The notes beneath the pieces were generated by a model that saw only the letters and a program-made list of their open reading frames with translations, had not been told where the DNA came from and searched no databases. This document shows, in pieces, positions 1 through 64,000 of a stretch of 64,000 nucleotides of DNA (positions within the stretch are counted from its first letter, which is position 1; each line of letters opens with the position of its first letter). Source of the stretch: Alcanivorax sp. DP30 (GTDB taxonomy: Bacteria > Pseudomonadota > Gammaproteobacteria > Pseudomonadales > Alcanivoracaceae); assembly GCF_009882945.1 (NCBI RefSeq), contig NZ_WTUY01000004.1, positions 611,341 through 675,340 of the forward strand, given 5' to 3'. The position numbers and the translations under genes are program-made.

Positions 1-312
1 TCCTGGCTGGCGCCGCTGTCCCAAAAGTCGGCCCTGTCTGATCTTTGTCATCAATTAAGTCCGGATGAAAAGCGCTATTATGGTGACTTCTCGGTACTGG
101 GGCAGACTCCGGTGGCACAGCTGATCGCCGTCTACGGCGTCGAGTCTCCGCCACCTCTCTGGCAAGGTCTGACCGTGGCAGAACTGTTTACCAAACAGGT
201 GGGCAAACAGGCCGTGGTCGGTGATACGGTACGCGTCAGCGGCCTGCGTCTGCGCGCCAGGTCCGTGGAAGACGGCAAGGTAACCCTAGCCGGTCTGAAA
301 CTGCCGGGGTAA
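1..312 (+). CDS. C-terminal end of a K+/H+ antiporter, NhaP2/CvrA type (partial)
   Basis: The reading frame is open from the first base and ends at TAA 310-312, giving the last 103 residues of a longer protein. The pattern YYGDFSVLG, then AVYGVE, then a GLTVAELF...VGDTVRVSGLRLRA tail matches the cytosolic CorC/HlyC-type domain that closes NhaP2/CvrA potassium-proton antiporters. That domain is thought to gate cation exchange at the inner membrane. The transmembrane part is outside the window, so the family call rests only on this tail. A heptamer-armed repeat begins 10 bases after the stop codon. Confidence 0.55.
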   Translation, partial: SWLAPLSQKSALSDLCHQLSPDEKRYYGDFSVLGQTPVAQLIAVYGVESPPPLWQGLTVAELFTKQVGKQAVVGDTVRVSGLRLRARSVEDGKVTLAGLKLPG

Positions 313-321
313 AAAGCCGCG

Positions 322-464
322 GCAAGCGACAAGCTTCAAGCTGCAAGGCGCGGTAAAAGCTCTTTGATTCGGAACCTCTGTGCCCGCGCCCTGAGGTGAA
401 TCGCGGCGAAAATGTCCAAACACCCTACAAGCTGCCCTCGCGTTGTAGCTTGTAGCTTTAGCTA
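322..464. repeat. Heptamer-armed inverted element, copy A
   Basis: The left arm is CAAGCGA CAAGCTT CAAGCTG CAAG and the right arm is its inverted counterpart (GTTGTAGCTTGTAGCTT). Between them is a core with a GC-rich stretch (TGCCCGCGCC ... CGCGGCG). It fills the gap between the antiporter tail and the SDR gene; the right arm runs almost to the ribosome-binding site of the SDR gene. Confidence 0.75.
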
Positions 465-474
465 AGGAATTCAC

Positions 475-1284
475 ATGGCCCGTTTCGATAATCACCGCAT
501 TCTGATCACCGGCGCCGGCGCCGGCATTGGCGCACTGATGGCGGAGGAGTTTGCCAAGCAGGGGGCAGAGGTGATCGTGACTGCCCGCCGCATCACCGCG
601 GCCCGCGAAGTGGCCGACCGGATCAAGGCCTCCGGCGGCAAGGCCCATGCCTATGTACTGGATGTGAGCAAGATTGCCTCCATTGCCAAATTTCGCGACA
701 AGCTCCATGACGAGGTCGGCCCGATCACGGCGCTGATCAATAATGCCGGGGTGGTGTTCGGTGGCGAGTTCGAACAAGTGGAGCTGGAACAGCACCTCAA
801 TACCTTTCGCATCAACAGCGAAGGACTGATGGCCACCACCCATGCCTTCCTCAATGATCTGATCAAGGCGAAACAGGGCTATCTGGTCAACATCGCCAGC
901 GCTTCTGCCTTTGTGGGCCTGCCCTATGGCAGCACCTATGCCGCCAGCAAATGGGCGGTGGTGGGTTTCTCCGAATCCATCCGCCTGGAGCTGGATGTGC
1001 GCAAAATCAAGAACGTGGATGTGACCACGGTCTGCCCCAGCTATATCTCCACCGGCATGTTCGACGGCGTGAAGACGCCGCTGCTAACCCCCATGCTCAC
1101 TCCGGAGAAGGTGGTGAACAGCATCATCAAGGGCATGCTGAAAAAAGACAGCTTCGTGATCGAACCCCCCATCGCCAAATCCACCGAACTGCTCAAGGCC
1201 GCCCTGCCCCGCAAGATCTGGGACGAAGTGGCCTACCGGATCGGGGTGTCCACGTCCATGTACAGCTGGAAGGGGAAGAAATAG
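475..1284 (+). CDS. Short-chain dehydrogenase/reductase (SDR)
   Basis: A classical SDR of 269 residues that should bind NAD(P)(H) and oxidise or reduce a carbonyl or alcohol; the substrate cannot be read from sequence. The dinucleotide motif TGAGAGIG is at residues 12-19, NNAG at 89-92, a serine at about 142 and YAASK at 155-159, so the Ser-Tyr-Lys catalytic set is complete. After residue 190 the chain is rich in basic residues, as in SDRs that act on fatty or membrane-linked substrates. The start at ATG 475 is preceded by AAGGA. The nearest neighbours are separated by repeats, so it is probably transcribed alone. Confidence 0.9.
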   Translation: MARFDNHRILITGAGAGIGALMAEEFAKQGAEVIVTARRITAAREVADRIKASGGKAHAYVLDVSKIASIAKFRDKLHDEVGPITALINNAGVVFGGEFEQVELEQHLNTFRINSEGLMATTHAFLNDLIKAKQGYLVNIASASAFVGLPYGSTYAASKWAVVGFSESIRLELDVRKIKNVDVTTVCPSYISTGMFDGVKTPLLTPMLTPEKVVNSIIKGMLKKDSFVIEPPIAKSTELLKAALPRKIWDEVAYRIGVSTSMYSWKGKK

Positions 1285-1305
1285 CGGCGAGCAAACCCTT
1301 TCTAT

Positions 1306-1587
1306 GAAGCCGCTGTAGAACGTGCCTTGAGGTGCGATCGGAGCCGCTGTAGGAGCCTGCCCGCAGGCGATCCGAGCTTCGGCGAGGTAAGGATTCCAGA
1401 AGCGAGTTTCGAGTACCGAGTTTCGAAAACCTAAAACCGGTAGCCGGTACAAGGTTTGAGGTTCTGCCTTTCGAAACCCGGTACTCGCAACTCGAACCAG
1501 TTTACCTCGCTTAGGCTCGGATCGCTTGCAGGCAAGCTCCTACAATTGCCCGATTCGCGCCTCAAGCGGCGCTCCTACAGCGGCTTC
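1306..1587. repeat. Nested inverted-repeat cluster (REP pairs around a CGAGTTT-armed element)
   Basis: Four layers of inverted repeat share one centre. The outer perfect 13-bp arms are 1306-1318 and 1575-1587 (GAAGCCGCTGTAG). Next come 11-bp arms at 1367-1377 and 1515-1525 (GCGATCCGAGC) and 9-bp arms at 1382-1390 and 1502-1510 (GCGAGGTAA). The innermost layer is a heptamer-armed element at 1401-1496. The outer layers include REP-like GTAGGAGC and CTCCTAC words. The 522-base gap before the next gene otherwise shows nothing coding. Confidence 0.85.
1401..1496. repeat. Heptamer-armed element, CGAGTTT class, copy K
   Basis: The left arm reads GCGAGTT TCGAGTA CCGAGTT TCGAAAA and the right arm TTTCGAAACCCGGTACTCG, its inverted counterpart. 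The core contains GAGGTTCTGCC, also found (inverted) in the copy at 44621. Confidence 0.75.
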
Positions 1588-1806
1588 GTTGCGGTTTTTT
1601 TTGTTTTCCTCTCAGCTCGTGGCTAGCAGCTCGCAGCTCAATCCCCCGTGAATACCCATTCACCCTAACGCCGCGGCCTTTGCGCCTTGGCAGTCAATGC
1701 CTTTGCCCTTGCTTTCCCCAACAATGCGCCCCGTGATCCGCTGTCCGATAAAGACTATTCAAAGGTTCTTTATGACAGCCTGACTGATTCTGACGAGGGA
1801 TTTCCC

Positions 1807-3621
1807 ATGCCGAATTACAAGGCCCCCGTGCGCGATATGCGCTTTTTGATGAACGAAGTATTTGATTTCGAAAGCCACTACAAGTCGCTGCCCAACGGTG
1901 AAGATGCGACTCCGGACATGGTGGAAGCGATCGTTGGCGAAATGGCCAAGCTGTGTGAGAACACCATCGGCCCGCTGTACCAGAGTGGTGACGAAGAAGG
2001 CTGTACCCTCAAAGACGGCGTGGTGCATACCCCGAAAGGCTTCAAGGAAGCCTACGCAGAATTCCAGGCCGGCGGCTGGCAGGGTCTGAGCCACCCGGTG
2101 GAGTACGGCGGTCAGGGTCTGCCCATGTCCCTGGGCCTGATCAAGCAGGAAATGATGGCCACCGCCAACTGGTCGTTCTCCATGTACCCGGGTCTGTCCC
2201 TGGGTGCCATGAACACCATCCAGCTGCACGGTTCCGAAGAACAGAAGCAGGAATACCTGGTACCGCTGACCGAGGGCACCTGGGGCGGCACCATGTGTCT
2301 CACCGAGCCGCAGTGTGGTACCGACCTGGGTCAGGTAAAGACCAAGGCCGAGCCGCAGAAAGATGGTTCCTACAAGATTTCCGGCACCAAGATCTTCATC
2401 TCCTCCGGCGATCACGACATGGTGGAAAACATTGTCCACATCGTGCTGGCTCGCCTGCCTGACGCACCGAAAGGCACCAAGGGTATCTCCCTGTTCATCG
2501 TGCCCAAGTACCTGCCGGGCAAGATCGGTGAAGACAATGGCGTGAGCGTGGGTTCCCTGGAAAAGAAAATGGGCATCAAGGCTTCCGCCACCTGTGTGAT
2601 GAACTTCGACGAAGCCACCGGCTTCCTGATCGGTCCGGAGAACAAGGGCCTGGAGTGCATGTTCACCTTCATGAACACCGCCCGTCTGGGTACCGCCATG
2701 CAGGGCATCGCCCACGCCGAGCTGTCTTATCAGGGCGCTCTGCCCTACGCGAAAGAGCGTAAGTCCATGCGTGCCCTGTCCGGCAAGAAAGAACCGGATG
2801 CCATCGCCGACAGCCTGATCCACCACGGCGACGTGCGCCGTATGCTGCTCAAACAGAAGGCCATCGCCGAAGGCGGCCGTGCCATGCTGTACTTCTCTGC
2901 CCAGTACGCCGACAACATGATTTCCGGCATCCTGGAAGACGATATGGAGAAGTACGAGCACTGGGACAGCGAGCTGGGCTTCTTCACGCCGATCCTGAAA
3001 GGCTTCCTTACCGAGAAGGGTCTGGAAGTGGCCAATGACGGCATGCAGGTGTTTGGTGGTCACGGCTACATCAAGGAACACGGCATGGAGCAGATCGTGC
3101 GTGATGCGCGTATCTCCACCCTGTACGAAGGCACCACCGGCATTCAGGCACTCGACCTGCTGGGCCGTAAAGTGCTGCTCACCACCAAGGGCAAGTGTGT
3201 CCGTGACTTCACCAAGAAGCTGGTGGATTTCGGCACCAAGAACCTGCGTGATCCCAAGCTGCGTCCGTTCGCCTGGAAGCTGCTGAAGATTGCCGCCGAG
3301 TGGAACTACCTGACTACCCGCATCATGCTGGTAGCCGCGAAAGATCGCGACATGGTCTCCACCGCCAGCTACGACTTCCTGATGTACAGCGGCTACGCCA
3401 TGATGGCGTACTTCTGGGCCATCCAGGCGGGCGTTGCCAAGGACAAGCTGGAGAACGGTGGTAACGAGCCGGCAGAATTCTACAAGGCCAAACTGGCCAC
3501 TGCGGAATTCTACTTCGAGCGCATGCTGCCCAGCGCCAAAGGGCATGCGGACGCTGCCCTGAAGCCGACCCGCAGCATCATGAAGCTGAAGGCTGAAGAC
3601 TTCTCGTTCGATTACGAGTAA
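1807..3621 (+). CDS. Acyl-CoA dehydrogenase, long (about 600 residue) type
   Basis: FAD-dependent dehydrogenase of acyl-CoA thioesters (first oxidation step of beta-oxidation or a related branch). The protein is 604 residues, longer than the usual 380-residue enzymes and equal to the bacterial family with an extra C-terminal domain that includes DmdC. Flavin-site segments (CLTEPQCGTDLG, KIFISSGDHD), the HGYIKEHGMEQIVRD region and YEGTTGIQALDLLGRK are all present. I place the start at ATG 1807, preceded by GAGGGA at normal spacing, rather than the in-frame start at 1687; the 40 extra residues look unrelated to the family. It stands alone and ends at a strong terminator. Fatty-acid or alkane-derived acyl-CoA is a likely substrate by context only. 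Confidence 0.9.
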   Translation: MPNYKAPVRDMRFLMNEVFDFESHYKSLPNGEDATPDMVEAIVGEMAKLCENTIGPLYQSGDEEGCTLKDGVVHTPKGFKEAYAEFQAGGWQGLSHPVEYGGQGLPMSLGLIKQEMMATANWSFSMYPGLSLGAMNTIQLHGSEEQKQEYLVPLTEGTWGGTMCLTEPQCGTDLGQVKTKAEPQKDGSYKISGTKIFISSGDHDMVENIVHIVLARLPDAPKGTKGISLFIVPKYLPGKIGEDNGVSVGSLEKKMGIKASATCVMNFDEATGFLIGPENKGLECMFTFMNTARLGTAMQGIAHAELSYQGALPYAKERKSMRALSGKKEPDAIADSLIHHGDVRRMLLKQKAIAEGGRAMLYFSAQYADNMISGILEDDMEKYEHWDSELGFFTPILKGFLTEKGLEVANDGMQVFGGHGYIKEHGMEQIVRDARISTLYEGTTGIQALDLLGRKVLLTTKGKCVRDFTKKLVDFGTKNLRDPKLRPFAWKLLKIAAEWNYLTTRIMLVAAKDRDMVSTASYDFLMYSGYAMMAYFWAIQAGVAKDKLENGGNEPAEFYKAKLATAEFYFERMLPSAKGHADAALKPTRSIMKLKAEDFSFDYE

Positions 3622-3632
3622 GGGGAATGATC

Positions 3633-3660
3633 GGGCGTCAGCGGTCTGACGTCGGATGCT
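3633..3660. repeat. Solo heptamer arm, GACGTCG class
   Basis: Four consecutive degenerate heptamers, GGGCGTC AGCGGTC TGACGTC GGATGCT, lie between the acyl-CoA dehydrogenase stop codon and its terminator. They resemble the arms of the element at 43803-43885, but no inverted partner is visible. Confidence 0.4.
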
Positions 3661-3694
3661 AAAAAAAGGGCGACCTTCGGGTCGCCCTTTTTTA
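3661..3694 (+). terminator. Rho-independent terminator after the acyl-CoA dehydrogenase
   Basis: GGGCGACC-TTCG-GGTCGCCC stem capped by a UUCG-type tetraloop, flanked by A and T runs, so it may also stop transcripts arriving from the opposite side. Confidence 0.9.
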
Positions 3695-3754
3695 TGGTGA
3701 TTTGCGGGTGAGAGTGGCATCACTGCGTTACTCGATCACCGGCTCAGAGGTGAG

Positions 3755-4936
3755 CTATTCCAGTTTACCCTCAATCATTGCCAGCAACGTATACCAGTCC
3801 CCCTGCCTTGTCTCGACCGGAAACTGTCGCTGCAGGAACGTGTGCAGTTGTTTGTCCGAGTCATAACGGCGCAGGGTGTCCGGATCAAGGCAGGCGAGCA
3901 GCCTGATTTCCAGAATCACCTGACTCTGATTTCCCTGCATCATGGCCAGCATGAGTTTCTGGGTCGGCGTAACCCGGGAATTCCCGTTTTTCTCGTCGTA
4001 GTCCATGCTGTAGACCAGCAACTCCTGCGCTTCTTGGCAATTGCTTGCGCTCGAAGACAGGGACGAAAGAATATAGCCCTTGTATTTGCTGTCCGGCGTT
4101 TCCTTTACAAAGGCCCAAACTTTTTTCCGGTTTTCCCCGGTAAGCAGCGTTGGTTGGTCTCTAAGCAGGTTGGAGACAAACAATTGCGTCAAACTTACCG
4201 CGTCGGCAGACCAATTCTTCGCGTAACCATAAGAGGTAAAAAGTGCATCGAGCGCGGCCTCCGGATCCCGGTTTTCCAGAATGTCGGAGCGGGTTCGATG
4301 ATAAATCGTCAATCTCTGGGTTTTGTAATCCCCATCTTCCAAACCTGACAATAGATCGAGCGCCTGGGGAAAGTAGTCCAGTGCCTGATCCTCAAAATCT
4401 CTCCGCGCCGTCTTGTCATGGATTCTTCCACGAAAAAAAGCGGCTGCGTCACTATACAGTGCTGCCCACTCCACGCTGTCTTTTGCACTGGCGGGCTTTA
4501 GCTGCTGAAAAACGGCCCACTTCAATTCGATAATCTCGTTATACGGCACCCAACCTTTCAGGCTGGTCAGAGTGAGAAATTCCGGGATCATCCAGAATTC
4601 ACCGGTGAGGTGTTCCGCCGCTTTTTTTGCCTCCCCCAGCATTCCTCTTCGGCTTATATCGCCGCGATCTTCAAATCGGTTGAACATCTCCGAATACAGC
4701 CTTGCCATATACGTCGATGACAAAACGAGGTCTGCATGGCTGACGGCAGTTTTTGCTGCCTGATTGTATTTTTCACATGCTCCGAAGCGCTGCTCCTTCA
4801 GTTGTTCCAGAGGCAGGGCTTTAATCTTGAGGACATAGTTCCTGCATTGCTCATGCAGCGTTTCCATTTCTGAAGCCACTACCGGCATGAATGCCAGTGA
4901 TAACAAAACCACAATCGCTAAATTTTTCAACTTCAT
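3755..4936 (-). CDS. Secreted helical protein of unknown function
   Basis: I do not recognise this protein. It has 393 residues with a clear Sec signal (MKLKNLAIVVLLSLAFMPVVAS, cleaved near residue 21). The mature part is mostly predicted helix with alternating charged and aromatic residues and could form a TPR-like solenoid; I see no catalytic motif. Several cysteines (in EQCRNY, GACEKY, SNCQEA, LACLDP) could form disulfides in the periplasm. It reads leftwards away from the aceA terminator and converges with the acyl-CoA dehydrogenase. Its base composition is more AT-rich than its neighbours, which may reflect later acquisition. Confidence 0.7.
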   Translation of the reverse strand: MKLKNLAIVVLLSLAFMPVVASEMETLHEQCRNYVLKIKALPLEQLKEQRFGACEKYNQAAKTAVSHADLVLSSTYMARLYSEMFNRFEDRGDISRRGMLGEAKKAAEHLTGEFWMIPEFLTLTSLKGWVPYNEIIELKWAVFQQLKPASAKDSVEWAALYSDAAAFFRGRIHDKTARRDFEDQALDYFPQALDLLSGLEDGDYKTQRLTIYHRTRSDILENRDPEAALDALFTSYGYAKNWSADAVSLTQLFVSNLLRDQPTLLTGENRKKVWAFVKETPDSKYKGYILSSLSSSASNCQEAQELLVYSMDYDEKNGNSRVTPTQKLMLAMMQGNQSQVILEIRLLACLDPDTLRRYDSDKQLHTFLQRQFPVETRQGDWYTLLAMIEGKLE

Positions 4937-5143
4937 CCACCCAACATCCCTATCAAAGTCACTCTATTTTATTCTGGAAAAATTAACTCACGTTTTTCCC
5001 ATTCGACAGCAACCTATGCAACGGGCCACGGCTTGCCAAACGGCTGACACCAGAGACCGAGAAGATCATTGTAGAGGTATGCTTGTGTTTAACGCCCGGC
5101 ACACACCCTGCATGATGGCTTCCCCTTCATATTCGCGAACAAT

Positions 5144-5176
5144 AAAAAAGCGGCCCCCTTTCGGGGGCCGCCTTTT
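5144..5176 (-). terminator. Rho-independent terminator of aceA
   Basis: GGCGGCCCCC-GAAA-GGGGGCCGC hairpin followed by a T run when read on the minus strand, 27 bases past the aceA stop codon. Confidence 0.9.
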
Positions 5177-5202
5177 ACACTAACCTTGAGCGTGTTCGAG
5201 AC

Positions 5203-6801
5203 TTAGTGGTTCTCGAACTGACCCATGGTGTTGTGCTTACCACCAGCTTTCAGAGCAGCTTCACCAGAGAAGTACTCTTTGTGGTCATCACCGATGTTGG
5301 AACCGGCCATGTCCTGGTGCTTCACGGTAGCGATACCGCGACGGATTTCCTGACGCTGAACACCAGCGGCGTAGGCCAGCATGCCTTCTTCGCCGAAGTA
5401 ACCTTCTACCAGGGTGTCGGTAGACAGCGCGGCAGTGTGGTAAGTCGGCAGAGTGATCAGGTGGTGGAATACACCAGCTTCACGGGCAGCATCACGCTGG
5501 AAGTTCTGACACCACTTGTCTGCTTCGGTAGCCAGATCAGAGTTGTCGTAGTCAGCGCTCATCAGACGGTTGCGGTCGTAACCGGATACGTCTTTGCCTT
5601 CCTTCTCCCAGGCATCGAATACCTGCTGACGGAAGTTCAGGGTCCAGTTGAAGGACGGGCTGTTGTTGTACACCAGCTTGGCAGACGGCTCTTGTTCGCG
5701 GATGCGATCAACCATGCCCTTGATGTGCTCGATGTTCGGGGTCGGAGTCTCGATCCACAGCAGGTCAGCGCCGTTCTGCAGGCTGGTTACACAGTCCAGA
5801 ACAACACGGTCGATGTTGGTGTCGCGACGGAACTGGAACAGGCCGGAAGCCAGTTTGGTCGGCTTGATCAGCTTGCCAGCAGTCTTAACCAGAACGTCAC
5901 CGTGAGCAACGCTGGACGGATCGGTTACTTCTTCGCCTTCCAGGAAGGAGTTGTACTGGTCAGCCAGATCACCTTCTTCAGTGGAAACAGCGATCTGCTT
6001 GGTCAGGCCAGCACCTTCGGAGTCGGTACGGGCAACGATCACACCGTCGTCAACGCCCAGCTCGAGGAAGGCGTAACGTACAGCATTGATCTTGGCCAGG
6101 AAGTCAGAGTGAGGAACGGTTACTTTACCGTCCTGGTGACCACACTGCTTCTCGTCAGAAACCTGGTTCTCGATCTGGATGCAGCAAGCACCCGCTTCGA
6201 TCATCTGCTTGGCCATCAGGTAAGTGGCTTCCGGGTTACCGAAACCAGCATCGATGTCAGCAATGATCGGCACAACGTGAGTTTCGAAGTTGTCGATCTT
6301 GGCGATGATTTCGGCTTGCTTGGCAGCGTCGCCAGCGTCCTTGGCATCGTCCAGGGCACGGTACAGGTGGTTCAGTTCCCAGGCGTCAGCCTGCTTCAGG
6401 AAGGTGTACAGCTCACGGATCAGGTCAGCAACAGAAGTCTTCTCGTGCATGGACTGATCAGGCAGCGGACCGAACTGGGAGCGCAGTGCAGCAACCATCC
6501 AGCCGGACAGGTACAGGTAACGACGCTTGGTGCCACCGAAGTGCTTCTTGATGGAGATCATCTTCTGCTGACCGATGAAACCGTGCCAGCAACCCAGGGA
6601 CTGGGTGTACAGGCTGTTGTCAGCATCATAGGCAGCCATGTCTTCACGCATGATCTTGGCGTTGTACTTGGCGATGTCCAGATGCGTGTTGAAACGGTTT
6701 TGCAGACGCATGCGAACAGCAGATTCCGGATTGATATCTTTCCAGGTGCTGTTGGCACCAATCACGGAGCTAAGTGCTTCGATATCTTTGGTGTATGACA
6801 T
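5203..6801 (-). CDS. aceA: Isocitrate lyase
   Basis: Cleaves isocitrate to glyoxylate and succinate, the first step of the glyoxylate shunt, which is essential for growth on alkanes, fatty acids or acetate. At 532 residues it is the longer Pseudomonas/Acinetobacter-type enzyme. The metal-binding segment DIDAGFGN is at residues 182-189, and the catalytic loop reads EKQCGHQDGK with the active cysteine at 220. It is a single-gene unit with its own terminator, read divergently from the wax ester synthase gene across 571 bases. A 14-bp palindrome 58 bases upstream of the start is a candidate operator. Malate synthase is not in this window. Confidence 0.97.
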   Translation of the reverse strand: MSYTKDIEALSSVIGANSTWKDINPESAVRMRLQNRFNTHLDIAKYNAKIMREDMAAYDADNSLYTQSLGCWHGFIGQQKMISIKKHFGGTKRRYLYLSGWMVAALRSQFGPLPDQSMHEKTSVADLIRELYTFLKQADAWELNHLYRALDDAKDAGDAAKQAEIIAKIDNFETHVVPIIADIDAGFGNPEATYLMAKQMIEAGACCIQIENQVSDEKQCGHQDGKVTVPHSDFLAKINAVRYAFLELGVDDGVIVARTDSEGAGLTKQIAVSTEEGDLADQYNSFLEGEEVTDPSSVAHGDVLVKTAGKLIKPTKLASGLFQFRRDTNIDRVVLDCVTSLQNGADLLWIETPTPNIEHIKGMVDRIREQEPSAKLVYNNSPSFNWTLNFRQQVFDAWEKEGKDVSGYDRNRLMSADYDNSDLATEADKWCQNFQRDAAREAGVFHHLITLPTYHTAALSTDTLVEGYFGEEGMLAYAAGVQRQEIRRGIATVKHQDMAGSNIGDDHKEYFSGEAALKAGGKHNTMGQFENH

Positions 6802-6858
6802 GGTGAACCTCTGATATTAAAAATTGGTTTATCGATACCGGGGAGGGGCAACCCTGTT

Positions 6859-6872
6859 CATGTCATGACATG
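6859..6872. promoter_or_regulatory. 14-bp palindrome upstream of aceA (candidate operator)
   Basis: CATGTCATGACATG is a perfect palindrome starting 58 bases upstream of the aceA start codon, where a regulator of the glyoxylate shunt could bind. No matching regulator gene is adjacent; the role is inferred from position and symmetry. Confidence 0.4.
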
Positions 6873-6942
6873 CCGGTCTACCGATGCCGCGCATTCTAGA
6901 CCCGGTCGACCCATAAACATAATCAATATGATCTATTTTCGG

Positions 6943-6959
6943 TATTCATAAGATGAATA
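6943..6959. promoter_or_regulatory. Inverted repeat TATTCAT-AAG-ATGAATA in the aceA-atfA gap
   Basis: Perfect 7-bp arms with a 3-base centre in the AT-rich part of the divergent intergenic region. It could be a binding site for either gene. The rest of the gap (6960-7372) shows no other clear structure or gene. Confidence 0.35.
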
Positions 6960-7372
6960 TATAGCCAATCCCGGCCTTTAACCTTGCCTGGTGTGGCCGG
7001 GGCGAAGGCCGCTGGATGCAGGTATCCCGCCCAGACAGCTCTGCCCAGCGTTCTGACGTGACCTGTAAGTCAGCGTCAGCATCTTCGCCAAACCCCGGAT
7101 TATGGGCCGCCCGAAAACCTCGTCCAGGGCGACGAAATCCACTCCCAGCTCGCTGAACTTCCTTCAAAAACATCGACCACTGAGACAGCCCCGACGCTTC
7201 TCCATAACGCCGTCATATTAGATGCCGAGACACAGTGACCCCCGCGCCCCTTTGCTACTATGATCGTCTCTGCACAGCGATTACGCCCAAGGTTGGCATG
7301 GAGAGTGCATTTCACGTCCAATAGACAGTCTGTGTACATGGAAATACCGATAAAGATAAGGAACGAGACTTT

Positions 7373-8746
7373 ATGAAAGCGCTAAGCCCGGTGGATCAGT
7401 TGTTCTTGTGGCTCGAGAAACGCCAGCAACCCATGCATGTGGGTGGGCTGCAGTTGTTCCATTTCCCGGAAGGCGCCGGCCCCAAGTACGTCAGTGAGCT
7501 GGCGGAACAGATGCGTGAGTACAGCAGTCCCGTAGCCCCTTTTAACCAGAAGCTGACCCGCCGCCTGGGACAGTACTACTGGACCGAGGACAAGCAGTTC
7601 GATATTGATCACCATCTTCGCCATGAAGCGCTGCCCAAGCCCGGTCGTATTCGTGAGTTACTCTCGCTGGTATCTGCCGAGCATTCCAACCTGATGGATC
7701 GCGAACGCCCGCTCTGGGAAACCCATCTAATCGAAGGTATCCGCGGCCGCCAGTTTGCCCTTTACACCAAGATCCACCACTCCGTGGTTGATGGCATATC
7801 CGCCATGCGACTGGGCATGCGTGCCTTATCCAGCGACCCGGAAGAGCGTGACCTGCCACCGGTATGGGCCTATCAACCCAAAAAGCGGGGCCGCTCCCTG
7901 CCCAGCAATCCGGTGGATGTGGCTTCCAGCCTGGCTCGCCTTGGCGCAGGACTGAGCAAACAGGCCGCCACCGTCCCCGGGCTGGCCCGCGAGATCTACA
8001 AGGTCAGCCAGAAAGCCCGCAAGGACGAGAATTACGTTTCCATCTTCCAGGCACCGGACACCATTCTTAACCAGAGTATCACCGGTTCACGCCGCTTTGC
8101 GGCACAGAGCTTCAGCCTTTCGCGGCTCAAGGTCATTGCCCAGGCCTTTGGCTGTACCGTCAACACGGTAGTACTGGCCATGTGTGGCCATGCCCTGCGC
8201 GAGTACCTGATCAGCCAGCACGCGCTCCCTGATGAACCGCTGATTGCCATGGTGCCCATGAGCCTGCGTCAGGATGACAGTGCCGGCGGCAACCAGATCG
8301 GCATGATTCTGGCCAACCTGGGTACCCATATCTGTGATCCGGGTAACCGGATACGGGTGGTGCATGATTCCATTGAAGAAGCCAAGCAACGCTTCTCGCA
8401 AATGAGCCCCGAGGAAATTCTCAACTTCACCGCGCTGACCATGGCCCCCACCGGCCTCAACCTGCTCACGGGTCTTGCCCCCAAATGGCGGGCCTTTAAT
8501 GTGGTCATCTCCAATGTACCGGGCCCCAAAGAACCCCTGTACTGGAATGGCGCCGAGCTCAAGGGCATGTATCCCGTCTCCATTGCGCTGGATCGCATTG
8601 CCCTCAACATCACCCTGACCAGCTACGTGGACCAGCTGGAATTCGGCCTGATTGCCTGCCGCCGCACCCTGCCCTCCATGCAGCGCCTGCTGGACTATCT
8701 GGAGCAGTCGATTCGCGAACTGGAGATTGCGGCGGGGATTAAGTGA
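7373..8746 (+). CDS. atfA: Wax ester synthase / diacylglycerol acyltransferase
   Basis: Bifunctional WS/DGAT that esterifies acyl-CoA to fatty alcohols or diacylglycerol, making wax esters and triacylglycerols that are stored as cytosolic inclusions. The 457 residues match the AtfA1 protein of Alcanivorax borkumensis in length and, as far as I recall, along most of the chain. The catalytic HHSVVDG is at residues 135-141, PLW at 113-115 and NVVISNVPGP at 376-385. ATG 7373 follows AAGGAACGAG. The gene is divergent from aceA; lipid storage and the glyoxylate shunt both draw on acyl-CoA, so shared control is plausible but not shown. A heptamer-armed element begins 12 bases after the stop codon. 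Confidence 0.96.
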   Translation: MKALSPVDQLFLWLEKRQQPMHVGGLQLFHFPEGAGPKYVSELAEQMREYSSPVAPFNQKLTRRLGQYYWTEDKQFDIDHHLRHEALPKPGRIRELLSLVSAEHSNLMDRERPLWETHLIEGIRGRQFALYTKIHHSVVDGISAMRLGMRALSSDPEERDLPPVWAYQPKKRGRSLPSNPVDVASSLARLGAGLSKQAATVPGLAREIYKVSQKARKDENYVSIFQAPDTILNQSITGSRRFAAQSFSLSRLKVIAQAFGCTVNTVVLAMCGHALREYLISQHALPDEPLIAMVPMSLRQDDSAGGNQIGMILANLGTHICDPGNRIRVVHDSIEEAKQRFSQMSPEEILNFTALTMAPTGLNLLTGLAPKWRAFNVVISNVPGPKEPLYWNGAELKGMYPVSIALDRIALNITLTSYVDQLEFGLIACRRTLPSMQRLLDYLEQSIRELEIAAGIK

Positions 8747-8757
8747 CAGGAGCGCGC

Positions 8758-8908
8758 TGAAAGTGAAAAGTTGAAACGCGGAACAGGGCGCCATTTTTTG
8801 CCATTGCCTGCCCGCGATTCACGGCGATGGCGCGGGCGCGGCCGTTCAAAACCGGGGACACACCACGCGCTTTTTCACTTTCAACTTTGAACTTTGAACT
8901 TTGAACTC
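8758..8908. repeat. Heptamer-armed inverted element with ACTTTGA arms, copy I
   Basis: The left arm is TGAAAGT GAAAAGT TGAAACG, and the right arm is ACTTTCA followed by three exact ACTTTGA heptamers and ACTCGG. The core (CGCGG, then TGCCCGCGA, then GCGCGG, then CGCG) matches the core of the AGCTACA-armed copies, so it belongs to the same element with a different arm sequence. It fills the gap between atfA and the mutarotase gene. Confidence 0.75.
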
Positions 8909-8924
8909 GGACCGCAGGTAACGG

Positions 8925-9812
8925 ATGACCTCATCAATCACGCAAATCACCCGTGGCGATCTTGCCTGTTGGCAGGTGCGTCATCGCGGCCAGACCCTGG
9001 TGATTGCCGAACAGGGTGCCCAGGTGCTGGAGTACCGACTATATAACGAGCCTCCCGTTATCTGGCTCAGTGAACAGGCCGAGTATCAACGCGGGAGCGG
9101 AGTACGCGGTGGTGTGCCGGTTTGCTGGCCCTGGTTCGGTGGGCTGGCATTCAATCCGGAACCCGTGCGCCAGCAATTTACCGTTACCGACGGGCCGGCC
9201 CATGGCTGGGTACGTACGCTGCCCTGGCAGCTGGCAGAGCAGGATCAAGACGAACAGCAAGTGACACTCATCTTCACGCCCGCTGCCGACAGCCTGCCTG
9301 AGGGAACCCCGGAGGTGGATCTGTGCCTACAACTGATCCTGGACGATGCCCTCACCCTCACCCTGATCAACCATAACCGCAGTGCTCAGCCGATCGCACT
9401 CAGCCAGGCACTGCACAGTTACTTCGCCGTCAGTGACAGCCGCAACGTGACCCTGCAAGGCTTCGATCAGAGCCCCTATGTGGACGCCATGGATCACTGG
9501 CAAAGCCACCGCCAAAGTGGCCCACTGACCTTCCGCGAAGAAACCGACAGACTCTACCTGCAACTGGGCCCAACCCTGCACATCGATGACCCTGACTGGC
9601 AGCGCCGTATCACTCTCTCCACCGTCGGCAGTCAATCTGCAGTGGTCTGGAACCCATGGGTGGAAAAGAGCCAGCGGCTCAGCCAGTTTGCCGATGATGC
9701 CTGGCAGAGAATGCTCTGTATTGAAACCGCCCGGGTGCTCGATGACATGCTTTTACTGGCTCCCGGAGAGCGTCACGAGATGTCTGTCAGATTTGTGACG
9801 AGTCCGCTATAA
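8925..9812 (+). CDS. D-hexose-6-phosphate mutarotase (YeaD family)
   Basis: Aldose 1-epimerase-like beta-sandwich protein of 295 residues that interconverts the alpha and beta forms of hexose 6-phosphates in the cytosol. The catalytic histidine is in ALHSYFAVSD and the general-base glutamate in LCIETARV near the C-terminus. RGGVPVCWPWFG near residue 65 is the phosphate-binding signature of the YeaD group. The start ATG 8925 lies 17 bases after the right arm of the upstream repeat. Gluconeogenic growth on hydrocarbons would use this step, but that is context only. Confidence 0.88.
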   Translation: MTSSITQITRGDLACWQVRHRGQTLVIAEQGAQVLEYRLYNEPPVIWLSEQAEYQRGSGVRGGVPVCWPWFGGLAFNPEPVRQQFTVTDGPAHGWVRTLPWQLAEQDQDEQQVTLIFTPAADSLPEGTPEVDLCLQLILDDALTLTLINHNRSAQPIALSQALHSYFAVSDSRNVTLQGFDQSPYVDAMDHWQSHRQSGPLTFREETDRLYLQLGPTLHIDDPDWQRRITLSTVGSQSAVVWNPWVEKSQRLSQFADDAWQRMLCIETARVLDDMLLLAPGERHEMSVRFVTSPL

Positions 9813-10005
9813 CCGACTGATAACGGTCAATAAAAAGGGGTGGTGCTGGCCAAAAAAGGGGAGTAGAGTCGGAAGTGGCTGCGAATTATGGCCGGAGTTT
9901 GTGTTGGTAGTTGTCTTCCCTGCGTGAAGCTGAAGTTGTCTCCGAACACCCCATCATGGTTTGCAAGCAACACCCTAAGTAATAGATTTTGAGGTATAGA
10001 TTCAC

Positions 10006-10209
10006 ATGGCTACTGGTACTGTGAAGTGGTTCAACGAGTCCAAGGGTTTTGGTTTCATTTCCCAGGACGATGGTGGTGCGGACGTATTCGTTCATTTCAG
10101 TGCAATCACTGGCTCGGGCTTCAAAACCCTGGCTGAGGGTCAGAAGGTTTCCTTCGAGATCCAGCAGGGTCCGAAAGGCCCTCAGGCTGCCAACGTAGTT
10201 GCTGAATAA
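10006..10209 (+). CDS. Cold-shock protein, CspA family
   Basis: A 67-residue single cold-shock domain that binds single-stranded RNA and melts secondary structure. RNP1 (KGFGFI) and RNP2 (VFVHF) are intact, and the length is standard. Upstream is a gap of 193 bases without another gene, consistent with the long structured 5' leader common in csp genes, though I cannot map the transcript start. A terminator follows 20 bases after the stop codon, so this is a single-gene unit. Confidence 0.95.
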
Positions 10210-10228
10210 GCGCTGCTCCGGCACACAA

Positions 10229-10255
10229 GAAAACCCGCTTCGGCGGGTTTTTTTG
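10229..10255 (+). terminator. Rho-independent terminator of the cold-shock gene
   Basis: AAACCCGC-TTCG-GCGGGTTT stem followed by a T run, directly downstream of the gene. Confidence 0.92.
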
Positions 10256-10291
10256 TTTTAGCACTCAACAACCCCCGCCAGCCCCCTAACT

Positions 10292-10514
10292 CCCCGCCTC
10301 TGCCGTAGGAGCGTCGGTTATTCGCTTCGCTCACCCCTTTCGGGGCCGCCTTGACAGACCTTCCTTCGCTGCGCTCGATGACGGCGCGATTCCAAACCAG
10401 GATCAGAACAAATAGGGTTCTAATTTCTGTGTACCCTTTGGCCTCTGTGGCCAATATCGCTTTTAAAGGGTTTTGGTGATCGCGCCGCGAGCGACGCTCC
10501 TACGGCGGGGAGGG
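10292..10514. repeat. REP composite downstream of the RAYT transposase
   Basis: Outer REP-like arms (GCCGTAGGAGCGTC and GCGACGCTCCTACGGC) flank further partial REP words and a CCTCTGTGGCC segment related to the core of the composite at 36749. This fills the 332-base gap between the cold-shock terminator and the transposase gene; no gene is seen in it. Confidence 0.75.
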
Positions 10515-10541
10515 GTTTCCCGTGTATGAGGTTATGGCTCT

Positions 10542-10985
10542 CTACAGCCAGACGGCATTCCAATAGGGATAAAAGCGGACGCTTGTTGTAATGCCTGCAC
10601 GTAACGGGTTGGCAACGATATAGCGGGCTATCTGTACACGGTCTTCCTCTTCACGAAGAGCATGATCATGGAATCCCCGCTGCCAGATGGATTGCCCCAT
10701 CGCTCTTGCTGTCTGGCTTTTCAGCATTCCGACTGTTTGTGACAGTGAATACTTGCCGGATAGAGACAACAGCCAATGAAAGTGGTCGGGCATGACCACA
10801 AAACACAGGGATTCACCCGCTCCGATATTTTCCATGGCGATGAAATTACGGCATAACAGCCTCGCAGCCTCTGTTTCATGAAACCAGGGAAGTCTGTTTC
10901 GGGTAACAGCAGTCACCAGATATTGTTGTTGCTGGATCGAGACACGTCCGCGTCGGAGCTTGTGTCCATGATGTAAGGAATCCAT
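10542..10985 (-). CDS. REP-associated tyrosine transposase (RAYT, Y1 HUH family)
   Basis: A single-strand DNA transposase-like enzyme of the IS200/IS605-related Y1 family, the group held to bind and spread REP sequences. From ATG 10985 the protein has 147 residues. The HUH motif is H68-F-H70 in MPDHFHWLL, and the likely nucleophile is Y122 in RYIVANPLRAG. A longer frame reaches back to 11132, but it would translate through a REP and starts with unlike sequence, so the short start is preferred. REP composites lie on both sides (10292-10514 and 11064-11258), the usual RAYT arrangement. It lacks insertion-sequence ends and looks domesticated. Confidence 0.88.
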   Translation of the reverse strand: MDSLHHGHKLRRGRVSIQQQQYLVTAVTRNRLPWFHETEAARLLCRNFIAMENIGAGESLCFVVMPDHFHWLLSLSGKYSLSQTVGMLKSQTARAMGQSIWQRGFHDHALREEEDRVQIARYIVANPLRAGITTSVRFYPYWNAVWL

Positions 10986-11063
10986 GAGCTCAAGGATGCT
11001 TGACGATGCTGCGCAGGGATAAGCGCCAAACGCTGAAAAAGGTGTAGGCAATACTCCAGCCTT

Positions 11064-11258
11064 GCCGTAGGAGCGTTCGCTTGCGGCGCGATCATCGAGC
11101 TTTTTTAGAAACGATGTTTGCACAGAGATCATCGGGCACGCAGAGAGTAGAACCTGCTTTCCTCAGTGAACTCTGTGCTCTCTGGGGTGCAATTGCTGTT
11201 GGTCTTGGTCTCGAATCGCGCCGTCACCGAGCGAAGCGAATAACCGACGATCCTACGC
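11064..11258. repeat. REP composite upstream of the RAYT transposase
   Basis: It starts with GCCGTAGGAGCG...GCGGCGCGAT and ends with an inverted partner (TCGCGCCGTCACC ... GATCCTACG). The middle carries CACAGAG and TTCCTCAGTGAACTCTGTGC, as in the composite at 36749-36924. It fills most of the 297 bases between the transposase and the YgjP-type gene. Confidence 0.75.
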
Positions 11259-11282
11259 AAATGTATACGCCAGACGGTAACG

Positions 11283-11948
11283 CTACGGCTGGAACAGCGG
11301 TTGTTCGAGGATGGCCTTGCGGTGGCGCCAGTCGGGCATGCGGGCGTCCATGAGGGCGTGGAAGCCGGGACCGTGGTCCATGTGCTTGAGATGACAGAGT
11401 TCGTGCATCACCACGTAATCCAGCGCTTCAGGGGGGTAGTGCAGCAGCGCCATGTTCAGGTTGATGTAGCCGCGAGCAGAGAGTGACCCCCAGCGGGTGC
11501 GCATTTTCTTGATACGCAGGGTGGGCCGGGCAAAACCCTGTTGCTGAAACCAGTCAAACTGCCGCGCGATGCTGTGCTCAAACACCGGCTTTGCCTGCCG
11601 ACGCATCCAGCCTTCCACCGCGGCGCGCACGGTGTTTTCGTCGTCCGGCTGCGCCACTCGCACCGACAAATAGCGACCACTGATCGCCACTCGCGTGCGC
11701 CCTTCACAGACATCCATCTGCAACGCCTCACCCCGCCAGGCCAGTACTTCACCATCCAGCCAGCGCTGGCGAGGACGGTCGGCCTGGCGCTGCTGCTGTT
11801 CAGCAATCCACTGGCGACGACTGTCCACAAATACCTGCACCAGCCGCAACGGCGCCCGCTGCGGTGCACGCACCTGCACACGGCCGTCTTCCAGAACACG
11901 CAGTTCCAGGCTGCGGCGTTTGCTGCGTATCAGTTCGTAGTCGGTCAT
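11283..11948 (-). CDS. YgjP-type metal-dependent hydrolase (M48-like, DUF45)
   Basis: A 221-residue cytosolic protein of the YgjP/DUF45 family, a zincin-like fold whose true substrate is unknown. The zinc signature HELCH is at residues 182-186, with further histidines at 189, 192 and 197, and RWGSLSARGYINLNMALL precedes it as in the family. There is no signal peptide. The gene is transcribed leftwards from just beside copy B of the heptamer-armed element. Protease activity is inferred from the fold only. Confidence 0.85.
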   Translation of the reverse strand: MTDYELIRSKRRSLELRVLEDGRVQVRAPQRAPLRLVQVFVDSRRQWIAEQQQRQADRPRQRWLDGEVLAWRGEALQMDVCEGRTRVAISGRYLSVRVAQPDDENTVRAAVEGWMRRQAKPVFEHSIARQFDWFQQQGFARPTLRIKKMRTRWGSLSARGYINLNMALLHYPPEALDYVVMHELCHLKHMDHGPGFHALMDARMPDWRHRKAILEQPLFQP

Positions 11949-11952
11949 GAAT

Positions 11953-12116
11953 CAGCTACAAGCCTCAAGCTGCAAGCTAAAAGGCGCGGACAAACATTGT
12001 GGTTGCTTCCATGGCACTGCCCGCGACCAAGCCGATTGGAGCGCGGAGGAGATGACGTTCCGTATGGCCGCAACATAACCTCGCGTTGCAACTTGAAACT
12101 TGCTACTTGCAACTCA
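11953..12116. repeat. Heptamer-armed inverted element, copy B
   Basis: The left arm is CAGCTACAAGCCTCAAGCTG and the right arm GCGTTGCAACTTGAAACTTG. The core includes GCGCGG, CTGCCCGCGA and GGAGCGCGG in the standard order. It lies between the YgjP-type gene and the RND pump gene. Confidence 0.75.
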
Positions 12117-12141
12117 GTCCTCTCCATTAAAACGGGGTCGG

Positions 12142-12172
12142 GATCGCGCCGCTAGCGACGCTCCTGCTCCTG
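12142..12172. repeat. REP overlapping the 3' end of the RND pump gene
   Basis: GATCGCGCCGCTAGCGACGCTCCT is a REP copy. The RND stop codon (12152-12154) lies inside it, so the last residues of the pump (QERR) are encoded by REP sequence. Confidence 0.7.
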
Positions 12173-15100
12173 CGGTTGGCCCATCTCTTTATCCAGCTGC
12201 TGCTTTACTGCATCTGCGGGTGAGGCGTAGGGTGCCAGCCACTGGTACAGCACCGGGATAACGAACAAGGTTAACACGGTGGCGAACAACAGGCCGCCGA
12301 GGATAACCACACCAATGGTGAAGCGACTTTCTGCACCCGCACCGGTGGCCAACACCAGCGGAATGGCACCGAAGATGGTGGACACCCCTGTCATCAATAC
12401 CGGCCGGAAACGCACGATGGCCCCCTGGTAAATCGCGTCTTTTACGCTACGCCCCTGATCGCGGAGCTGGTTGGCAAATTCCACAATCAGAATCCCGTTC
12501 TTGGCCATCAACCCCAGCAACATGATCATGCCGATCTGGCTGTAAATGTTCAGGCTGTCGCCGGTGACACTCATGGCCACCACGGCCCCGGCCAGGGCCA
12601 GCGGCACGGTGAGCATGATGATCAACGGATGGATCCAGCTTTCGAACTGTGCAGCCAGCACCAGGAACACAATCACCAGGGCCAGGGCAAACGTCACCAG
12701 GATCGCCGAAGACGAGCGCTGTAATTCTTCCGCCATCCCCTTGTAGCCAATCCGGGCGTCCAGCGGCAGGGTTTCATTGGCGGTTTTCTCGATGTATGCC
12801 ATGGCACTGGCCATGTCATAGCCTTCGGCCAGGTTGGCTGACAAGGTGATGGCCGGCAGCCGGTCCACCCGGCGCAATTCCGGTGAATCCCCGGTGGTGC
12901 TGAGTTCCACCACACTGGAAAACGGCACCAGCTCGCCCCCCTCGCTGCGCAGGTAAATTGGCAATACATCTTGCGGGCCCTGGCTGGCACCTTCCTCGGC
13001 TTCCAGAATCACATCGTACTCGCGGCCGCGGTCCACATAGGTGGATACCGTGAGCGTGGCAAACATGGCTTGCAGGGTTTCCCCCACGTCGGTGGCATTG
13101 ATTCCCAGATCCGCAGCCCGGTCCCGGTTCAGCGCCACATCCAGCTGCGGCTGGGTCTGTTCAAAATCCGTATCGATGCTGGTCAGGTTCGGGTTTTCCC
13201 GCATCCCGGCCATCAGGGTTTCGCTCCAGGCTTTCACCTGTTCGTAGTCCGGCCCGGCCACCACCACTTCCAGTGACTGGTCAAACGGACTCTGGCCCAG
13301 CCCGGGCGGGTTCACCGGGAAGGCGCGCAGGCCGGCGACCTGGGACAGCGGACCGCGAATGCTGTTAACGATTTCCTGCTGGGTGCGCTCTCGCTCGCCC
13401 CAGTCTTTCAGGCGCACAATGGTGAATGCCCGCTCGGCAACACCACGGAACCCAATGATTGCCAGTACCCGTTCGGCTTCTTCATTTTCCACCAGCGGCA
13501 TGAGGATCTTTTCCAGTTGCCGGGCATGGTGCTCGCCATATTCCGTGGTGGAGCCCTGTGGGGCTGAGGCCGGAATAATGAATACTCCACGGTCTTCCGT
13601 GGGCGCCAGCTCCCGGGGAAGCTGGCGAAACAACAAAAGCGCAAAGGCACAAAGCAGCACGCAACCCAGCACCAGCGGCCACGGTGTATTCAGCGCCTTT
13701 TTTAACCCGGCCGCATAGCCTTGATTCAACCGATGCAGACCACGCTCCAGTGCATTACCCTGCCCTTGCTGTTCGCGCACGCTGTGCCGATGCAGCCAGC
13801 GCGAACTGAGCATGGGCGCCAGACTCAGCGCGACGATACTGGAGATAATCACGGCGGAGGCCAGGGTAAAACCGAACTCGCCGAACAGGCGACCCACGTT
13901 CCCGCCCATGAACGAAATGGGCACGAATACGGCCACCAGTGTCAGGGTGGTGGCCACTACCGCGAAGGCCACCTGCCTGGCGCCAAGGTAGGCAGCCACC
14001 AGACGACTCTCCCCTTCATCAATTCGGCGCTGGATGTTTTCCAGCATCACGATGGCATCATCCACCACCAGGCCGATGGCGAGAATCAGCGCCAGCAACG
14101 TCAATACATTGATGGAGAAATCCAGTGCGCCGAAGCCGATAAAGGCCCCCACAACGGAAACCGGAATCGTCACTGCCGGAATCAGGGTGGCGCGAAGATT
14201 CCCCAGAAAGGCAAAGATCACCGCGATGACCAGCGCCACGGAAATCCCCAGGGTGATCAGAACCTCGCGGATGGACGCACGGATAAACAGGGATTCGTCA
14301 TAGTTGATATCCAGGCTGATGTCCGAAGGCAGGCTTTCCCGCACAGCCTCGATTTCAGCACGAACATTATCGGATACGGTTACGGTGTTGGCTTTTGACT
14401 GGCGCACCACGCCAAGACCAATGGCGGTCTGCCCGTTGGCGCGCAGTATCGAGTCATCATTTTCCACCCCCAGGGTCACGCGGGCCACATCCCCCAGGCG
14501 CAACAGGTAATCGCCGGAGCGGCGAACCACCAGGCGCTCAAAGGCAGCCACGGTATCCAGGCGATTGTCAGCCCGCACTGTGAAGGCACGGGATTCAGAT
14601 TCCAGACGTCCCGCCGGCAGTTCCACATTATTACTGCGCAGGGCCTGCTCGATATCGGTGACCGTTATCTGGTTGGCAGCCATGCGTTGGCGGTCCAGCC
14701 ACACGCGCATGGCGTACCGGCGCTCACCACCGATGATCACTTCGGACACGCCATCCAGCACTGCAAAACGGTCCACCAGGGAACGCTCGGCAAAGTCGGT
14801 CAATTCCTGCGGCGCCAGGGTAGTGCTGGTCAACGTTACCCAGATGATCGGACGGGCATCCGCATCGGACTTGGCAATCACCGGCGTTTCCGCTTCTTCC
14901 GGCAACCGGTTCAGTACCCGCGATACCGCATCGCGCACATCATTGGCGGCAATATCCACATCCCGATCCAGGGTAAATTCCGCGCTGGTACGCGCCGACC
15001 CCAGACGACTGCGCGATTCAATCTTGCGTACACCCTCCACCCCGGCCATGGCCCCTTCGATCACCTGCACAATCTGCGTGTCGATGACCTCAGGTGCCGC

Positions 15101-15259
15101 GCCGGCGTAATCCACCCGCACGGAGACTTCCGGCGGATCGATATCCGGGTACTCCCGCACCGGCAGTTTCATCAGGGCGCTGATGCCGAACACCACGATC
15201 AGCAAACTGATGACGGTGGCAAAAACCGGTCGCTTGATGGAGACATCCGACAGAATCAT
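12152..15259 (-). CDS. RND multidrug efflux transporter, inner-membrane pump (HAE1 type)
   Basis: Proton-driven pump of the AcrB/MexB superfamily, 1035 residues, with the usual twelve membrane helices and two large periplasmic loops. The proton relay is seen in LVVDDAIVMLEN (two adjacent aspartates in TM4), and the opening SIKRPVFATVIS and FGISALMKLPVREYPDIDPP are typical. It overlaps the upstream adaptor gene by 4 bases (ATGA), so the two are translationally coupled. No outer-membrane channel gene follows, so it probably uses a TolC-like partner elsewhere. The C-terminal residues come from a REP inserted at the stop codon. Confidence 0.95.
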   Translation of the reverse strand: MILSDVSIKRPVFATVISLLIVVFGISALMKLPVREYPDIDPPEVSVRVDYAGAAPEVIDTQIVQVIEGAMAGVEGVRKIESRSRLGSARTSAEFTLDRDVDIAANDVRDAVSRVLNRLPEEAETPVIAKSDADARPIIWVTLTSTTLAPQELTDFAERSLVDRFAVLDGVSEVIIGGERRYAMRVWLDRQRMAANQITVTDIEQALRSNNVELPAGRLESESRAFTVRADNRLDTVAAFERLVVRRSGDYLLRLGDVARVTLGVENDDSILRANGQTAIGLGVVRQSKANTVTVSDNVRAEIEAVRESLPSDISLDINYDESLFIRASIREVLITLGISVALVIAVIFAFLGNLRATLIPAVTIPVSVVGAFIGFGALDFSINVLTLLALILAIGLVVDDAIVMLENIQRRIDEGESRLVAAYLGARQVAFAVVATTLTLVAVFVPISFMGGNVGRLFGEFGFTLASAVIISSIVALSLAPMLSSRWLHRHSVREQQGQGNALERGLHRLNQGYAAGLKKALNTPWPLVLGCVLLCAFALLLFRQLPRELAPTEDRGVFIIPASAPQGSTTEYGEHHARQLEKILMPLVENEEAERVLAIIGFRGVAERAFTIVRLKDWGERERTQQEIVNSIRGPLSQVAGLRAFPVNPPGLGQSPFDQSLEVVVAGPDYEQVKAWSETLMAGMRENPNLTSIDTDFEQTQPQLDVALNRDRAADLGINATDVGETLQAMFATLTVSTYVDRGREYDVILEAEEGASQGPQDVLPIYLRSEGGELVPFSSVVELSTTGDSPELRRVDRLPAITLSANLAEGYDMASAMAYIEKTANETLPLDARIGYKGMAEELQRSSSAILVTFALALVIVFLVLAAQFESWIHPLIIMLTVPLALAGAVVAMSVTGDSLNIYSQIGMIMLLGLMAKNGILIVEFANQLRDQGRSVKDAIYQGAIVRFRPVLMTGVSTIFGAIPLVLATGAGAESRFTIGVVILGGLLFATVLTLFVIPVLYQWLAPYASPADAVKQQLDKEMGQPQEQERR

Positions 15260-16386
15260 GCTGCCGCACCTTCTTTAGCTTCCGTTTCCTCTGCCGGATT
15301 CAGACTTGATGGATTCAACAGGGCACGCTGGCCCGGCAACAGGGCTTCCGGATCGTCGATCACATTGACTGCCTGGCCACTACCCAGCCGGCTGTGACCG
15401 TTGACGATCACATCCGGTTGCCCGCTCAGACCGCTGGTGATTTCCACCCAGCCATCCCGGCGTCCGCCCAGCGTCACCGGGTGGCGCACTGCCTGGTTTC
15501 CCTTGTCCACGGTAAACACATAGCTCTGCGCTCCCTGGGTAATGATGGCCTGTTCAGGCACCAGCAAGGCCGGTCGGCGGGCCAGCTGCACGGTAATGCG
15601 CAGGAACTGTCCGGGTAGCAGGGTGTTGCCGGGATTGTTGAGACTGGCCCGGGCAGTGAGGCTTCGGCTGTTGCTGTTTACCCGTGAATCCAGATGGGTA
15701 ATCGATCCCTCGAACCGGGTATCGGGGAAGGCATCATTGCTGGCCAGTACTGCCAGGCCAACGGCCAGTTTGTCCAGAAAGCGCTCAGGCACCTGGAAAT
15801 CCACTTCAATCTGCCCCTGGCTATCCAGGGTCGTAATGGGATTGCCGGTTTGCAGATAGGCACCGCCATCCACCTGGCGCAGCCCCAACACCCCGGCAAA
15901 AGGCGCACGGATGCTATGGTCATTCAGGTTGGCCTGGGCGGCCTCGCGATTGGCGCGGGCGGATTCCAGCGAGGTGCGGAAAGTATCCACTTCGGATTCG
16001 GATATGGCGCGCTTTTCCACCAGCTGCTGGCCTCGACGAAAATCATCCAGAGCGCGCTGGTATTCGGCTTCGGCACGGGCCAGATCGGCGCGGGCATTTC
16101 GATCATCCAGCGAAACCAGTAGCTCCCCGCGCTTCACTTTCTGGCCCTGCTCAAAATGGATCCTGGCCACCCGCCCTGGCACCTCGGCCAGCAACACCAC
16201 AGCCTGGGCAGAGCGCGAGGTGCCTACGGCTTCGACCTGGTCAATCAGATCCCGCTCGATGCTTGGCGCCAGATTCACGGCAGTGGGTGGTCGTTGCCCG
16301 CGGGTAACCTCCTGCGGCGCCCACACCCACCAGACAGCCGCTACCACAGCAACAAGCAGCAGCCCCGCCGTTATTACTCGCCCCAT
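15256..16386 (-). CDS. RND efflux periplasmic adaptor subunit (MFP, HlyD/AcrA family)
   Basis: Membrane-fusion protein of 376 residues that links the RND pump to an outer-membrane channel. An N-terminal hydrophobic segment (residues 4-22) serves as signal or anchor. Next come a lipoyl half (VARIHFEQGQKVKRGELLVSLD), a coiled-coil hairpin with many Ala, Glu and Arg, and the second lipoyl half (IRAPFAGVLGLRQVDGGAY). It is the first gene of the two-gene unit. An inverted repeat 54-78 bases upstream of the start is a candidate operator; no regulator gene is adjacent. Confidence 0.94.
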   Translation of the reverse strand: MGRVITAGLLLVAVVAAVWWVWAPQEVTRGQRPPTAVNLAPSIERDLIDQVEAVGTSRSAQAVVLLAEVPGRVARIHFEQGQKVKRGELLVSLDDRNARADLARAEAEYQRALDDFRRGQQLVEKRAISESEVDTFRTSLESARANREAAQANLNDHSIRAPFAGVLGLRQVDGGAYLQTGNPITTLDSQGQIEVDFQVPERFLDKLAVGLAVLASNDAFPDTRFEGSITHLDSRVNSNSRSLTARASLNNPGNTLLPGQFLRITVQLARRPALLVPEQAIITQGAQSYVFTVDKGNQAVRHPVTLGGRRDGWVEITSGLSGQPDVIVNGHSRLGSGQAVNVIDDPEALLPGQRALLNPSSLNPAEETEAKEGAAA

Positions 16387-16439
16387 GAAATTCTCCGTTT
16401 GATGATCATTGCCCAGTGAGTCTAGACATCAATTATGCA

Positions 16440-16464
16440 ACTAATGCGTAGAGAGCGCGTTAGT
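16440..16464. promoter_or_regulatory. Inverted repeat upstream of the RND operon (candidate operator)
   Basis: ACTAATGCG and CGCGTTAGT are 9-bp arms matching at 8 positions with a 7-base spacer, 54 bases before the adaptor start. TetR-family repressors of RND pumps often use such sites; the function is inferred. The rest of 16387-16759 shows no convincing gene. Confidence 0.45.
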
Positions 16465-16759
16465 GACAGCCAAATGTGAAGATAATTCAATGAAACACAA
16501 CTGGCGGATGCAAACGCTGTTTCCCCCCGGAAGCCCGGGTACCGGTATCCGCTTGCCGGCACGCCTGGCGTGGCGAAACCCCATGTCGGGCTGCCTTTCG
16601 GAACGCGTCTATCGCAAGTCAGAATGTCATGGGCAAGACCCGCCGAACCTTCCAGCCTTTCCTAATCCCTTTGGCTAATAGGCGATAACCCTATCGACTG
16701 TTAGTGTGATGGCATTACGTCAATGCAGCCCATTTGGGTTCTTCAGGGAGTGAAGTCGC

Positions 16760-17497
16760 ATGCGCTGGCTATTCAGCCTGGCTTTTTTGCCGGGCATTGT
16801 TCTGGCTGCCCCACCTTTTGAACGTCCCGGCCTCGGCCTGAATCCAGATACCCTGCAACAACACCGAATGGTGCTGGAACAGGGGCTGCCCGATGCCACC
16901 CTGGATCAACGTGGCAGCCCGGAAATCACCACTCTGGATTTCAACACCCTGCTGCGCTTGCGGGTGGTCAGCCGCATGGAAATCCAGGTGGGCATCAACA
17001 GCTACCGATACCAGAGATTTGAATCAGCCACTGACACTGGCGACCTGGACGGCCTTGGCGACAGTTCCATCGGCGCCAAGTTTGCCCTGTACCGGGGAGA
17101 AGTCTTCCGGGCGGCCCTGCTGGGCGGCATGTTGATGGATACTTCCAGTGACGGCTTCAGCGATGATGAAGACGGCAGCTTTGTGGCACTCAGTGGCGGC
17201 TGGTGGCTGGATGACCGTCATCAGCTGCAGTTGAGTGTGCGGCTCGACGACGACGGTACCGAATCCAGGACCACCGTGGTTCCCTCCTGGCATGCCCGAC
17301 TCAACGATCAGTGGGCTGTGTTCCTGGATGCGGGTTTTACTCACAATCAGGACAATGGCGATGACAACCATCGCGCCGGCGGCGGCGTTACCTGGATGCT
17401 GACACCACAAGTTCAGTTTGACCTCTACGGCAGAGGCGCGCTGGAGTCGGACAGCGTGGATAATGAGGCAGGGCTGGGAGTAGCCATTGCGTTTTAG
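16760..17497 (+). CDS. Small outer-membrane beta-barrel, transporter-like
   Basis: A 245-residue exported protein with signal peptide MRWLFSLAFLPGIVLA. Alternating hydrophobic and polar strands and a terminal phenylalanine (GVAIAF) mark an outer-membrane barrel. The pattern resembles the MetA-pathway/phenol-degradation outer-membrane family (PF13557-like), whose members are proposed to pass hydrophobic compounds, but the match is by eye. Aspartate-rich loops (DTGDLDGLGDSS, DGFSDDEDGS) could bind calcium. It converges with the four-gene secreted-protein cluster. Confidence 0.7.
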   Translation: MRWLFSLAFLPGIVLAAPPFERPGLGLNPDTLQQHRMVLEQGLPDATLDQRGSPEITTLDFNTLLRLRVVSRMEIQVGINSYRYQRFESATDTGDLDGLGDSSIGAKFALYRGEVFRAALLGGMLMDTSSDGFSDDEDGSFVALSGGWWLDDRHQLQLSVRLDDDGTESRTTVVPSWHARLNDQWAVFLDAGFTHNQDNGDDNHRAGGGVTWMLTPQVQFDLYGRGALESDSVDNEAGLGVAIAF

Positions 17498-17583
17498 AAA
17501 CGCAGACGCCAGCTCTTGCTGCCGTGGAGGTTAAAGAGTCGCCATGGCAGCAGGGGCTTCAACACAATGATTCTCGGTAATCA

Positions 17584-19734
17584 TTATTCCTGTGGTAACA
17601 ACCCAATGGTCGTTCTGATGCTGCCATTGGGGATAACAAGCTGTCCTAACCTGTCTGAACCGAAATAAACATCGGAGCTGACTACCTGACCAAGATCTGT
17701 CGGGGCAGGTGTAAGGCCTGAGATCCCATCTCCGAGGCGGGCTGCGGCGCTTCCCCCAAACACAATCTTGTTTGAAATTTCCAACTCGGGGCTTTCGCCA
17801 TTGCCACCATGATTTCGTTCATACAATTCGATTTTGCTGTCTACGATGGCAAGGTCGCCGACGATATTGGCCAACCTGAGCTCTACGCCGGGGCGACCTG
17901 GTTCACTGATAGACCAGTAGGAGCCTCCTCCACTTGCCAGGACGCTATCCACGGTATCTGACAAAGGATAAAGTCGCATGGCAGCACTATATGCCAGATA
18001 ATTTTCACCCGGCGGTGGGGGAGAAAGCCGGAAATTGATCCCCCCTTCCAGATTCAAATCCACATCTGCCACATGAACCTTGTCACTACCATCAGGCAAA
18101 GCCACACCGGCGAATTCTGCAGACAACTGCATCCGTGCCCGCGGAGACAGCAGATCGATACCACCCGCATAGGCTGAGGCATAACTGTCTGCCGGGGTAT
18201 TCTTCAACCACACTCGCAGATCATCTGCCGCCAGCAGAAAGTTTGCATTCAACAAACCGATACCCATATTCACCGCCGGGTCCGTATCGGCAATCATGAA
18301 ATGGGTACCTTTCGCCCAGTTTTCACCCTGATAACCTGAACCATCCAGCGTCTGTGTCATCAACAACAGATCAATCATGAAACCCTGATTTTCACTGTTT
18401 GAAGCAACATGAGACAGACTGCCACCGGGGTACATGGCAATGTTGGCATCAATATTCGCAAGCGTATAAATCAGACCCCAATTATAGGTTTCCGGCGCCA
18501 TGGTATTTGAACTGACGGTAACCTGGTTTGAGTAAGCCAGGAGATTCCCGTCGCGTATGGCAGCCATAAGGGCACCGCTGCCAGTGCGATTCACCGCAGC
18601 GCTATACCCCCTGATCGTACCCACATCAAAGCCCAACATCTTGGCTCCACAGCCGCTGCCATGGGTCCCTTCACCCCAGCAGAGACCACCGGGGCCATTG
18701 CCTGCTGTAACCACGTCGAAAGTAATATTGGGGAAGTCAAAACCCAGGGGCACCCGCGTTGCGCCATTATGCAGGTTTATCCAGTCACCAAACTCGAGCA
18801 ATACCTGCTCTCCCCCACCTTGACCAATTTGCCAACGCAAGTCTGTCGGCTTCACTGTGTCGCCCTGGTTCTTTTTGTAATTCCAGCCTACGCCAAAATT
18901 CAAACCCTGCGTACGAGCAGAAGTATCATACGCTCCACCGACTTCCGTTCCATCCCAGATTCCACCACCACGTACAACCAATTCAGTATCGTAAAGCGTT
19001 CCTTCCCAGCCAAAGTTGAGCATTCTCTTGTCATTGGCAGTCACCGTTGCCATGTCCTGGTCAGGATGGAATTTGTAAAGCAGATCAAAATTCAGCAAAT
19101 AATTCACGTCACCAAAAATTCGCAAACCTTCGTTGGTAATACCAATGGAACCTTCCGGCATGTCCCAGACGAAATCCAGATTATCGAAGGTCAGGTTTGC
19201 GTGGTAATACCAGTTCTGCCGGTAAAACCACTTTGCATCGGTCAATGCGAAATAGAGCGAGGCGGGTTTGTTTGTCGTGTCATCAAAAAACAAGCCGCGA
19301 TTCACCATTCGAAAATCCATACCGCCAACCAGTGCCCACTCCCCGAACGAACGGGAGGAATCCGAGAGCGTCATGGAGTTGAATGAAAAACGACTGATAT
19401 CAAGGCGGCTATCAATACTCAGGTAGGCATCACCACTCACATCACTACCCACATCCACTTTCGTAGTCAGCCAGTTGTCTGCCGTCCCCGTTTGGGTCAG
19501 ATTCAATGTATTGAGATACAGACCTTCAGCCTGACCCGCTGTTGGAGTATCCACCTGAATGGAGAATTGGTCAGCAGTAACGCCGGCCCCATTGAAATTG
19601 ACTGTTACACCATCCCTACCTTGGACAGACGACATCTCACTTTCCGACATGGCTTCCAGTGCATAGGCCTGGGAAAAAAGCATCAAAAGGAAAATGAAAT
19701 AACTTGATACTGTGGGAAGCTTAATTCTTCGCAT
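17584..19734 (-). CDS. Secreted protein with LxxMSxxEMSxVxG motif, gene 4 of cluster (DUF6160-like)
   Basis: A 716-residue exported protein, last of four leftward genes. After a signal peptide (hydrophobic core FIFLLMLFSQAYA) comes the cluster's shared tag, LEAMSESEMSSVQGRDG, then a long beta-rich region with many Gly, Asn and Asp residues and no recognisable enzyme motif. ATG 19734 is chosen because GGGGGAAGG lies just before it; the in-frame ATG at 19773 would overlap the upstream gene. Tagged proteins of this kind occur beside pilus-like 'fil' genes in Acinetobacter, which I recall but cannot verify. It is likely a surface or cell-envelope protein. Confidence 0.65.
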   Translation of the reverse strand: MRRIKLPTVSSYFIFLLMLFSQAYALEAMSESEMSSVQGRDGVTVNFNGAGVTADQFSIQVDTPTAGQAEGLYLNTLNLTQTGTADNWLTTKVDVGSDVSGDAYLSIDSRLDISRFSFNSMTLSDSSRSFGEWALVGGMDFRMVNRGLFFDDTTNKPASLYFALTDAKWFYRQNWYYHANLTFDNLDFVWDMPEGSIGITNEGLRIFGDVNYLLNFDLLYKFHPDQDMATVTANDKRMLNFGWEGTLYDTELVVRGGGIWDGTEVGGAYDTSARTQGLNFGVGWNYKKNQGDTVKPTDLRWQIGQGGGEQVLLEFGDWINLHNGATRVPLGFDFPNITFDVVTAGNGPGGLCWGEGTHGSGCGAKMLGFDVGTIRGYSAAVNRTGSGALMAAIRDGNLLAYSNQVTVSSNTMAPETYNWGLIYTLANIDANIAMYPGGSLSHVASNSENQGFMIDLLLMTQTLDGSGYQGENWAKGTHFMIADTDPAVNMGIGLLNANFLLAADDLRVWLKNTPADSYASAYAGGIDLLSPRARMQLSAEFAGVALPDGSDKVHVADVDLNLEGGINFRLSPPPPGENYLAYSAAMRLYPLSDTVDSVLASGGGSYWSISEPGRPGVELRLANIVGDLAIVDSKIELYERNHGGNGESPELEISNKIVFGGSAAARLGDGISGLTPAPTDLGQVVSSDVYFGSDRLGQLVIPNGSIRTTIGLLPQE

Positions 19735-19745
19735 TACCTTCCCCC

Positions 19746-21053
19746 TTAACAGAAGCGAGTGCTTCCGTGACAATTTTGTGCCGGCGTGAGATTAAACTCA
19801 GGATCCGTTAGCAGCAAACCTGGCGCACCAAGCAAAGCAATAGCTTCATCAACACCGCGATTGCCAAGATCTGCATTCGGGTTGTAAACATCCAGAAGCT
19901 TCACATTCGGCGCATTCAGCCACCACCCCGTATTGGCCGGTACTGAGTAAGCACTGTTACAACGCGGTGTAGCATAACCTGTATTACAGATATCAAACTC
20001 TGAACCGGTTAACTCCGAGTTAGGTGTAACCTTGCTATAACGGGGATAAGCAATAGGCTCTCGCTGAAATGACAGGAAAAAATCCGGTGTATCTTCAAAT
20101 GTCATTTTATGAACATTTCTAAGATCCGTATTCATGCTTGCAAACACGGTGTCCATTACGGTTGCAGCAATACAAGCAATAGGGTTAAAAATCCCGCACG
20201 ACCCACCAAAAATTTCCAATCTGTTTGTTTTGAGTTCAGCTGCCTGCAAACCTAGTGTCTGCATCCTTGTACCAGCCAGATCCTGGAAAAGTGCATCAGA
20301 CAAATTTTCACCGCATGCATCTCTTCCGTTGTCATGTGTTCTGCCTGTACATCCTGTGGCAGTAACCGTAATCAAACTGACAAGGCGCGTTCTGATATCC
20401 ATCGTTAGCGACAGTTCACTACCAAGGAAACCACTGACAGTATTGATTCCCGAATGACAACCCGCCGCGTTGGTGGCTCGCCCGGGAATACAGGTTGGTT
20501 CATAGGCGATGTTTTCCTGGTTAGTCGTGTTGGTGGTATAACGACGACCTGCGCTCATAGCCCCATCAGCACTTGCTGCACCAATCTTTATACCGGCCAC
20601 TTCCCTCAGCGTCGGAGTACCATCGTTCTTGACGGCAACTTCAATATACGGACGAAGCAACGTAAAGAGACTCCCGGGCGCACCAAGATTTGTTCCATTT
20701 CGTCCCATCAACGACGCATAATCAATATCAATATCACAGCCAGCAAACCCCGTAAGGTGGTCATTGATACCACCACAGCCAAGCTGCAGCTTGGAAATAT
20801 TCATATTCAGTTCAAGCCTTCCATTTAACCCCATACGATAGAAATCAAATGGGGAGGAATACTCGTTCGAGCCAGCCAATTCCGTTCCTGAAATATGGTC
20901 ATTGAGTATCAGCCCTTGCCCTGAGATAGCCCTCATCTCGCTTTCTTCAAGTGCCTTCATTGACGAACTCGCCAATGTTTGCAGCGGGCATATCACTGTC
21001 ATGAAAACCACGGAAACGATCATCCGGATAGTGAATTTTTTATTCTTTTTCAT
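19746..21053 (-). CDS. Secreted protein with ALEESEMRAISG motif, gene 3 of cluster (DUF6160-like)
   Basis: A 435-residue exported protein. The signal peptide (IRMIVSVVFMTVICPLQTLA) is followed by KALEESEMRAISGQG, the tag seen in all four neighbours. The mature part has many cysteines in short loops (GCGGINDHLTGFAGCD, CIPGRATNAAGCHSG, CGIFNPIACIA), suggesting disulfides. A conserved-looking segment LELNMNISKLQLGCGG follows the N-terminus. Its stop codon lies 11 bases before the next gene, so they are co-transcribed. Function unknown. Confidence 0.65.
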   Translation of the reverse strand: MKKNKKFTIRMIVSVVFMTVICPLQTLASSSMKALEESEMRAISGQGLILNDHISGTELAGSNEYSSPFDFYRMGLNGRLELNMNISKLQLGCGGINDHLTGFAGCDIDIDYASLMGRNGTNLGAPGSLFTLLRPYIEVAVKNDGTPTLREVAGIKIGAASADGAMSAGRRYTTNTTNQENIAYEPTCIPGRATNAAGCHSGINTVSGFLGSELSLTMDIRTRLVSLITVTATGCTGRTHDNGRDACGENLSDALFQDLAGTRMQTLGLQAAELKTNRLEIFGGSCGIFNPIACIAATVMDTVFASMNTDLRNVHKMTFEDTPDFFLSFQREPIAYPRYSKVTPNSELTGSEFDICNTGYATPRCNSAYSVPANTGWWLNAPNVKLLDVYNPNADLGNRGVDEAIALLGAPGLLLTDPEFNLTPAQNCHGSTRFC

Positions 21054-21055
21054 TT

Positions 21056-21724
21056 TCAGTATCCATACATTTTCACGTTACCATCGAACCGGATCTTTGC
21101 GGCTCCATCGATCCCGTTGGGTCCATCCGCCATTAACAGTCCGATGGCTGAGCCCGGTGTCATGTCTCTTAGATATCCTGGTGTTCCAGTCCCTGAATCA
21201 TTGAATTCTGCAGCAACCTTACCCGCATGAAGAAACAACTCAGCATCCCCATAAAACGATTCTGAAGCCCCAAGGTCACTGTGGTCATAGCTGAGTTGGA
21301 TTGCCGGTTTTCCATTGGGATCAAAACCTGAGAAGCGCGACAGACAATCTGCATCACACTTCCCAGATGCTGTTGAATCCATTCTTACGCCATCAACTCT
21401 CACTTCATTAAGGCTCATTAATCCGTAGTAATCCTTTACCACCAGCCAAGCGTTATCGACGCTATTGAATTGCAAGGCAAAACGGCAATCCGGTGTGCCA
21501 GATATTCCCGTCGATGGACATATATCCGGAATAATATTTCCCGCATTGTCTTGGGTTGCATTGATTAATACTTCGAGATTCAATGCGATTCCTTCTCGTG
21601 CCATCACACCCGAGAGAGCATCATCATCCAGTTCGGTTAGCTCACCTGATTTCCCCTCGCCACTGACCAGGAAAAGCAGGAGACCGGATATCACGTAAGC
21701 TAGCCTTATTCTCTTTAGCATCAT
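21056..21724 (-). CDS. Secreted protein with ELDDDALSGVMA motif, gene 2 of cluster (DUF6160-like)
   Basis: A 222-residue exported protein, the shortest of the cluster. The signal peptide is LAYVISGLLLFLVSGEGKSG, and LTELDDDALSGVMAREG is the shared tag, here with Ala in place of the usual Gly. The rest is beta-rich and contains CPSTGISGTPDC and CDADC, both likely disulfide loops. It ends 3 bases from the next gene and starts 7 bases after the previous one, the tightest spacing in the operon. Confidence 0.65.
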   Translation of the reverse strand: MMLKRIRLAYVISGLLLFLVSGEGKSGELTELDDDALSGVMAREGIALNLEVLINATQDNAGNIIPDICPSTGISGTPDCRFALQFNSVDNAWLVVKDYYGLMSLNEVRVDGVRMDSTASGKCDADCLSRFSGFDPNGKPAIQLSYDHSDLGASESFYGDAELFLHAGKVAAEFNDSGTGTPGYLRDMTPGSAIGLLMADGPNGIDGAAKIRFDGNVKMYGY

Positions 21725-21730
21725 TCAATC

Positions 21731-23380
21731 CTAGTATTGAGCACCAAGGCTGGTGAATCTGAATTCATTAATCATCAAGCCCTCAGCTCTGGAATCCCCC
21801 AAATTCGCAACACTTGTGTTAATTACAGGGATTGCGGTCGCGGAACCGGAACCAACGCCGAAGTAATACGCAGGATTTACCTTGTTTGCCGTGGTGAAAT
21901 CTGTTCCAGCATTTATGCTGTATCCGCCACCATAGCCACAGCCGTAATCTGACCCTGATGACGGAGTACAGGAGGCTTGTTGACGGTAGTAACGGCCACC
22001 ACCACCACGTGGTGTGTAGGCTCCACAGTTGGAACCACCCGGGCAGGTGTATTGACTTTGGCCTGGACGAACATCTACAGACGTCAGCATGAACGCCATG
22101 GCATTAAAATCTGAACAACCGGAGCACTTGCTGAAGAAGATGCCGTCCTCTGTGGAGTTGTAGCTATTCCTTTTAGCCACAATGTCTCCCATCGCATTGG
22201 TAATCGTTCCTGAGGACGGAACAGCAGGACAGCCTACTCCCTGACAGGGAAACCAATCCCCCCAGCGTGAGTATCCATGGGTTTTGTAATAGTTGGCTGG
22301 TACGGAAACAGCAGGCGTTGCACCATAGGTACTTTCAAGGATGGCAGCACGGGCGGTGGTATAACCTGCGTTTAGTGAATCAGAAACAGCAAGACTGTAG
22401 TGTCTTCGATATACCGCTAACTCATCAGGAATCGCATCAATCTGCAGGACAAAATTACCATCCTGAATTTCATTACCTGCCCCATCTTTAGGCACATCAA
22501 TGGTTAACGCTTGATAAAATAACTGGCCTAACGGGATAAAGGCATCAACATTGCGGAAATGCAGACCTTCCTGATGATCAAAGGCAACCGGAACGCCCAG
22601 TTCATCGGACGATTTCCCGACCATTTGCCCCGCACTAAATCGAAAATCACCACGAAGTTGACTGTGATACATAATGGCTAAATTTTCATTACCCGGTTCC
22701 GTAAACTGAAAGAACCGAATAATGCTGTCAGCAGCATTACCCTGAATCAGGGTCTGGGTTTTTAACAATCCCTGATTTGTGCCAGCGCCAGGATTTTTGC
22801 CAGCCTCAATTTCGCCCCAGAATGAGAAACGGTATTCATCCTGTTCTGTCGGTGCCAGTAACTCGAGAACCGTCTTGGACGTTGAGGTATCACCGGTCCA
22901 GGTAACTACACCATTTCCAATCGCAGAGGCCGCACTTCCTTCGCCAGAATAATCCATGACTCGAAGCACATAGGGATTGTCATGTGCGGCAAAATCCGAG
23001 ATTGTCCCGCCACGAGGACACCCCAACCCACCAAACCCCATATTGGCGCAGGCATCCATATTCCCGCCTGTTTCGGTCCAGTGCGTACCAGCACCAGTAG
23101 CAGAAACACTCAGGCCATACCATCGAAGGTCGCCACGTAAAAAAGTCGAAAAGGGATCCGCAGCACTCCCTACCTGTTCAAAGTAACTGGTGGGCTTGGT
23201 GAGCCAGCGAAAGTCTTCCCAGACAAACGCCATGCCTGCGCCACTGACGTCCGACATTGCAGCATCATCCAGGCGCTCAAGTGCTGTCATGCCGCTGAGA
23301 GGAAGCAGGGTGAGGGCGGCCACCAAGGCGATTGGGGCTGTGTTACACACTTTCCATATGCGTCGATGAGGCAATACCAT
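21731..23380 (-). CDS. Secreted protein with LERLDDAAMSDVSG motif, gene 1 of cluster (DUF6160-like)
   Basis: A 549-residue exported protein, first of the operon. The signal peptide (IALVAALTLLPLSGMTA) leads into LERLDDAAMSDVSGAG, the clearest form of the shared tag. Near the C-terminus is a Gly/Tyr/Cys-rich stretch (YTCPGGSNCGAYTPRGGGGR, then a YGCGYGGGY run) resembling disordered adhesive regions. The upstream 399 bases (23381-23779) are AT-rich near the start and probably hold the operon promoter; nothing else is recognised there. Confidence 0.65.
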   Translation of the reverse strand: MVLPHRRIWKVCNTAPIALVAALTLLPLSGMTALERLDDAAMSDVSGAGMAFVWEDFRWLTKPTSYFEQVGSAADPFSTFLRGDLRWYGLSVSATGAGTHWTETGGNMDACANMGFGGLGCPRGGTISDFAAHDNPYVLRVMDYSGEGSAASAIGNGVVTWTGDTSTSKTVLELLAPTEQDEYRFSFWGEIEAGKNPGAGTNQGLLKTQTLIQGNAADSIIRFFQFTEPGNENLAIMYHSQLRGDFRFSAGQMVGKSSDELGVPVAFDHQEGLHFRNVDAFIPLGQLFYQALTIDVPKDGAGNEIQDGNFVLQIDAIPDELAVYRRHYSLAVSDSLNAGYTTARAAILESTYGATPAVSVPANYYKTHGYSRWGDWFPCQGVGCPAVPSSGTITNAMGDIVAKRNSYNSTEDGIFFSKCSGCSDFNAMAFMLTSVDVRPGQSQYTCPGGSNCGAYTPRGGGGRYYRQQASCTPSSGSDYGCGYGGGYSINAGTDFTTANKVNPAYYFGVGSGSATAIPVINTSVANLGDSRAEGLMINEFRFTSLGAQY

Positions 23381-23779
23381 CCCGCACTCTCCCGTTTATT
23401 TTGCTTATTCTTATTTCCTATCTGTTAACATTTGTTCATAGATGGTTTCTATAGTTCTACATAAATTGGCGCTAACCCGGCCATCCCGCAATTTCCATTA
23501 GGCGTTATTTTGTATACGCATTTTTATATTGTTGTTTTAAAAGGAAGTTCACCGTTTGTCCCAAGATGAGCGGAAAGGTCAGTTTTGGTTTTTTTGGGAC
23601 AATCGTATGGAGGTAAGGCTTGGAAATGGGCTGGTTTCTGCCTGTTAGATCATTTCCACAGGGTGACTTGCGTTCCCCGCAGGGTTTTGCGGAAAACGGC
23701 CCGCCTTTTGCCCTCAGGTTCACTTTGTGGCAGGTGAGGTCAGCCTTTAAGAGTTCAACGGTCGTGGTATGGAAGCGGA

Positions 23780-25150
23780 TTATTTGCCGATACAGAAGGA
23801 GGAGAAGATGCGGCCGAGCAAGTCGTCGGCGGTGAAGGCGCCGGTGATTTCTTCCAGCGCTTTCTGCGCGGCGCGCAGGTCTTCGGCGAGGAGTTCGCCG
23901 GCGGCGTGGCTGTGGAGTTGCGCTTTGCCGCTATCCAGGGCAGCGAGGGCCTGTTCCAGTGCGGTGATATGACGGCGCCGGGCGGAAAAACGGCTCTGGC
24001 CTTCGCCCAGGTAACCGGCCACATCTTTCAGGTGGGTACGCAGTTCTGCCAACCCTTCACCGGTGGACGCTGACAATATATAGGTGCCGTTATCTGCCGC
24101 CCCCGGCGACAGACCGGAAAGATCAGCCTTGTTGAGGATTACCGTGACTGGCAGATCCAGGTTTTCCAGCTGTTGTTGACTCTGTGGTAGCAAGCTGTGG
24201 ATATCCTGTGGATCGACACCCTCTTCCCGGGAGTCCACCATCACCAGCAAGCGATCCGCCTTTTTGATTTCCGCATAGGCGCGGCGAATCCCTTCCTGCT
24301 CCACCACATCCCCGCTATCGCGTAGCCCCGCTGTATCGATGAGATTGAGCGGCATGCCATCCAGCTGAATGGCTTCACGCAGCACATCCCGGGTGGTGCC
24401 GGCGATATCGGTGACAATGGCGGCATCGAAACCGGCCAGGGCATTCATCAGGGAAGACTTGCCCGCGTTGGGCTTGCCCGCGATGACCAGCGTCATCCCT
24501 TCACGCACCAGGCGGCCCTGCCGCGCCTCATCCAGCACCCGTTCTGCCTGTTGATAAACCGCACTCAGATCTGCCGCCACCTTGCCATCGGAGAGGAAAT
24601 CGATTTCCTCTTCCGGGAAATCAATGGCGGCTTCCACGTAGATGCGCAAACCGATCAGGTCTTCCACCAGCCGGTTTACTTCATCTGAAAACGCACCCTG
24701 CAAGGAATGCAGTGCCGCGCGGGCGGACGCCTCGGTCCCGGCATCAATCAAGTCCGCAATGGCTTCCGCCTGGGTGAGATCCATCTTGTCGTTGAGAAAG
24801 GCGCGCTGGGAGAATTCCCCCGCCAATGCCTGACGGCCCCCCGCATCAATGCAGGCCTTCACCAGCAGATCGAGGATCACCGGGCCACCGTGGCCCTGCA
24901 ATTCCACCACCTCTTCACCGGTGAAAGAGTTCGGCGCGGGGAAATAAATGGCTAGCCCCTCGTCGATGACCTCATCGGTACCATCACGGAAACGGGCAAA
25001 ATGGGCCATGCGCGGGGTCAGTTCACGGCCGCCGCAGATCGTTTTGGCGATTGGCAAGGCATCCGGGCCGGACAACCGTACCACGCCAACGCCGCCCCGA
25101 CCGGGAGCGGTAGCAATGGCAACGATGGTGTCCTGACGTGTACTCGGCAT
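23780..25150 (-). CDS. mnmE: tRNA modification GTPase MnmE (TrmE)
   Basis: With MnmG it makes the 5-carboxymethylaminomethyl group on U34 of tRNAs reading two-codon boxes. The 456 residues comprise an N-terminal folate-binding domain ([21 protein letters not shown]), a helical domain with an inserted Ras-like G domain ([29 protein letters not shown]) and the C-terminal FCIGK with its functional cysteine at 453. It follows yidC in the usual order rpmH-rnpA-yidC-mnmE, but a hairpin terminator separates it from yidC. Confidence 0.97.
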
Positions 25151-25196
25151 GGCGCGATTATAGGGACTGTTCAGTTTCAGAGCGAATGACAGGCAA

Positions 25197-25224
25197 TAAA
25201 AAGCCGGTCGTGGACCGGCTTTTT
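25197..25224. terminator. Bidirectional hairpin terminator between yidC and mnmE
   Basis: AAAAAGCCGGTC-GTG-GACCGGCTTTTT is a perfect 12-bp stem. On the minus strand it follows the yidC stop codon by about 30 bases. Confidence 0.85.
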
Positions 25225-25255
25225 ATCTAGCGTCTGGCGATTGCCAGCCGAGCTG

Positions 25256-26980
25256 TCACCCTTTCTCGATATTACGGGTGATCACCCACTGCTGAGCGAT
25301 GGACAGAATGTTGTTGGTCAGCCAGTACAGCACCAGACCGGCAGGGAACCACAGCATGAACACGGAGAAGGCCACCGGCATCCACTTCATGACCTGCGCC
25401 TGCATGGGGTCAGCAGGCGTCGGGTTGAGGCGGGTCTGCAGGAACATGGAGGCACCCATGAGGATTGGCAGCACGAAGTACGGGTCCATCACTGACAGAT
25501 CATTGATCCACAGGAAGAACGGTGCCTGGCGCAACTCCACGGATTCCAGCAGCACGTAGTACAGGGAAATGAACACCGGCATCTGAACCAGCATGGGCAG
25601 ACAGCCACCCAGCGGGTTGATCTTCTCGCGCTGGAACAACTTCATGGTTTCCATCTGCGCTTTCTGACGGTCGTTCTTGTTCTGCTCCTTGATGCGCTGC
25701 ATCTCGGGGGCGACCTTGCGCATTTTGGCCATGGAGCGATAGCTGGTTGCGCTCAGCTTGAAGAAGATGGCCTTGATGATAAAGGTCAGCAGAATGATGG
25801 CGACACCCCAGTTCACCACCCCAAAGCCCAGGTCGATATCCATACCGAATACGGAAACCTGACCGCTCTGCAGGAAGATCAGCAGGGCAAAGATGGGCTG
25901 GGCGATAAACCATACCCAGCCATAATCCACGGTCATGTCCAGGCCGCCGCTGATGGCGGCGAGATTATCCTGCTGTTTGGGGCCGGCATAGAACTCAGCG
26001 TAGAGGGCCTTTTCCTCACCGGGCGCCACAGTCACTGTGGGGCTCACAAAGCGCAGCAGATACTGGTCACGTTTGGGCAGGTACACGCTGGAGTAGTGAT
26101 TACGCTGCTGCTGATCAGGCACCCAGGCAGACACGAAGTAATGCTGAACCATGGCAATCCAGCCGCCTTCAACGGTCAGGTTGAGGGCTTCTTCCTGCAT
26201 GTCATCGAATTTCAGCTTGTTGTACTGCTTTTCGGAATCCCAGTACGCGGCGCCCAGGTAGGTGGGCATGGGGACCAACCCCTGATGGGAAGTGCCGGGA
26301 TCTTCACTGCCATCGCGCTTGATCTGGCCATAAAGCGAGCCGGACCAGTCGCTATTCCCGCGGTTACGAACGATATGGCTGACACGCACCAGGTAGCTGC
26401 CACGCTCAAAGGTATAACGCTTGATGATTTCAGCGCCATTGTCCTGAGTCAGGGTCAGATCCACGTTCAGCTCACCGTCCCCCTCATTGAGGCTGTAACG
26501 GGTCTTGGCGGCAGACCACTGCGGGCGCCCTTTGCTGGAATCGGTCCCGTTCTTGCCCACCAGCCCACTCTGGGCCACGTAGGTCATGTCGGCGCCCTGC
26601 TTCATCAATACAAAGGGCTGGTCCGGGGTATCAACATGATTAGGGTATTCAGGCAGGGAGAGACGAACAATGTCCCCGCCCTGGGGATTGATTTCGAGTC
26701 GCAGCACATCAGTGCTGACCTCGATGAGGCTGGTCGCCGGGGTCGCGGCCCGGGCTTCTTCCACCACAGGTGCCTGGGCAGTGTCCTGAGGCGCGTCCGG
26801 CACAGTGCTGTCTTCAGCCTGAGGAGCAGGCAAATCATCGCCTGGCAGGCCGTTGGACTCGGCAACCTGTTCTACCGGGGTCGGCGTGGCGGGGTTGGCA
26901 TAGTCGTTCTGCCAAGCCTGAATCATCAGGTAGGAGACGACGGCAATGCCGGTGATCACAAGAGCGCGCTGGATTTCCAT
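25256..26980 (-). CDS. yidC: Membrane protein insertase YidC
   Basis: Inserts and folds inner-membrane proteins, alone or with SecYEG. The 574 residues have an N-terminal membrane segment (LVITGIAVVSYLMIQAW) and a large periplasmic beta domain to about residue 340. The conserved five-helix core includes the cytosolic stretch MAKMRKVAPEMQRIKEQ and the closing helices GLVLYWLTNNILSIAQQWVI. The usual small gene yidD is not present between rnpA and yidC; only 40 bases separate them. Confidence 0.97.
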   Translation of the reverse strand: MEIQRALVITGIAVVSYLMIQAWQNDYANPATPTPVEQVAESNGLPGDDLPAPQAEDSTVPDAPQDTAQAPVVEEARAATPATSLIEVSTDVLRLEINPQGGDIVRLSLPEYPNHVDTPDQPFVLMKQGADMTYVAQSGLVGKNGTDSSKGRPQWSAAKTRYSLNEGDGELNVDLTLTQDNGAEIIKRYTFERGSYLVRVSHIVRNRGNSDWSGSLYGQIKRDGSEDPGTSHQGLVPMPTYLGAAYWDSEKQYNKLKFDDMQEEALNLTVEGGWIAMVQHYFVSAWVPDQQQRNHYSSVYLPKRDQYLLRFVSPTVTVAPGEEKALYAEFYAGPKQQDNLAAISGGLDMTVDYGWVWFIAQPIFALLIFLQSGQVSVFGMDIDLGFGVVNWGVAIILLTFIIKAIFFKLSATSYRSMAKMRKVAPEMQRIKEQNKNDRQKAQMETMKLFQREKINPLGGCLPMLVQMPVFISLYYVLLESVELRQAPFFLWINDLSVMDPYFVLPILMGASMFLQTRLNPTPADPMQAQVMKWMPVAFSVFMLWFPAGLVLYWLTNNILSIAQQWVITRNIEKG

Positions 26981-27020
26981 AAATGGCTAGTCAGTGGCGT
27001 GAAAAACGGGCCGCAGTTTC

Positions 27021-27386
27021 TCAAGCTTGCCGACACTTAGCAAGCAGCTTGTCGAATAGTTGACCAAGTTGGAGGGTTACCAGCGCGGGGTCGGGGTGAT
27101 CAATGCGGCCTCTTACCAGCAGAATGATGTCCATTCCGGCCAGTTCATCCTGCCTGAGGCGGAACTGCTCACGGGCGCGACGCTTGACACAGGCTCGGTC
27201 TACTGCGCGCTTGGCTCGCTTGCGGCCGATAACCAGCCCCAGACGGGGCTTGGATTGCTCACAGGGCGTAGCCAATAGCAAAAACGCCGCATTGCCCACC
27301 TTCCATTTGGGGTGGTCAAACACGGTTTGATATTGGGAACCGGTGAGCAGTCGGAGTTGGCGGGTAAAGGCCTGGGAGCCGGGCAC
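27021..27386 (-). CDS. rnpA: Ribonuclease P protein component
   Basis: Protein cofactor of RNase P, which trims the 5' leaders of pre-tRNAs. The RNR signature appears as RKRAKRAVDRACVKRRARE. No ATG lies in frame near the family's N-terminus; I start at GTG 27386, which has AGAGG five bases upstream and gives 121 residues beginning VPGSQAFTRQLRLLTGSQY, the normal opening. It lies 37 bases after rpmH and is co-transcribed with it. Confidence 0.93.
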   Translation of the reverse strand: MPGSQAFTRQLRLLTGSQYQTVFDHPKWKVGNAAFLLLATPCEQSKPRLGLVIGRKRAKRAVDRACVKRRAREQFRLRQDELAGMDIILLVRGRIDHPDPALVTLQLGQLFDKLLAKCRQA

Positions 27387-27423
27387 AGTTACCTCTGCCG
27401 AAGGGAAGGGTAAAACGGTTGGC

Positions 27424-27558
27424 TTAGGCAGCCAACCGCTTACGACCCTTGGCACGACGAGCGGCCAGAATCTTGCGACCGTTCTTGGTGGCCATGCGGG
27501 CACGGAAACCGTGGGCACGCTTGCGCTTGAGTACGCTGGGCTGGAATGTACGTTTCAT
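27424..27558 (-). CDS. rpmH: 50S ribosomal protein L34
   Basis: A 44-residue, highly basic ribosomal protein. The sequence opens [20 protein letters not shown] and ends GRKRLAA, a near-invariant L34. It is first in the leftward operon rpmH-rnpA-yidC(-mnmE) and marks the left border of the origin region. Confidence 0.97.
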
Positions 27559-27835
27559 GTTCGCTTACCTGTGCTAGTAACAGCATTTCAGAAGGGCGGC
27601 AAGTCTATGGAATCGCTAGCGCAGTGTCAATGGGTGAATCGCTTCTGTTGGGCAGTCCGTCTGAAGATGGATATTTGATCGTGGTTCGCAAGGTCCTACT
27701 GGACTGCCCGCTTTTTAAAACGAATTGCATCGGCACCTGGACTCGGATGGCCTCCCTGAAACGGATACTGTTAATAGAATTAAATTATTTAAGTATTTAT
27801 TAATTGTATTAGTAGTTGTAAGGGGTGCCGGTTTT

Positions 27836-27844
27836 CGTGGATAA
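27836..27844 (-). promoter_or_regulatory. DnaA box (one mismatch)
   Basis: Reads TTATCCACG on the minus strand, one base from TTATCCACA, just next to the AT-rich segment. Confidence 0.6.
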
Positions 27845-28016
27845 GTTCTTTTTTGTTTTTATTTTCAGGGACTTGCGACATGGATAACTTGCGTATCACT
27901 GTGTGTAACCCCTGGGGGCGAGACGGGGACGACCTGTCATTAAATGTGGGTATAACTCGTCCCCATACTTTTCCACCGGGTTGTCCCTGTGGCCCCTAAC
28001 AGGGTTATGAGCCTAG

Positions 28017-28025
28017 TTATCCACA
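28017..28025 (+). promoter_or_regulatory. DnaA box (perfect)
   Basis: TTATCCACA, the consensus 9-mer, 124 bases before the dnaA start; it could serve both the origin and dnaA autoregulation. Confidence 0.8.
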
Positions 28026-28056
28026 GCCAAAACAGATAAAAAAAAGGCCGCTGGCC

Positions 28057-28065
28057 TGTGGATAG
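28057..28065 (-). promoter_or_regulatory. DnaA box (one mismatch)
   Basis: Reads CTATCCACA on the minus strand, one base from consensus, 84 bases before the dnaA start. A further weak match (TTATCCATG) lies at 27879-27887. Confidence 0.6.
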
Positions 28066-28148
28066 ATGAGCGATCCTGAGGGTAGAATGGCTGGCTCGAT
28101 TGGGGTTCATTGCCCCATCATTCATTTCTTTTTGAGCAAGGCGGTTTT

Positions 28149-29564
28149 GTGTCTGAGGAGCTCTGGCAACGCTGTCTGACGCGGCTAGAAGGTGAGTTGC
28201 CGTCGCAGCAGTACAACATGTGGATTCGCCCGCTTCAGGTGGCCGCATCCGCAGATGGCGCAGAGCTGACACTGTTTGCTCCCAATCGCTTTGTGGTGGA
28301 CTGGGTGCGCGACAAGTATCTGGAGCGCATTGGTGAGGTGCTGGGCGAAATGCAGACGGGCGCCCTGCCCCAGCTTCGCCTGGAAGTGGGCTCCAGCCGG
28401 TCTGCGTCAGTAACCCCTGCCCCTGCACCCCAGCCGTCCAATAACGTCTCTGTGGCCTCTACAGGACCGTTACGCACCCCGGAGCCCGCGGACTCGCGTC
28501 CGCCATCAGGTCACGGAGAAGTGGGCGGCGCTCGCAAGCATCGCAGTAACCTCAACACCGGCTTCACCTTTGCCACCTTTGTTGAAGGCAAATCCAACCG
28601 TATGGCCGCGGCGGCAGCCCAGCAGGTTGCCGAGAACCCGGCCAGCCATGGCTATAACCCGCTGCTTTTATATGGAGGTGTGGGCCTGGGTAAAACCCAC
28701 CTGATGCACGCGGTGGGTAATGAACTGATTCGCCGCAACCCCAATGCCAAGGTGGTTTACCTGCACAGTGAGCGTTTCGTGGCAGATATGATCTCGGCCC
28801 TGCGAAACAAGACCATCAATGAGTTCAAGCGCTTTTATCGCAGTGTGGATGCGTTGTTGATTGATGATATTCAATTCTTTGCAGGTAAAGAGCAGTCCCA
28901 GGAAGAGTTCTTCCATACCTTCAACGCCCTGCTGGAAAACGGCCAGCAGATCATCCTGACCTGCGACAAGTTTCCCAAGGAAGTGGATGGTCTTGAGGAG
29001 CGACTAAAGAGCCGGTTTGGCTGGGGACTGTCCCAGCCCATGGAACCGCCGGAACTGGAAACCCGGGTGGCGATTCTCAAGAAGAAGGCCGAAGAGGCCA
29101 AGGTGGATCTGCCCAACGATGCAGCCTTCTTTATTGCCCAGCGCATCCGGTCTAATGTACGGGAACTGGAAGGGGCGTTGCGCCGCGTTATTGCCCATGT
29201 GCGATTCACCGGCGCACAGATCGATATCGGTCTGATCAAGGAAGCCCTCAAGGATCTGATTGCCCTGCAGGCCAGACAGATCAGCATCGACAATATCCAG
29301 CGCGTGGTGGCTGAGTACTACAAGATCAAGATCAATGATCTGTTGTCGCCGCGGCGAACGCGCTCTGTTGCGCGACCGCGCCAGGTGGCCATGGCTCTGT
29401 CCAAGGAGCTGACCAGTCACAGCTTGCCGGAGATTGGTGAGAATTTTGGTGGCCGGGATCATACGACGGTATTGCATGCCTGTCGCAAGGTATTGGAACT
29501 GCGTGAGTCCAACCCGGAAATTGAAGAAGATTACCAGAACCTGCTGCGGACATTGACGTCCTGA
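28149..29564 (+). CDS. dnaA: Chromosomal replication initiator DnaA
   Basis: Binds DnaA boxes and unwinds oriC. I start at GTG 28149 (471 residues, opening [18 protein letters not shown]), which has AAGGCGG just upstream; an earlier in-frame ATG at 28110 would add 13 unlike residues. Domain I spans about residues 1-75 and a Pro/Ser-rich linker 85-130. The AAA+ domain has Walker A GGVGLGKT at 176-183 and Walker B LLIDDIQF. Domain IV ends with the DNA-binding signature [15 protein letters not shown]. It heads the dnaA-dnaN-recF-gyrB series. Confidence 0.97.
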
Positions 29565-29612
29565 GCAGGGTAAAACAGTGAAAGGCCCTGACAACCAGAA
29601 CGGGAAAGCGCG

Positions 29613-30713
29613 ATGAAATTCTCAATCAATAGAGAACAGCTCCTCAAGCCCTTGCAGCAAGTGGCCGCCGTGGTGGAAAAACGGCAGACCCTGCCGGTGC
29701 TGTCCAACGTCCTGCTGGAAGTCGGCGACGGGCAGCTCTCCATGACCGGCACCGACCTGGAGCTGGAGCTGGTGGCCCGTCTGGCCCTGGAGGGTGAGCT
29801 GCAGCCGGGGGAGACCACCGTGCCTGCGCGCAAGCTGGTGGACATTGCCAAGAGCCTGCCCGCGGAAGCCGAGATCCGCTTTGAGGTAGATGGTGAGCGC
29901 ATGCTGGTACGTTCCGGTCGTAGTCGTTTCACGCTCTCCACTCTGCCCGCGTCAGAATTTCCCAGCCAGGACGAGGATGCCACTGGTTCCACGCTGGACA
30001 TCCAGCCGGGTGTGCTGCGTAGCTTGATTGACCGCACCGCGTTTTCCATGGCCCAGCAGGATGTTCGTTACTACCTGAACGGCATGTTGTTCGAGCTCAA
30101 GCCGGGCCGTCTGCGTGCTGTGGCCACGGATGGTCACCGTCTGGCCCTGTGTGATGCCGAGCTGGAAGCGCCGGTTGAAGAGGCCTCTGTGATCCTGCCG
30201 CGCAAAGGGGTAATGGAATTGTCCCGCATCCTTGGTGATGCCGGTGAGCTGGCTCGCCTGACGGTGGGCCGCAATCATGTTCGCATCGTGGTAGGGGCTA
30301 TCACCTTTACCTCCAAGCTGGTGGACGGCAAGTTTCCGGAATACGACCGGGTCATCCCCAAGGAAGGTACCCGGCACGTGATCGCCGACCGGGAAACCCT
30401 GCGTCAGGCCCTGGCCCGGGTGGCAATCCTCTCCAACGAGAAATACCGTGGAGTGCGGGTGCAGCTGTCAGAGGGTAGCCTGCGTATCGTGGCCAACAAC
30501 CCGGAGCAGGAAGAAGCGGAAGAAGAAGTGTCCGTGGACTTCAATGGCCAGCCTCTGGAAATCGGCTTTAACGTGAGCTACCTGCTGGATGTGCTCAACA
30601 CCATGAACGGCACCCAGGCGGAGCTGGAAATGGGCGACAGCAACAGTAGTGCGCTGGTGTTTGATCCGGAAAGCAAGGCGGCCCTTTACGTGGTGATGCC
30701 CATGCGCCTGTGA
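29613..30713 (+). CDS. dnaN: DNA polymerase III beta subunit (sliding clamp)
   Basis: A ring-shaped processivity factor of 366 residues made of three clamp domains. The opening MKFSINREQLLKPLQQVAAV and the closing LYVVMPMRL are the family's standard ends; the latter contributes to the partner-binding pocket. It lies 48 bases after dnaA and is followed by a hairpin terminator, so recF probably also has its own promoter. Confidence 0.97.
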   Translation: MKFSINREQLLKPLQQVAAVVEKRQTLPVLSNVLLEVGDGQLSMTGTDLELELVARLALEGELQPGETTVPARKLVDIAKSLPAEAEIRFEVDGERMLVRSGRSRFTLSTLPASEFPSQDEDATGSTLDIQPGVLRSLIDRTAFSMAQQDVRYYLNGMLFELKPGRLRAVATDGHRLALCDAELEAPVEEASVILPRKGVMELSRILGDAGELARLTVGRNHVRIVVGAITFTSKLVDGKFPEYDRVIPKEGTRHVIADRETLRQALARVAILSNEKYRGVRVQLSEGSLRIVANNPEQEEAEEEVSVDFNGQPLEIGFNVSYLLDVLNTMNGTQAELEMGDSNSSALVFDPESKAALYVVMPMRL

Positions 30714-30740
30714 TTGCCACGGCAATCCAGCCAATCCAAG

Positions 30741-30765
30741 AGCCCGGCCTGTGCCGGGCTTTTTT
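30741..30765 (+). terminator. Rho-independent terminator after dnaN
   Basis: AGCCCGGC-CTGT-GCCGGGCT stem followed by five Ts. Confidence 0.88.
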
Positions 30766-30949
30766 GTGCCCGTGGGAAATTTTGAGCCACGATCTACGAG
30801 CATTGCTACCTGTGGGTAACTCTGTGGGGAAGGTGTGCGTGGCTGTGGGTATCTCCGGGTGTCGAAAGTGAGCAACTCCCCTCCCCCTGCGCTACAATCT
30901 CTGGATGATTTTCACCTGCCTGCACTGCTGTCCATAGGATCCGGGATTT

Positions 30950-32065
30950 ATGCTGAGTCGTCTCCAGTTGGGAGATTTTCGCAATTACCGCCATGCGGAC
31001 CTGAGCCTGTCCCCTTCCCTGAATGTGATCCTGGGTGACAATGGCAGTGGCAAGACCAGCCTTCTTGAGGCTGTCTACTTTATTGGTAGTGGTGGTCGTT
31101 CCTTCAGGGGTGGTCGTCTTTCCCGGCTTGTTCGTGATGGAGCGGATGCTGCCACGCTTTATGCCGAGGTTCTCCACGAGAAAGAGTTGCACCGCCTTGG
31201 TGTGCGGCGAACCCCCGGGGGGATTGATGCGATCAAGCTGGATGGTCAGACCCCCAGGGCCTTGAGCGAGGTGGCCTCCCTGCTTCCGGTTCTTGCGCTT
31301 CACCCCACGTCTGTTGAGTTGGTTTTCGGGGCTTCAGCCCTTAGACGACGTTTTATGGACTGGGGAATGTTCCACGTGGAACATCAATTTATGCCCATTT
31401 GGCGACATGCCAGTGCAGCACTGAAGCAACGTAATGCCCTGTTGCGCTCAGGGGCAATAAACCCGCGAGAATTGGGCTTTTGGGATCAGCAACTGGCTGA
31501 GAGTTCTGATAGAATCGAAGGGTTACGCAGAGGCTATCTGGCTGCGTTACAAGGCGGTCTGGATCAGGTGATGGCAGTGCTGTCTCCCGAACTCAAAATC
31601 CGCCTCCAACTGCAGACAGGATTGCAGAAAGACGAAAATACCCTGGATGCGTTACTGCGTTTACGGCAGGACGATATTCGCCGGGGGTTCAGTCAGGCTG
31701 GTTTCCACCGCAGTGATATTCGAATTGCCACTGGCGATTTGGTGGCACGGGATCGTGTGTCCCGAGGCCAGGCGAAATTGATCGCCTATGGTCTGATGCT
31801 GGCTCAGTTACCGTTGATCAGCCAGGCCGGCAAGGTCTGCACCCTGTTGGTAGATGATCTTGCCGCCGAGCTGGATGAAGAGCATCGAAACCGGCTGCTG
31901 GGCTATCTGGCTGGCACCGGGCATCAGACATTGATTACGGCCCTGGACCAACCAGCCTGGGCTGCGGTTGTGAATGACAATAACGCACTACAGACGGTGG
32001 ATAGCAAAATGTTCCACGTGGAACATGGCCAGTTACGGTCGCTGAAGCCAACCGGGAGTGAATAA
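30950..32065 (+). CDS. recF: DNA replication and repair protein RecF
   Basis: An SMC-like ATPase that helps load RecA at gaps with RecO and RecR. The 371 residues carry Walker A GDNGSGKT at 29-36 and the signature/Walker B region SRGQAKLIAYGL ... LLVDDLAAELD. The coding sequence contains two identical 18-bp parS palindromes, each translated as MFHVEH (residues 140-145 and 354-359). The first falls in the family's DWGxFHVE segment, so the site seems to have settled on codons that already fitted. It starts at ATG 30950 and ends 9 bases before gyrB. Confidence 0.96.
   Translation: MLSRLQLGDFRNYRHADLSLSPSLNVILGDNGSGKTSLLEAVYFIGSGGRSFRGGRLSRLVRDGADAATLYAEVLHEKELHRLGVRRTPGGIDAIKLDGQTPRALSEVASLLPVLALHPTSVELVFGASALRRRFMDWGMFHVEHQFMPIWRHASAALKQRNALLRSGAINPRELGFWDQQLAESSDRIEGLRRGYLAALQGGLDQVMAVLSPELKIRLQLQTGLQKDENTLDALLRLRQDDIRRGFSQAGFHRSDIRIATGDLVARDRVSRGQAKLIAYGLMLAQLPLISQAGKVCTLLVDDLAAELDEEHRNRLLGYLAGTGHQTLITALDQPAWAAVVNDNNALQTVDSKMFHVEHGQLRSLKPTGSE
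31367..31384. promoter_or_regulatory. parS site 1 (inside recF)
   Basis: ATGTTCCACGTGGAACAT, a perfect 18-bp palindrome holding the 16-bp ParB-binding consensus of pseudomonad type. About 3.4 kb from the origin, as expected for a ParABS centromere. Confidence 0.92.
32009..32026. promoter_or_regulatory. parS site 2 (inside recF)
   Basis: The same perfect 18-bp palindrome as at 31367, repeated 642 bases later near the 3' end of recF. The two copies are in the same reading frame. Confidence 0.92.
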
Positions 32066-34492
<2,427 letters not shown>

Positions 34493-34501
34493 ACGCTGGG
34501 A

Positions 34502-34586
34502 AGCGAGATACGAGTAACGGGTTTCGAAAACCCGCATGTTCCGTTTCGGGTTCATGCCTTTCGAAACCCGCTCATCGCAACTCGCT
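34502..34586. repeat. Heptamer-armed element, CGAGTTT class, copy L
   Basis: The left arm is GCGAGAT ACGAGTA ACGGGTT TCGAAAA and the right arm TTTCGAAACCCGCTCATCGC. It lies between the gyrB stop codon and its terminator, so it would be transcribed as part of the 3' untranslated region. Confidence 0.75.
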
Positions 34587-34602
34587 ACAGTGATTGAAGC
34601 AT

Positions 34603-34636
34603 AAAAAAAGCGAACCCATTGGGTTCGCTTTTTTTT
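34603..34636. terminator. Hairpin terminator between gyrB and the H-NS-like gene
   Basis: AAAAGCGAACCC-ATT-GGGTTCGCTTTT with long A and T runs; serves the converging gyrB and H-NS-like genes. Confidence 0.92.
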
Positions 34637-34669
34637 CGGCGTGTTGCCGGTTGCGTGCGATGACTCTAC

Positions 34670-35029
34670 TTACACCGCAAAGTCTTCCAGCTTGGCGCCG
34701 TTTTCCAGGGCGGCCTGCAACCACAACGGGCGCTTGCCGCGGCCGGTCCAGGTGTTGCCGCTGTTGGCGGGATCGCGGTACTTCACCTTGGCAGGCTTGC
34801 GAACGCCGGCTTTTTTCTTGGCTGCGGTTTTCTTGCGAGTTGGCTTCTTCTTGTCGCCAGCACCCTTGAGAAGATCCTGCGGATCCACGCCCAGTTCCTT
34901 GGCCATCTTTTCCAGCACTGCCTGGGCATTTTTCAGCTCAGCCTTACGCTTTTTTTCCAGAGCAGCTTCCGCTTGCTTGATCAGTTTTTCCAGTTCGTCG
35001 ATGGAAAGTTCATCAAGATTGATGGTCAT
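34670..35029 (-). CDS. H-NS family nucleoid protein
   Basis: A 119-residue H-NS-like protein expected to coat AT-rich DNA and silence transcription. The N-terminal half is a coiled coil (LEKLIKQAEAALEKKRKAE). The middle is a Lys/Arg/Ala linker (KKKPTRKKTAAKKKAGVRK). The C-terminal DNA-binding motif reads YRDPANSGNTWTGRGKRP, with the GRG hook entering the minor groove. It is read on its own leftwards, converging with gyrB. Confidence 0.93.
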   Translation of the reverse strand: MTINLDELSIDELEKLIKQAEAALEKKRKAELKNAQAVLEKMAKELGVDPQDLLKGAGDKKKPTRKKTAAKKKAGVRKPAKVKYRDPANSGNTWTGRGKRPLWLQAALENGAKLEDFAV

Positions 35030-35120
35030 TATTCAGCCCTTGTGATTAGTCATTTAACTGCGCGAGTGACTGTAGTTATTTTAAGGGGGGATGGCAATAA
35101 GGGGAGCTTAAAATGCTGTC

Positions 35121-35218
35121 AGCTACGAGCTACGAGCTACGAGCTACGAGCTACAAGCTACAAGCTACAAGCTACAAGCTACAAGCTACAAGCTACAAGC
35201 TACAAGCTACAAGCTACG
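35121..35218. repeat. Tandem array of 14 heptamers, AGCTAC(G/A)
   Basis: Fourteen back-to-back 7-bp units over 98 bases: four AGCTACG, nine AGCTACA, then one AGCTACG. The unit is the same as in the arms of the dispersed elements. The remainder of the gap (35219-35449) holds a REP-like pair with GTAGGAGTTCC at about 35281 and TTCCGTTCCTAC at about 35400, then TTGAAGCTTG, a possible inverted partner of the array. Confidence 0.95.
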
Positions 35219-35449
35219 CTTGGGTTGGATAAGAAAAGCCGACAAAGTTCCCGAAATCCTCTGCTTATCTACGCAGCTGCTGTAGGAGTTCCTCTTGAGG
35301 GACGAACCGTGCGGAGCATGGAATCGACTGTAGGGAGATCAGGGATTTCCGGGCTCGACATGTTTCTAAAGAATGATCTCCCTTCGGCAGCGTCGCTGAG
35401 TTCCGTTCCTACAGAGGGGAGGATTTTCCTTGAAGCTTGCCGTTGCTCT

Positions 35450-36187
35450 TTATTCAGAAAGAGCCCCAGGGTAATTGTCCCGGATCCACTGCTGCACCTC
35501 GCTGGTGACTTGCTGGGCTTTTTTGCCTTCCGTTTCAATGGTCGGGCTTATGCGAAGGGTGATGGTGCCGGGGTAGCGTAACCAGGAGCCTTTGGGCCAG
35601 CAATTGCCACTATTGTGGCTAATGGCAACCACTGGCACCTGGGCCTGGCAAGCCAGCATGGTGCCGCCATGATTGAATTTTCCCAGGGTCCCGGGTTGCT
35701 GTCGGGTGCCTTCCGGGAAGATCAGTACTGGCAGACCCTGATGGAGTCGTTCCTTCCCCTGCCTGAGCAGAGACTTGAGCGCGGCGTTGCCCTTGCTGCG
35801 ATCTATGCGGATGGGATTGAGTAACGCCAGTCCCCAACCGAAGAACGGGACCCACAGCAGTTCACGTTTGACCACGGTGGTTTGTGGGCAAATCAGGGTT
35901 TGCAAGTAGAAGGTTTCCCAGCTGCTTTGATGGTTGGCAAGAATCACGCAGGGTTGATCAGGCAGATTCTCTGCCCCTTCCAGTTGAACCCTGACACGGT
36001 TGAGATGCCGGTCGAGCCACATGGCGCAGCGGGTCCAGCCATTGATAAAACGGTGGCGCGGGCGAATTGGCAGGAAGGGACCGATCAATACGCAGAGAAA
36101 ACTGTAGAAAATACCGGCAAGGTTATACAGCACGAAAAACAGCGCGCTACGAACCTTGATCGACAGCGACGGTGCATCGTGCTGCAT
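35450..36187 (-). CDS. 1-acyl-sn-glycerol-3-phosphate acyltransferase (PlsC/LptA-like)
   Basis: Transfers an acyl chain to lysophosphatidic acid at the inner membrane, making phosphatidic acid. The 245 residues have one N-terminal membrane segment and motif I NHQSSWE (residues 85-91), where Glu takes the place of the usual Asp, as common in this pseudomonad subgroup. The FPEGTRQQPG motif III is intact. It starts 2 bases after gmhB and is the last gene of glyQ-glyS-gmhB-plsC, the same order as near the Pseudomonas origin. Confidence 0.93.
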   Translation of the reverse strand: MQHDAPSLSIKVRSALFFVLYNLAGIFYSFLCVLIGPFLPIRPRHRFINGWTRCAMWLDRHLNRVRVQLEGAENLPDQPCVILANHQSSWETFYLQTLICPQTTVVKRELLWVPFFGWGLALLNPIRIDRSKGNAALKSLLRQGKERLHQGLPVLIFPEGTRQQPGTLGKFNHGGTMLACQAQVPVVAISHNSGNCWPKGSWLRYPGTITLRISPTIETEGKKAQQVTSEVQQWIRDNYPGALSE

Positions 36188-36189
36188 AC

Positions 36190-36732
36190 CTAATCCTTCA
36201 AGGTGTGATCAACAAAGTCAGCAAGAGAATCAAAAACGGCCACGTCACCCAGTGAATCCGGCAGGCCCTTGTCCAGGGTTTTCTGCCCCTTCCCGGTGAG
36301 TACCAGTACCGGCTGGCAGTGGCGGGCCATTCCTGCTTCCAGGTCCCTAAGGCTATCACCAATCAGCGGTGCTCCGGTGACATCGCCATACTCGGTAACA
36401 ATCTGGTCGATGAGCCCCGGTAATGGCTTGCGACAGTTGCAACCGTCATCCGGAGCGTGAGGACAGTGGAAGATCTTGCCCAGTTCGCCGCCCTGCTCTG
36501 CGACCAGGTTTCTCAGCCGTTCATGCATCGCTTCCAGGGTTTGCTCATCATAGTAACCCCGGCCAATCCCGGACTGGTTGGTTGCCACCACCACGGTATA
36601 GCCTGCCTTGCTGAGCCGGGCAATGGCGTCAATGCTACCGGGAATCGGGATCCACTCGTCCACGGTTTTGATGTAGGCATCGGAGTCTTCGTTGATGACC
36701 CCGTCGCGGTCGAGGATAACCAGTTTGTTCAT
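36190..36732 (-). CDS. gmhB: D-glycero-beta-D-manno-heptose 1,7-bisphosphate 7-phosphatase
   Basis: A HAD phosphatase that makes heptose 1-phosphate for the LPS inner core. The 180 residues open MNKLVILDRDGVIN, with the nucleophile and acid aspartates at 8 and 10. The zinc loop reads HCPHAPDDGCNCRKP and the Mg site IGDSLRDLEAG. ATG 36732 has AAGGA upstream and removes a 30-residue extension that would run into a REP. It lies between glyS and plsC. Confidence 0.94.
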   Translation of the reverse strand: MNKLVILDRDGVINEDSDAYIKTVDEWIPIPGSIDAIARLSKAGYTVVVATNQSGIGRGYYDEQTLEAMHERLRNLVAEQGGELGKIFHCPHAPDDGCNCRKPLPGLIDQIVTEYGDVTGAPLIGDSLRDLEAGMARHCQPVLVLTGKGQKTLDKGLPDSLGDVAVFDSLADFVDHTLKD

Positions 36733-36748
36733 GGGGTTCCTTGTACTT

Positions 36749-36924
36749 GCCGTAGGAGCGTCGCTGGCGGCGCGATAATCAGAGCCTTTAAAGCGATGTT
36801 TACCACAGAGGAAATAGAGCACACAGAGTTTAAACCGTCTTTTCTCAGTGAACTCTGTTCCCTCTGTGGTAAAACTGCTTTTGATCCAGGTCTTTTATCG
36901 CGCCGCCAGCGACGCTCCTACGGC
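36749..36924. repeat. REPIN-like composite with perfect 30-bp arms
   Basis: The arms 36749-36778 and 36895-36924 are exact inverted copies of a REP (GTAGGAGCGTCGCTGGCGGC...). Inside is a second perfect 13-bp inverted pair, TTTACCACAGAGG (36799-36811) and CCTCTGTGGTAAA (36861-36873). It occupies most of the gap between glyS and gmhB. Confidence 0.9.
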
Positions 36925-36943
36925 GGTGCAGATTTATAAACAA

Positions 36944-36964
36944 AGGCCGCAGTATCTGCGGCCT
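36944..36964 (-). terminator. Hairpin after glyS (weak terminator)
   Basis: AGGCCGCAG-TAT-CTGCGGCCT followed on the minus strand by TTGTTTAT, an imperfect T run; read-through to gmhB is likely. Confidence 0.55.
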
Positions 36965-37000
36965 CGGTTTTCGCGTGTTGCATGATGCAAGCCTGCTGCG

Positions 37001-39073
37001 TTATTCCTGCAGCAAACTGATATCCGCCACATTGAGGAACAGATCGCGCAAGAAGGCCAACAGGGCCAGCCGGTTGTTGCGCACCGCTTCATCATCCGCC
37101 ATCACCATGACAGTGTCGAAGAAGGCATCCACCGGTTCACGCAATTCGGCCAGCATTTCCAGCACGCCCTGATAGTCGCCTTTTTCCAGCAGTGGTTCAG
37201 ACTGCTCGTAGCTGGCCACTACCAGATTGGTGAGGGTCTGCTCGGCCTCATCTTCCAGCAGGGCACCGTCGATTTCTTCCGGCGGTTCCCCGTCCAGCTT
37301 GGCGAGAATGTTTGACACCCGCTTGTTGGCAGCGGCCAGCGCGGCGGCTTCTTCGCGTTTCTGGAAATCGGCCACGGCTTTCACACGACGGTCAAAATCC
37401 AGCGGCTTGCGACAGGCGTCGTCGATGGCCAGCACTGACAAAATCACCGGGGTAGCAATGCCCTGCTCCTGGTACATGGCGCGGTAGCGACCCTTGATAA
37501 AGTCGAAAGCGTCTTCCACCTGGGCAGCATCAATGCGCTCACCCAGCTGTTTGGCCGCCTGGTCCAGCAGCTCGCGCAGGTCGATCACCAGTTCGTTTTC
37601 GATGATGATGCGCAGCACACCCAGGGTCGCCCGGCGCAGGGCGTAGGGATCCTTGGTGCCACTGGGCTTCTGGCCAATGCCAAAGATGCCCACCAGGGTA
37701 TCGATCTTGTCCGCCAGAGAGACGGCCATGCCGGTCTTGCTCTGCGGCAGGCTGTCGCCGGCGAAGCGCGGCAGGTACTGCTCGTACAGCGCCTTGGCCA
37801 CCTCTTCCGGTTGCCCTTCTCGCTGAGCCAGGTAGTACCCCATGATGCCCTGCATGGTGTCGAACTCGTACACCATCTCACTGTTGAGATCGGCCTTGCT
37901 CAGTTCACCGGCCAGTTTGGCCTGGGCGGCATCACCACCAATCTGTTCGGCTATCGCTGCGGCGAGACCGCCGATGCGCTGGCACTTGTCGGCCACCGTA
38001 CCCAGCTGCTGCTGGAATACCACGTTGGCCAGGCCTTCACCGTGCTGGGCCAGGGTCTTCTTGCAATCGTTGTCGTAGAAGAAGGCAGCGTCGGCCAGAC
38101 GGGGGCGGATCACCTTCTCGTTACCGTGGATCACCTGCTGCGCATCCTTGGACTGGATGTTGCTGATGGTGATAAAGGTGGGCATCAGCTTGCCGTTGTC
38201 ATCAAGCACGGAGAAGTACTTCTGGTGCTCTTCCATGGCGCTGATCAGCGCTTCCTGGGGAACGCGCAGGAAGTCTTGGTCGAAGCTGCCTGCCAGGGCC
38301 TGGGGCCATTCCACCAGTGCGGTGACTTCGTCAAGCAGATCCGGGTCGATCTGGGCGGTGCCACCAGCCTGCTTGCCGGCAGCGATGGCCTGCTCTTCGA
38401 TCATGGCCTTGCGCCGATTGAAGTCGGCAATCACGTGGCCGTCATTTTCCATGCGGGCGAGGTATTCCCCGGCGTTGGCCAGTTCGATGGCGCCCGGCGC
38501 ATGGAAGCGGTGGCCGTAGCTGGTGCGACCGGATTGCAGATCCAGTAGCTCGAAGGGAATCACCTCGTCACCGAACAGCGCCACCAGCCAGTGAGCCGGG
38601 CGCACGAACTGCACCTTGCGTTTGCCCCAGCGCATACGCTTGGGGATCGGCAGTTTCTGGATCGCCTGGGCGAAGAATTCCGGCACCAGTTCCACGGTGG
38701 GCTTGCCCTGCTCGGTGATCTTTGCCACCAGGCGCTCGCCTTTGCCGGTGTCCTGACGCCCCAGCTGGTCCACGGTGAGTCCCAGCGACGCGGCGAAACC
38801 TTCGGCTGCCTTGGTGGGGTTGCCGTCCTTGTCGAAGGCTGCCTGCACGGCCGGGCCCTGACGTTCGATATCGCGGTCGGCCTGCTTGTCATCCAGATCA
38901 CGGACAAGCACCGCCAGACGGCGCGGTGCGGCAAAGCTTTCTACCTGGCCATGGGCAAGGCCGGCTTCGTCCAGCTGACGAACAAATTCATCGGTGAGGG
39001 CCGCGCTCAGGGTTGGCAGGGCTTTGGGGGGCAGCTCTTCGGTGCCCAGTTCAATCAGTAAATCGCGGGACAT
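37001..39073 (-). CDS. glyS: Glycyl-tRNA synthetase beta subunit
   Basis: The tRNA-binding subunit of the alpha2beta2 bacterial GlyRS, 690 residues. It opens RDLLIELGTEELPPKALPTL, carries the HD-like segment, and ends with an anticodon-binding domain (VDAFFDTVMVMADDEAVRNNRLALL). It overlaps glyQ by one base (TAATG), so the two are translationally coupled. Confidence 0.97.
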   Translation of the reverse strand: MSRDLLIELGTEELPPKALPTLSAALTDEFVRQLDEAGLAHGQVESFAAPRRLAVLVRDLDDKQADRDIERQGPAVQAAFDKDGNPTKAAEGFAASLGLTVDQLGRQDTGKGERLVAKITEQGKPTVELVPEFFAQAIQKLPIPKRMRWGKRKVQFVRPAHWLVALFGDEVIPFELLDLQSGRTSYGHRFHAPGAIELANAGEYLARMENDGHVIADFNRRKAMIEEQAIAAGKQAGGTAQIDPDLLDEVTALVEWPQALAGSFDQDFLRVPQEALISAMEEHQKYFSVLDDNGKLMPTFITISNIQSKDAQQVIHGNEKVIRPRLADAAFFYDNDCKKTLAQHGEGLANVVFQQQLGTVADKCQRIGGLAAAIAEQIGGDAAQAKLAGELSKADLNSEMVYEFDTMQGIMGYYLAQREGQPEEVAKALYEQYLPRFAGDSLPQSKTGMAVSLADKIDTLVGIFGIGQKPSGTKDPYALRRATLGVLRIIIENELVIDLRELLDQAAKQLGERIDAAQVEDAFDFIKGRYRAMYQEQGIATPVILSVLAIDDACRKPLDFDRRVKAVADFQKREEAAALAAANKRVSNILAKLDGEPPEEIDGALLEDEAEQTLTNLVVASYEQSEPLLEKGDYQGVLEMLAELREPVDAFFDTVMVMADDEAVRNNRLALLAFLRDLFLNVADISLLQE

Positions 39074-40062
39074 TATTTCTTCCCCTTCTTGTTCGCCTGC
39101 TTGGCGGCTTTCTCATCCTGCTTTTGCAGCTCAGCCATGACTTCCTCACGAATGGTATCGTCGGCCATGGGGAAGCCCAGCTTGCGGCGTGCATCGAAGT
39201 AGGCCTGGGCCACGGCCCGAGCGAGGGTGCGCACACGCAAAATGAAACGCTGGCGTTCGGTGACAGAGATGGCCTTGCGGGCATCCAGCAGGTTGAAGGT
39301 ATGGGAGGCCTTCAGCACATATTCATAGGCAGGCAGCGGCAGGCCAGCCTCGATCAGCTTGGTGGATTCGCTTTCGAACAGGTCGAACTGCTTGAACAGT
39401 TCTTCCACGTTGGCGTGTTCGAAGTTGAAGGTGGACATCTCCACTTCGTTTTGCAGGAACACATCACCGTAGGTGACCTTGCCAAAGGGGCCATCGGACC
39501 ACACCAGGTCGTAGACGGAATCGACTCCCTGGATATACATGGCCAGACGTTCCAGGCCATAGGTGATTTCTCCGGTGACCGGGTAGCAGTCAATGCCGCC
39601 CACCTGCTGGAAGTAGGTGAACTGGGTGACTTCCATGCCGTTGAGCCACACTTCCCAGCCCAGACCCCAGGCGCCCAAAGTGGGTGATTCCCAGTTGTCT
39701 TCCACAAAGCGGATATCGTGAACCAGCGGATCAAAGCCGAGCATACGCAGGGAGCCCAGGTAGAGCTCCTGGATGTTATCCGGGGACGGTTTCAGGACCA
39801 CCTGGAACTGGTAGTAATGCTGCAGCCGGTTGGGGTTTTCCCCGTAACGGCCGTCGGTGGGCCGACGGGAAGGCTGCACATAGGCGCTGTTCCAGTTCTC
39901 CGGGCCGATGGCTCGCAGGAAGGTGGAGGGGTGAAAGGTGCCCGCGCCCACTTCCATATCCAGAGGCTGTACAACGACACAGCCCTGCTCTGCCCAGTAT
40001 TGTTGCAAGGCCAGAATCAGGCCCTGGAAAGTCATGATGTCCGTCTGCGGTTGTTCCGCCAT
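39073..40062 (-). CDS. glyQ: Glycyl-tRNA synthetase alpha subunit
   Basis: The catalytic class-II subunit of GlyRS, 329 residues. It opens [20 protein letters not shown] and has the family signatures [19 protein letters not shown] and [23 protein letters not shown] 40062 is chosen; a frame extending to 40158 has no family similarity. The C-terminal tail is Lys-rich (KKGKK). First gene of the leftward glyQ-glyS-gmhB-plsC series, divergent from tag. Confidence 0.97.
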
Positions 40063-40180
40063 GGTGAATCCTGTTATTCGATTACGATTTGCCGCCAAAA
40101 AGCAGGCGCCAAGTATACCGGGCTGTGAGGACCGGTGATACCGTAGGGGATCACCCAACCATGATAAGGATTGTCAGCCC

Positions 40181-40741
40181 ATGGAGCGTTGCCCCTGGTG
40201 CGGAGAAGACCCGCTGTATCAGCACTACCACGACCATGAATGGGGTGTCCCTGACTACGATGACCGCTCGTTGTTTGAGTGTCTGAATCTGGAGGGCGCC
40301 CAGGCGGGACTCAGCTGGATCACGGTGTTGCGCAAGCGCGATCGTTATCGGGAAGTGTTTGACGGCTTCGATGCGCAAAGGATCGTTGGCTATGACGACG
40401 CCAAGGTGGCCGAACTGTTGGCTGACCCGGGTATTATCCGCAACCGGCTCAAGGTCAGAGCAACAATCGGCAATGCCCGTGCTTATCTGGAATTGCGCGA
40501 AGAAGGCCGCAATTTCAGCGATTTTCTGTGGGATTTTGTCGATGGAAGCCCGCAGATCAATCACTACGCCACCCTCAAGGACGTCCCCGCTGCCACCCCC
40601 GAGGCCGAGGCCATGAGCAAGGCGCTCAAGAAACGTGGCTTCAAATTTGTTGGCCCCACCATTGTCTATGCCTTCATGCAGGCCACCGGGATGGTCAACG
40701 ACCACCTTGTCAGTTGTCCGCGGCACCGGGAATTGAGCTGA
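40181..40741 (+). CDS. tag: DNA-3-methyladenine glycosylase I
   Basis: Base-excision enzyme that removes 3-methyladenine. The 186 residues keep the zinc ligands at their E. coli positions, C4 and H17 at the N-terminus and H175 and C179 near the end, and the active region GLSWITVLRKRDRYREVF. Divergent from glyQ, as in pseudomonads. A heptamer-armed element begins 6 bases past the stop codon. Confidence 0.97.
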   Translation: MERCPWCGEDPLYQHYHDHEWGVPDYDDRSLFECLNLEGAQAGLSWITVLRKRDRYREVFDGFDAQRIVGYDDAKVAELLADPGIIRNRLKVRATIGNARAYLELREEGRNFSDFLWDFVDGSPQINHYATLKDVPAATPEAEAMSKALKKRGFKFVGPTIVYAFMQATGMVNDHLVSCPRHRELS

Positions 40742-40746
40742 AAAAA

Positions 40747-40890
40747 CAAGCTACAAGCTGCAACACGGGGCACCGCTTGTGTGTATCTGCGGGAAAGCGA
40801 TTCCGCGCTGAAACCCGGCAGCGCGGGCTCAGCGGTTCAGATTAAAGAACAAGCATTGATTCGTGTTGTAGTTTGCAGCTGGAAGCTTGC
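40747..40890. repeat. Heptamer-armed inverted element, copy C
   Basis: The left arm is CAAGCTACAAGCTGCAACACG and the right arm CGTGTTGTAGTTTGCAGCTGG. The central hairpin has perfect 8-bp arms, CCGCGCTG and CAGCGCGG. Confidence 0.8.
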
Positions 40891-40974
40891 TCCTCAAAAG
40901 TTGGTACACCCCTTGCTCTGTTCTTCATTGAGGAGAGTGGAAAAACAGACAGGACGTCTGAAGGGTGCATCGTC

Positions 40975-41706
40975 ATGAATAACAGCAAACCTATCGCCAT
41001 TATCAAAACGGGCTCTACCTACCCGCAGATCAGCAATCATTATGGTGATTTTGAAGACTGGATAACCCAGGGGCTTGGCGTGGCGGCACCCGTTTGGGTG
41101 ATCAATGTCCCGGCGGGGGACGCCATGCCGGAAGCGTCAGAGCTGGCAGGCGTTGTCATCACCGGTTCCCACGCTATGGTGACGGATCAGGCCGAGTGGA
41201 TGACAGGTCTGATCCACTGGCTCTATCGCGTCATTCATCATCAGCCAGCTCTGCCGGTACTGGGGTTGTGCTTCGGCCACCAGCTGCTGGCCCAGACCCT
41301 GGGTGGCGAAGTGGCCGACAACCCCATGGGGATCGAGGTGGGAACGGTGGCGTTAAGGCTGACGCCGGCTGGCCACCAGGACGCCCTGTTAAGCGCCATG
41401 GAGAATCATCCGTGGGCACAAGTGGTGCACAAGCAGTCAGTGCTTACTCCGCCGCCAGGGGCTGCGGTTCTGGCCAGTAATGTCCATGATGCCTGTCAGG
41501 CCTTTCGCTACGGTGACCGGGTCTGGGGGGTGCAATTCCATCCGGAATTCAGCGCCGATGTGATGCGTGCGTATCTCCAGGCGCTCAGTGGCGACAGCCT
41601 GACCCAACAGCAGGTGGATACCTATCTACAGGACGTTCGCGAATGTGAGGATGCCAGCAGTATCCTGGCCGGGTTTGCGCGCTTGATTCTGCCGCAGGTG
41701 GCTTGA
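40975..41706 (+). CDS. Class I glutamine amidotransferase
   Basis: A 243-residue GATase of the stand-alone GMP-synthase-like type, cytosolic. The nucleophilic cysteine is C99 in GLCFGHQ; the partner His and Glu are in VQFHPEF. The acceptor substrate is unknown; some relatives hydrolyse gamma-glutamyl compounds. ATG 40975 has AAGGG upstream and excludes an extension through the repeat. It lies between two heptamer-armed elements (copies C and D). Confidence 0.88.
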   Translation: MNNSKPIAIIKTGSTYPQISNHYGDFEDWITQGLGVAAPVWVINVPAGDAMPEASELAGVVITGSHAMVTDQAEWMTGLIHWLYRVIHHQPALPVLGLCFGHQLLAQTLGGEVADNPMGIEVGTVALRLTPAGHQDALLSAMENHPWAQVVHKQSVLTPPPGAAVLASNVHDACQAFRYGDRVWGVQFHPEFSADVMRAYLQALSGDSLTQQQVDTYLQDVRECEDASSILAGFARLILPQVA

Positions 41707-41714
41707 GAGCAGGA

Positions 41715-41845
41715 GCAAGCTACAACGCGGCAGTTATCGTCATGATCAGACCGTCTTGCCCGCGCACCCGGACGAGGTGCGCGGCGAGAGCATTTCGGAA
41801 CACGATGAACATTCCCGTGGTGCAGCCTGTAGCTTGAAGCTTGCT
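41715..41845. repeat. Heptamer-armed inverted element, copy D
   Basis: Short arms (CAAGCTACAACGCGG; CTGTAGCTTGAAGCTTG) and a central hairpin with perfect 9-bp arms CCGCGCACC and GGTGCGCGG. It fills the gap between two converging genes and ends 2 bases from the stop codon of the DUF4197 gene. Confidence 0.8.
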
Positions 41846-41847
41846 TC

Positions 41848-42573
41848 TTATTCCGCCGGCTGGGTGTTGGAGCCGAACACCGCGCCGATCAGCGCACTGC
41901 CCTGCTGCATGGGGTTCTGGCGGATCAGGGTTTCCTGCTCACCGATGCGGGTATAGAGCTGGTCCATGCTGTTGTCGATAACATAGTTTTCCAGGTCCAG
42001 ATTCGGCTTGTTAGTGAGCGGTAACTTATCGTAGGCGGCAAGGAACGTCTGGTATTGATCATAAAAACCGGTCTTGCGCAGGTTCTCTTCCACGATCGGC
42101 TGGAAGCGCTGGCGCAGGCTGCTTTCGGTCTCACCCCGGAAGTAACGGGTGGCGGCGGTATCCCCGCCCTGGATGATGCCCAGGGCATCGTCCACGCTCA
42201 TGGCATTGATGGCGTTCTTGAACACCGGTGCCCCGGCGGCCACTGCCTTCTCGGCGCCACGGTTCATGGCGGTTTCCACCTGATCCACATACTTGCCCAG
42301 GCCAAACTGGCGGAGGGTGTTGGTAACCGGTTCGGCGGCTTCAGGCAACTTCAGATTCATGGCCCCTTCCTGGGACAGCTGCGCAGCCGCAGCATCGGTG
42401 CCCTTGATCAGTGCTGCCTTGATCCCGTCGGCCAGCTTTTCGTCGGTGTTGTACCCGGCGCTCTTGGCCATGTCATTACTCATGCTCACCCAGGGCATGA
42501 CAGCTTCCATGTTCTGACAGCCGGCCAGGGCCAGGCCCAGAGAAAGAGGGACGATAGGCAGCAGTTTCTTCAC
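41848..42573 (-). CDS. DUF4197 lipoprotein
   Basis: A predicted lipoprotein of 241 residues: signal VKKLLPIVPLSLGLALAGC with cysteine as the lipidated residue, then the helical DUF4197 domain (LADGIKAALIKGTDAAAAQL ... GGDTAATRYFRGETESSL ... YDKLP). The function of this family is unknown. I prefer GTG 42573, which has AAGGAG six bases upstream, over ATG 42600. No sorting Asp is seen after the cysteine (CQNM), so it should go to the outer membrane. Confidence 0.88.
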   Translation of the reverse strand: MKKLLPIVPLSLGLALAGCQNMEAVMPWVSMSNDMAKSAGYNTDEKLADGIKAALIKGTDAAAAQLSQEGAMNLKLPEAAEPVTNTLRQFGLGKYVDQVETAMNRGAEKAVAAGAPVFKNAINAMSVDDALGIIQGGDTAATRYFRGETESSLRQRFQPIVEENLRKTGFYDQYQTFLAAYDKLPLTNKPNLDLENYVIDNSMDQLYTRIGEQETLIRQNPMQQGSALIGAVFGSNTQPAE

Positions 42574-42641
42574 GATGATCTCCTTGTTTTGGCTGTTCAT
42601 GCTACTGCATAGGAAGGGGCTGCTAAACACTTCTTTGAGGG

Positions 42642-42793
42642 GCAAGTTGCAAGCTTCAGGCTGCAACGCGGATCAGGCTGGTTGTAACTGATGGAAGATG
42701 CGCCGCGATTCACGGATCAGTGTTGCGTGGGCATAGCCTTTCAGGGCTCAATAAGCATTCTCGTGCCTTGCAGCTTGAAGCTTGTAGCTTGCT
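42642..42793. repeat. Heptamer-armed inverted element, copy E
   Basis: The left arm is GCAAGTTGCAAGCTTCAGG and the right arm GCAGCTTGAAGCTTGTAGC. The central GC hairpin is degenerate in this copy. The right arm ends 2 bases before the next gene's ATG, so it replaces the normal ribosome-binding region. Confidence 0.7.
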
Positions 42794-42795
42794 CT

Positions 42796-43425
42796 ATGAC
42801 CGACGACGATTACCGCGAACAGCACAAACAACGCCTGGCCTATATGCCCTGGCTGTATGGCCGGCTGAAGCCGAAGCACCGCGCCTGGGCGGCGCCGTGG
42901 CAGGCGGCGATTCAGCAGCGGTTGATGCAATTGGAGACGGTACACTTCGGCGCGGACTGCTTTGTGGCACCCCAGGCTGTGCTGCTGGCTGAGCCGGGTC
43001 GCGACATTATCGTGGCAGATGGAAGCCAGATCGCAGCAGATTGCGTCATTCATGGGCCCGTTAGCCTGGGGCGTCGCGTCAGTATCAATCACCATGTGAG
43101 CCTGGATGGCGGGGCTGCGGGTATTCATATCGGCGATGACAGTCGCATTGCCGCCTACTGTACCCTCTACGCGTTTAATCACGGCATGGCTGCAGATCGC
43201 CCGGTTCGCGAACAGCCGGTGAGCTCACAGGGCATTCATATTGGTCGCGATGTCTGGATCGGCGCCCGGGTGGGTATCGTTGATGGTGTCACCATTGGCG
43301 ACCATGCCGTGGTGGGCATGGGGGCGGTGGTAACGCGGGATGTGCCGCCCTGGACCATCGTGGCCGGCAATCCGGCCCGCCCCATCGGCCGCCGACCAGG
43401 TGCTCCTGAACAGCATGTGTCATAA
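42796..43425 (+). CDS. Hexapeptide-repeat sugar O-acetyltransferase (LbH family)
   Basis: A 209-residue acyltransferase with a left-handed beta-helix built from [LIV]-G-x4 hexapeptide turns (SLGRRVSI, GIHIGDD, GIHIGRDVWIGARVGIVDGVTIGDHAVVGMGAVV), ending in the typical VAGNPAR(PI). Probably acetyl-CoA dependent, acting on a sugar or surface polysaccharide; the acceptor is unknown. The ATG immediately follows a repeat arm and no Shine-Dalgarno sequence is visible. Confidence 0.85.
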   Translation: MTDDDYREQHKQRLAYMPWLYGRLKPKHRAWAAPWQAAIQQRLMQLETVHFGADCFVAPQAVLLAEPGRDIIVADGSQIAADCVIHGPVSLGRRVSINHHVSLDGGAAGIHIGDDSRIAAYCTLYAFNHGMAADRPVREQPVSSQGIHIGRDVWIGARVGIVDGVTIGDHAVVGMGAVVTRDVPPWTIVAGNPARPIGRRPGAPEQHVS

Positions 43426-43526
43426 GCCGTAACATTCTCTTTATTGAACATTGTTTAGCAGCTATGGCTAACTGTCATCAGTTAATTGAACATCGTTAAA
43501 CAAAAACCGGTAAAGAGGGATTTTCA

Positions 43527-43799
43527 ATGGATGAAAGCGCGATTCAACGCCACTCCAGCGGCTGGCTGTTCTATGTGAAGGCTGCCTTTGCCATCAGCCT
43601 GGGGCTCATGGTGCTGGGCATTGTCTGGCTGCCCACGGATCGGTGGATCAAGGGTTACCTGGTGATGGGCATCATGTTCGTGGTGGGCTCCACCATCACC
43701 CTGGCCAAGACCCTGCGCGATGACCACGAGGCACGGCGACTGATCAACCGTATCAGCGATGCCAAGACCGAGCGGTTGTTGAAGGAATATACAGAGTGA
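43527..43799 (+). CDS. YiaA/YiaB-type inner-membrane protein
   Basis: A 90-residue protein with two membrane segments (VKAAFAISLGLMVLGIVWL, KGYLVMGIMFVVGSTITLAK) and a charged cytosolic tail, matching a single YiaA/YiaB domain. These proteins are induced by envelope stress but have no known activity. RBS AGAGGGA precedes the start. The next gene is a PspA homologue, a common pairing. Confidence 0.83.
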   Translation: MDESAIQRHSSGWLFYVKAAFAISLGLMVLGIVWLPTDRWIKGYLVMGIMFVVGSTITLAKTLRDDHEARRLINRISDAKTERLLKEYTE

Positions 43800-43802
43800 G
43801 AC

Positions 43803-43885
43803 AGATCGGACGTCTGACGTCGGGAGTCGGACGCCAGAAGACAATAACGTTTTAGCGTCGGAGATCAGACTTCCGACGTCAGACA
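43803..43885. repeat. Heptamer-armed element, GACGTCG class, copy M
   Basis: The left arm is GGACGTC TGACGTC GGGAGTC GGACGCC and the right arm AGCGTCG GAGATCA GACTTCC GACGTCA GAC, which pair as an inverted repeat around AACAATAACGTTTT. It lies between yiaA/B and pspA. Confidence 0.7.
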
Positions 43886-43896
43886 AGGAGATTTTC

Positions 43897-44601
43897 ATGG
43901 CTACTGCATGGACCAAACTGAAAACCCTGATGCGCGGACAGGCGCGGGTGAGCATGGAACAGATCGTCAATGCCAACGACATGTTGTTGCTGGATCAGCA
44001 GCTGTATGAAACCGAGCAGGCATTACGTGATGCCCGCCGTCAGCTGGCGCGGTTGATGGCTGAGGAGAAGCTGAACCAACGCCGCAACACCGAACTGGCA
44101 GCCAAGGTACGGCATTATGAAGACGGTGCCCGCCAGGCACTGGCCGGGGATGATGAAACACTGGCGCTGGATATTGGCAAGCGACTGGCTGATCTGGAAC
44201 AGCAGCAGAGCCGCCTTGCCCGCCAGGGGGTGACACTGGAACACCAGAAGACCGAGTTCCAGACGTTTATCAAACAGGCGGCGGATACCCTGAAAACCCT
44301 CCGTCAGGAACAATCCCTGGCGCGCACCCAGGAAGCGTTATTTGGTGAGTCGCAACAACGGGACAACGAACACCGCGGGCTGGCCCAGAGACTGTGTGAC
44401 AGCCAACAGACGCTACAGCAGATTCAGCAACGGCAGGAAGAATGTCGCCTGTTGTGGCAAAGTGAGGTGCAACTGGGGGCGGACCTGACGGTATCCACAG
44501 GAGACAGCCTGGATCAGCGCATGGCGGAAGCGGGTATTGGCGATAGCCAGAGCCGTCGGGCGCAGGAGATACTGGCGGGGCTCCGTGAAGCAAAGGCTTA
44601 G
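43897..44601 (+). CDS. PspA/IM30 family protein
   Basis: A 234-residue, almost wholly helical coiled-coil protein of the PspA/Vipp1 class, which protects the inner membrane under stress by forming membrane-bound assemblies. Long heptad runs occur (LYETEQALRDARRQLARL, LADLEQQQSRLARQ). The family's amphipathic first helix is present (MATAWTKLKTLMRGQ). AAGGAG precedes ATG 43897. It probably forms a unit with the upstream YiaA/B gene across the repeat. Confidence 0.86.
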   Translation: MATAWTKLKTLMRGQARVSMEQIVNANDMLLLDQQLYETEQALRDARRQLARLMAEEKLNQRRNTELAAKVRHYEDGARQALAGDDETLALDIGKRLADLEQQQSRLARQGVTLEHQKTEFQTFIKQAADTLKTLRQEQSLARTQEALFGESQQRDNEHRGLAQRLCDSQQTLQQIQQRQEECRLLWQSEVQLGADLTVSTGDSLDQRMAEAGIGDSQSRRAQEILAGLREAKA

Positions 44602-44620
44602 GCATCCAAACAGTTTCCAG

Positions 44621-44718
44621 TTGCGAGTATCGAGTCTCGAAAGGCAAAACCTCACAGGAAAAACGGTTGTGAGAGATTCAGCTTGCTGAACGAAGCTTTT
44701 CGCTTTTCGCAACTCGCT
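44621..44718. repeat. Heptamer-armed element, CGAGTTT class, copy J
   Basis: The left arm is GCGAGTA TCGAGTC TCGAAAG and the right arm CTTTTCGCTTTTCGCAACTCGC. The GGCAAAACCTC core is the reverse complement of part of copy K, so J is the same element in opposite orientation. Confidence 0.72.
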
Positions 44719-44785
44719 TCTGGGCTTGGCGGAAATGCCCTGGGGCATTTCCGCCCACGACAAGATTAAAGAACAAGGAAATTCG

Positions 44786-45382
44786 GTGGCACGTCGTAAC
44801 CAACACAGCCGTGAGGAACTGCAGGCCCTGGCCATTCAGGCGGTGCGGGATCTGGTGGCTGAAAACGGGCTGGAAAAGCTCAGTGTGCGCAAAGTGGCGG
44901 ACCGTATCGGCTACACCGCCGGCATGCTTTACCACGTATTCGCCAATCTGGATGATCTGATTCTGCATGCCAATGCCGATACCCTGGCGCAGTTGCTTGA
45001 GGCCATGAAAGACTGTCCGGCCAGTACGCCCCGGGAACAGCTTCACCACATGGCCCGGGTGTATGTTTCCATGGCCCGTGAGCAAACCGCGCTGTGGAAG
45101 ATGGTGTTCCTCCACCAGATGCAGAACGCCGCCGAGGTACCGGAATGGTATCGGGGAAAAACCGCTACCCTGTTCGAACTGGTGGAAAGCGGCATGTCGC
45201 AACTGGCGGAACGGCAAAGCGCCGAGCAGATTCATTTGGCTGCACGGACGTTATGGGGCAGTGTCCATGGTATTGCGGTACTGGCCGCGGATGACAAGCT
45301 GGTGGTAGCCGGGGATGTGGATGAGCAGGCGATGATTGAATCGTTGCTGCAGCATTATCTGAATAGCTGGGCGGGGGAGTAG
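44786..45382 (+). CDS. TetR/AcrR family transcriptional regulator
   Basis: A 198-residue repressor-type regulator. The N-terminal helix-turn-helix is clear (LEKLSVRKVADRIGYTAGML, then YHVFANLDDLI), and the C-terminal part is a helical ligand domain with a WHG-like motif (LWGSVHGIAVL). I start at GTG 44786, with AAGGA upstream. Its target may be the MFS-acyltransferase gene just downstream, separated by copy F; that is inference from position. Confidence 0.9.
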   Translation: MARRNQHSREELQALAIQAVRDLVAENGLEKLSVRKVADRIGYTAGMLYHVFANLDDLILHANADTLAQLLEAMKDCPASTPREQLHHMARVYVSMAREQTALWKMVFLHQMQNAAEVPEWYRGKTATLFELVESGMSQLAERQSAEQIHLAARTLWGSVHGIAVLAADDKLVVAGDVDEQAMIESLLQHYLNSWAGE

Positions 45383-45532
45383 GCAAGCTACAAGCTTCAA
45401 GCTGCAACACGGGGTCAGGTCTGCCCTTGCTGAAAGGAATGCGCTCCGCGCTGTGATGCTGCGGCGCGGCGTTGGCCTTTCCGTATGGCAACAATCTTGA
45501 GTCGCGTTGCAGCTTGCAGCTTGAAGCTTGTC
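45383..45532. repeat. Heptamer-armed inverted element, copy F
   Basis: The left arm is CAAGCTACAAGCTTCAAGCTG and the right arm GTTGCAGCTTGCAGCTTGAAG; the best-formed pair in the window. The central hairpin is CCGCGCTGTGATGCTGCGGC... with GCGCGG. It begins directly at the TetR stop codon. Confidence 0.82.
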
Positions 45533-45566
45533 TCTTCTGCAAACCAAGGAAGAAAAAGGCATCACC

Positions 45567-47438
45567 ATGAAAAAAGGGTTGTTCTCATTACTGGCGTCAC
45601 GTCGTTTCGGGCCGTTCTTTTTTACCCAGTTCCTCGGGGCCTTTAACGATAACGTTTTTCGTCAGGCATTGATCCTGCTGATCGCCTCCGGCGTGGTGAC
45701 GTCGGTCAGCGTCAACACCCTGAACAACATGGCGTTGGCCTTGTTCATCGTCCCGTTTTTTCTGTTTTCTGCCCTGGCGGGACAAGTGGCAGACAAGTAC
45801 GACAAGGCCTTTCTGGTGCGCAAGATCAAGTTCGTGGAGATCTGCATCATGGTCGTGGCGGCCATCGGGTTCTATTTTGATGCTGTTTACTTCCTGCTTG
45901 GCGTGCTGTTCTGCATGGGTCTGCAGTCCACCTTCTTTGGCCCCATTAAATATTCCATCATCCCCCAGCATCTGGATGACCGGGAACTGGTATCGGGCAA
46001 TGCCCTGGTCGAGATGGGCACCTTCCTGGCTATCCTGTTGGGTTCCATTTCCGGTGTGTTGTTGAAAATGGATGGTGTAGGTGATGGCGTGGTGTCTATC
46101 GCCGTGATTGGTCTGGCGGTACTGGGTTATCTGGCCGCACGGGGTATACCCCATGCCCCCGCTGCAGACAGTTCAGTGAAGTTGAACTGGAATCTGTTCA
46201 AGGAAACCTGGCACATCATCGGCTATGCCCGTGAAGTGAAATCCGTCTGGATGTGTGTGCTGGGGATCTCCTGGTTCTGGTTTCTGGGCGCGGCCTACAC
46301 CACCCAGCTCAAGGTCTATGTGGATGACTACCTGTTTGGTACCGATGGCCTGTATGCCCTGCTGCTGGGCACCTTCTCCATCGGTATTGGCCTGGGTTCT
46401 TTCCTCTGTGAAAAGCTGTCCGGCAAACGCGTAGAGCTGGGTCTGGTGCCATTGGGTTCCATCGGCCTGAGCATGTTCGGTGTTGACCTGTTTTTCTCTT
46501 ACGCGGGGCTGGCAGGCGCTGGTCAGGTCGATGTGGCGGGCTTCCTGCAGCAGGCTGGTGGCTATCGGGTGTTGATGGATCTGCTGGGTATCGGGGTGTT
46601 CGGTGGTTTTTATATTGTGCCGCTGTTTGCCTTTATCCAGCACCGCTCCAATCCGCACCACCTGGCGCGGATCATCGCCGCCAACAATATTCTTAACGCC
46701 CTGTTGATGGTGCTGTCGGCGGCGGCGGGCATTGTGTTTATCGGCATGCTGGAATTCACCGTGCCGGAATTTTTCCTGGCCTTGGCCCTGGCCAACATTG
46801 TGGTAGCCGCCTATATCTATACCGTGGTGCCGGAATTCCTCATCCGTCTGCTGGTGTGGATGCTGACGCATACCATGTACCGGGTGAAGCACGAAGGCAT
46901 GGATAACATTCCCGACGATGGCCCCTGCGTGCTGGTATGCAACCATGTGAGTTATGTGGATGCCCTGCTACTGGCCGGGGCCATCCGTCGCCCGGTGCGG
47001 TTTGTCATGTTCAAACCCATCTATGACATGCCTTTGCTGAACTATATTTTCCGTACCGGCAAAACCATTCCCATCGATTCGAAAACCCGCAACCCGGAAA
47101 TCTACGAGCGTGCCTTTGTGCGTATCGAGGAGGAGCTGGCCGCGGGGGAAGTGGTTTGTATCTTCCCGGAAGGAAAGCTGACCGGCGATGGCGAAGTGGA
47201 TGAGTTCAAAGCGGGTATCGAAAAGATCATCGCCACCACCCCGGTACCGGTGATCCCCATGGCCTTGTCCGGTCTGTGGGGCAGCTTTTTCAGTCACAAG
47301 GATGGTCCTGCCCTGTCGCGCCTCCCCCGCCGTTTCTGGTCACGGATCAAGCTGACCGTGGGTAAGGCGGTGGCTCCGGAGGCCGTGAATGCCGTGGATC
47401 TGCGCAATCGGGTAATGGCCATGCGCGAGAGGCCCTGA
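45567..47438 (+). CDS. MFS transporter fused to a lysophospholipid acyltransferase (LplT-Aas-like)
   Basis: A 623-residue inner-membrane fusion. Residues 1 to about 420 form a twelve-helix MFS transporter with the LplT-like start FTQFLGAFNDNVFRQALILL. Residues about 430-623 are a PlsC domain with NHVSYVDALLL and FPEGKLTGDGEVDEF. Such fusions are thought to flip lysophospholipids inward and re-acylate them. The acyl-CoA/ACP ligase domain found in some family members is missing here. ATG 45567 is chosen from codon context. Confidence 0.9.
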   Translation: MKKGLFSLLASRRFGPFFFTQFLGAFNDNVFRQALILLIASGVVTSVSVNTLNNMALALFIVPFFLFSALAGQVADKYDKAFLVRKIKFVEICIMVVAAIGFYFDAVYFLLGVLFCMGLQSTFFGPIKYSIIPQHLDDRELVSGNALVEMGTFLAILLGSISGVLLKMDGVGDGVVSIAVIGLAVLGYLAARGIPHAPAADSSVKLNWNLFKETWHIIGYAREVKSVWMCVLGISWFWFLGAAYTTQLKVYVDDYLFGTDGLYALLLGTFSIGIGLGSFLCEKLSGKRVELGLVPLGSIGLSMFGVDLFFSYAGLAGAGQVDVAGFLQQAGGYRVLMDLLGIGVFGGFYIVPLFAFIQHRSNPHHLARIIAANNILNALLMVLSAAAGIVFIGMLEFTVPEFFLALALANIVVAAYIYTVVPEFLIRLLVWMLTHTMYRVKHEGMDNIPDDGPCVLVCNHVSYVDALLLAGAIRRPVRFVMFKPIYDMPLLNYIFRTGKTIPIDSKTRNPEIYERAFVRIEEELAAGEVVCIFPEGKLTGDGEVDEFKAGIEKIIATTPVPVIPMALSGLWGSFFSHKDGPALSRLPRRFWSRIKLTVGKAVAPEAVNAVDLRNRVMAMRERP

Positions 47439-47580
47439 CACAACAGATTAACCGTTCCTTTTACCGGGTTGCGCAATCCATACGCACAGTAACTTGCAGA
47501 TTGGCGAAAACCCCGCACACTCAATAATAATGATCGGGGCGTTTACCTGCCCCCCATGACAATAACAACAGGAACATGGC

Positions 47581-48237
47581 GTGTCGGAATCTACCCTGTC
47601 TCCCTCTGGTTTACGGACCAAGCTACAGCAGCTGCTTTTGCAGCTGCCCCCGGTGCAACGTGCCGATGAACGCTTTCATCAGGTAGAGCACGATGTGCTG
47701 CAGAACCTCAAGCTGCGGCTGGAAGCGCTGCAGACCCCTGGCGAACTGGCGGCCCCCCCGGAAACACTGGGCCAGTTGCTGGATGTCTCCATGGAGCAAA
47801 GCCAGGCCCAGGCCCAGACCATGCTGGTACGGCAGATCCTGTCTGGGTTGTCTGCAGACGAAGCGCGCATTCTCGCGGCCCTGTCTGACGGCAGCGCCTT
47901 TCCCATGTTGACGGTTTACAGCGGTGGCCGATTTTCACGGGGAGATGTGGTGTGTCGGCATTCCAATGTGGGCCGGGCCGCCGGCACGCAATGCACCGAC
48001 ATGATCGGGTATTACCTGCACCGTCTTTTTCAGCGGGGCTGGCTCATGTCGACGGCGTTTGAAGAAGCGAATCGTACGGATTATGAGCTGCTGGAAGGCG
48101 ACAGCGATTTTCGCAAGGCGCTGGGACAGTTACAGCAACACTGGCCCAAGCTGAAACCCCAACGGGAATCGCTGCGTTTCAGTCCGTTGGGCCATCAGCT
48201 GTGGCAGCAACTGGTCGCTGACGGGGAAGAGGGGTAA
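47581..48237 (+). CDS. Cytosolic protein, possibly Abi-alpha/DUF4393-like
   Basis: A 218-residue protein with no signal or membrane segment. The middle part (LSADEARILAALSDGSAFPMLTVY, then YLHRLFQRGWLM) resembles the C-terminal region of DUF4393 (Abi-alpha) proteins, which look like a winged helix; I rate that match as weak. It starts at GTG 47581 with AGGAA upstream. The stop codon is 3 bases before the next gene, so they are coupled. Function unknown. Confidence 0.6.
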   Translation: MSESTLSPSGLRTKLQQLLLQLPPVQRADERFHQVEHDVLQNLKLRLEALQTPGELAAPPETLGQLLDVSMEQSQAQAQTMLVRQILSGLSADEARILAALSDGSAFPMLTVYSGGRFSRGDVVCRHSNVGRAAGTQCTDMIGYYLHRLFQRGWLMSTAFEEANRTDYELLEGDSDFRKALGQLQQHWPKLKPQRESLRFSPLGHQLWQQLVADGEEG

Positions 48238-48240
48238 ACC

Positions 48241-49497
48241 GTGATTACTGATCTGGATCTGATTCTGGCCGATCTGCAGGCCAACTGGCTGCTTTATCTG
48301 TCCATGCCCTTTGTGGCTGCGGCCATTGGTTATGGCACCAAGGTGGTGGCCATCAAGATGATGTTCAAGCCGCTCAAGTTTGTAGGGATTCGCCCCTATC
48401 TGGGCTGGCAGGGCATTGTGCCGAGCAAGTCCGCCACCATGGCCAGCATTGCCTGTGACCTGATGATGGAACGGCTGCTCAAACCGGAAGATGTGTTTGA
48501 TCGTCTGGACCCCAACCGCGTCGCAGAAGAAATCCGCGAACCGTTAATTCGTTCAGTGGAAGACATCACCCGCGAGGTGGCGGCGAAATACCAGCCGGGG
48601 CTGTGGGAATCGGCGCCGGAGCGGGTCAAGACCATGATCATCCAGCGCATCCAGAATGAAGCGCCGCACATGGTCGAGCTGATCATGGAGGACATCAAGA
48701 CCAACATCACCCGGGTGTTCGATCTCAAGGACCTGGTGATCAATGCGCTGGTGCGGGACAAGGAACTGCTCAACCGGGTGTTCCTCGAAGCGGGCCATGT
48801 GGAATTCAAGTTCATTCGCAACTCCGGCATCTGGTTCGGCTTTGCCATCGGTATTGTTCAGGCGGTGGTGTGGGCTTTTACCCACAACATCTGGGTGATT
48901 CCCCTGTTCGGGCTGTTCACCGGCTGGTTCACGGACTGGCTGGCCCTGAAGATGATCTTCAATCCGAAGACCCCTACCCGGTATCTGGGCCTGTTCGAGT
49001 GGCAGGGGCTGTTCCTCAAGCGTCGCAAACAGGTAGCGGCCCGCTATGGCGAACTGGTGGCCAGCGAGATCGTCACCCCGGCGGCAGTGATTGAAGCCAT
49101 CCTCAAGGGGCCCCTGTCGGACCGTCTGTTCGGCCTGGTGCAAAAGCAGGTGCAACGGACCATGGATGAGCAGGCCGGTCTGGCCAAGCCGCTGGTGGTG
49201 TTTGCCGTGGGCAGCACCAAGTATCAGGAAATGAAGCGCACCGTGGCTGACAAGGTGATGGAGCACTTGCCGGAAACCCTCGGTCATATGGAAGCCTATG
49301 CCGAAGAAGCCATGGACCTGAAGAACCTGCTGGTGAACAAGATGCAGGAGCTGACCGAAGAGGAATTTGAAGGCCTGCTGCGACCCGCATTCCAGCAGGA
49401 CGAGTGGATCCTGATTACGGTGGGGGCCGTGTTGGGCTTCCTGGTGGGCGAGCTACAGGTCCATGTGATGCTGCACTTTGCAGTGCCGATATCGTGA
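48241..49497 (+). CDS. DUF445 family inner-membrane protein
   Basis: A 418-residue protein of the DUF445 family of unknown role. The N-terminal segment LLYLSMPFVAAAIGYGTKVVAIKMMF and the repeated inner version GLFTGWFTDWLALKMIF show the family's duplicated motif. Further membrane segments follow at about residues 200-235 and at the end (ILITVGAVLGFLVGELQV). It starts at GTG 48241 with GAGGGG overlapping the preceding stop codon, and its own stop overlaps the next gene's GTG. Confidence 0.85.
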   Translation: MITDLDLILADLQANWLLYLSMPFVAAAIGYGTKVVAIKMMFKPLKFVGIRPYLGWQGIVPSKSATMASIACDLMMERLLKPEDVFDRLDPNRVAEEIREPLIRSVEDITREVAAKYQPGLWESAPERVKTMIIQRIQNEAPHMVELIMEDIKTNITRVFDLKDLVINALVRDKELLNRVFLEAGHVEFKFIRNSGIWFGFAIGIVQAVVWAFTHNIWVIPLFGLFTGWFTDWLALKMIFNPKTPTRYLGLFEWQGLFLKRRKQVAARYGELVASEIVTPAAVIEAILKGPLSDRLFGLVQKQVQRTMDEQAGLAKPLVVFAVGSTKYQEMKRTVADKVMEHLPETLGHMEAYAEEAMDLKNLLVNKMQELTEEEFEGLLRPAFQQDEWILITVGAVLGFLVGELQVHVMLHFAVPIS

Positions 49498-49730
49498 AAG
49501 GACCAATGTTATTGGCGGTCGTCACGCTGCTGTCGGGTTGTACCCTGGGCGGCAGCAGCGGGAGTTTTTCCGACTGGGATGATGATGAATGCGACCGCAA
49601 CATGTACGGTCACAGCGCTGGCATGGCCGCCTATAATCAGCAATCTGCCCATACGGAAGAACTGCGGGAGTTCTGGGCGGAAGACCGCCGCTTCTATGAA
49701 GAGCGGGCCGGTGACGATTGTGATGACTGA
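49494..49730 (+). CDS. Small acidic lipoprotein
   Basis: A 78-residue protein that begins at GTG 49494, overlapping the TGA of the DUF445 gene (GTGA). The signal VKGPMLLAVVTLLSGC has a lipobox LSGC, so it should be lipid-anchored. The mature chain is short, acidic and Tyr/His-rich (DWDDDECDRNMYGHS, YEERAGDDCDD) with two extra cysteines. Not recognised as a known family; coupling suggests it works with the DUF445 protein. Confidence 0.6.
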   Translation: MKGPMLLAVVTLLSGCTLGGSSGSFSDWDDDECDRNMYGHSAGMAAYNQQSAHTEELREFWAEDRRFYEERAGDDCDD

Positions 49731-49918
49731 GTCGGCGGATCAGTGTCTGCCTTCCTGCTCCGTCACCCTCCCTCTTCCGTCTCCTCCCTTCTCCAGGAGT
49801 GTGCAAATTCAGCAGGCTGAACGCCTGTTCACGTAAATGTAAGACATTAGCCACTATCCATCTTGTTTTTGCGCATTAAAATGTCCCGCTTGAATAATAA
49901 GGAGTGGGGGACATTGGA

Positions 49919-51268
49919 ATGCTGGAACAACTCAAGAAACTGATGCCATTCAAGAGTGTGGCCGGGGCGGTGGTGATCGGCCTGGTGCTGCTGATCGTCG
50001 GTAACAAATCCATTTTTTACGCTGAGCCGGGTTACGTGTATCACGTGCGGACCCTGATGGGGAACGAAGAGGTGGTCTCTGATGTGGGCTACCAGTTCTA
50101 CCTGTTTGGCCGCTGGAACTCCTGGAAGCGTGCGCTCACCGTGCAGGCGGTTCGCGGGGGTAGCGAGACCCTGGATTATGTGGAAGTGGAGAGTTCGGAA
50201 ACTTCTGCGGCCCTGCCTCCCCAGAACATCATGTTCCTGGATCAGGTGGACGCCAACGCCCAGGCCACGGTGCGGTTCACCATCCCCACCGACAAGGAAA
50301 GCTTCCTGCATCTGGCCCACGAATACCGCACCCCGGAAAATCTGCTGCGCACAGCCTTGATTCCGGCGTTCAAGGAAACCCTGCAGGCCAATGCTTCTTT
50401 GATGAGTGCAGAAGAGTACTACTCCGGTGGCCGTACCGAGTTCAATACTGAATTTGAAAACCAGATGATCAACGGCATCTATATTGTCCGCCGTGAGGAA
50501 GTCAGCGAAAAACGGGTGGGAGATATCAAGGGCTCCGCCAACGTGGCCATGGGCACCGAGCAGCAAGACTATGGCGATGACAGCAAGGTGGTATTCGTGG
50601 TTCGCAAGATGACCGACGAAGCAGGTATTCCGTTGCGTAAATCCCAGCGTTTCATCGATTACGGGGTGACGGTTGTTGAAGCCCGTGTTACCCAGATGGA
50701 TCCCAACCAGCGTTTTGTGGAGCGTATGCAGCTCAAGCAGAAAGCGTCTGCGGATCGTGCCATAGCCCGCGAGCAACGGGTGCAGGAAGAGGAGCAGCGT
50801 CTGCTGGCCATTGCCCGCGGTGAGCGTGAAGTGGCCGAGCGTCAGGCCAAGGCCAAGGTAGACCAGATCCAGCGCACCACCGAAGCGGAAACCGAGAAGC
50901 AGCTGGCGATTACCCAGGCACAGAAACAGAAAGAGCAGTCTGAAATCGAGAAAGAAACCGCACAGATCCAGCTGGAAAAGGCGCGCATCGAGGCCGAGAC
51001 CCGTCGCACCCTGGCCGATGCAGAGGCCTACCAGAAGAAAGCGGTACTGCAGGCGGATAACGCCCTGGCGCAGAAGCTGGATGCGGAAATCGAGATCCAG
51101 AAGATCTGGGCCCAGGCCTTTGCCAACCGCAAGGTGCCCCAGTACGTGTTTGGTGGTGGCGATGGCAGCACCCCCACGGGCTCTGACGGGGAAACCCGCG
51201 CCTTCATGCAGATGCTGACCCTGGATGCGGCCAAGCGTCTCAGCTACGACCGGGATGTGAAGAAATAA
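49919..51268 (+). CDS. SPFH/Band 7 domain membrane protein
   Basis: A 449-residue stomatin/prohibitin-like protein that likely forms oligomeric scaffolds in inner-membrane microdomains. One N-terminal membrane segment (VAGAVVIGLVLLIVGNKSIF) leads into the SPFH domain, then a long Glu/Ala/Lys coiled coil (residues about 270-400). ATG 49919 gives the natural start; a GTG at 49904 is also in frame. No protease partner (NfeD type) is adjacent. Copy G of the heptamer-armed element begins at the base after its stop codon. Confidence 0.85.
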   Translation: MLEQLKKLMPFKSVAGAVVIGLVLLIVGNKSIFYAEPGYVYHVRTLMGNEEVVSDVGYQFYLFGRWNSWKRALTVQAVRGGSETLDYVEVESSETSAALPPQNIMFLDQVDANAQATVRFTIPTDKESFLHLAHEYRTPENLLRTALIPAFKETLQANASLMSAEEYYSGGRTEFNTEFENQMINGIYIVRREEVSEKRVGDIKGSANVAMGTEQQDYGDDSKVVFVVRKMTDEAGIPLRKSQRFIDYGVTVVEARVTQMDPNQRFVERMQLKQKASADRAIAREQRVQEEEQRLLAIARGEREVAERQAKAKVDQIQRTTEAETEKQLAITQAQKQKEQSEIEKETAQIQLEKARIEAETRRTLADAEAYQKKAVLQADNALAQKLDAEIEIQKIWAQAFANRKVPQYVFGGGDGSTPTGSDGETRAFMQMLTLDAAKRLSYDRDVKK

Positions 51269-51405
51269 GCTACAAGCTGCAACGCGACTCATTGTGAGCG
51301 CCAGCCTTATAGCCCGTGCCCGCGCCGATGCTATCAGCGCGGGGTCCGGGCAAAAGAGGATCCACAGGCCTGGCTTCGTGTTGTAGCTTGCAGCTTGAGG
51401 CTTGT
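51269..51405. repeat. Heptamer-armed inverted element, copy G
   Basis: The left arm is AGCTACAAGCTGCAACGCG, immediately after the TAA of the SPFH gene; the right arm is GTTGTAGCTTGCAGCTTGAG. The central hairpin is CCCGCGC ... GCGCGGG. It is very similar in core sequence to copy H, 455 bases further on. Confidence 0.82.
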
Positions 51406-51437
51406 ACCCCTTTCCCTGCAGCCGCTACAGTAGCCCC

Positions 51438-51854
51438 ATGCTGCAAATCACCCGTAACATCATCATCCCGGAAAACGAAATCGACCTGCAGGCCATCCGT
51501 GCCCAGGGCAGCGGTGGGCAGAACGTCAACAAGGTGTCCTCTGCCATCCACCTGCGTTTCGATATCCGCGCCTCCTCCCTGCCCGATATTTACAAGGAAC
51601 GCCTGCTGGCCCTCAGCGACCAGCGCATCAATAGCGATGGGGTGGTGGTGATCAAGGCGCAGCAGTTCCGTACCCAGGAAAAGAACAAGGAAAACGCCCT
51701 CGCCCGTCTGGGCCAGCTGATCAAGAGCGTTACTGTGGAGCAGAAAACGCGCAAAGCCACCCGCCCGACGCTGGGTAGCAAGAAGCGCCGCATGGACAAG
51801 AAAACCAAGCGTGGCCAGATCAAGTCCCTGCGTGGCAAGGTAGATCCGGGGTAA
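51438..51854 (+). CDS. arfB: Alternative ribosome-rescue factor ArfB (YaeJ)
   Basis: A 138-residue class-I-release-factor-like peptidyl-tRNA hydrolase that frees ribosomes stalled without a stop codon. The GGQ motif is at residues 26-28 (AQGSGGQNVNKVSSA), and the Lys/Arg tail that enters the empty mRNA channel is present (KKRRMDKKTKRGQIKSLRGK). The gene sits between two heptamer-armed elements. ATG 51438 is preferred over an upstream in-frame ATG inside the repeat region. Confidence 0.93.
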   Translation: MLQITRNIIIPENEIDLQAIRAQGSGGQNVNKVSSAIHLRFDIRASSLPDIYKERLLALSDQRINSDGVVVIKAQQFRTQEKNKENALARLGQLIKSVTVEQKTRKATRPTLGSKKRRMDKKTKRGQIKSLRGKVDPG

Positions 51855-51860
51855 CCAGCC

Positions 51861-51998
51861 GCAAGCTGCAAGCTACAACGCGACTCACTATGAGTGCCGA
51901 TTGTGATACTCGGGCCCGCGCCCATACCATCAGCGCGAAGTCCGGACAAAAAAACGGCACCGTCCTTGATCCGTGTTGCAGCTTGCAGCTCGCCGCTC
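51861..51998. repeat. Heptamer-armed inverted element, copy H
   Basis: The left arm is CAAGCTGCAAGCTACAACGCG and the right arm GTGTTGCAGCTTGCAGCTCG. It shares with copy G the stretches CGCGACTCA, CCCGCGCC and ATCAGCGCG in the same order. Confidence 0.8.
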
Positions 51999-52097
51999 AT
52001 TGACACAATCCCTCTCCCCCCTTGGCATTATCGGACCGTCATCTTCACGTACACCTCTGTTAGTCTTGATCCGCACCGAACAACAGGGAGTGACGCC

Positions 52098-53054
52098 ATG
52101 AAAGCCATTACCACCACCGGTTGGGGTTCCAACACCCAGCTGATTCTCACCGAGACCGATGCGCCTAAACGACTCGGTCCGGACGATGTGCGGGTAGAGG
52201 TGCATGCGGCGTCGGTGAACCCCAAGGACTGGAAACTCAATTATCACCTGGCCATGGCCGCCACGCCGGTGGCCACCCGCCGGTTGCCGCCGATCTTCGG
52301 TGATGATCTGGCCGGAGTGGTTATCGCCAAGGGCAGCAATGTCCGTCACTTCGAAATCGGCGATGAAGTCTATGGCATGGACATGCGCCTGCGTACGGCT
52401 TCTCTCGCGGAACAGACCATCATCAGCCAGCACCGGGTAGCGAAGAAACCCTCTACCCTCAGTTTCAACGAAGCCGCTTCCCTGCCGCTGGCGGCGCTCA
52501 CCGCCTTGCAGGGCTTGCGCAAGGGCGGCGCCCGGGCGGGCAAGTCGGTGTTGATCATCGGTGCGTCTGGCGGCGTGGGCACCCTCGCGGTACAAATTGC
52601 CAAACAGATGAAGATGCATGTCACCGGAGTATGCAGTACCCGCAATCTGGATTTCGTTCGCGAACTGGGCGCCGATGCCCTGATTGATTACACCCAAGGG
52701 GATTACCGCAAGACTGCGGGAGAATTCGATATTGTCTTCGACGTGACGTCCTATGAAACGCCGCTTACCTGCAAGGCCCTGCTGGGTAAACGCGGACATT
52801 TCATTTCCACCGGGGGACAGGGCGCGTCCATGTTTGCTACCCCGTTGTATCGGGTGCTGGGCAAGAAGGCCGATACCGTGGTGGTAGAGTCCTATCGACA
52901 GGATCTCGATACCCTTGCCGACATGGTGGAGCAGGGACAGCTGAAGCCGATCATCGACAGTGTTTATCCGCTGGCAGACAGCGAAGCCGCCTACGAGCGC
53001 AATCGCAGTGGCCGCTGCCGCGGCAAGGTAGTGATTGAAGTCATCAAGGATTAG
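52098..53054 (+). CDS. Medium-chain (MDR) NAD(P)-dependent quinone/alkenal oxidoreductase
   Basis: A 318-residue zinc-free MDR enzyme of the quinone-oxidoreductase branch. The GroES-like N-terminal domain (VHAASVNPKDWKLN, FGDDLAGVVIAKG) and the Rossmann domain with VLIIGASGGVGTLAVQIAKQ are clear. Structural zinc cysteines are absent. It probably reduces quinones or enones; the substrate is unknown. ATG 52098 has GGGAG upstream, and the longer upstream frame runs through copy H. Confidence 0.9.
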   Translation: MKAITTTGWGSNTQLILTETDAPKRLGPDDVRVEVHAASVNPKDWKLNYHLAMAATPVATRRLPPIFGDDLAGVVIAKGSNVRHFEIGDEVYGMDMRLRTASLAEQTIISQHRVAKKPSTLSFNEAASLPLAALTALQGLRKGGARAGKSVLIIGASGGVGTLAVQIAKQMKMHVTGVCSTRNLDFVRELGADALIDYTQGDYRKTAGEFDIVFDVTSYETPLTCKALLGKRGHFISTGGQGASMFATPLYRVLGKKADTVVVESYRQDLDTLADMVEQGQLKPIIDSVYPLADSEAAYERNRSGRCRGKVVIEVIKD

Positions 53055-53290
53055 GCACATTGCGGTGCCGGTTGCCACGACCTCGCAACACGTCGCGAGA
53101 TGGGCGGCAGGAAGCACCAGGTTCCAGAAGGCGTCACTCATACTGACGATGAGAAGAATCAAGCGAGACCGCGAAAAAAGTCTGAACCGGATGGACGGAG
53201 TTCAGCAAGGGAAAAACATTGATCTGTGTCTATGTCATGGACGGTAGCCACTGTTAGCGTGAGAGCCTGAATTCCTCCCGGAGGTGGAAC

Positions 53291-53755
53291 ATGCGTATCG
53301 CGTGGGGCCCGGAATATGAACTGGGCATATTGGTTATTGACCAACAGCACAAACGGATTGTGGACTATATCAATGCGCTGGATCGGCTCGCTGGGGAACC
53401 GGATGCCTATCTGGGTATTGCCCGCATTCTTTACGATCTTGTCGACTACACGGAATCCCACTTCAGTTTTGAAGAGGCGCTCATGGAGCGAGCCGGCTAT
53501 AAGGAACTGGATGATCATCACCATGTTCATCGTCAGTTCACCCTGCGCATCGAATCCCTGCTGCGCAGCAACGAACAGGGCGAAGATGTGGCGGAGTCAT
53601 TACTGCAGTTGCTGGAGAAATGGCTGCTACATCATATCCTGGAAGAGGATCGGGCTTACACGGATCAGGTCAGGAATTTCATCAACAGCATCGGTCGTGA
53701 ACGACTGGGGGGCTGGGTGAACGAAAATGTCCGCAAGCATTTCCGGGTGTCCTAG
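53291..53755 (+). CDS. Bacteriohemerythrin
   Basis: A 154-residue four-helix di-iron oxygen-binding protein. The ligand set is complete: H20, H57 and E61 (HFSFE), H76 and H80 (HHHVH), H115 and D120 (HILEED). It could store oxygen or sense it for oxygen-dependent alkane oxidation, by analogy. There is no fused signalling domain. GGAGG precedes the ATG. The 236 bases upstream show nothing coding on this strand. Confidence 0.93.
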   Translation: MRIAWGPEYELGILVIDQQHKRIVDYINALDRLAGEPDAYLGIARILYDLVDYTESHFSFEEALMERAGYKELDDHHHVHRQFTLRIESLLRSNEQGEDVAESLLQLLEKWLLHHILEEDRAYTDQVRNFINSIGRERLGGWVNENVRKHFRVS

Positions 53756-53776
53756 GGCAGAACGTCAGCGTTAGCG

Positions 53777-54013
53777 TCACTTCTGTTTGGATGCCCAGAT
53801 CGCCAACTTGTGCTGGATGGCAGGTTGCGACACCTGGTCTTCCGGCAACGGCTGGATAACCCCGTCATGGACCAGTAGCCGGTAGATGTACAGCAGCTTC
53901 TCGCTGGCAGAGTCCGTGGCTTCGAATTCCACCACTCCCCTTTCCTCTGCGTAGGCCACACCAATCTGCATGGCTTTCTTCACCAGCGCTTTCTCGTTCT
54001 TGAGCTTTTTCAT
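53777..54013 (-). CDS. Small DUF5062-like protein
   Basis: A 78-residue, mostly helical protein (opens KKLKNEKALVKKAMQIGVAY), without signal or metal motif. It resembles DUF5062 proteins known from marine gammaproteobacteria, a call from memory. It is transcribed leftwards, converging with the hemerythrin gene; the TonB receptor gene is divergent. Confidence 0.6.
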   Translation of the reverse strand: MKKLKNEKALVKKAMQIGVAYAEERGVVEFEATDSASEKLLYIYRLLVHDGVIQPLPEDQVSQPAIQHKLAIWASKQK

Positions 54014-54176
54014 GCCTGCTCCATGGAGGCTGGATCATTCAGGACAGCGTGACACAAAGTGGAATCAGCGTCTTGGCAAATCCACAGCGGAATGAATTCG
54101 TGGACGCGGTGTTGAGGCTTTATGGAAGTCTGTTTGGCATAAGGATATAAGCAAACAGCCTCAGAATAACGACTAA

Positions 54177-54193
54177 TGCGGCAATATGCCGCA
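54177..54193. promoter_or_regulatory. Inverted repeat upstream of the TonB receptor gene
   Basis: TGCGGCA-ATA-TGCCGCA, perfect 7-bp arms with a 3-base centre, 90 bases before the receptor start. It is not a Fur-box sequence; a separate regulator would be needed. The rest of 54014-54282 shows no gene. Confidence 0.4.
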
Positions 54194-54282
54194 CTCCTTT
54201 TGCGTGGCGCTCCCCTAGAATCCCCGCCGCCTTGCGACCAAAACGTTCCAGGCCGTAGTCGGCTTGTCAGGGGGAGTTCTTC

Positions 54283-56385
54283 ATGCTGTTTCCGTTTGTC
54301 CGTAAAACCGTTGTTACCAGTCTGTGTCTGTGTGCACCCATGGTGGCCCTGGCCGTCGAGCCTGAGACCAATGAACTGGCGCCGATCCAGGTTGAAGGGC
54401 AGTCAGCGAACAGCGCAGAAGCGACAAAAGTAGAACTGCAGCGCGAGCAGACATTGACTCCGGGGGGCGTGACCCTGATCGAGGCAGAGGAACTGAAAGG
54501 GCGCAATGTGGTTAGCCTTGGGGACATGTTGCGCTATGTCCCGGGTATGTGGACCGCTACCGGTTCCACCGGTGACGGGACCTTTATTTCCAGCCGTGGC
54601 TCCAACCTGGATGCAGTTGCCTACGATGGCAACGGCATCAAGCTGATGATCGACGGTCTGCCGGTCACTGCTGCCGACGGCAATAACCACAACACGTTCA
54701 TTGACCCCCTGGCGGCGCGTTATGCGGTGATTGCCCGTGGCGCCAATGCCATGACCTATGGCGCCAGCACCCTGGGCGGCGCCATCGACTTTATCAGCCC
54801 CACGGCGCGCACTACCGATAATCAGGCTTATCTGAGCGTGGGCAGCCACGGCACCGTGCAGAACAGTGTCACCGGTGGCACCGTGGCGGGCGATCTGGAT
54901 GCGCTGGTGACGGTGGAGCAGCGCAGCTATGACGGTTTCCGTGGCCATCAGGAACAGCAGCGCAGCAGCGTCTATGCCAACACCGGCTGGCAGATTTCCG
55001 ATAGCGTTGAAAACCGCTTTTACCTCACCTATGTGGACAACGATCAGGAACTGGCCGGCGCTCTGACTCAGGACCAGTTTGATGAGGATCCCTACCAGGC
55101 GGGCAGCAACAACGAGCGCGGCAACTTCCTCAAGAATGTGGAGAAGTGGCGGGTGGCCAATCGCACCCAATGGGACCTCAGCGATACCAGCAGTCTGGTG
55201 GTGGGCTTTTCCTTTGAAGACCAGTCTCTCTACCACCCGATTGTGGGCGGTGTGGCCCCCGGTGGTTTCAGCTTGTTGATTGATAATGATCAGACCACCT
55301 TCGGCAGCACCGTGCGTTATAACACCCTGATCGGCAATCACGATCTGCTGTTGGGCCTCAACTATGGCGAGACCCGGGTTAAGGGGGGAAATTACAATCA
55401 TCTCGCCGGTATCCGTGGAGCACAGACTATCCGTACCGATAACCAGGCCAACAACCTGGAAGTGTTCGCCATGGATCGCTGGCACCTGAGCGACCGCTGG
55501 ACTCTGGTGTACGGTGCTCAGGCAGTCACCGGTAACAGGGAAGTGCGCAACGTGGCCATCCCCAGTGGCGTTGAGCGCAATCCGGAAGACGACTATGAGT
55601 CCATCAACCCGCGCGTCGGGGTGATCTATCAGGTGGCGGATCGCAGCGAACTGTTCGCCAGCGTCAGCAAACTGTTTGAAGCGCCGACCGTCTATGAGCT
55701 GGAAGACGATGTGGCGGCCAACAACAACACTCTCGATGCCATGCAGGGGCAGGTGGCAGAAGTGGGTACCCGTGGTGCTGCAGCTCTGGGCGTCGCCAGT
55801 GAATGGAACTGGGAATTCACCGTTTACTATGCGCAGATCGAAGACGAAATTCTCTCTCTTGATGATCCCAATGCCACGGGCACCAGCCTGGCTACCAATG
55901 TGGATGACACCATCCATGCCGGTGTGGAAGCCCTGTTCGGTGCCAGCATCGCACTTGGCAACAGCGATCACCGTATCGCCCCGCTGGTCAGCCTGACCTG
56001 GAACGATTTCAGCTTCGACAATGATCCGCTCTATGGCGACAACCAGCTGCCGGTGGCCCCCGAATTCTTTATCAAGGGTGAGGTGATGTACCGCCACGCC
56101 AACGGCTTCTATGCAGGCCCCACCTTCGACATTGTTGATGATCGCTACGCAGACTTTGCCAACAGCTATGAGGTGGAAGGTTACGAACTGGTGGGCCTGC
56201 GCACCGGTCTGGATCGTGATCGTTGGGAAGTGTATCTGGAAGGTCGCAACCTGACGGACGAAGCCTATGTGGCCAACGTGAGCGCACGTAATGACCTGAG
56301 CGCGCCGGCCACCGCAGCGGGTGCAGCGATTCTGCAGGCCGGCGAGCCGCGCGCATTCTACGCCGGTGTTCGCTTCGACTTCTAG
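54283..56385 (+). CDS. TonB-dependent outer-membrane receptor
   Basis: A 700-residue gated channel for a ferric siderophore or similar ligand. The signal peptide (VVTSLCLCAPMVALA) is followed by the plug domain with the TonB-box-like NELAPIQVEGQ and the plug motifs MLRYVPGMWTATG, GANAMTYGASTLGGAIDFI. The 22-strand barrel ends RAFYAGVRFDF with the terminal Phe. It heads a rightward series with a PepSY protein, a frequent partner in iron uptake. No Fur box was identified. Ligand identity is unknown. Confidence 0.92.
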   Translation: MLFPFVRKTVVTSLCLCAPMVALAVEPETNELAPIQVEGQSANSAEATKVELQREQTLTPGGVTLIEAEELKGRNVVSLGDMLRYVPGMWTATGSTGDGTFISSRGSNLDAVAYDGNGIKLMIDGLPVTAADGNNHNTFIDPLAARYAVIARGANAMTYGASTLGGAIDFISPTARTTDNQAYLSVGSHGTVQNSVTGGTVAGDLDALVTVEQRSYDGFRGHQEQQRSSVYANTGWQISDSVENRFYLTYVDNDQELAGALTQDQFDEDPYQAGSNNERGNFLKNVEKWRVANRTQWDLSDTSSLVVGFSFEDQSLYHPIVGGVAPGGFSLLIDNDQTTFGSTVRYNTLIGNHDLLLGLNYGETRVKGGNYNHLAGIRGAQTIRTDNQANNLEVFAMDRWHLSDRWTLVYGAQAVTGNREVRNVAIPSGVERNPEDDYESINPRVGVIYQVADRSELFASVSKLFEAPTVYELEDDVAANNNTLDAMQGQVAEVGTRGAAALGVASEWNWEFTVYYAQIEDEILSLDDPNATGTSLATNVDDTIHAGVEALFGASIALGNSDHRIAPLVSLTWNDFSFDNDPLYGDNQLPVAPEFFIKGEVMYRHANGFYAGPTFDIVDDRYADFANSYEVEGYELVGLRTGLDRDRWEVYLEGRNLTDEAYVANVSARNDLSAPATAAGAAILQAGEPRAFYAGVRFDF

Positions 56386-56408
56386 CCATCCATCAGGAAC
56401 GGACCACC

Positions 56409-57785
56409 ATGAACGCCACCGCGCATTCTTCATCTCGCCCCGGCCGCTTCCATGCAGCTGTGTGGCGCTGGCATTTCCTGATCGGAATGCTGGTGATTCC
56501 GTTCCTGTTCATGCTGGCGGGCAGTGGTGCCCTGATGCTGCTGAGCAAGCCACTGGATAACGCCCTGAACAAGGAGCTGCTGGTGGTGGAAGCCGAGGGC
56601 AATCCCCTGCCCGCGTCGCTACTGCTGGAACGGGTGCGAGAGGCATTTCCCCATGCCACGGTGAAACTGTATCTGCCACCGCAACAGCCAGATCAGGCCG
56701 CACGGTTCTCGCTGCAGAGCGGTCACGGCGGTGGCCACGGTGGTCATGGAGCACCGAGCACCGTGGCATACCTGAATCCCTATACCGGGGAATTGTTGGG
56801 CAGCAATGATCCTGCTGACAGTGTTTACGCCATGGTGAAGCAGTGGCATGGCTCGCTGTATCTGGGGCGCACTGGCGAGCTGCTGATCGAAATGGCCGCC
56901 GGGCTGGCGGTGTTGATGATCGTCACCGGCCTGTATCTTGCCTGGCCGAAAAAGGGCTGGCGTGCACTCATGCCAAGCCGTTCGCTGGCCAACCGTGCCG
57001 CCTGGCGGCGCTGGCACCTGAGCCTTGGCTGGCTGATCGCCGTGCCGCTGCTGTTCTTCCTGATCTCCGGCATGGCCTGGACCAGCATCTGGGGCGGCAA
57101 ACTGGTACAGCCCTGGGGGTCCCTGCCCGGCACCCGCTTTGAGCTGCCGGAAAATCCAACCGCGCCCGCCATGGATCACGCCAGCATGAATGAGCACGGT
57201 CTGCACCGGGTGCCCTGGGCTGTGGAGCAAACGTCCCTGCCGCAAGGATCACCTGGCCCCGCCCGTCTGGACGTGGATGCCGTGGTCGGGCTGGCCGGTG
57301 AGCAGGACTTTGAAAACTTCCGCGTGCACTTCCCACAGGGGGAGCGCGGCGTCTGGACGGTGTCTGCCACCACCATTGCCGGCGACATCAGTAACCCGCT
57401 GGACGAACGTATCCTGCACCTGAATCCGGCCAACGGTGAACCCCTCAAGGACATCCGCTTTGCCGATTACCCGGCCATGGGCAAGGCCATGGCGGCGTCC
57501 ATTCCGTTCCATCAGGGTGATCTGGGATGGTGGAACTGGTGGCTTAACCTGCTGCTGGTGACGCTGGTCATGGCGTTGGTGATCAGCGGCGCCATTGTCT
57601 GGTGGAAGCGTCAGTCCCGGCGGGCGCCGCCGAAAGGTGAGCGGTCTTCCGGGCGCGTGGTGGCGGTGTTGATGGTGGTCGTTGGCTGTGCGTTCCCGCT
57701 ATCCGCCGCGGTGCTGGTGGGCATCATTCTGCTGGATGCCTTCTGGCCGCAACGGACAACAAGGAAACAGCAACAAGCCAACTAA
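56409..57785 (+). CDS. PepSY-associated membrane protein
   Basis: A 458-residue inner-membrane protein of the PepSY_TM family; genes of this type next to TonB receptors are thought to reduce or release ferric ligands. It has membrane helices at about residues 22-45, 155-180, 200-220 and 385-410. Residues 105-115 form a His/Gly insert, GHGGGHGGHG, which could bind metal and is unusual. It lies 23 bases after the receptor gene. Confidence 0.87.
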   Translation: MNATAHSSSRPGRFHAAVWRWHFLIGMLVIPFLFMLAGSGALMLLSKPLDNALNKELLVVEAEGNPLPASLLLERVREAFPHATVKLYLPPQQPDQAARFSLQSGHGGGHGGHGAPSTVAYLNPYTGELLGSNDPADSVYAMVKQWHGSLYLGRTGELLIEMAAGLAVLMIVTGLYLAWPKKGWRALMPSRSLANRAAWRRWHLSLGWLIAVPLLFFLISGMAWTSIWGGKLVQPWGSLPGTRFELPENPTAPAMDHASMNEHGLHRVPWAVEQTSLPQGSPGPARLDVDAVVGLAGEQDFENFRVHFPQGERGVWTVSATTIAGDISNPLDERILHLNPANGEPLKDIRFADYPAMGKAMAASIPFHQGDLGWWNWWLNLLLVTLVMALVISGAIVWWKRQSRRAPPKGERSSGRVVAVLMVVVGCAFPLSAAVLVGIILLDAFWPQRTTRKQQQAN

Positions 57786-57892
57786 CGGTTTTTTTCACCT
57801 TGCCGTGGCGGGAAGTGTCCCGTCACGGCCGCCACACACAGATTCTGATACCGTGTCTTGAAGCTGGCAGACAGGGCACAGGATTCTCCCGA

Positions 57893-58576
57893 ATGATTTC
57901 ACAACTGGTCACGGTTATCCGCAGTACGCTGGCGTTTGTCTTGCCACCGCTGGTCGGCATGCTGTGGTTTCTGGTGTGTTTGCCTCTGGGGCGACGTCGC
58001 GCCATCAACAGCGGCATCCGTGTGGTCACCTGGCTGGGTCTGGGGCTGGCGGGCATCCGATTGCAGGTGGAGGGGGACGTCGCCCTGCTGGAACAACGCC
58101 CTGCCATCTTCGTGATCAATCATCAGAGCGGTACCGACCCGATTATTGGTGCCCGTCTGGTGCGCCATGACATGGTCGCCATCGGCAAATACGAACTGCA
58201 GTTCCATCCCCTGTTGGGGCCCTTGATGAAAGCCTTCGGTACGGTATTCGTCAAACGGGAACAGGGCATTGGCCCGCAAGTGCTGGCTCCGCTGTTACCG
58301 GCGCTGGCAGCGGGTGATGCGGTGGTGCTCGCGCCCGAGGGCAAGCGCAGCAAAAATGGTCAGTTGCTGCCGTTCAAGCCGGGTGCGTTATGGCTGGCAC
58401 AACAATCCGGTGCGCCATTGATTCCGATCGTGCTGCATAACAGCGGTGACATACTGCCCGCCAAAGGCTTGCTGATGAAACCGGGCACTGTCAGGGTCAC
58501 GGTGCTACCGCCGCAGCCGGCGAACCTGACCACCGAGCAATTGCGACAGGTGTTTGCCAATGCGCTGGATCGCTAG
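57893..58576 (+). CDS. 1-acyl-sn-glycerol-3-phosphate acyltransferase-like protein
   Basis: A 227-residue LPLAT with an N-terminal membrane region (LAFVLPPLVGMLWFLVCL) and the acyltransferase motifs NHQSGTD (His-x4-Asp) and APEGKRSKNGQLLPFKPGA. It probably acylates a lysophospholipid or another lipid. ATG 57893 with AGGA upstream is chosen. It is the third LPLAT gene in the window, and its end overlaps the START-like gene by 17 bases. Confidence 0.85.
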   Translation: MISQLVTVIRSTLAFVLPPLVGMLWFLVCLPLGRRRAINSGIRVVTWLGLGLAGIRLQVEGDVALLEQRPAIFVINHQSGTDPIIGARLVRHDMVAIGKYELQFHPLLGPLMKAFGTVFVKREQGIGPQVLAPLLPALAAGDAVVLAPEGKRSKNGQLLPFKPGALWLAQQSGAPLIPIVLHNSGDILPAKGLLMKPGTVRVTVLPPQPANLTTEQLRQVFANALDR

Positions 58577-59174
58577 CGTCGTTTTGATGTTGCTGTGGCT
58601 GCCCGCCCTGGTTGCTGCCGAGGGTGTGGTCCGCACGCCCCTGCCCGGTCCGGACCGCTTCGAGTTGCAAACGGCACTCCCCATCCCCCTCCGTCAGTTG
58701 CTGCCGATACTGGAAACCCCCTGCCATGTGCGCCAGTGGATGCCAGGCATCGAAACCCTCACCATTCTTGATCGCCCCTCTGCAACGCAGACCCTGGTGT
58801 ATATGGCGCGCAAGGCGCCCTGGCCACTGAGTGGCCGTGATGCGGTGACGCTCTTTGAGCGCCATCCCGGCGATCCGCTGGTGCTGACCATGTCGGGCCA
58901 ACCCGATGCCTGGCCTGACCAACCGGGCCATGTGCGCGTCCCTTATACTGAAGGCAGCTGGACCCTCACGGCTCAGGGGAACACCACCCATGTCATATAC
59001 CGACAACAGGTAGACCCGGGCGGCGGGATTCCGCAATGGCTGGCTGACCGGCTGGCCCCGGGGCAAATGGAAGCGGCACTGACCGCACTGGAGAGTTATG
59101 TACGCGATCCACACCGCAAGGACTGCGCTGCTGCTGATGATGCTGTGGGTGCAGGCAGCACAGGCCGACACTGA
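58560..59174 (+). CDS. START/SRPBCC-like secreted lipid-binding protein
   Basis: A 204-residue exported protein with signal MRWIASVVLMLLWLPALVAA. The mature part resembles the START domain (LPIPLRQLLPILETPCHVRQW, MARKAPWPLSGRDAVTLFER), which binds a lipid in a hydrophobic cavity. ATG 58560 lies inside the previous gene's last codons. The C-terminal 25 residues overlap the next gene in another frame and look unlike the family, so the natural product may be shorter or end there by chance. Confidence 0.72.
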   Translation: MRWIASVVLMLLWLPALVAAEGVVRTPLPGPDRFELQTALPIPLRQLLPILETPCHVRQWMPGIETLTILDRPSATQTLVYMARKAPWPLSGRDAVTLFERHPGDPLVLTMSGQPDAWPDQPGHVRVPYTEGSWTLTAQGNTTHVIYRQQVDPGGGIPQWLADRLAPGQMEAALTALESYVRDPHRKDCAAADDAVGAGSTGRH

Positions 59175-60474
59175 CTGCGAGGAAGGATACTTCGCCCTTC
59201 AACAGGTGTTGCAGCAGGCCGGCATCGAGGATGCGCAGGCAACGACGTTGCCGGACCACCCCCATCTGGGCATCAACCGTTGGCTGGCATACCAGCAACA
59301 GCAGGCAAAGACCCCGGCACAGCAGCAACAGTGGATCCGGTTGGCCACGGAAAAAGCCTGGCAGGACCAGTCCCTGATGATCCAGCGGTTGCCCAAGGGT
59401 GGCGATGGCCCGACCCCTGACACCGCTCAGGCGCTCCTCGATCGCTGCTTGCCGATTCTGGCCGCGCGTACAGACTTCAGCCGTTTGCCCCAGGCCACCG
59501 TGGCGGACAGCTATGCGACCTGGTTGCGGGCAGTGGGCATTTATCCCCTCACGGCCTGGCTGGCTACGGGGTCCATCAAAAACTATCACGAAGAGATGCG
59601 CGCCCGGTTCAGCCAACCGGCACCCGAACCGCACCGGCAATATGTGCCGCCAACGGCGGTGGGCTTTCCGGTGGCACCCTCGGCCTTGTCCGAAAATCCC
59701 CTGCAAATTCCTCTGCCCACCGCCGCGCAGCGCCAAGCCCTGCTGCTGAACTACGCGCCCGTGCTGACGGTGGCAGATGGCCAACCCTGGAACCAGCCGG
59801 GGCGCATTGAGCTGGATGAAAACGGTGAGCCAGGCGTTTATACCCGCGAGCATGTGAGCTACACCTGGATCAGCTGGACCCGCTACCGTGAACAAAACCT
59901 GCTGCAACTCAACTACCAGTTCTGGTTCAGTGAACGCCCCAAAAGCAGCTGGCTGGATGGTTACGGGGGGGAGCTGGATGGTTTGATTTGGCGAGTCACC
60001 CTGAAGCCGGATGGCAGGGTGCTGTTTTACGACAGCATTCATCCTTGTGGTTGTTACCACAAAGTCTACCCGGTGGAACCGACGCTGAAAAAAGCGGAGA
60101 TCGACGGGGACAAACCGGTTTTCTACCCCCATGCCGTGGCGGATGCGTATGAACAGCGGATCAGTCTGCTGCTGACGCCCGATACCCACTATGTGGTACG
60201 CATTGGTTCAGCACAGGAGCCATTGCCAACCGACAGCTATGGGTTCGTTGATGCAGACCGCCTGCGGGCCCTTCCCCGGCGCGATGGCCAGGTGGGCAGT
60301 CTGTTCAATGACAACGGCCTGGTCTCCGTGTCAAAACGGGGCGAGCGTTTCTATCTCTGGCCCATGGGCGTGCCGTCCGCCGGTGCCATGCGCCAGCCCG
60401 GCGAACATGCCATCGCCTTCAAGGGCCGTCGGCATTTTGATGACCCTGCATTGCCCGGCATCTTGTTTGAATAA
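59098..60474 (+). CDS. Large secreted protein of unknown function
   Basis: A 458-residue exported protein with signal MYAIHTARTALLLMMLWVQAAQA, overlapping the START-like gene by 77 bases. The N-terminal 110 residues are Gln-rich and helical. The mature C-terminal half has many Trp and Tyr residues in strand-like patterns (QPWNQPGRIELDENGEPG, YTWISWTRYREQNLLQLNYQ) and a PCGCYH motif. I do not recognise the family. It ends the TonB-PepSY-LPLAT-START series, suggesting a role in envelope lipid or ligand handling. Confidence 0.72.
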   Translation: MYAIHTARTALLLMMLWVQAAQADTDCEEGYFALQQVLQQAGIEDAQATTLPDHPHLGINRWLAYQQQQAKTPAQQQQWIRLATEKAWQDQSLMIQRLPKGGDGPTPDTAQALLDRCLPILAARTDFSRLPQATVADSYATWLRAVGIYPLTAWLATGSIKNYHEEMRARFSQPAPEPHRQYVPPTAVGFPVAPSALSENPLQIPLPTAAQRQALLLNYAPVLTVADGQPWNQPGRIELDENGEPGVYTREHVSYTWISWTRYREQNLLQLNYQFWFSERPKSSWLDGYGGELDGLIWRVTLKPDGRVLFYDSIHPCGCYHKVYPVEPTLKKAEIDGDKPVFYPHAVADAYEQRISLLLTPDTHYVVRIGSAQEPLPTDSYGFVDADRLRALPRRDGQVGSLFNDNGLVSVSKRGERFYLWPMGVPSAGAMRQPGEHAIAFKGRRHFDDPALPGILFE

Positions 60475-60537
60475 CAAACCCGGCCAGCCTTCGATTTGCC
60501 GCAGGGGTAACCCTTGAGGCGCGAACGGCCTGACGGC

Positions 60538-60690
60538 TTACGACGACACCAGATGAATAAGGTTGGCGGGGTTGGCGATCCAGAACGCCTGCATCCCCGC
60601 GGGCAGCGGCTCGATCTCATCCCGCCGCGTGCAACCCTGGGCATCAAACTGATAGCGGCACCGCGATAAAGCACAATGCCATGATAACGA
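60538..60690 (-). pseudogene. C-terminal remnant of a broken gene (candidate)
   Basis: On the minus strand one frame reads CRYQFDAQGC, then TRRDEIEPLPAGMQAFWIAN, then PANLIHLVSS, then stop. It looks like coding sequence rather than chance, but has no start or upstream part; the rest of 60475-60816 (342 bases) shows nothing else. The parent family is not recognised. Confidence 0.35.
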
Positions 60691-60816
60691 TCTGGTGGTC
60701 GAGGTTGTGGTAGGTAGCGGGCATAGGGGGTAGTCCCGGGGAGCGTGATAAAACTTATACGCGAGATACGGGAGGGTGGCTAGATGAGTGCGTGTTCCTT
60801 TCCTCCCCCTCGCTGA

Positions 60817-61227
60817 TCAGCCGTGAGGCAAATCCAGCCACCAACCCAGGGCGGCAATAAGCAGAATAAAGCCAGTGAAAAATATAGCGCCCTGCCACAT
60901 CGCCCTGTGTTTTTTCTTCTCGTGGCTCACGAAAAACGCATGCCGTTGATCCAGGTCCTGCACATAGCCACAGTGGGGACATTCTTTATCTGACAGATAC
61001 ATGTGCATTTTGCAGGCAGGGCAGTTTTCGGTTTCGTGGGTGACAAAGATAGAGCGGAACCAAACTGGTTCGCGTGACGGAAGCTGGGGCTTTTTTCCTT
61101 TTGCCACCTGCCAGTTATCCAGGGTTTCCCCATTGGCCGCTGCTGGACAGCCACAGGAAGCACAGCGATTGTCTTCCGCGTAATTGGCGTCGCCACAGGA
61201 TTGGCATGACCAACGGTATTCAGGCAT
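60817..61227 (-). CDS. Zinc-ribbon protein with one membrane helix
   Basis: A 136-residue protein with two zinc-ribbon knuckle pairs: CQSC with CASC near the start, and CPAC with CPHC around residues 70-90. Then comes one C-terminal membrane helix (QGAIFFTGFILLIAALGWWL). Zinc ribbons would face the cytosol. Function unknown. It is the first gene past the broken remnant and is probably monocistronic. Confidence 0.7.
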   Translation of the reverse strand: MPEYRWSCQSCGDANYAEDNRCASCGCPAAANGETLDNWQVAKGKKPQLPSREPVWFRSIFVTHETENCPACKMHMYLSDKECPHCGYVQDLDQRHAFFVSHEKKKHRAMWQGAIFFTGFILLIAALGWWLDLPHG

Positions 61228-61295
61228 GGAGGCTTCTCGTCAAAAAAAGGCAATAAAAAAGGGCACGCGCAGACTTGGCAAGAAAAATCACAGGG

Positions 61296-61991
61296 TTACA
61301 GATTGCGGACTCTAGAAAAGCGTACGTGCCCCGAGTATTTTTTAACGCTACGCAGGAAATCCAAATAGAGTGACTCATGCTTTCCATTATGATTTTCCTT
61401 TCCAGGCTTTGTAAGAATACCTTTCGGAGGGATGTGGCTTTTGATGCACTTCTCAGGCGTTTGACTCCAGCGAATATTTACTGCGGCAAGCTTGGGAAAG
61501 AAGTACATTGATGAGTATTCAGGAACATTGTCATGAATCCACCACGCAAGTGCCTGCCAATCACCTGTTTTCTCGTAGTATTCAACAAACGAATTCACCA
61601 CGATACAAGCAGTGGCGCCAATCTCCCCATTCTTATCCGTATAATCCCAAATGTGGTGAGCATAATTCGATTCATTGCTTGAGCAATTGTATTGATTTTT
61701 GTTTTCCGCACCTTTTGCATTGACAGCTGGACAGCGATATCCAGACCTGATTGAAATGCGCCCCAAAGCATCCTGAATGGGCTCGAGAACGTTTTGACAC
61801 AGGCCACGTCCCGCCTCAATTGCTATTTCAGGATATTCCGGAACGTTTGGGATGCACTCGATTTGGGAGATTTCCGAGTACAAGAAATCCCTCATGAAAA
61901 AAGAATCAGACAAACGCACTCGACCTAGATCTTCAAGCGCCTTCACGGATTGAGGTGATCGCAAACTGCCCTCCCTGAGGAAATTTGCCAC
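61296..61991 (-). CDS. M15-type peptidase-like protein
   Basis: A 231-residue protein related to a widespread uncharacterised family with the M15-like stretch LGRISIRSGYRCPAVNAKG. The metal motif is altered: NYAHHIWDYTDKNGEIGATAC has His and Asp but not the standard SxHxxGxAxD spacing, so peptidase activity is doubtful. GTG 61991 is given as the start; TTG 61964 behind AGGGAGG is a better-spaced alternative. The GTG and its Shine-Dalgarno sequence lie in a 12-bp hairpin. AT-rich compared with its neighbours. Confidence 0.65.
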   Translation of the reverse strand: MANFLREGSLRSPQSVKALEDLGRVRLSDSFFMRDFLYSEISQIECIPNVPEYPEIAIEAGRGLCQNVLEPIQDALGRISIRSGYRCPAVNAKGAENKNQYNCSSNESNYAHHIWDYTDKNGEIGATACIVVNSFVEYYEKTGDWQALAWWIHDNVPEYSSMYFFPKLAAVNIRWSQTPEKCIKSHIPPKGILTKPGKENHNGKHESLYLDFLRSVKKYSGHVRFSRVRNL

Positions 61992-62015
61992 CTCCTCTGG
62001 TTAAGAGGAGGTGGC
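61987..62015 (-). promoter_or_regulatory. 12-bp hairpin covering the start of the M15-like gene
   Basis: On the minus strand GCCACCTCCTCT-TAACC-AGAGGAGGTGGC folds into a perfect stem that hides AGGAGG and the GTG start. It could control translation or act as a terminator for the upstream gene; no T run follows, which weakens the terminator reading. Confidence 0.5.
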
Positions 62016-62069
62016 CACTAAAGCTGGGGGAACCACATGTCCTGCTGACTTGACTTGATACTAAGTTTG

Positions 62070-62714
62070 CTACCTGGAAACTTGAAAAATGCCATCTTGA
62101 TTTTTTAACTCTATAATATATTGCCTAGGTATAAAAAAAGGCTCACCTGAATAGTACCCTTGGTTATTTGCCTTTCCTTCTCTGACATCTTTTCTAACCC
62201 CGGATTTTCCATCATACGCAATCTCACTAGCCAGAACCTCTACACCATCAGACTTCACTTCCACGACTTTAAGAGTTCCATACTTAAACTTTTGATCTGT
62301 GTCAGTAAATATCTCAGTAAAATCAACAGAGTAAACATCATTAACCGCTGGAGATTCAATAAAAGCCATTTCTTTTGCGTCAGTTTTAGCAGTTTGGATT
62401 TGCATCCAGAAGAACAAAACTGGAATTATCACGGCCCAAGCCTCGACAGGAATAAAAAACAATGAATGAGCAGGTGATTTTTTCTTTTTCCCTGATTCTT
62501 CATCAATAGTTACTTGTCTTTTTTTATAATTTAAAAAGTATCCAAGCGAAGCTATGAGTAATGAGATGAAAACAATAGCAACAATTTTTGGCCATTCATT
62601 GGCCTTATAAAAGCCTTCACCATATATAGAGTTGAGAGCAATTTGGGATAACAAAAAAGCCCCAAAAACTATTACTGGTATCAGCCAGCCAAAACCCCTC
62701 CAAATAACCAACAT
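62070..62714 (-). CDS. Membrane protein, DUF3592-like
   Basis: A 214-residue protein with three or four membrane segments (FGWLIPVIVFGAFLLSQIAL, IVAIVFISLLIASLGYFL, AWAVIIPVLFFWMQ), a basic KKKK loop and a periplasmic C-terminal domain of about 110 residues. DUF3592 is only a resemblance. Codon use is markedly AT-rich, unlike the core genes, suggesting horizontal transfer. It lies 78 bases upstream of the M15-like gene on the same strand. Confidence 0.6.
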   Translation of the reverse strand: MLVIWRGFGWLIPVIVFGAFLLSQIALNSIYGEGFYKANEWPKIVAIVFISLLIASLGYFLNYKKRQVTIDEESGKKKKSPAHSLFFIPVEAWAVIIPVLFFWMQIQTAKTDAKEMAFIESPAVNDVYSVDFTEIFTDTDQKFKYGTLKVVEVKSDGVEVLASEIAYDGKSGVRKDVREGKANNQGYYSGEPFFIPRQYIIELKNQDGIFQVSR

Positions 62715-62988
62715 TATTCTAGTGCTCCTTTTTGTTTTAAATGTAAAAGTTCATTCAATTGCAGATGCGATATAACACTTTGCTGTATATCCCCGATCTA
62801 TTCTTACCCAATAATCAATGCAAAACTCTTGCTGATCAGTGGCTTATCCGAAACCCGGGAATCACTCTCAACAGACTTTTCTTGCATCCGCTTTTTTGAA
62901 AAACCAATTTAGCTCAATCATTTACAAAAATATGTAAGCCATATCCTACAAATTCAACGTGCGCTCGGGTGAAAAACGGCCGACAGGC

Positions 62989-63014
62989 ATCGCTTGCAGG
63001 CAAGCTCCTACGGC
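62989..63014. repeat. REP-like sequence
   Basis: ATCGCTTGCAGGCAAGCTCC, the same word as the inner REP in the nested cluster at 1521-1540. The region 62715-63096 otherwise shows no gene. Confidence 0.6.
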
Positions 63015-63096
63015 CAGGCAGTAGAGTCCTGGTCAGGCAGAATCCCACTACCATTTCAGCACGGCGATTCCCCGTTAGAGTGCGTCGAGGAACGGA

Positions 63097-63165
63097 ATAA
63101 TCTGAAGGCGTAGAGCAAAAAACCTGTCTGAGCGGAGCGAGTCTTTTTTGCGTCCTTCAGATTAT
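63097..63165. repeat. Two-step inverted repeat (hairpin) in the accessory region
   Basis: Outer perfect 12-bp arms ATAATCTGAAGG and CCTTCAGATTAT, inner 8-bp arms GCAAAAAA and TTTTTTGC, around CTGTCTGAGCGGAGCGAG. It lies downstream of the last gene (minus strand) and could be a terminator or a mobile-element end. The GC-rich stretch 63166-63420 shows no gene I trust. Confidence 0.5.
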
Positions 63166-63420
63166 GAGTACCGGAGTGTGCCTGCGGAGCAGGCCGAACG
63201 GAGTCGGGGTAAGGGGGCGTAAGCGGGGGTTTGCAAAGCATGTTTTGCCCGCTGGAGCGCCATTCCCATACCGGGGAATGGCCGGAACGCCAGAGGGGGC
63301 AGCCAGTTCCCCCTTTGGGAAGAAAGGGCTGCGTGCCCTCGACTCTCCTTTGTCCATGCTCGGCAATGAGGTCAGTAGGTGTTGGAAGATATCGCCGCGG
63401 TTACGCGTTGCTGTGAATAA

Positions 63421-64000
63421 TTACTTGCTGATCGAGCATGTGAACAGCATATGCACTTCACAGCGAAACTCATCGTTGTTGTTCTTGTTGCAGCTTTTTT
63501 TGGCCAGTGTTCCGCTGCCTTTCTCGAGGCGGCCATGCTGTTTGGCACAGGAACTGGCGGCCGCGGTATAGGCATTTGTTTCTGCCAGGTTCAAGGCTTG
63601 TTCATGAGGAAAATGCATATCGGTAGTGCCATGAGACTCAATGCTTACCTTGGTATATTTTGTCCCTTTAACGGGCTCTTTCTGTTTGTTATTGCTATGT
63701 TTGCTGTGGCTTTTATCTATTGCATCCGCAACCATAATGGTTTCGTTCATTTCTTGTAGGCGGGCGGCATTTTGTCTGCTGTTGCGGCCTGAATTCTGGC
63801 TCGAGCTAGTGTCGGTAGTGCTGCCAGACGATGCCCATTGGCTACGCTGGTAAATTTGATCAGCCTCGCGGCGATAAGCATTCATGGTCTGATTATGATT
63901 GTTTGCAAAGGCTGCGGTTTGAGACATAACGCGGCTGTAGGTGTTAGCAAAATGTTCTGCACTTCGCTTTCTGTCTTCTTCACGCTTTTTGGCAAAGTAG
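63421..64000 (-). CDS. C-terminal part of a low-complexity protein (partial)
   Basis: The frame is open to the window's end, so the start is outside. The visible 192 residues have a charged helical part (YFAKKREEDRKRSAEHFANT), a Gln/Asn/Ser-rich low-complexity stretch, and a C-terminal domain of about 75 residues with several cysteines (ASSCAKQHG, KKSCNK, FRCEVHMLFTC). Unlike its metabolic neighbours it is AT-rich. Not recognised; the C-terminal domain could be secreted or disulfide-bonded. Confidence 0.55.
   Translation of the reverse strand, partial: YFAKKREEDRKRSAEHFANTYSRVMSQTAAFANNHNQTMNAYRREADQIYQRSQWASSGSTTDTSSSQNSGRNSRQNAARLQEMNETIMVADAIDKSHSKHSNNKQKEPVKGTKYTKVSIESHGTTDMHFPHEQALNLAETNAYTAAASSCAKQHGRLEKGSGTLAKKSCNKNNNDEFRCEVHMLFTCSISK

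Follow-up and report, generated by a model that had tools for sequence, protein, structure and literature searches.

The short palindromes scattered between the genes of Alcanivorax sp. DP30 form a single family, and both ends of the element are made of a repeated seven-base word. On balance these are probably MITE-like dispersed palindromes, with the heptamer arms serving as the recognition array of a putative trans-acting recombinase. The dispersed palindromes observed in the first-pass annotation were confirmed.

Plan, abundance and genomic setting of the palindromes

We located all eight previously reported copies at or near their reported positions in the window, the 64,000-nucleotide stretch of DNA that was analysed, and each followed the reported plan (Table 1). 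The palindromes were approximately 130-165 bp long. Each half-site consisted, in order, of 2-4 heptamers (AGCTNCA), CRCGG, a spacer of about 24-28 nt, and GCCGTGCCCGCG, which forms one strand of a GC hairpin. The arms and core were as the first-pass annotation had described them, although each side proved to be a full half-site, so that the element is symmetric. Similarly, the arm unit was indeed seven bases long, but what had been given as AGCTACA-like is AGCTNCA/CAAGCTN with one variable base, and the copy list lacked a ninth copy built on another heptamer, AAAGTTN. In some copies of the same genome outside the window, the core loop carried more than 200 extra bases. Comparison of copy 1 with the plasmid collection gave no match.

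Table 1. Palindrome copies and the related tandem array in the window
Feature	Position	Strand	Remarks
Copy 1	322-465	.	CAAGCTN arms
Copy 2	11952-12115	.	Left arm CAAGCYN, right arm CAAGTTN (two heptamer types)
Copy 3	40746-40892	.	CAAGCTN arms; orthologous copies in G009, G012 and G013
Copy 4	41710-41846	.	Short left arm; convergent genes on either side; inverted in place in G014
Copy 5	42642-42793	.	G012 site has AAAGTTN arms and a homologous inner part
Copy 6	45383-45537	.	CAAGCTN arms; site has R1 matches in 11/16 other genus genomes
Copy 7	51259-51404	.	Starts at the stop codon of the upstream ORF; site has R1 matches in 3/16 other genomes
Copy 8	51855-51999	.	Inverted in place in G009
Ninth copy	8760-8908	.	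Shared chassis (CGCGG, TGCCCGCG..CGCGGGC, CGCG) with AAAGTTN heptamers
Tandem array	35121-35222	+	About 14 AGCTACG/AGCTACA heptamers; no inverted counterpart

The window was scanned for CAAGCTNCAAGCTNCAAG with up to 3 mismatches allowed. The results showed 42 matches, whereas 100 dinucleotide shuffles averaged 0.72 and never exceeded 4; 12 of the 42 lay in the tandem array, outside the palindromes. With the model R1, at least 70 distinct places in the genome matched at E up to 1 (150 of 1544 candidates scored), and all 17 genus genomes searched, this one included, contained matches (29 strand matches in G001, 5 in G002 and 84-149 in the others). The 25 copies of this genome on which R1 was trained include 7 of the window; the model's matches there are therefore not independent, while the CAAGCTNCAAGCTNCAAG pattern scan and the period scan are independent of that training. 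The period scan recovered 12 cases of inverted arms with an internal period of 7 in 190 kb, and none with periods 5, 6 or 8-11 over the same length; simulated sequence also gave none. Additionally, period-7 inverted arms with other words and other cores were found in Alcanivorax, in a different genus of the same family and in a different family of the same order. The claim of dispersed intergenic elements that combine period-7 arms with a conserved core is therefore supported, in numbers far above chance.

Gene context was counted with a home-made gene caller for 193 copies from three genomes, 16 of which were unresolved. The reported adjacency to stop codons held: 88 of 118 copies between tandem genes were at most 25 nt from the upstream stop codon, and 37 of the 118 were at most 25 nt from the downstream start. 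Divergent gaps held 6 of the 61 resolved copies of this genome, compared with 12 of 75 background gaps of at least 100 bp. The same caller, with its calls taken as they came, placed a gene over 9 of 67 copies of this genome, which leaves the first-pass description of the copies as lying only between genes provisional. At the copy 7 site, inspection by eye revealed an apparent GC hairpin after the stop codon in some species without the element.

Persistence, inversion and heptamer exchange at fixed sites

Copies stayed at the same sites across species, and their spacers changed more than their arms and core. In 28 orthologous, same-orientation G000/G014 pairs (of 29 direct pairs, after a length filter), identity was 90.0% in the arm, 91.4% in the junction and 90.6% in the core, compared with 81.1% in the spacer and 80.8% in the loop. 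The loci were chosen for holding a model match, so that empty sites are under-sampled; among the loci compared, no clean empty site beside an occupied one was obtained, and the site often held another repeat family. The extra loci for the copy 6 site came from genomes already used and are not independent.

Inversion in place was evident. At 5 of 45 sites, one ambiguous, the element looked flipped relative to G014, as judged against a null built without orthologs of the tested site; 20 of 65 orthologous comparisons had no clear inner homology. At one site compared between G004 and G016, the inner parts were reversed and identical except for two one-base gaps, and the flanks were colinear. Two copies of the window were inverted in other genomes (Table 1), and copy 8 in G013 scored 17.5 inverted against 11.5 direct, with a shuffled maximum of 17.0; this is borderline, and no inversion is claimed there.

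The terminal word has also been exchanged at least once. G012 carries an expanded AAAGTTN family, and at its copy 5 site both arms have switched to AAAGTTN around an inner part that is still homologous. Unit number varied between orthologs, and a whole arm could change type. The expanded family comprised 27 copies of ordinary spacing in 320 kb (not counting three arm pairs of longer or mixed spacing and two arms that lacked a partner), with a mean pairwise identity of 71% and a best pair of 93.7%; near-identical copies at different loci reached up to 94% over about 150-160 bp.

As in MITEs, the elements are short and non-coding with inverted terminal repeats, occur in many intergenic copies and include bursts of near-identical copies at separate loci. 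They differ from MITEs in having heptamer-array ends, in being inverted in place and in exchanging the end sequence on a kept core. They also differ in that neither a target-site duplication nor an autonomous partner was found. In the 27 recent G012 copies, no duplication exceeded the threshold (offsets -3 to +4, k 2-9), a test weakened by variation of a few bases in the element ends, which were taken from the arm scan. Some transposons make no target-site duplication. No enzyme gene lay between paired arms in the 320 kb of G012, where close pairs span at most 481 bp, nor, by eye and among the matches listed, between the close arm pairs of this genome, which span at most about 380 bp. Two inward-facing solitary halves 10.7 kb apart in the latter (C23) enclosed ordinary genes and no transposase. 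The BrickBuilt MITE of Porphyromonas gingivalis, as outlined in PMC4596501, is likewise intergenic with an internal tandem repeat, but its repeat is a 23-nt unit within the element, whereas that of Alcanivorax forms the arms.

We propose that a recombinase or transposase acting in trans, perhaps together with a host DNA-binding protein, would bind the heptamer arrays unit by unit at both ends. The core hairpin may extrude or be read as a structure, the element could flip by recombination of one inverted arm with the other, and slippage within an arm might alter unit number and fix new heptamers. More tentatively, the family may represent a class of mobile elements that carry an exchangeable seven-base code at their ends: a single chassis bears different words, nearly always the same word in both arms, the dominant word can turn over within a lineage, and elements and recognition proteins would co-evolve as address systems.

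A mobile origin has to be weighed against a host function, in which the heptamers would be putative sites where a protein binds DNA cooperatively to organise or regulate the chromosome, the copies being kept by selection; we consider this unlikely. A known case is the ParB protein (omega) of pSM19035, which binds its arrays with one dimer per heptad and for which full activity is reported to need at least 4 contiguous units (PMC9499535). The likeness lies in arrays of 7-bp units; the pSM19035 parS is a plasmid partition site with six sites and not a dispersed palindromic element. A host array would also suit the conservation of arms and core at fixed sites and the uneven distribution among contigs, with 35 copies on the contig carrying dnaA compared with 19.5 expected (chi-square p = 2e-4, among the matches listed for this genome). 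However, the bias towards the origin in G012 (KS p = 0.015) was lost when the burst region was removed (p = 0.43), copy number differed widely between species, and the heptamer was exchanged, contrary to what would be expected of a fixed regulator. Origin-proximal enrichment, suggestive in this genome and not robust in G012, was not retained.

Pairing in the core and repeated units in the arms

The idea of covariation throughout the structure was not supported: the core hairpin covaried, but the arm helix showed no covariation. Compared with 500 shuffles, the observed double changes of the core were reached by 3, its covariation score by 11 and its percentage paired by 14. The arm helix was 88.0% paired, compared with 88.2% in shuffles, and its covariation score was reached by 381 of 500. 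Arms and core together gave a marginal result (percentage paired reached by 36/500 and covariation score by 51/500 shuffles), and an RNA spanning the whole palindrome was rejected, as splitting the arms from the core confined the signal to the core. Left-right matching, examined at 28 positions in 140 of the 193 copies, exceeded shuffles at several stem positions of the core; outside the stem, positions -9 and +11 also reached p < 0.05 in the pooled set.

Arm units were parsed in 136 of the 193 copies. This analysis and the left-right matching pool three genomes with shared orthologs, so rows are not independent, and G000 and G014 were also analysed alone. The variable base N showed no agreement between left and right arms. 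Units 1-3 of the CAAGCTN type, 682 in all, carried C as this base only 4 times. Heptamer type was mostly the same in both arms (xAAGTT in both arms of 10 copies, in one arm of 4 and in neither of 122). On the transcribed strand, the arms showed no preference for G-U over A-C mismatches (95 vs 94), and the core showed a weak G-U excess (106 vs 81, p = 0.08). Because the arms lack covariation, matching N bases and a G-U preference, while the core covaries, we conclude that the arms act as repeated recognition units and not as a paired stem.

These data bear on a more doubtful alternative, that the element is a structured RNA, a transcription terminator or an mRNA 3'-end element. Core covariation with the weak G-U excess, close stop codons, the small share of copies in divergent gaps and the hairpin at the element-free copy 7 sites are all consistent with it. 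Short intergenic gaps would impose nearness to stop codons anyway, however, and this alternative does not predict arms free of covariation and G-U preference or tolerance of inversion in place; no Rfam family matched at gathering score (0 matches in the window), and a U-run after the hairpin was not obvious by eye.

It is very improbable that the palindromes are a passive by-product of replication, arising by seven-base slippage and palindrome correction without a trans-acting factor. Heptanucleotides are described as the most abundant long-repeat category in most surveyed genomes, with polymerase slippage proposed as their source (PMC4679880, PMC4692102), and the differing unit numbers and whole-arm switches of orthologs would fit. 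But palindrome correction predicts equal N bases in both arms, which were not seen, and a common core with near-identical copies at separate loci requires dispersal. Copying from arm to arm was likewise rejected, the N bases of the two arms being independent. The TAACTGA (PMC4679880) and GGGAATC (PMC4692102) repeats are also seven-base and intergenic, but are described there as mainly direct, not as inverted arms around a core, and the former as mostly upstream of start codons.

A REPIN-like element mobilised by a RAYT (Y1 transposase) is just as improbable: the element is an intergenic palindrome with a GC hairpin, and the genome has three PF01797 genes, one in the window at 10542-11132, but none of the three RAYT-like loci is flanked by copies, which rules against a RAYT origin, and the heptamer element lies near only one, past an intervening gene. 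Two of the three go instead with a separate GTAGGAG-type repeat, and the earlier view that this is not a standard REP stands, the element being unlike the GTAG-type REP of this genome. REP/REPIN elements, many-copy intergenic palindromes with hairpins, are defined in the account of PMC3733652 by a GTAG/CGTC tag beside the stem; by eye, the half-site alignment had no such tag beside the core stem, and the Alcanivorax arms are built of repeated units. The letters GTAG do appear within arm units, as GTAGCTTG.

Relation to paired sites in Geobacter and significance

Bacterial intergenic palindromes are common, and many are without explanation. The present family is unusual in the sharpness of its periodicity, which is 7 and hardly anything else, its arms act as repeated units and not as a paired stem, and the genus supplies natural experiments: copies have persisted at fixed sites, some have flipped recently, one group has lately multiplied, and the repeat word has been replaced while the inner part was kept. 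Together these open the search for a putative reader of seven-base arrays to direct tests. The element may also bear on the paired multicopy sites reported in 2009 for Geobacter metallireducens (PMC2700814), predicted there to be global regulator sites, in which five tandem heptanucleotides (class 3) or four octanucleotides (class 1) are paired on opposite strands, with a variable distance stated for class 1. Likened by description, the two share tandem 7- or 8-mers paired on opposite strands; the Geobacter repeat words are different, and a GC hairpin core, spread, inversion and word exchange do not figure in the portion of PMC2700814 drawn on here. In Alcanivorax, copies that spread, flip and can change their word suggest a type of small mobile DNA that has received little study.

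Anatomy and distribution of the heptamer element

All eight window copies that the first-pass annotation had described as heptamer arms around a GC hairpin were confirmed by direct sequence reading. Their arm pattern stood above chance, with 42 matches in the window vs 0.72 expected, 12 of the 42 belonging to a separate tandem array. Single-stranded DNA folding of the eight copies produced z-scores of -1.5 to -5.0 (below -3 in five of the eight). Alignments of 25 copies and 36 half-copies showed one half-site on each side, the second being the inverse of the first. Read inward, the half-site consists of (CAAGCTN)2-4, CAA, CRCGG (or GGCRCG), about 24-28 variable bases and GCCGTGCCCGCG. The loop between the half-sites is usually short and exceeds 200 nt in some copies, with other repeats among its contents.

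We searched with R1, a model trained on 25 CAAGCTN copies of the DP30 genome, which also recovered a ninth window copy with AAAGTTN heptamers. The DP30 genome yielded at least 135 strand matches at E up to 1, from at least 70 places, a lower bound from the scoring of 150 of 1544 first-look candidates. The proposed search of other Alcanivorax was borne out, with R1 matches in 17 of 17 genomes of the genus, DP30 included. Across the order, under stricter filters and with 12 candidates scored per genome, R1 matched in 16 of the 244 genomes: three of the genus, two of another genus in the family and 11 outside the family, where many matches were, by eye, heptamer stems lacking the core.

Other features in the window, which includes the dnaA region, and in fetched loci (L-numbers) are listed in the table. 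In other species, the CGAGTNN family fills intergenic sites that hold the heptamer element in DP30. The GTAGGAGCG palindromes and their contents are nested intergenic repeats. The AGCTACR array is possibly an expanded single arm.

Table. Repeats and genes accompanying the heptamer element
Feature	Location	Strand	Remarks
Ninth copy, AAAGTTN	window 8760-8895		
CGAGTNN palindromes (second family)	window 1401-1496, 34502-34586		heptamer arms, inner TTTCGAAA ends, short core
RAYT-like Y1 transposase gene (PF01797)	window 10542-11132	-	
GTAGGAG-type REP repeats	window 10293-10515		adjoin RAYT-like gene
GTAGGAGCG palindromes	window 1326-1566, 36749-36924; L043:2075-2444		enclose other palindromes
CGAGTNN arms	window 1403-1494		inside GTAGGAGCG palindrome
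ACCACAGAGG	window 36799-36873		inside GTAGGAGCG palindrome
DnaA C-terminal domain	window 29286-29492		
Tandem array, about 14 AGCTACR heptamers	window 35121-35222		no inverted partner
Further period-7 palindromes (GTCNGAN, ATTAATN, GATAATN)	window 43811-43885; L065:9665-9805; L070:3198-3322; L061:1062-1200		
Composite of three words	L363:977-1150		CAAGCTN half-site; directly at its core, AAAGTTN arm and CGAGTNN-like arm remnants

Arms, core and the seven-base period

The covariation expected of a folded element was found beyond shuffles in the core helix, and none beyond shuffles was found in the arm helix (alignment A2). For the core helix, 3 of 500 shuffles reached the count of double changes, 11 the covariation score and 14 the percentage of paired bases. 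Among 140 copies from three genomes, left and right halves agreed more often than in shuffles at positions 0, +1, +2, -2, -3 and -4 of the core stem, and at few others among the 28 positions in the test; the match at position 0 held in DP30 alone (p = 0.001) and in genome G014 alone (p = 0.003). The N base of the heptamers did not agree between arms (units 1-3: 0.392 vs 0.465, 0.350 vs 0.336 and 0.312 vs 0.378). It was C in 4 of 682 CAAGCTN-type units; because C is common at N in AAAGTTN arms, this avoidance is a rule of one word only. On the transcribed strand, arm mismatches comprised 95 G-U vs 94 A-C, and core mismatches 106 G-U vs 81 A-C (p = 0.08). On the covariation, N-base and mismatch results, therefore, the arms resemble an array of repeated binding units, and the core appears to be a true hairpin.

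Inverted arms at most 330 bp apart, each repeating internally, were then counted by period; some of the pairs counted lack the chassis of the heptamer element. In 190,007 bp of the DP30 genome (the window and seven 18-kb stretches picked by coordinate), there were 12 pairs at period 7 and none at periods 5, 6, 8, 9, 10 or 11; three Markov-1 simulations under the same scan gave 0, 0 and 0 pairs. The words were CAAGCTN, AAAGTTN, CGAGTNN, GTCNGAN, ATTAATN and CGAGCTA. Twenty further 20-kb stretches from eleven genomes gave 13 pairs at period 7 (two with a common arm), one at period 8 and none at periods 5, 6, 9 or 10. Period-7 pairs occurred in the sampled stretches of G012, G004, G008, G007, G197 (another genus of the family) and G241 (another family of the order), and those of G206, G110, G138, G021 and G001 held no arm pairs. 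Around one gene, 28 loci held seven pairs at period 7 and none at periods 5, 6 or 8-11.

Constraint, inversion and word exchange at orthologous sites

Window positions 39000-53600 were set against 16 other genomes. The copy-6 site has an R1 match in 11 of these genomes and the copy-7 site in three; in others the corresponding place is occupied, by eye, by a degenerate copy, a CGAGTNN palindrome, a GTAGGAG REP or no recognisable element. For 48 of 67 DP30 copies, an orthologous place lay in the fetched loci of G012 or G014. The 45 sites compared in G014 comprised 29 direct, one probably direct, five inverted and 10 ambiguous or non-homologous; the 20 in G012 comprised nine direct, one probably direct, none inverted and 10 ambiguous or non-homologous. 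Over 28 same-orientation DP30/G014 pairs, identity was 1210/1344 in the arm, 307/336 in the junction, 319/352 in the core, 1391/1716 in the spacer, 324/401 in the loop and 971/1120 in the partly coding 20-nt flanks.

Among the five G014 inversions, that at L200 has an almost perfectly palindromic core, which makes it ambiguous, and that of copy 4 was rechecked (66 inverted vs 20 direct; shuffled maximum 17.5). Beyond the G014 set, copy 8 is inverted in G009 (43 inverted vs 13 direct; shuffled maximum 14.5). At another place, the inner parts of G004 and G016 are reversed and identical except for two one-base gaps (91 vs 12), and the flanks are colinear. Depending on species, the occupant of one intergenic place (L265-L281) is a CAAGCTN, AAAGTTN or CGAGTNN palindrome or REP repeats, as though several families landed there in common.

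The heptamer word was exchanged at least once. At the copy-5 site, G014 has a homologous inner part inside CAAGCTN arms, and G012 has AAAGTTN on both arms around an inner part homologous to the DP30 copy (30 vs null maximum 18.5). AAAGTTN arms at six other G012 places, and CACGCAN arms at a single place in each of G012 and G014, enclose inner parts of no recognisable homology; some of these non-homologous switched places are plain replacement by a young AAAGTTN family. At the place of the G004/G016 reversal, G008 and G010 carry AAAGTTN arms, and their inner parts modestly resemble that of G014 in reverse (24.5 and 20.5; shuffled maxima 19.5 and 18.0). The case for exchange on a kept inner part is weak here, because these scores are modest and that of G008 vs G016 (18.0) lies under its shuffled maximum (21.0). 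Mixed arms occur in window copy 2 and L055 (one CAAGCTN, one CAAGTTN) and in L037 (one CAAGCTN, one CGAGCTN). These copies fit homogenisation within one arm.

Spread and relationship to known repeats

Near-identical copies lie at different loci. The 27 AAAGTTN copies in 320 kb of G012, picked around a burst, had a mean identity of 0.71 (best 0.937), with arms and core most conserved, and no target duplication above threshold was found among them. The two ends of the single G012 contig (G012:C1) seem duplicated (46822/3938592; 66168/3957938; constant offset 3,891,770), which appears to be assembly redundancy. Two arm pairs in the 320 kb had more than 300 bp between arms (418 and 481 bp), which is too short for an enzyme. 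Solitary halves occur in the DP30 genome, and a partner was sought in thirteen more stretches where halves were solitary or widely spaced, as well as in one 12.7-kb stretch. One inward-facing pair, 10.7 kb apart, enclosed DsbD, ApbE, a two-component system, an AraC-type gene and other ordinary genes, with no transposase between its halves.

We favour a MITE-like element that has a structural core and is recognised via the heptamer arrays at its two ends. The copies, their period, the constraint, the near-identical copies at different loci, inversion and at least one exchange of the word are observed. The protein that would read the arrays, the reaction that it would carry out and the structural part that the core would play are inferred. 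pSM19035 ParB is a biochemical precedent for heptads read unit by unit (PMC9499535, cited passages). Judged by their descriptions, Geobacter paired tandem-repeat sites (PMC2700814, cited passages) and heptamer repeats (PMC4679880, PMC4692102) are known relatives, and the passages cited from these four papers contain no description of the heptamer element itself.
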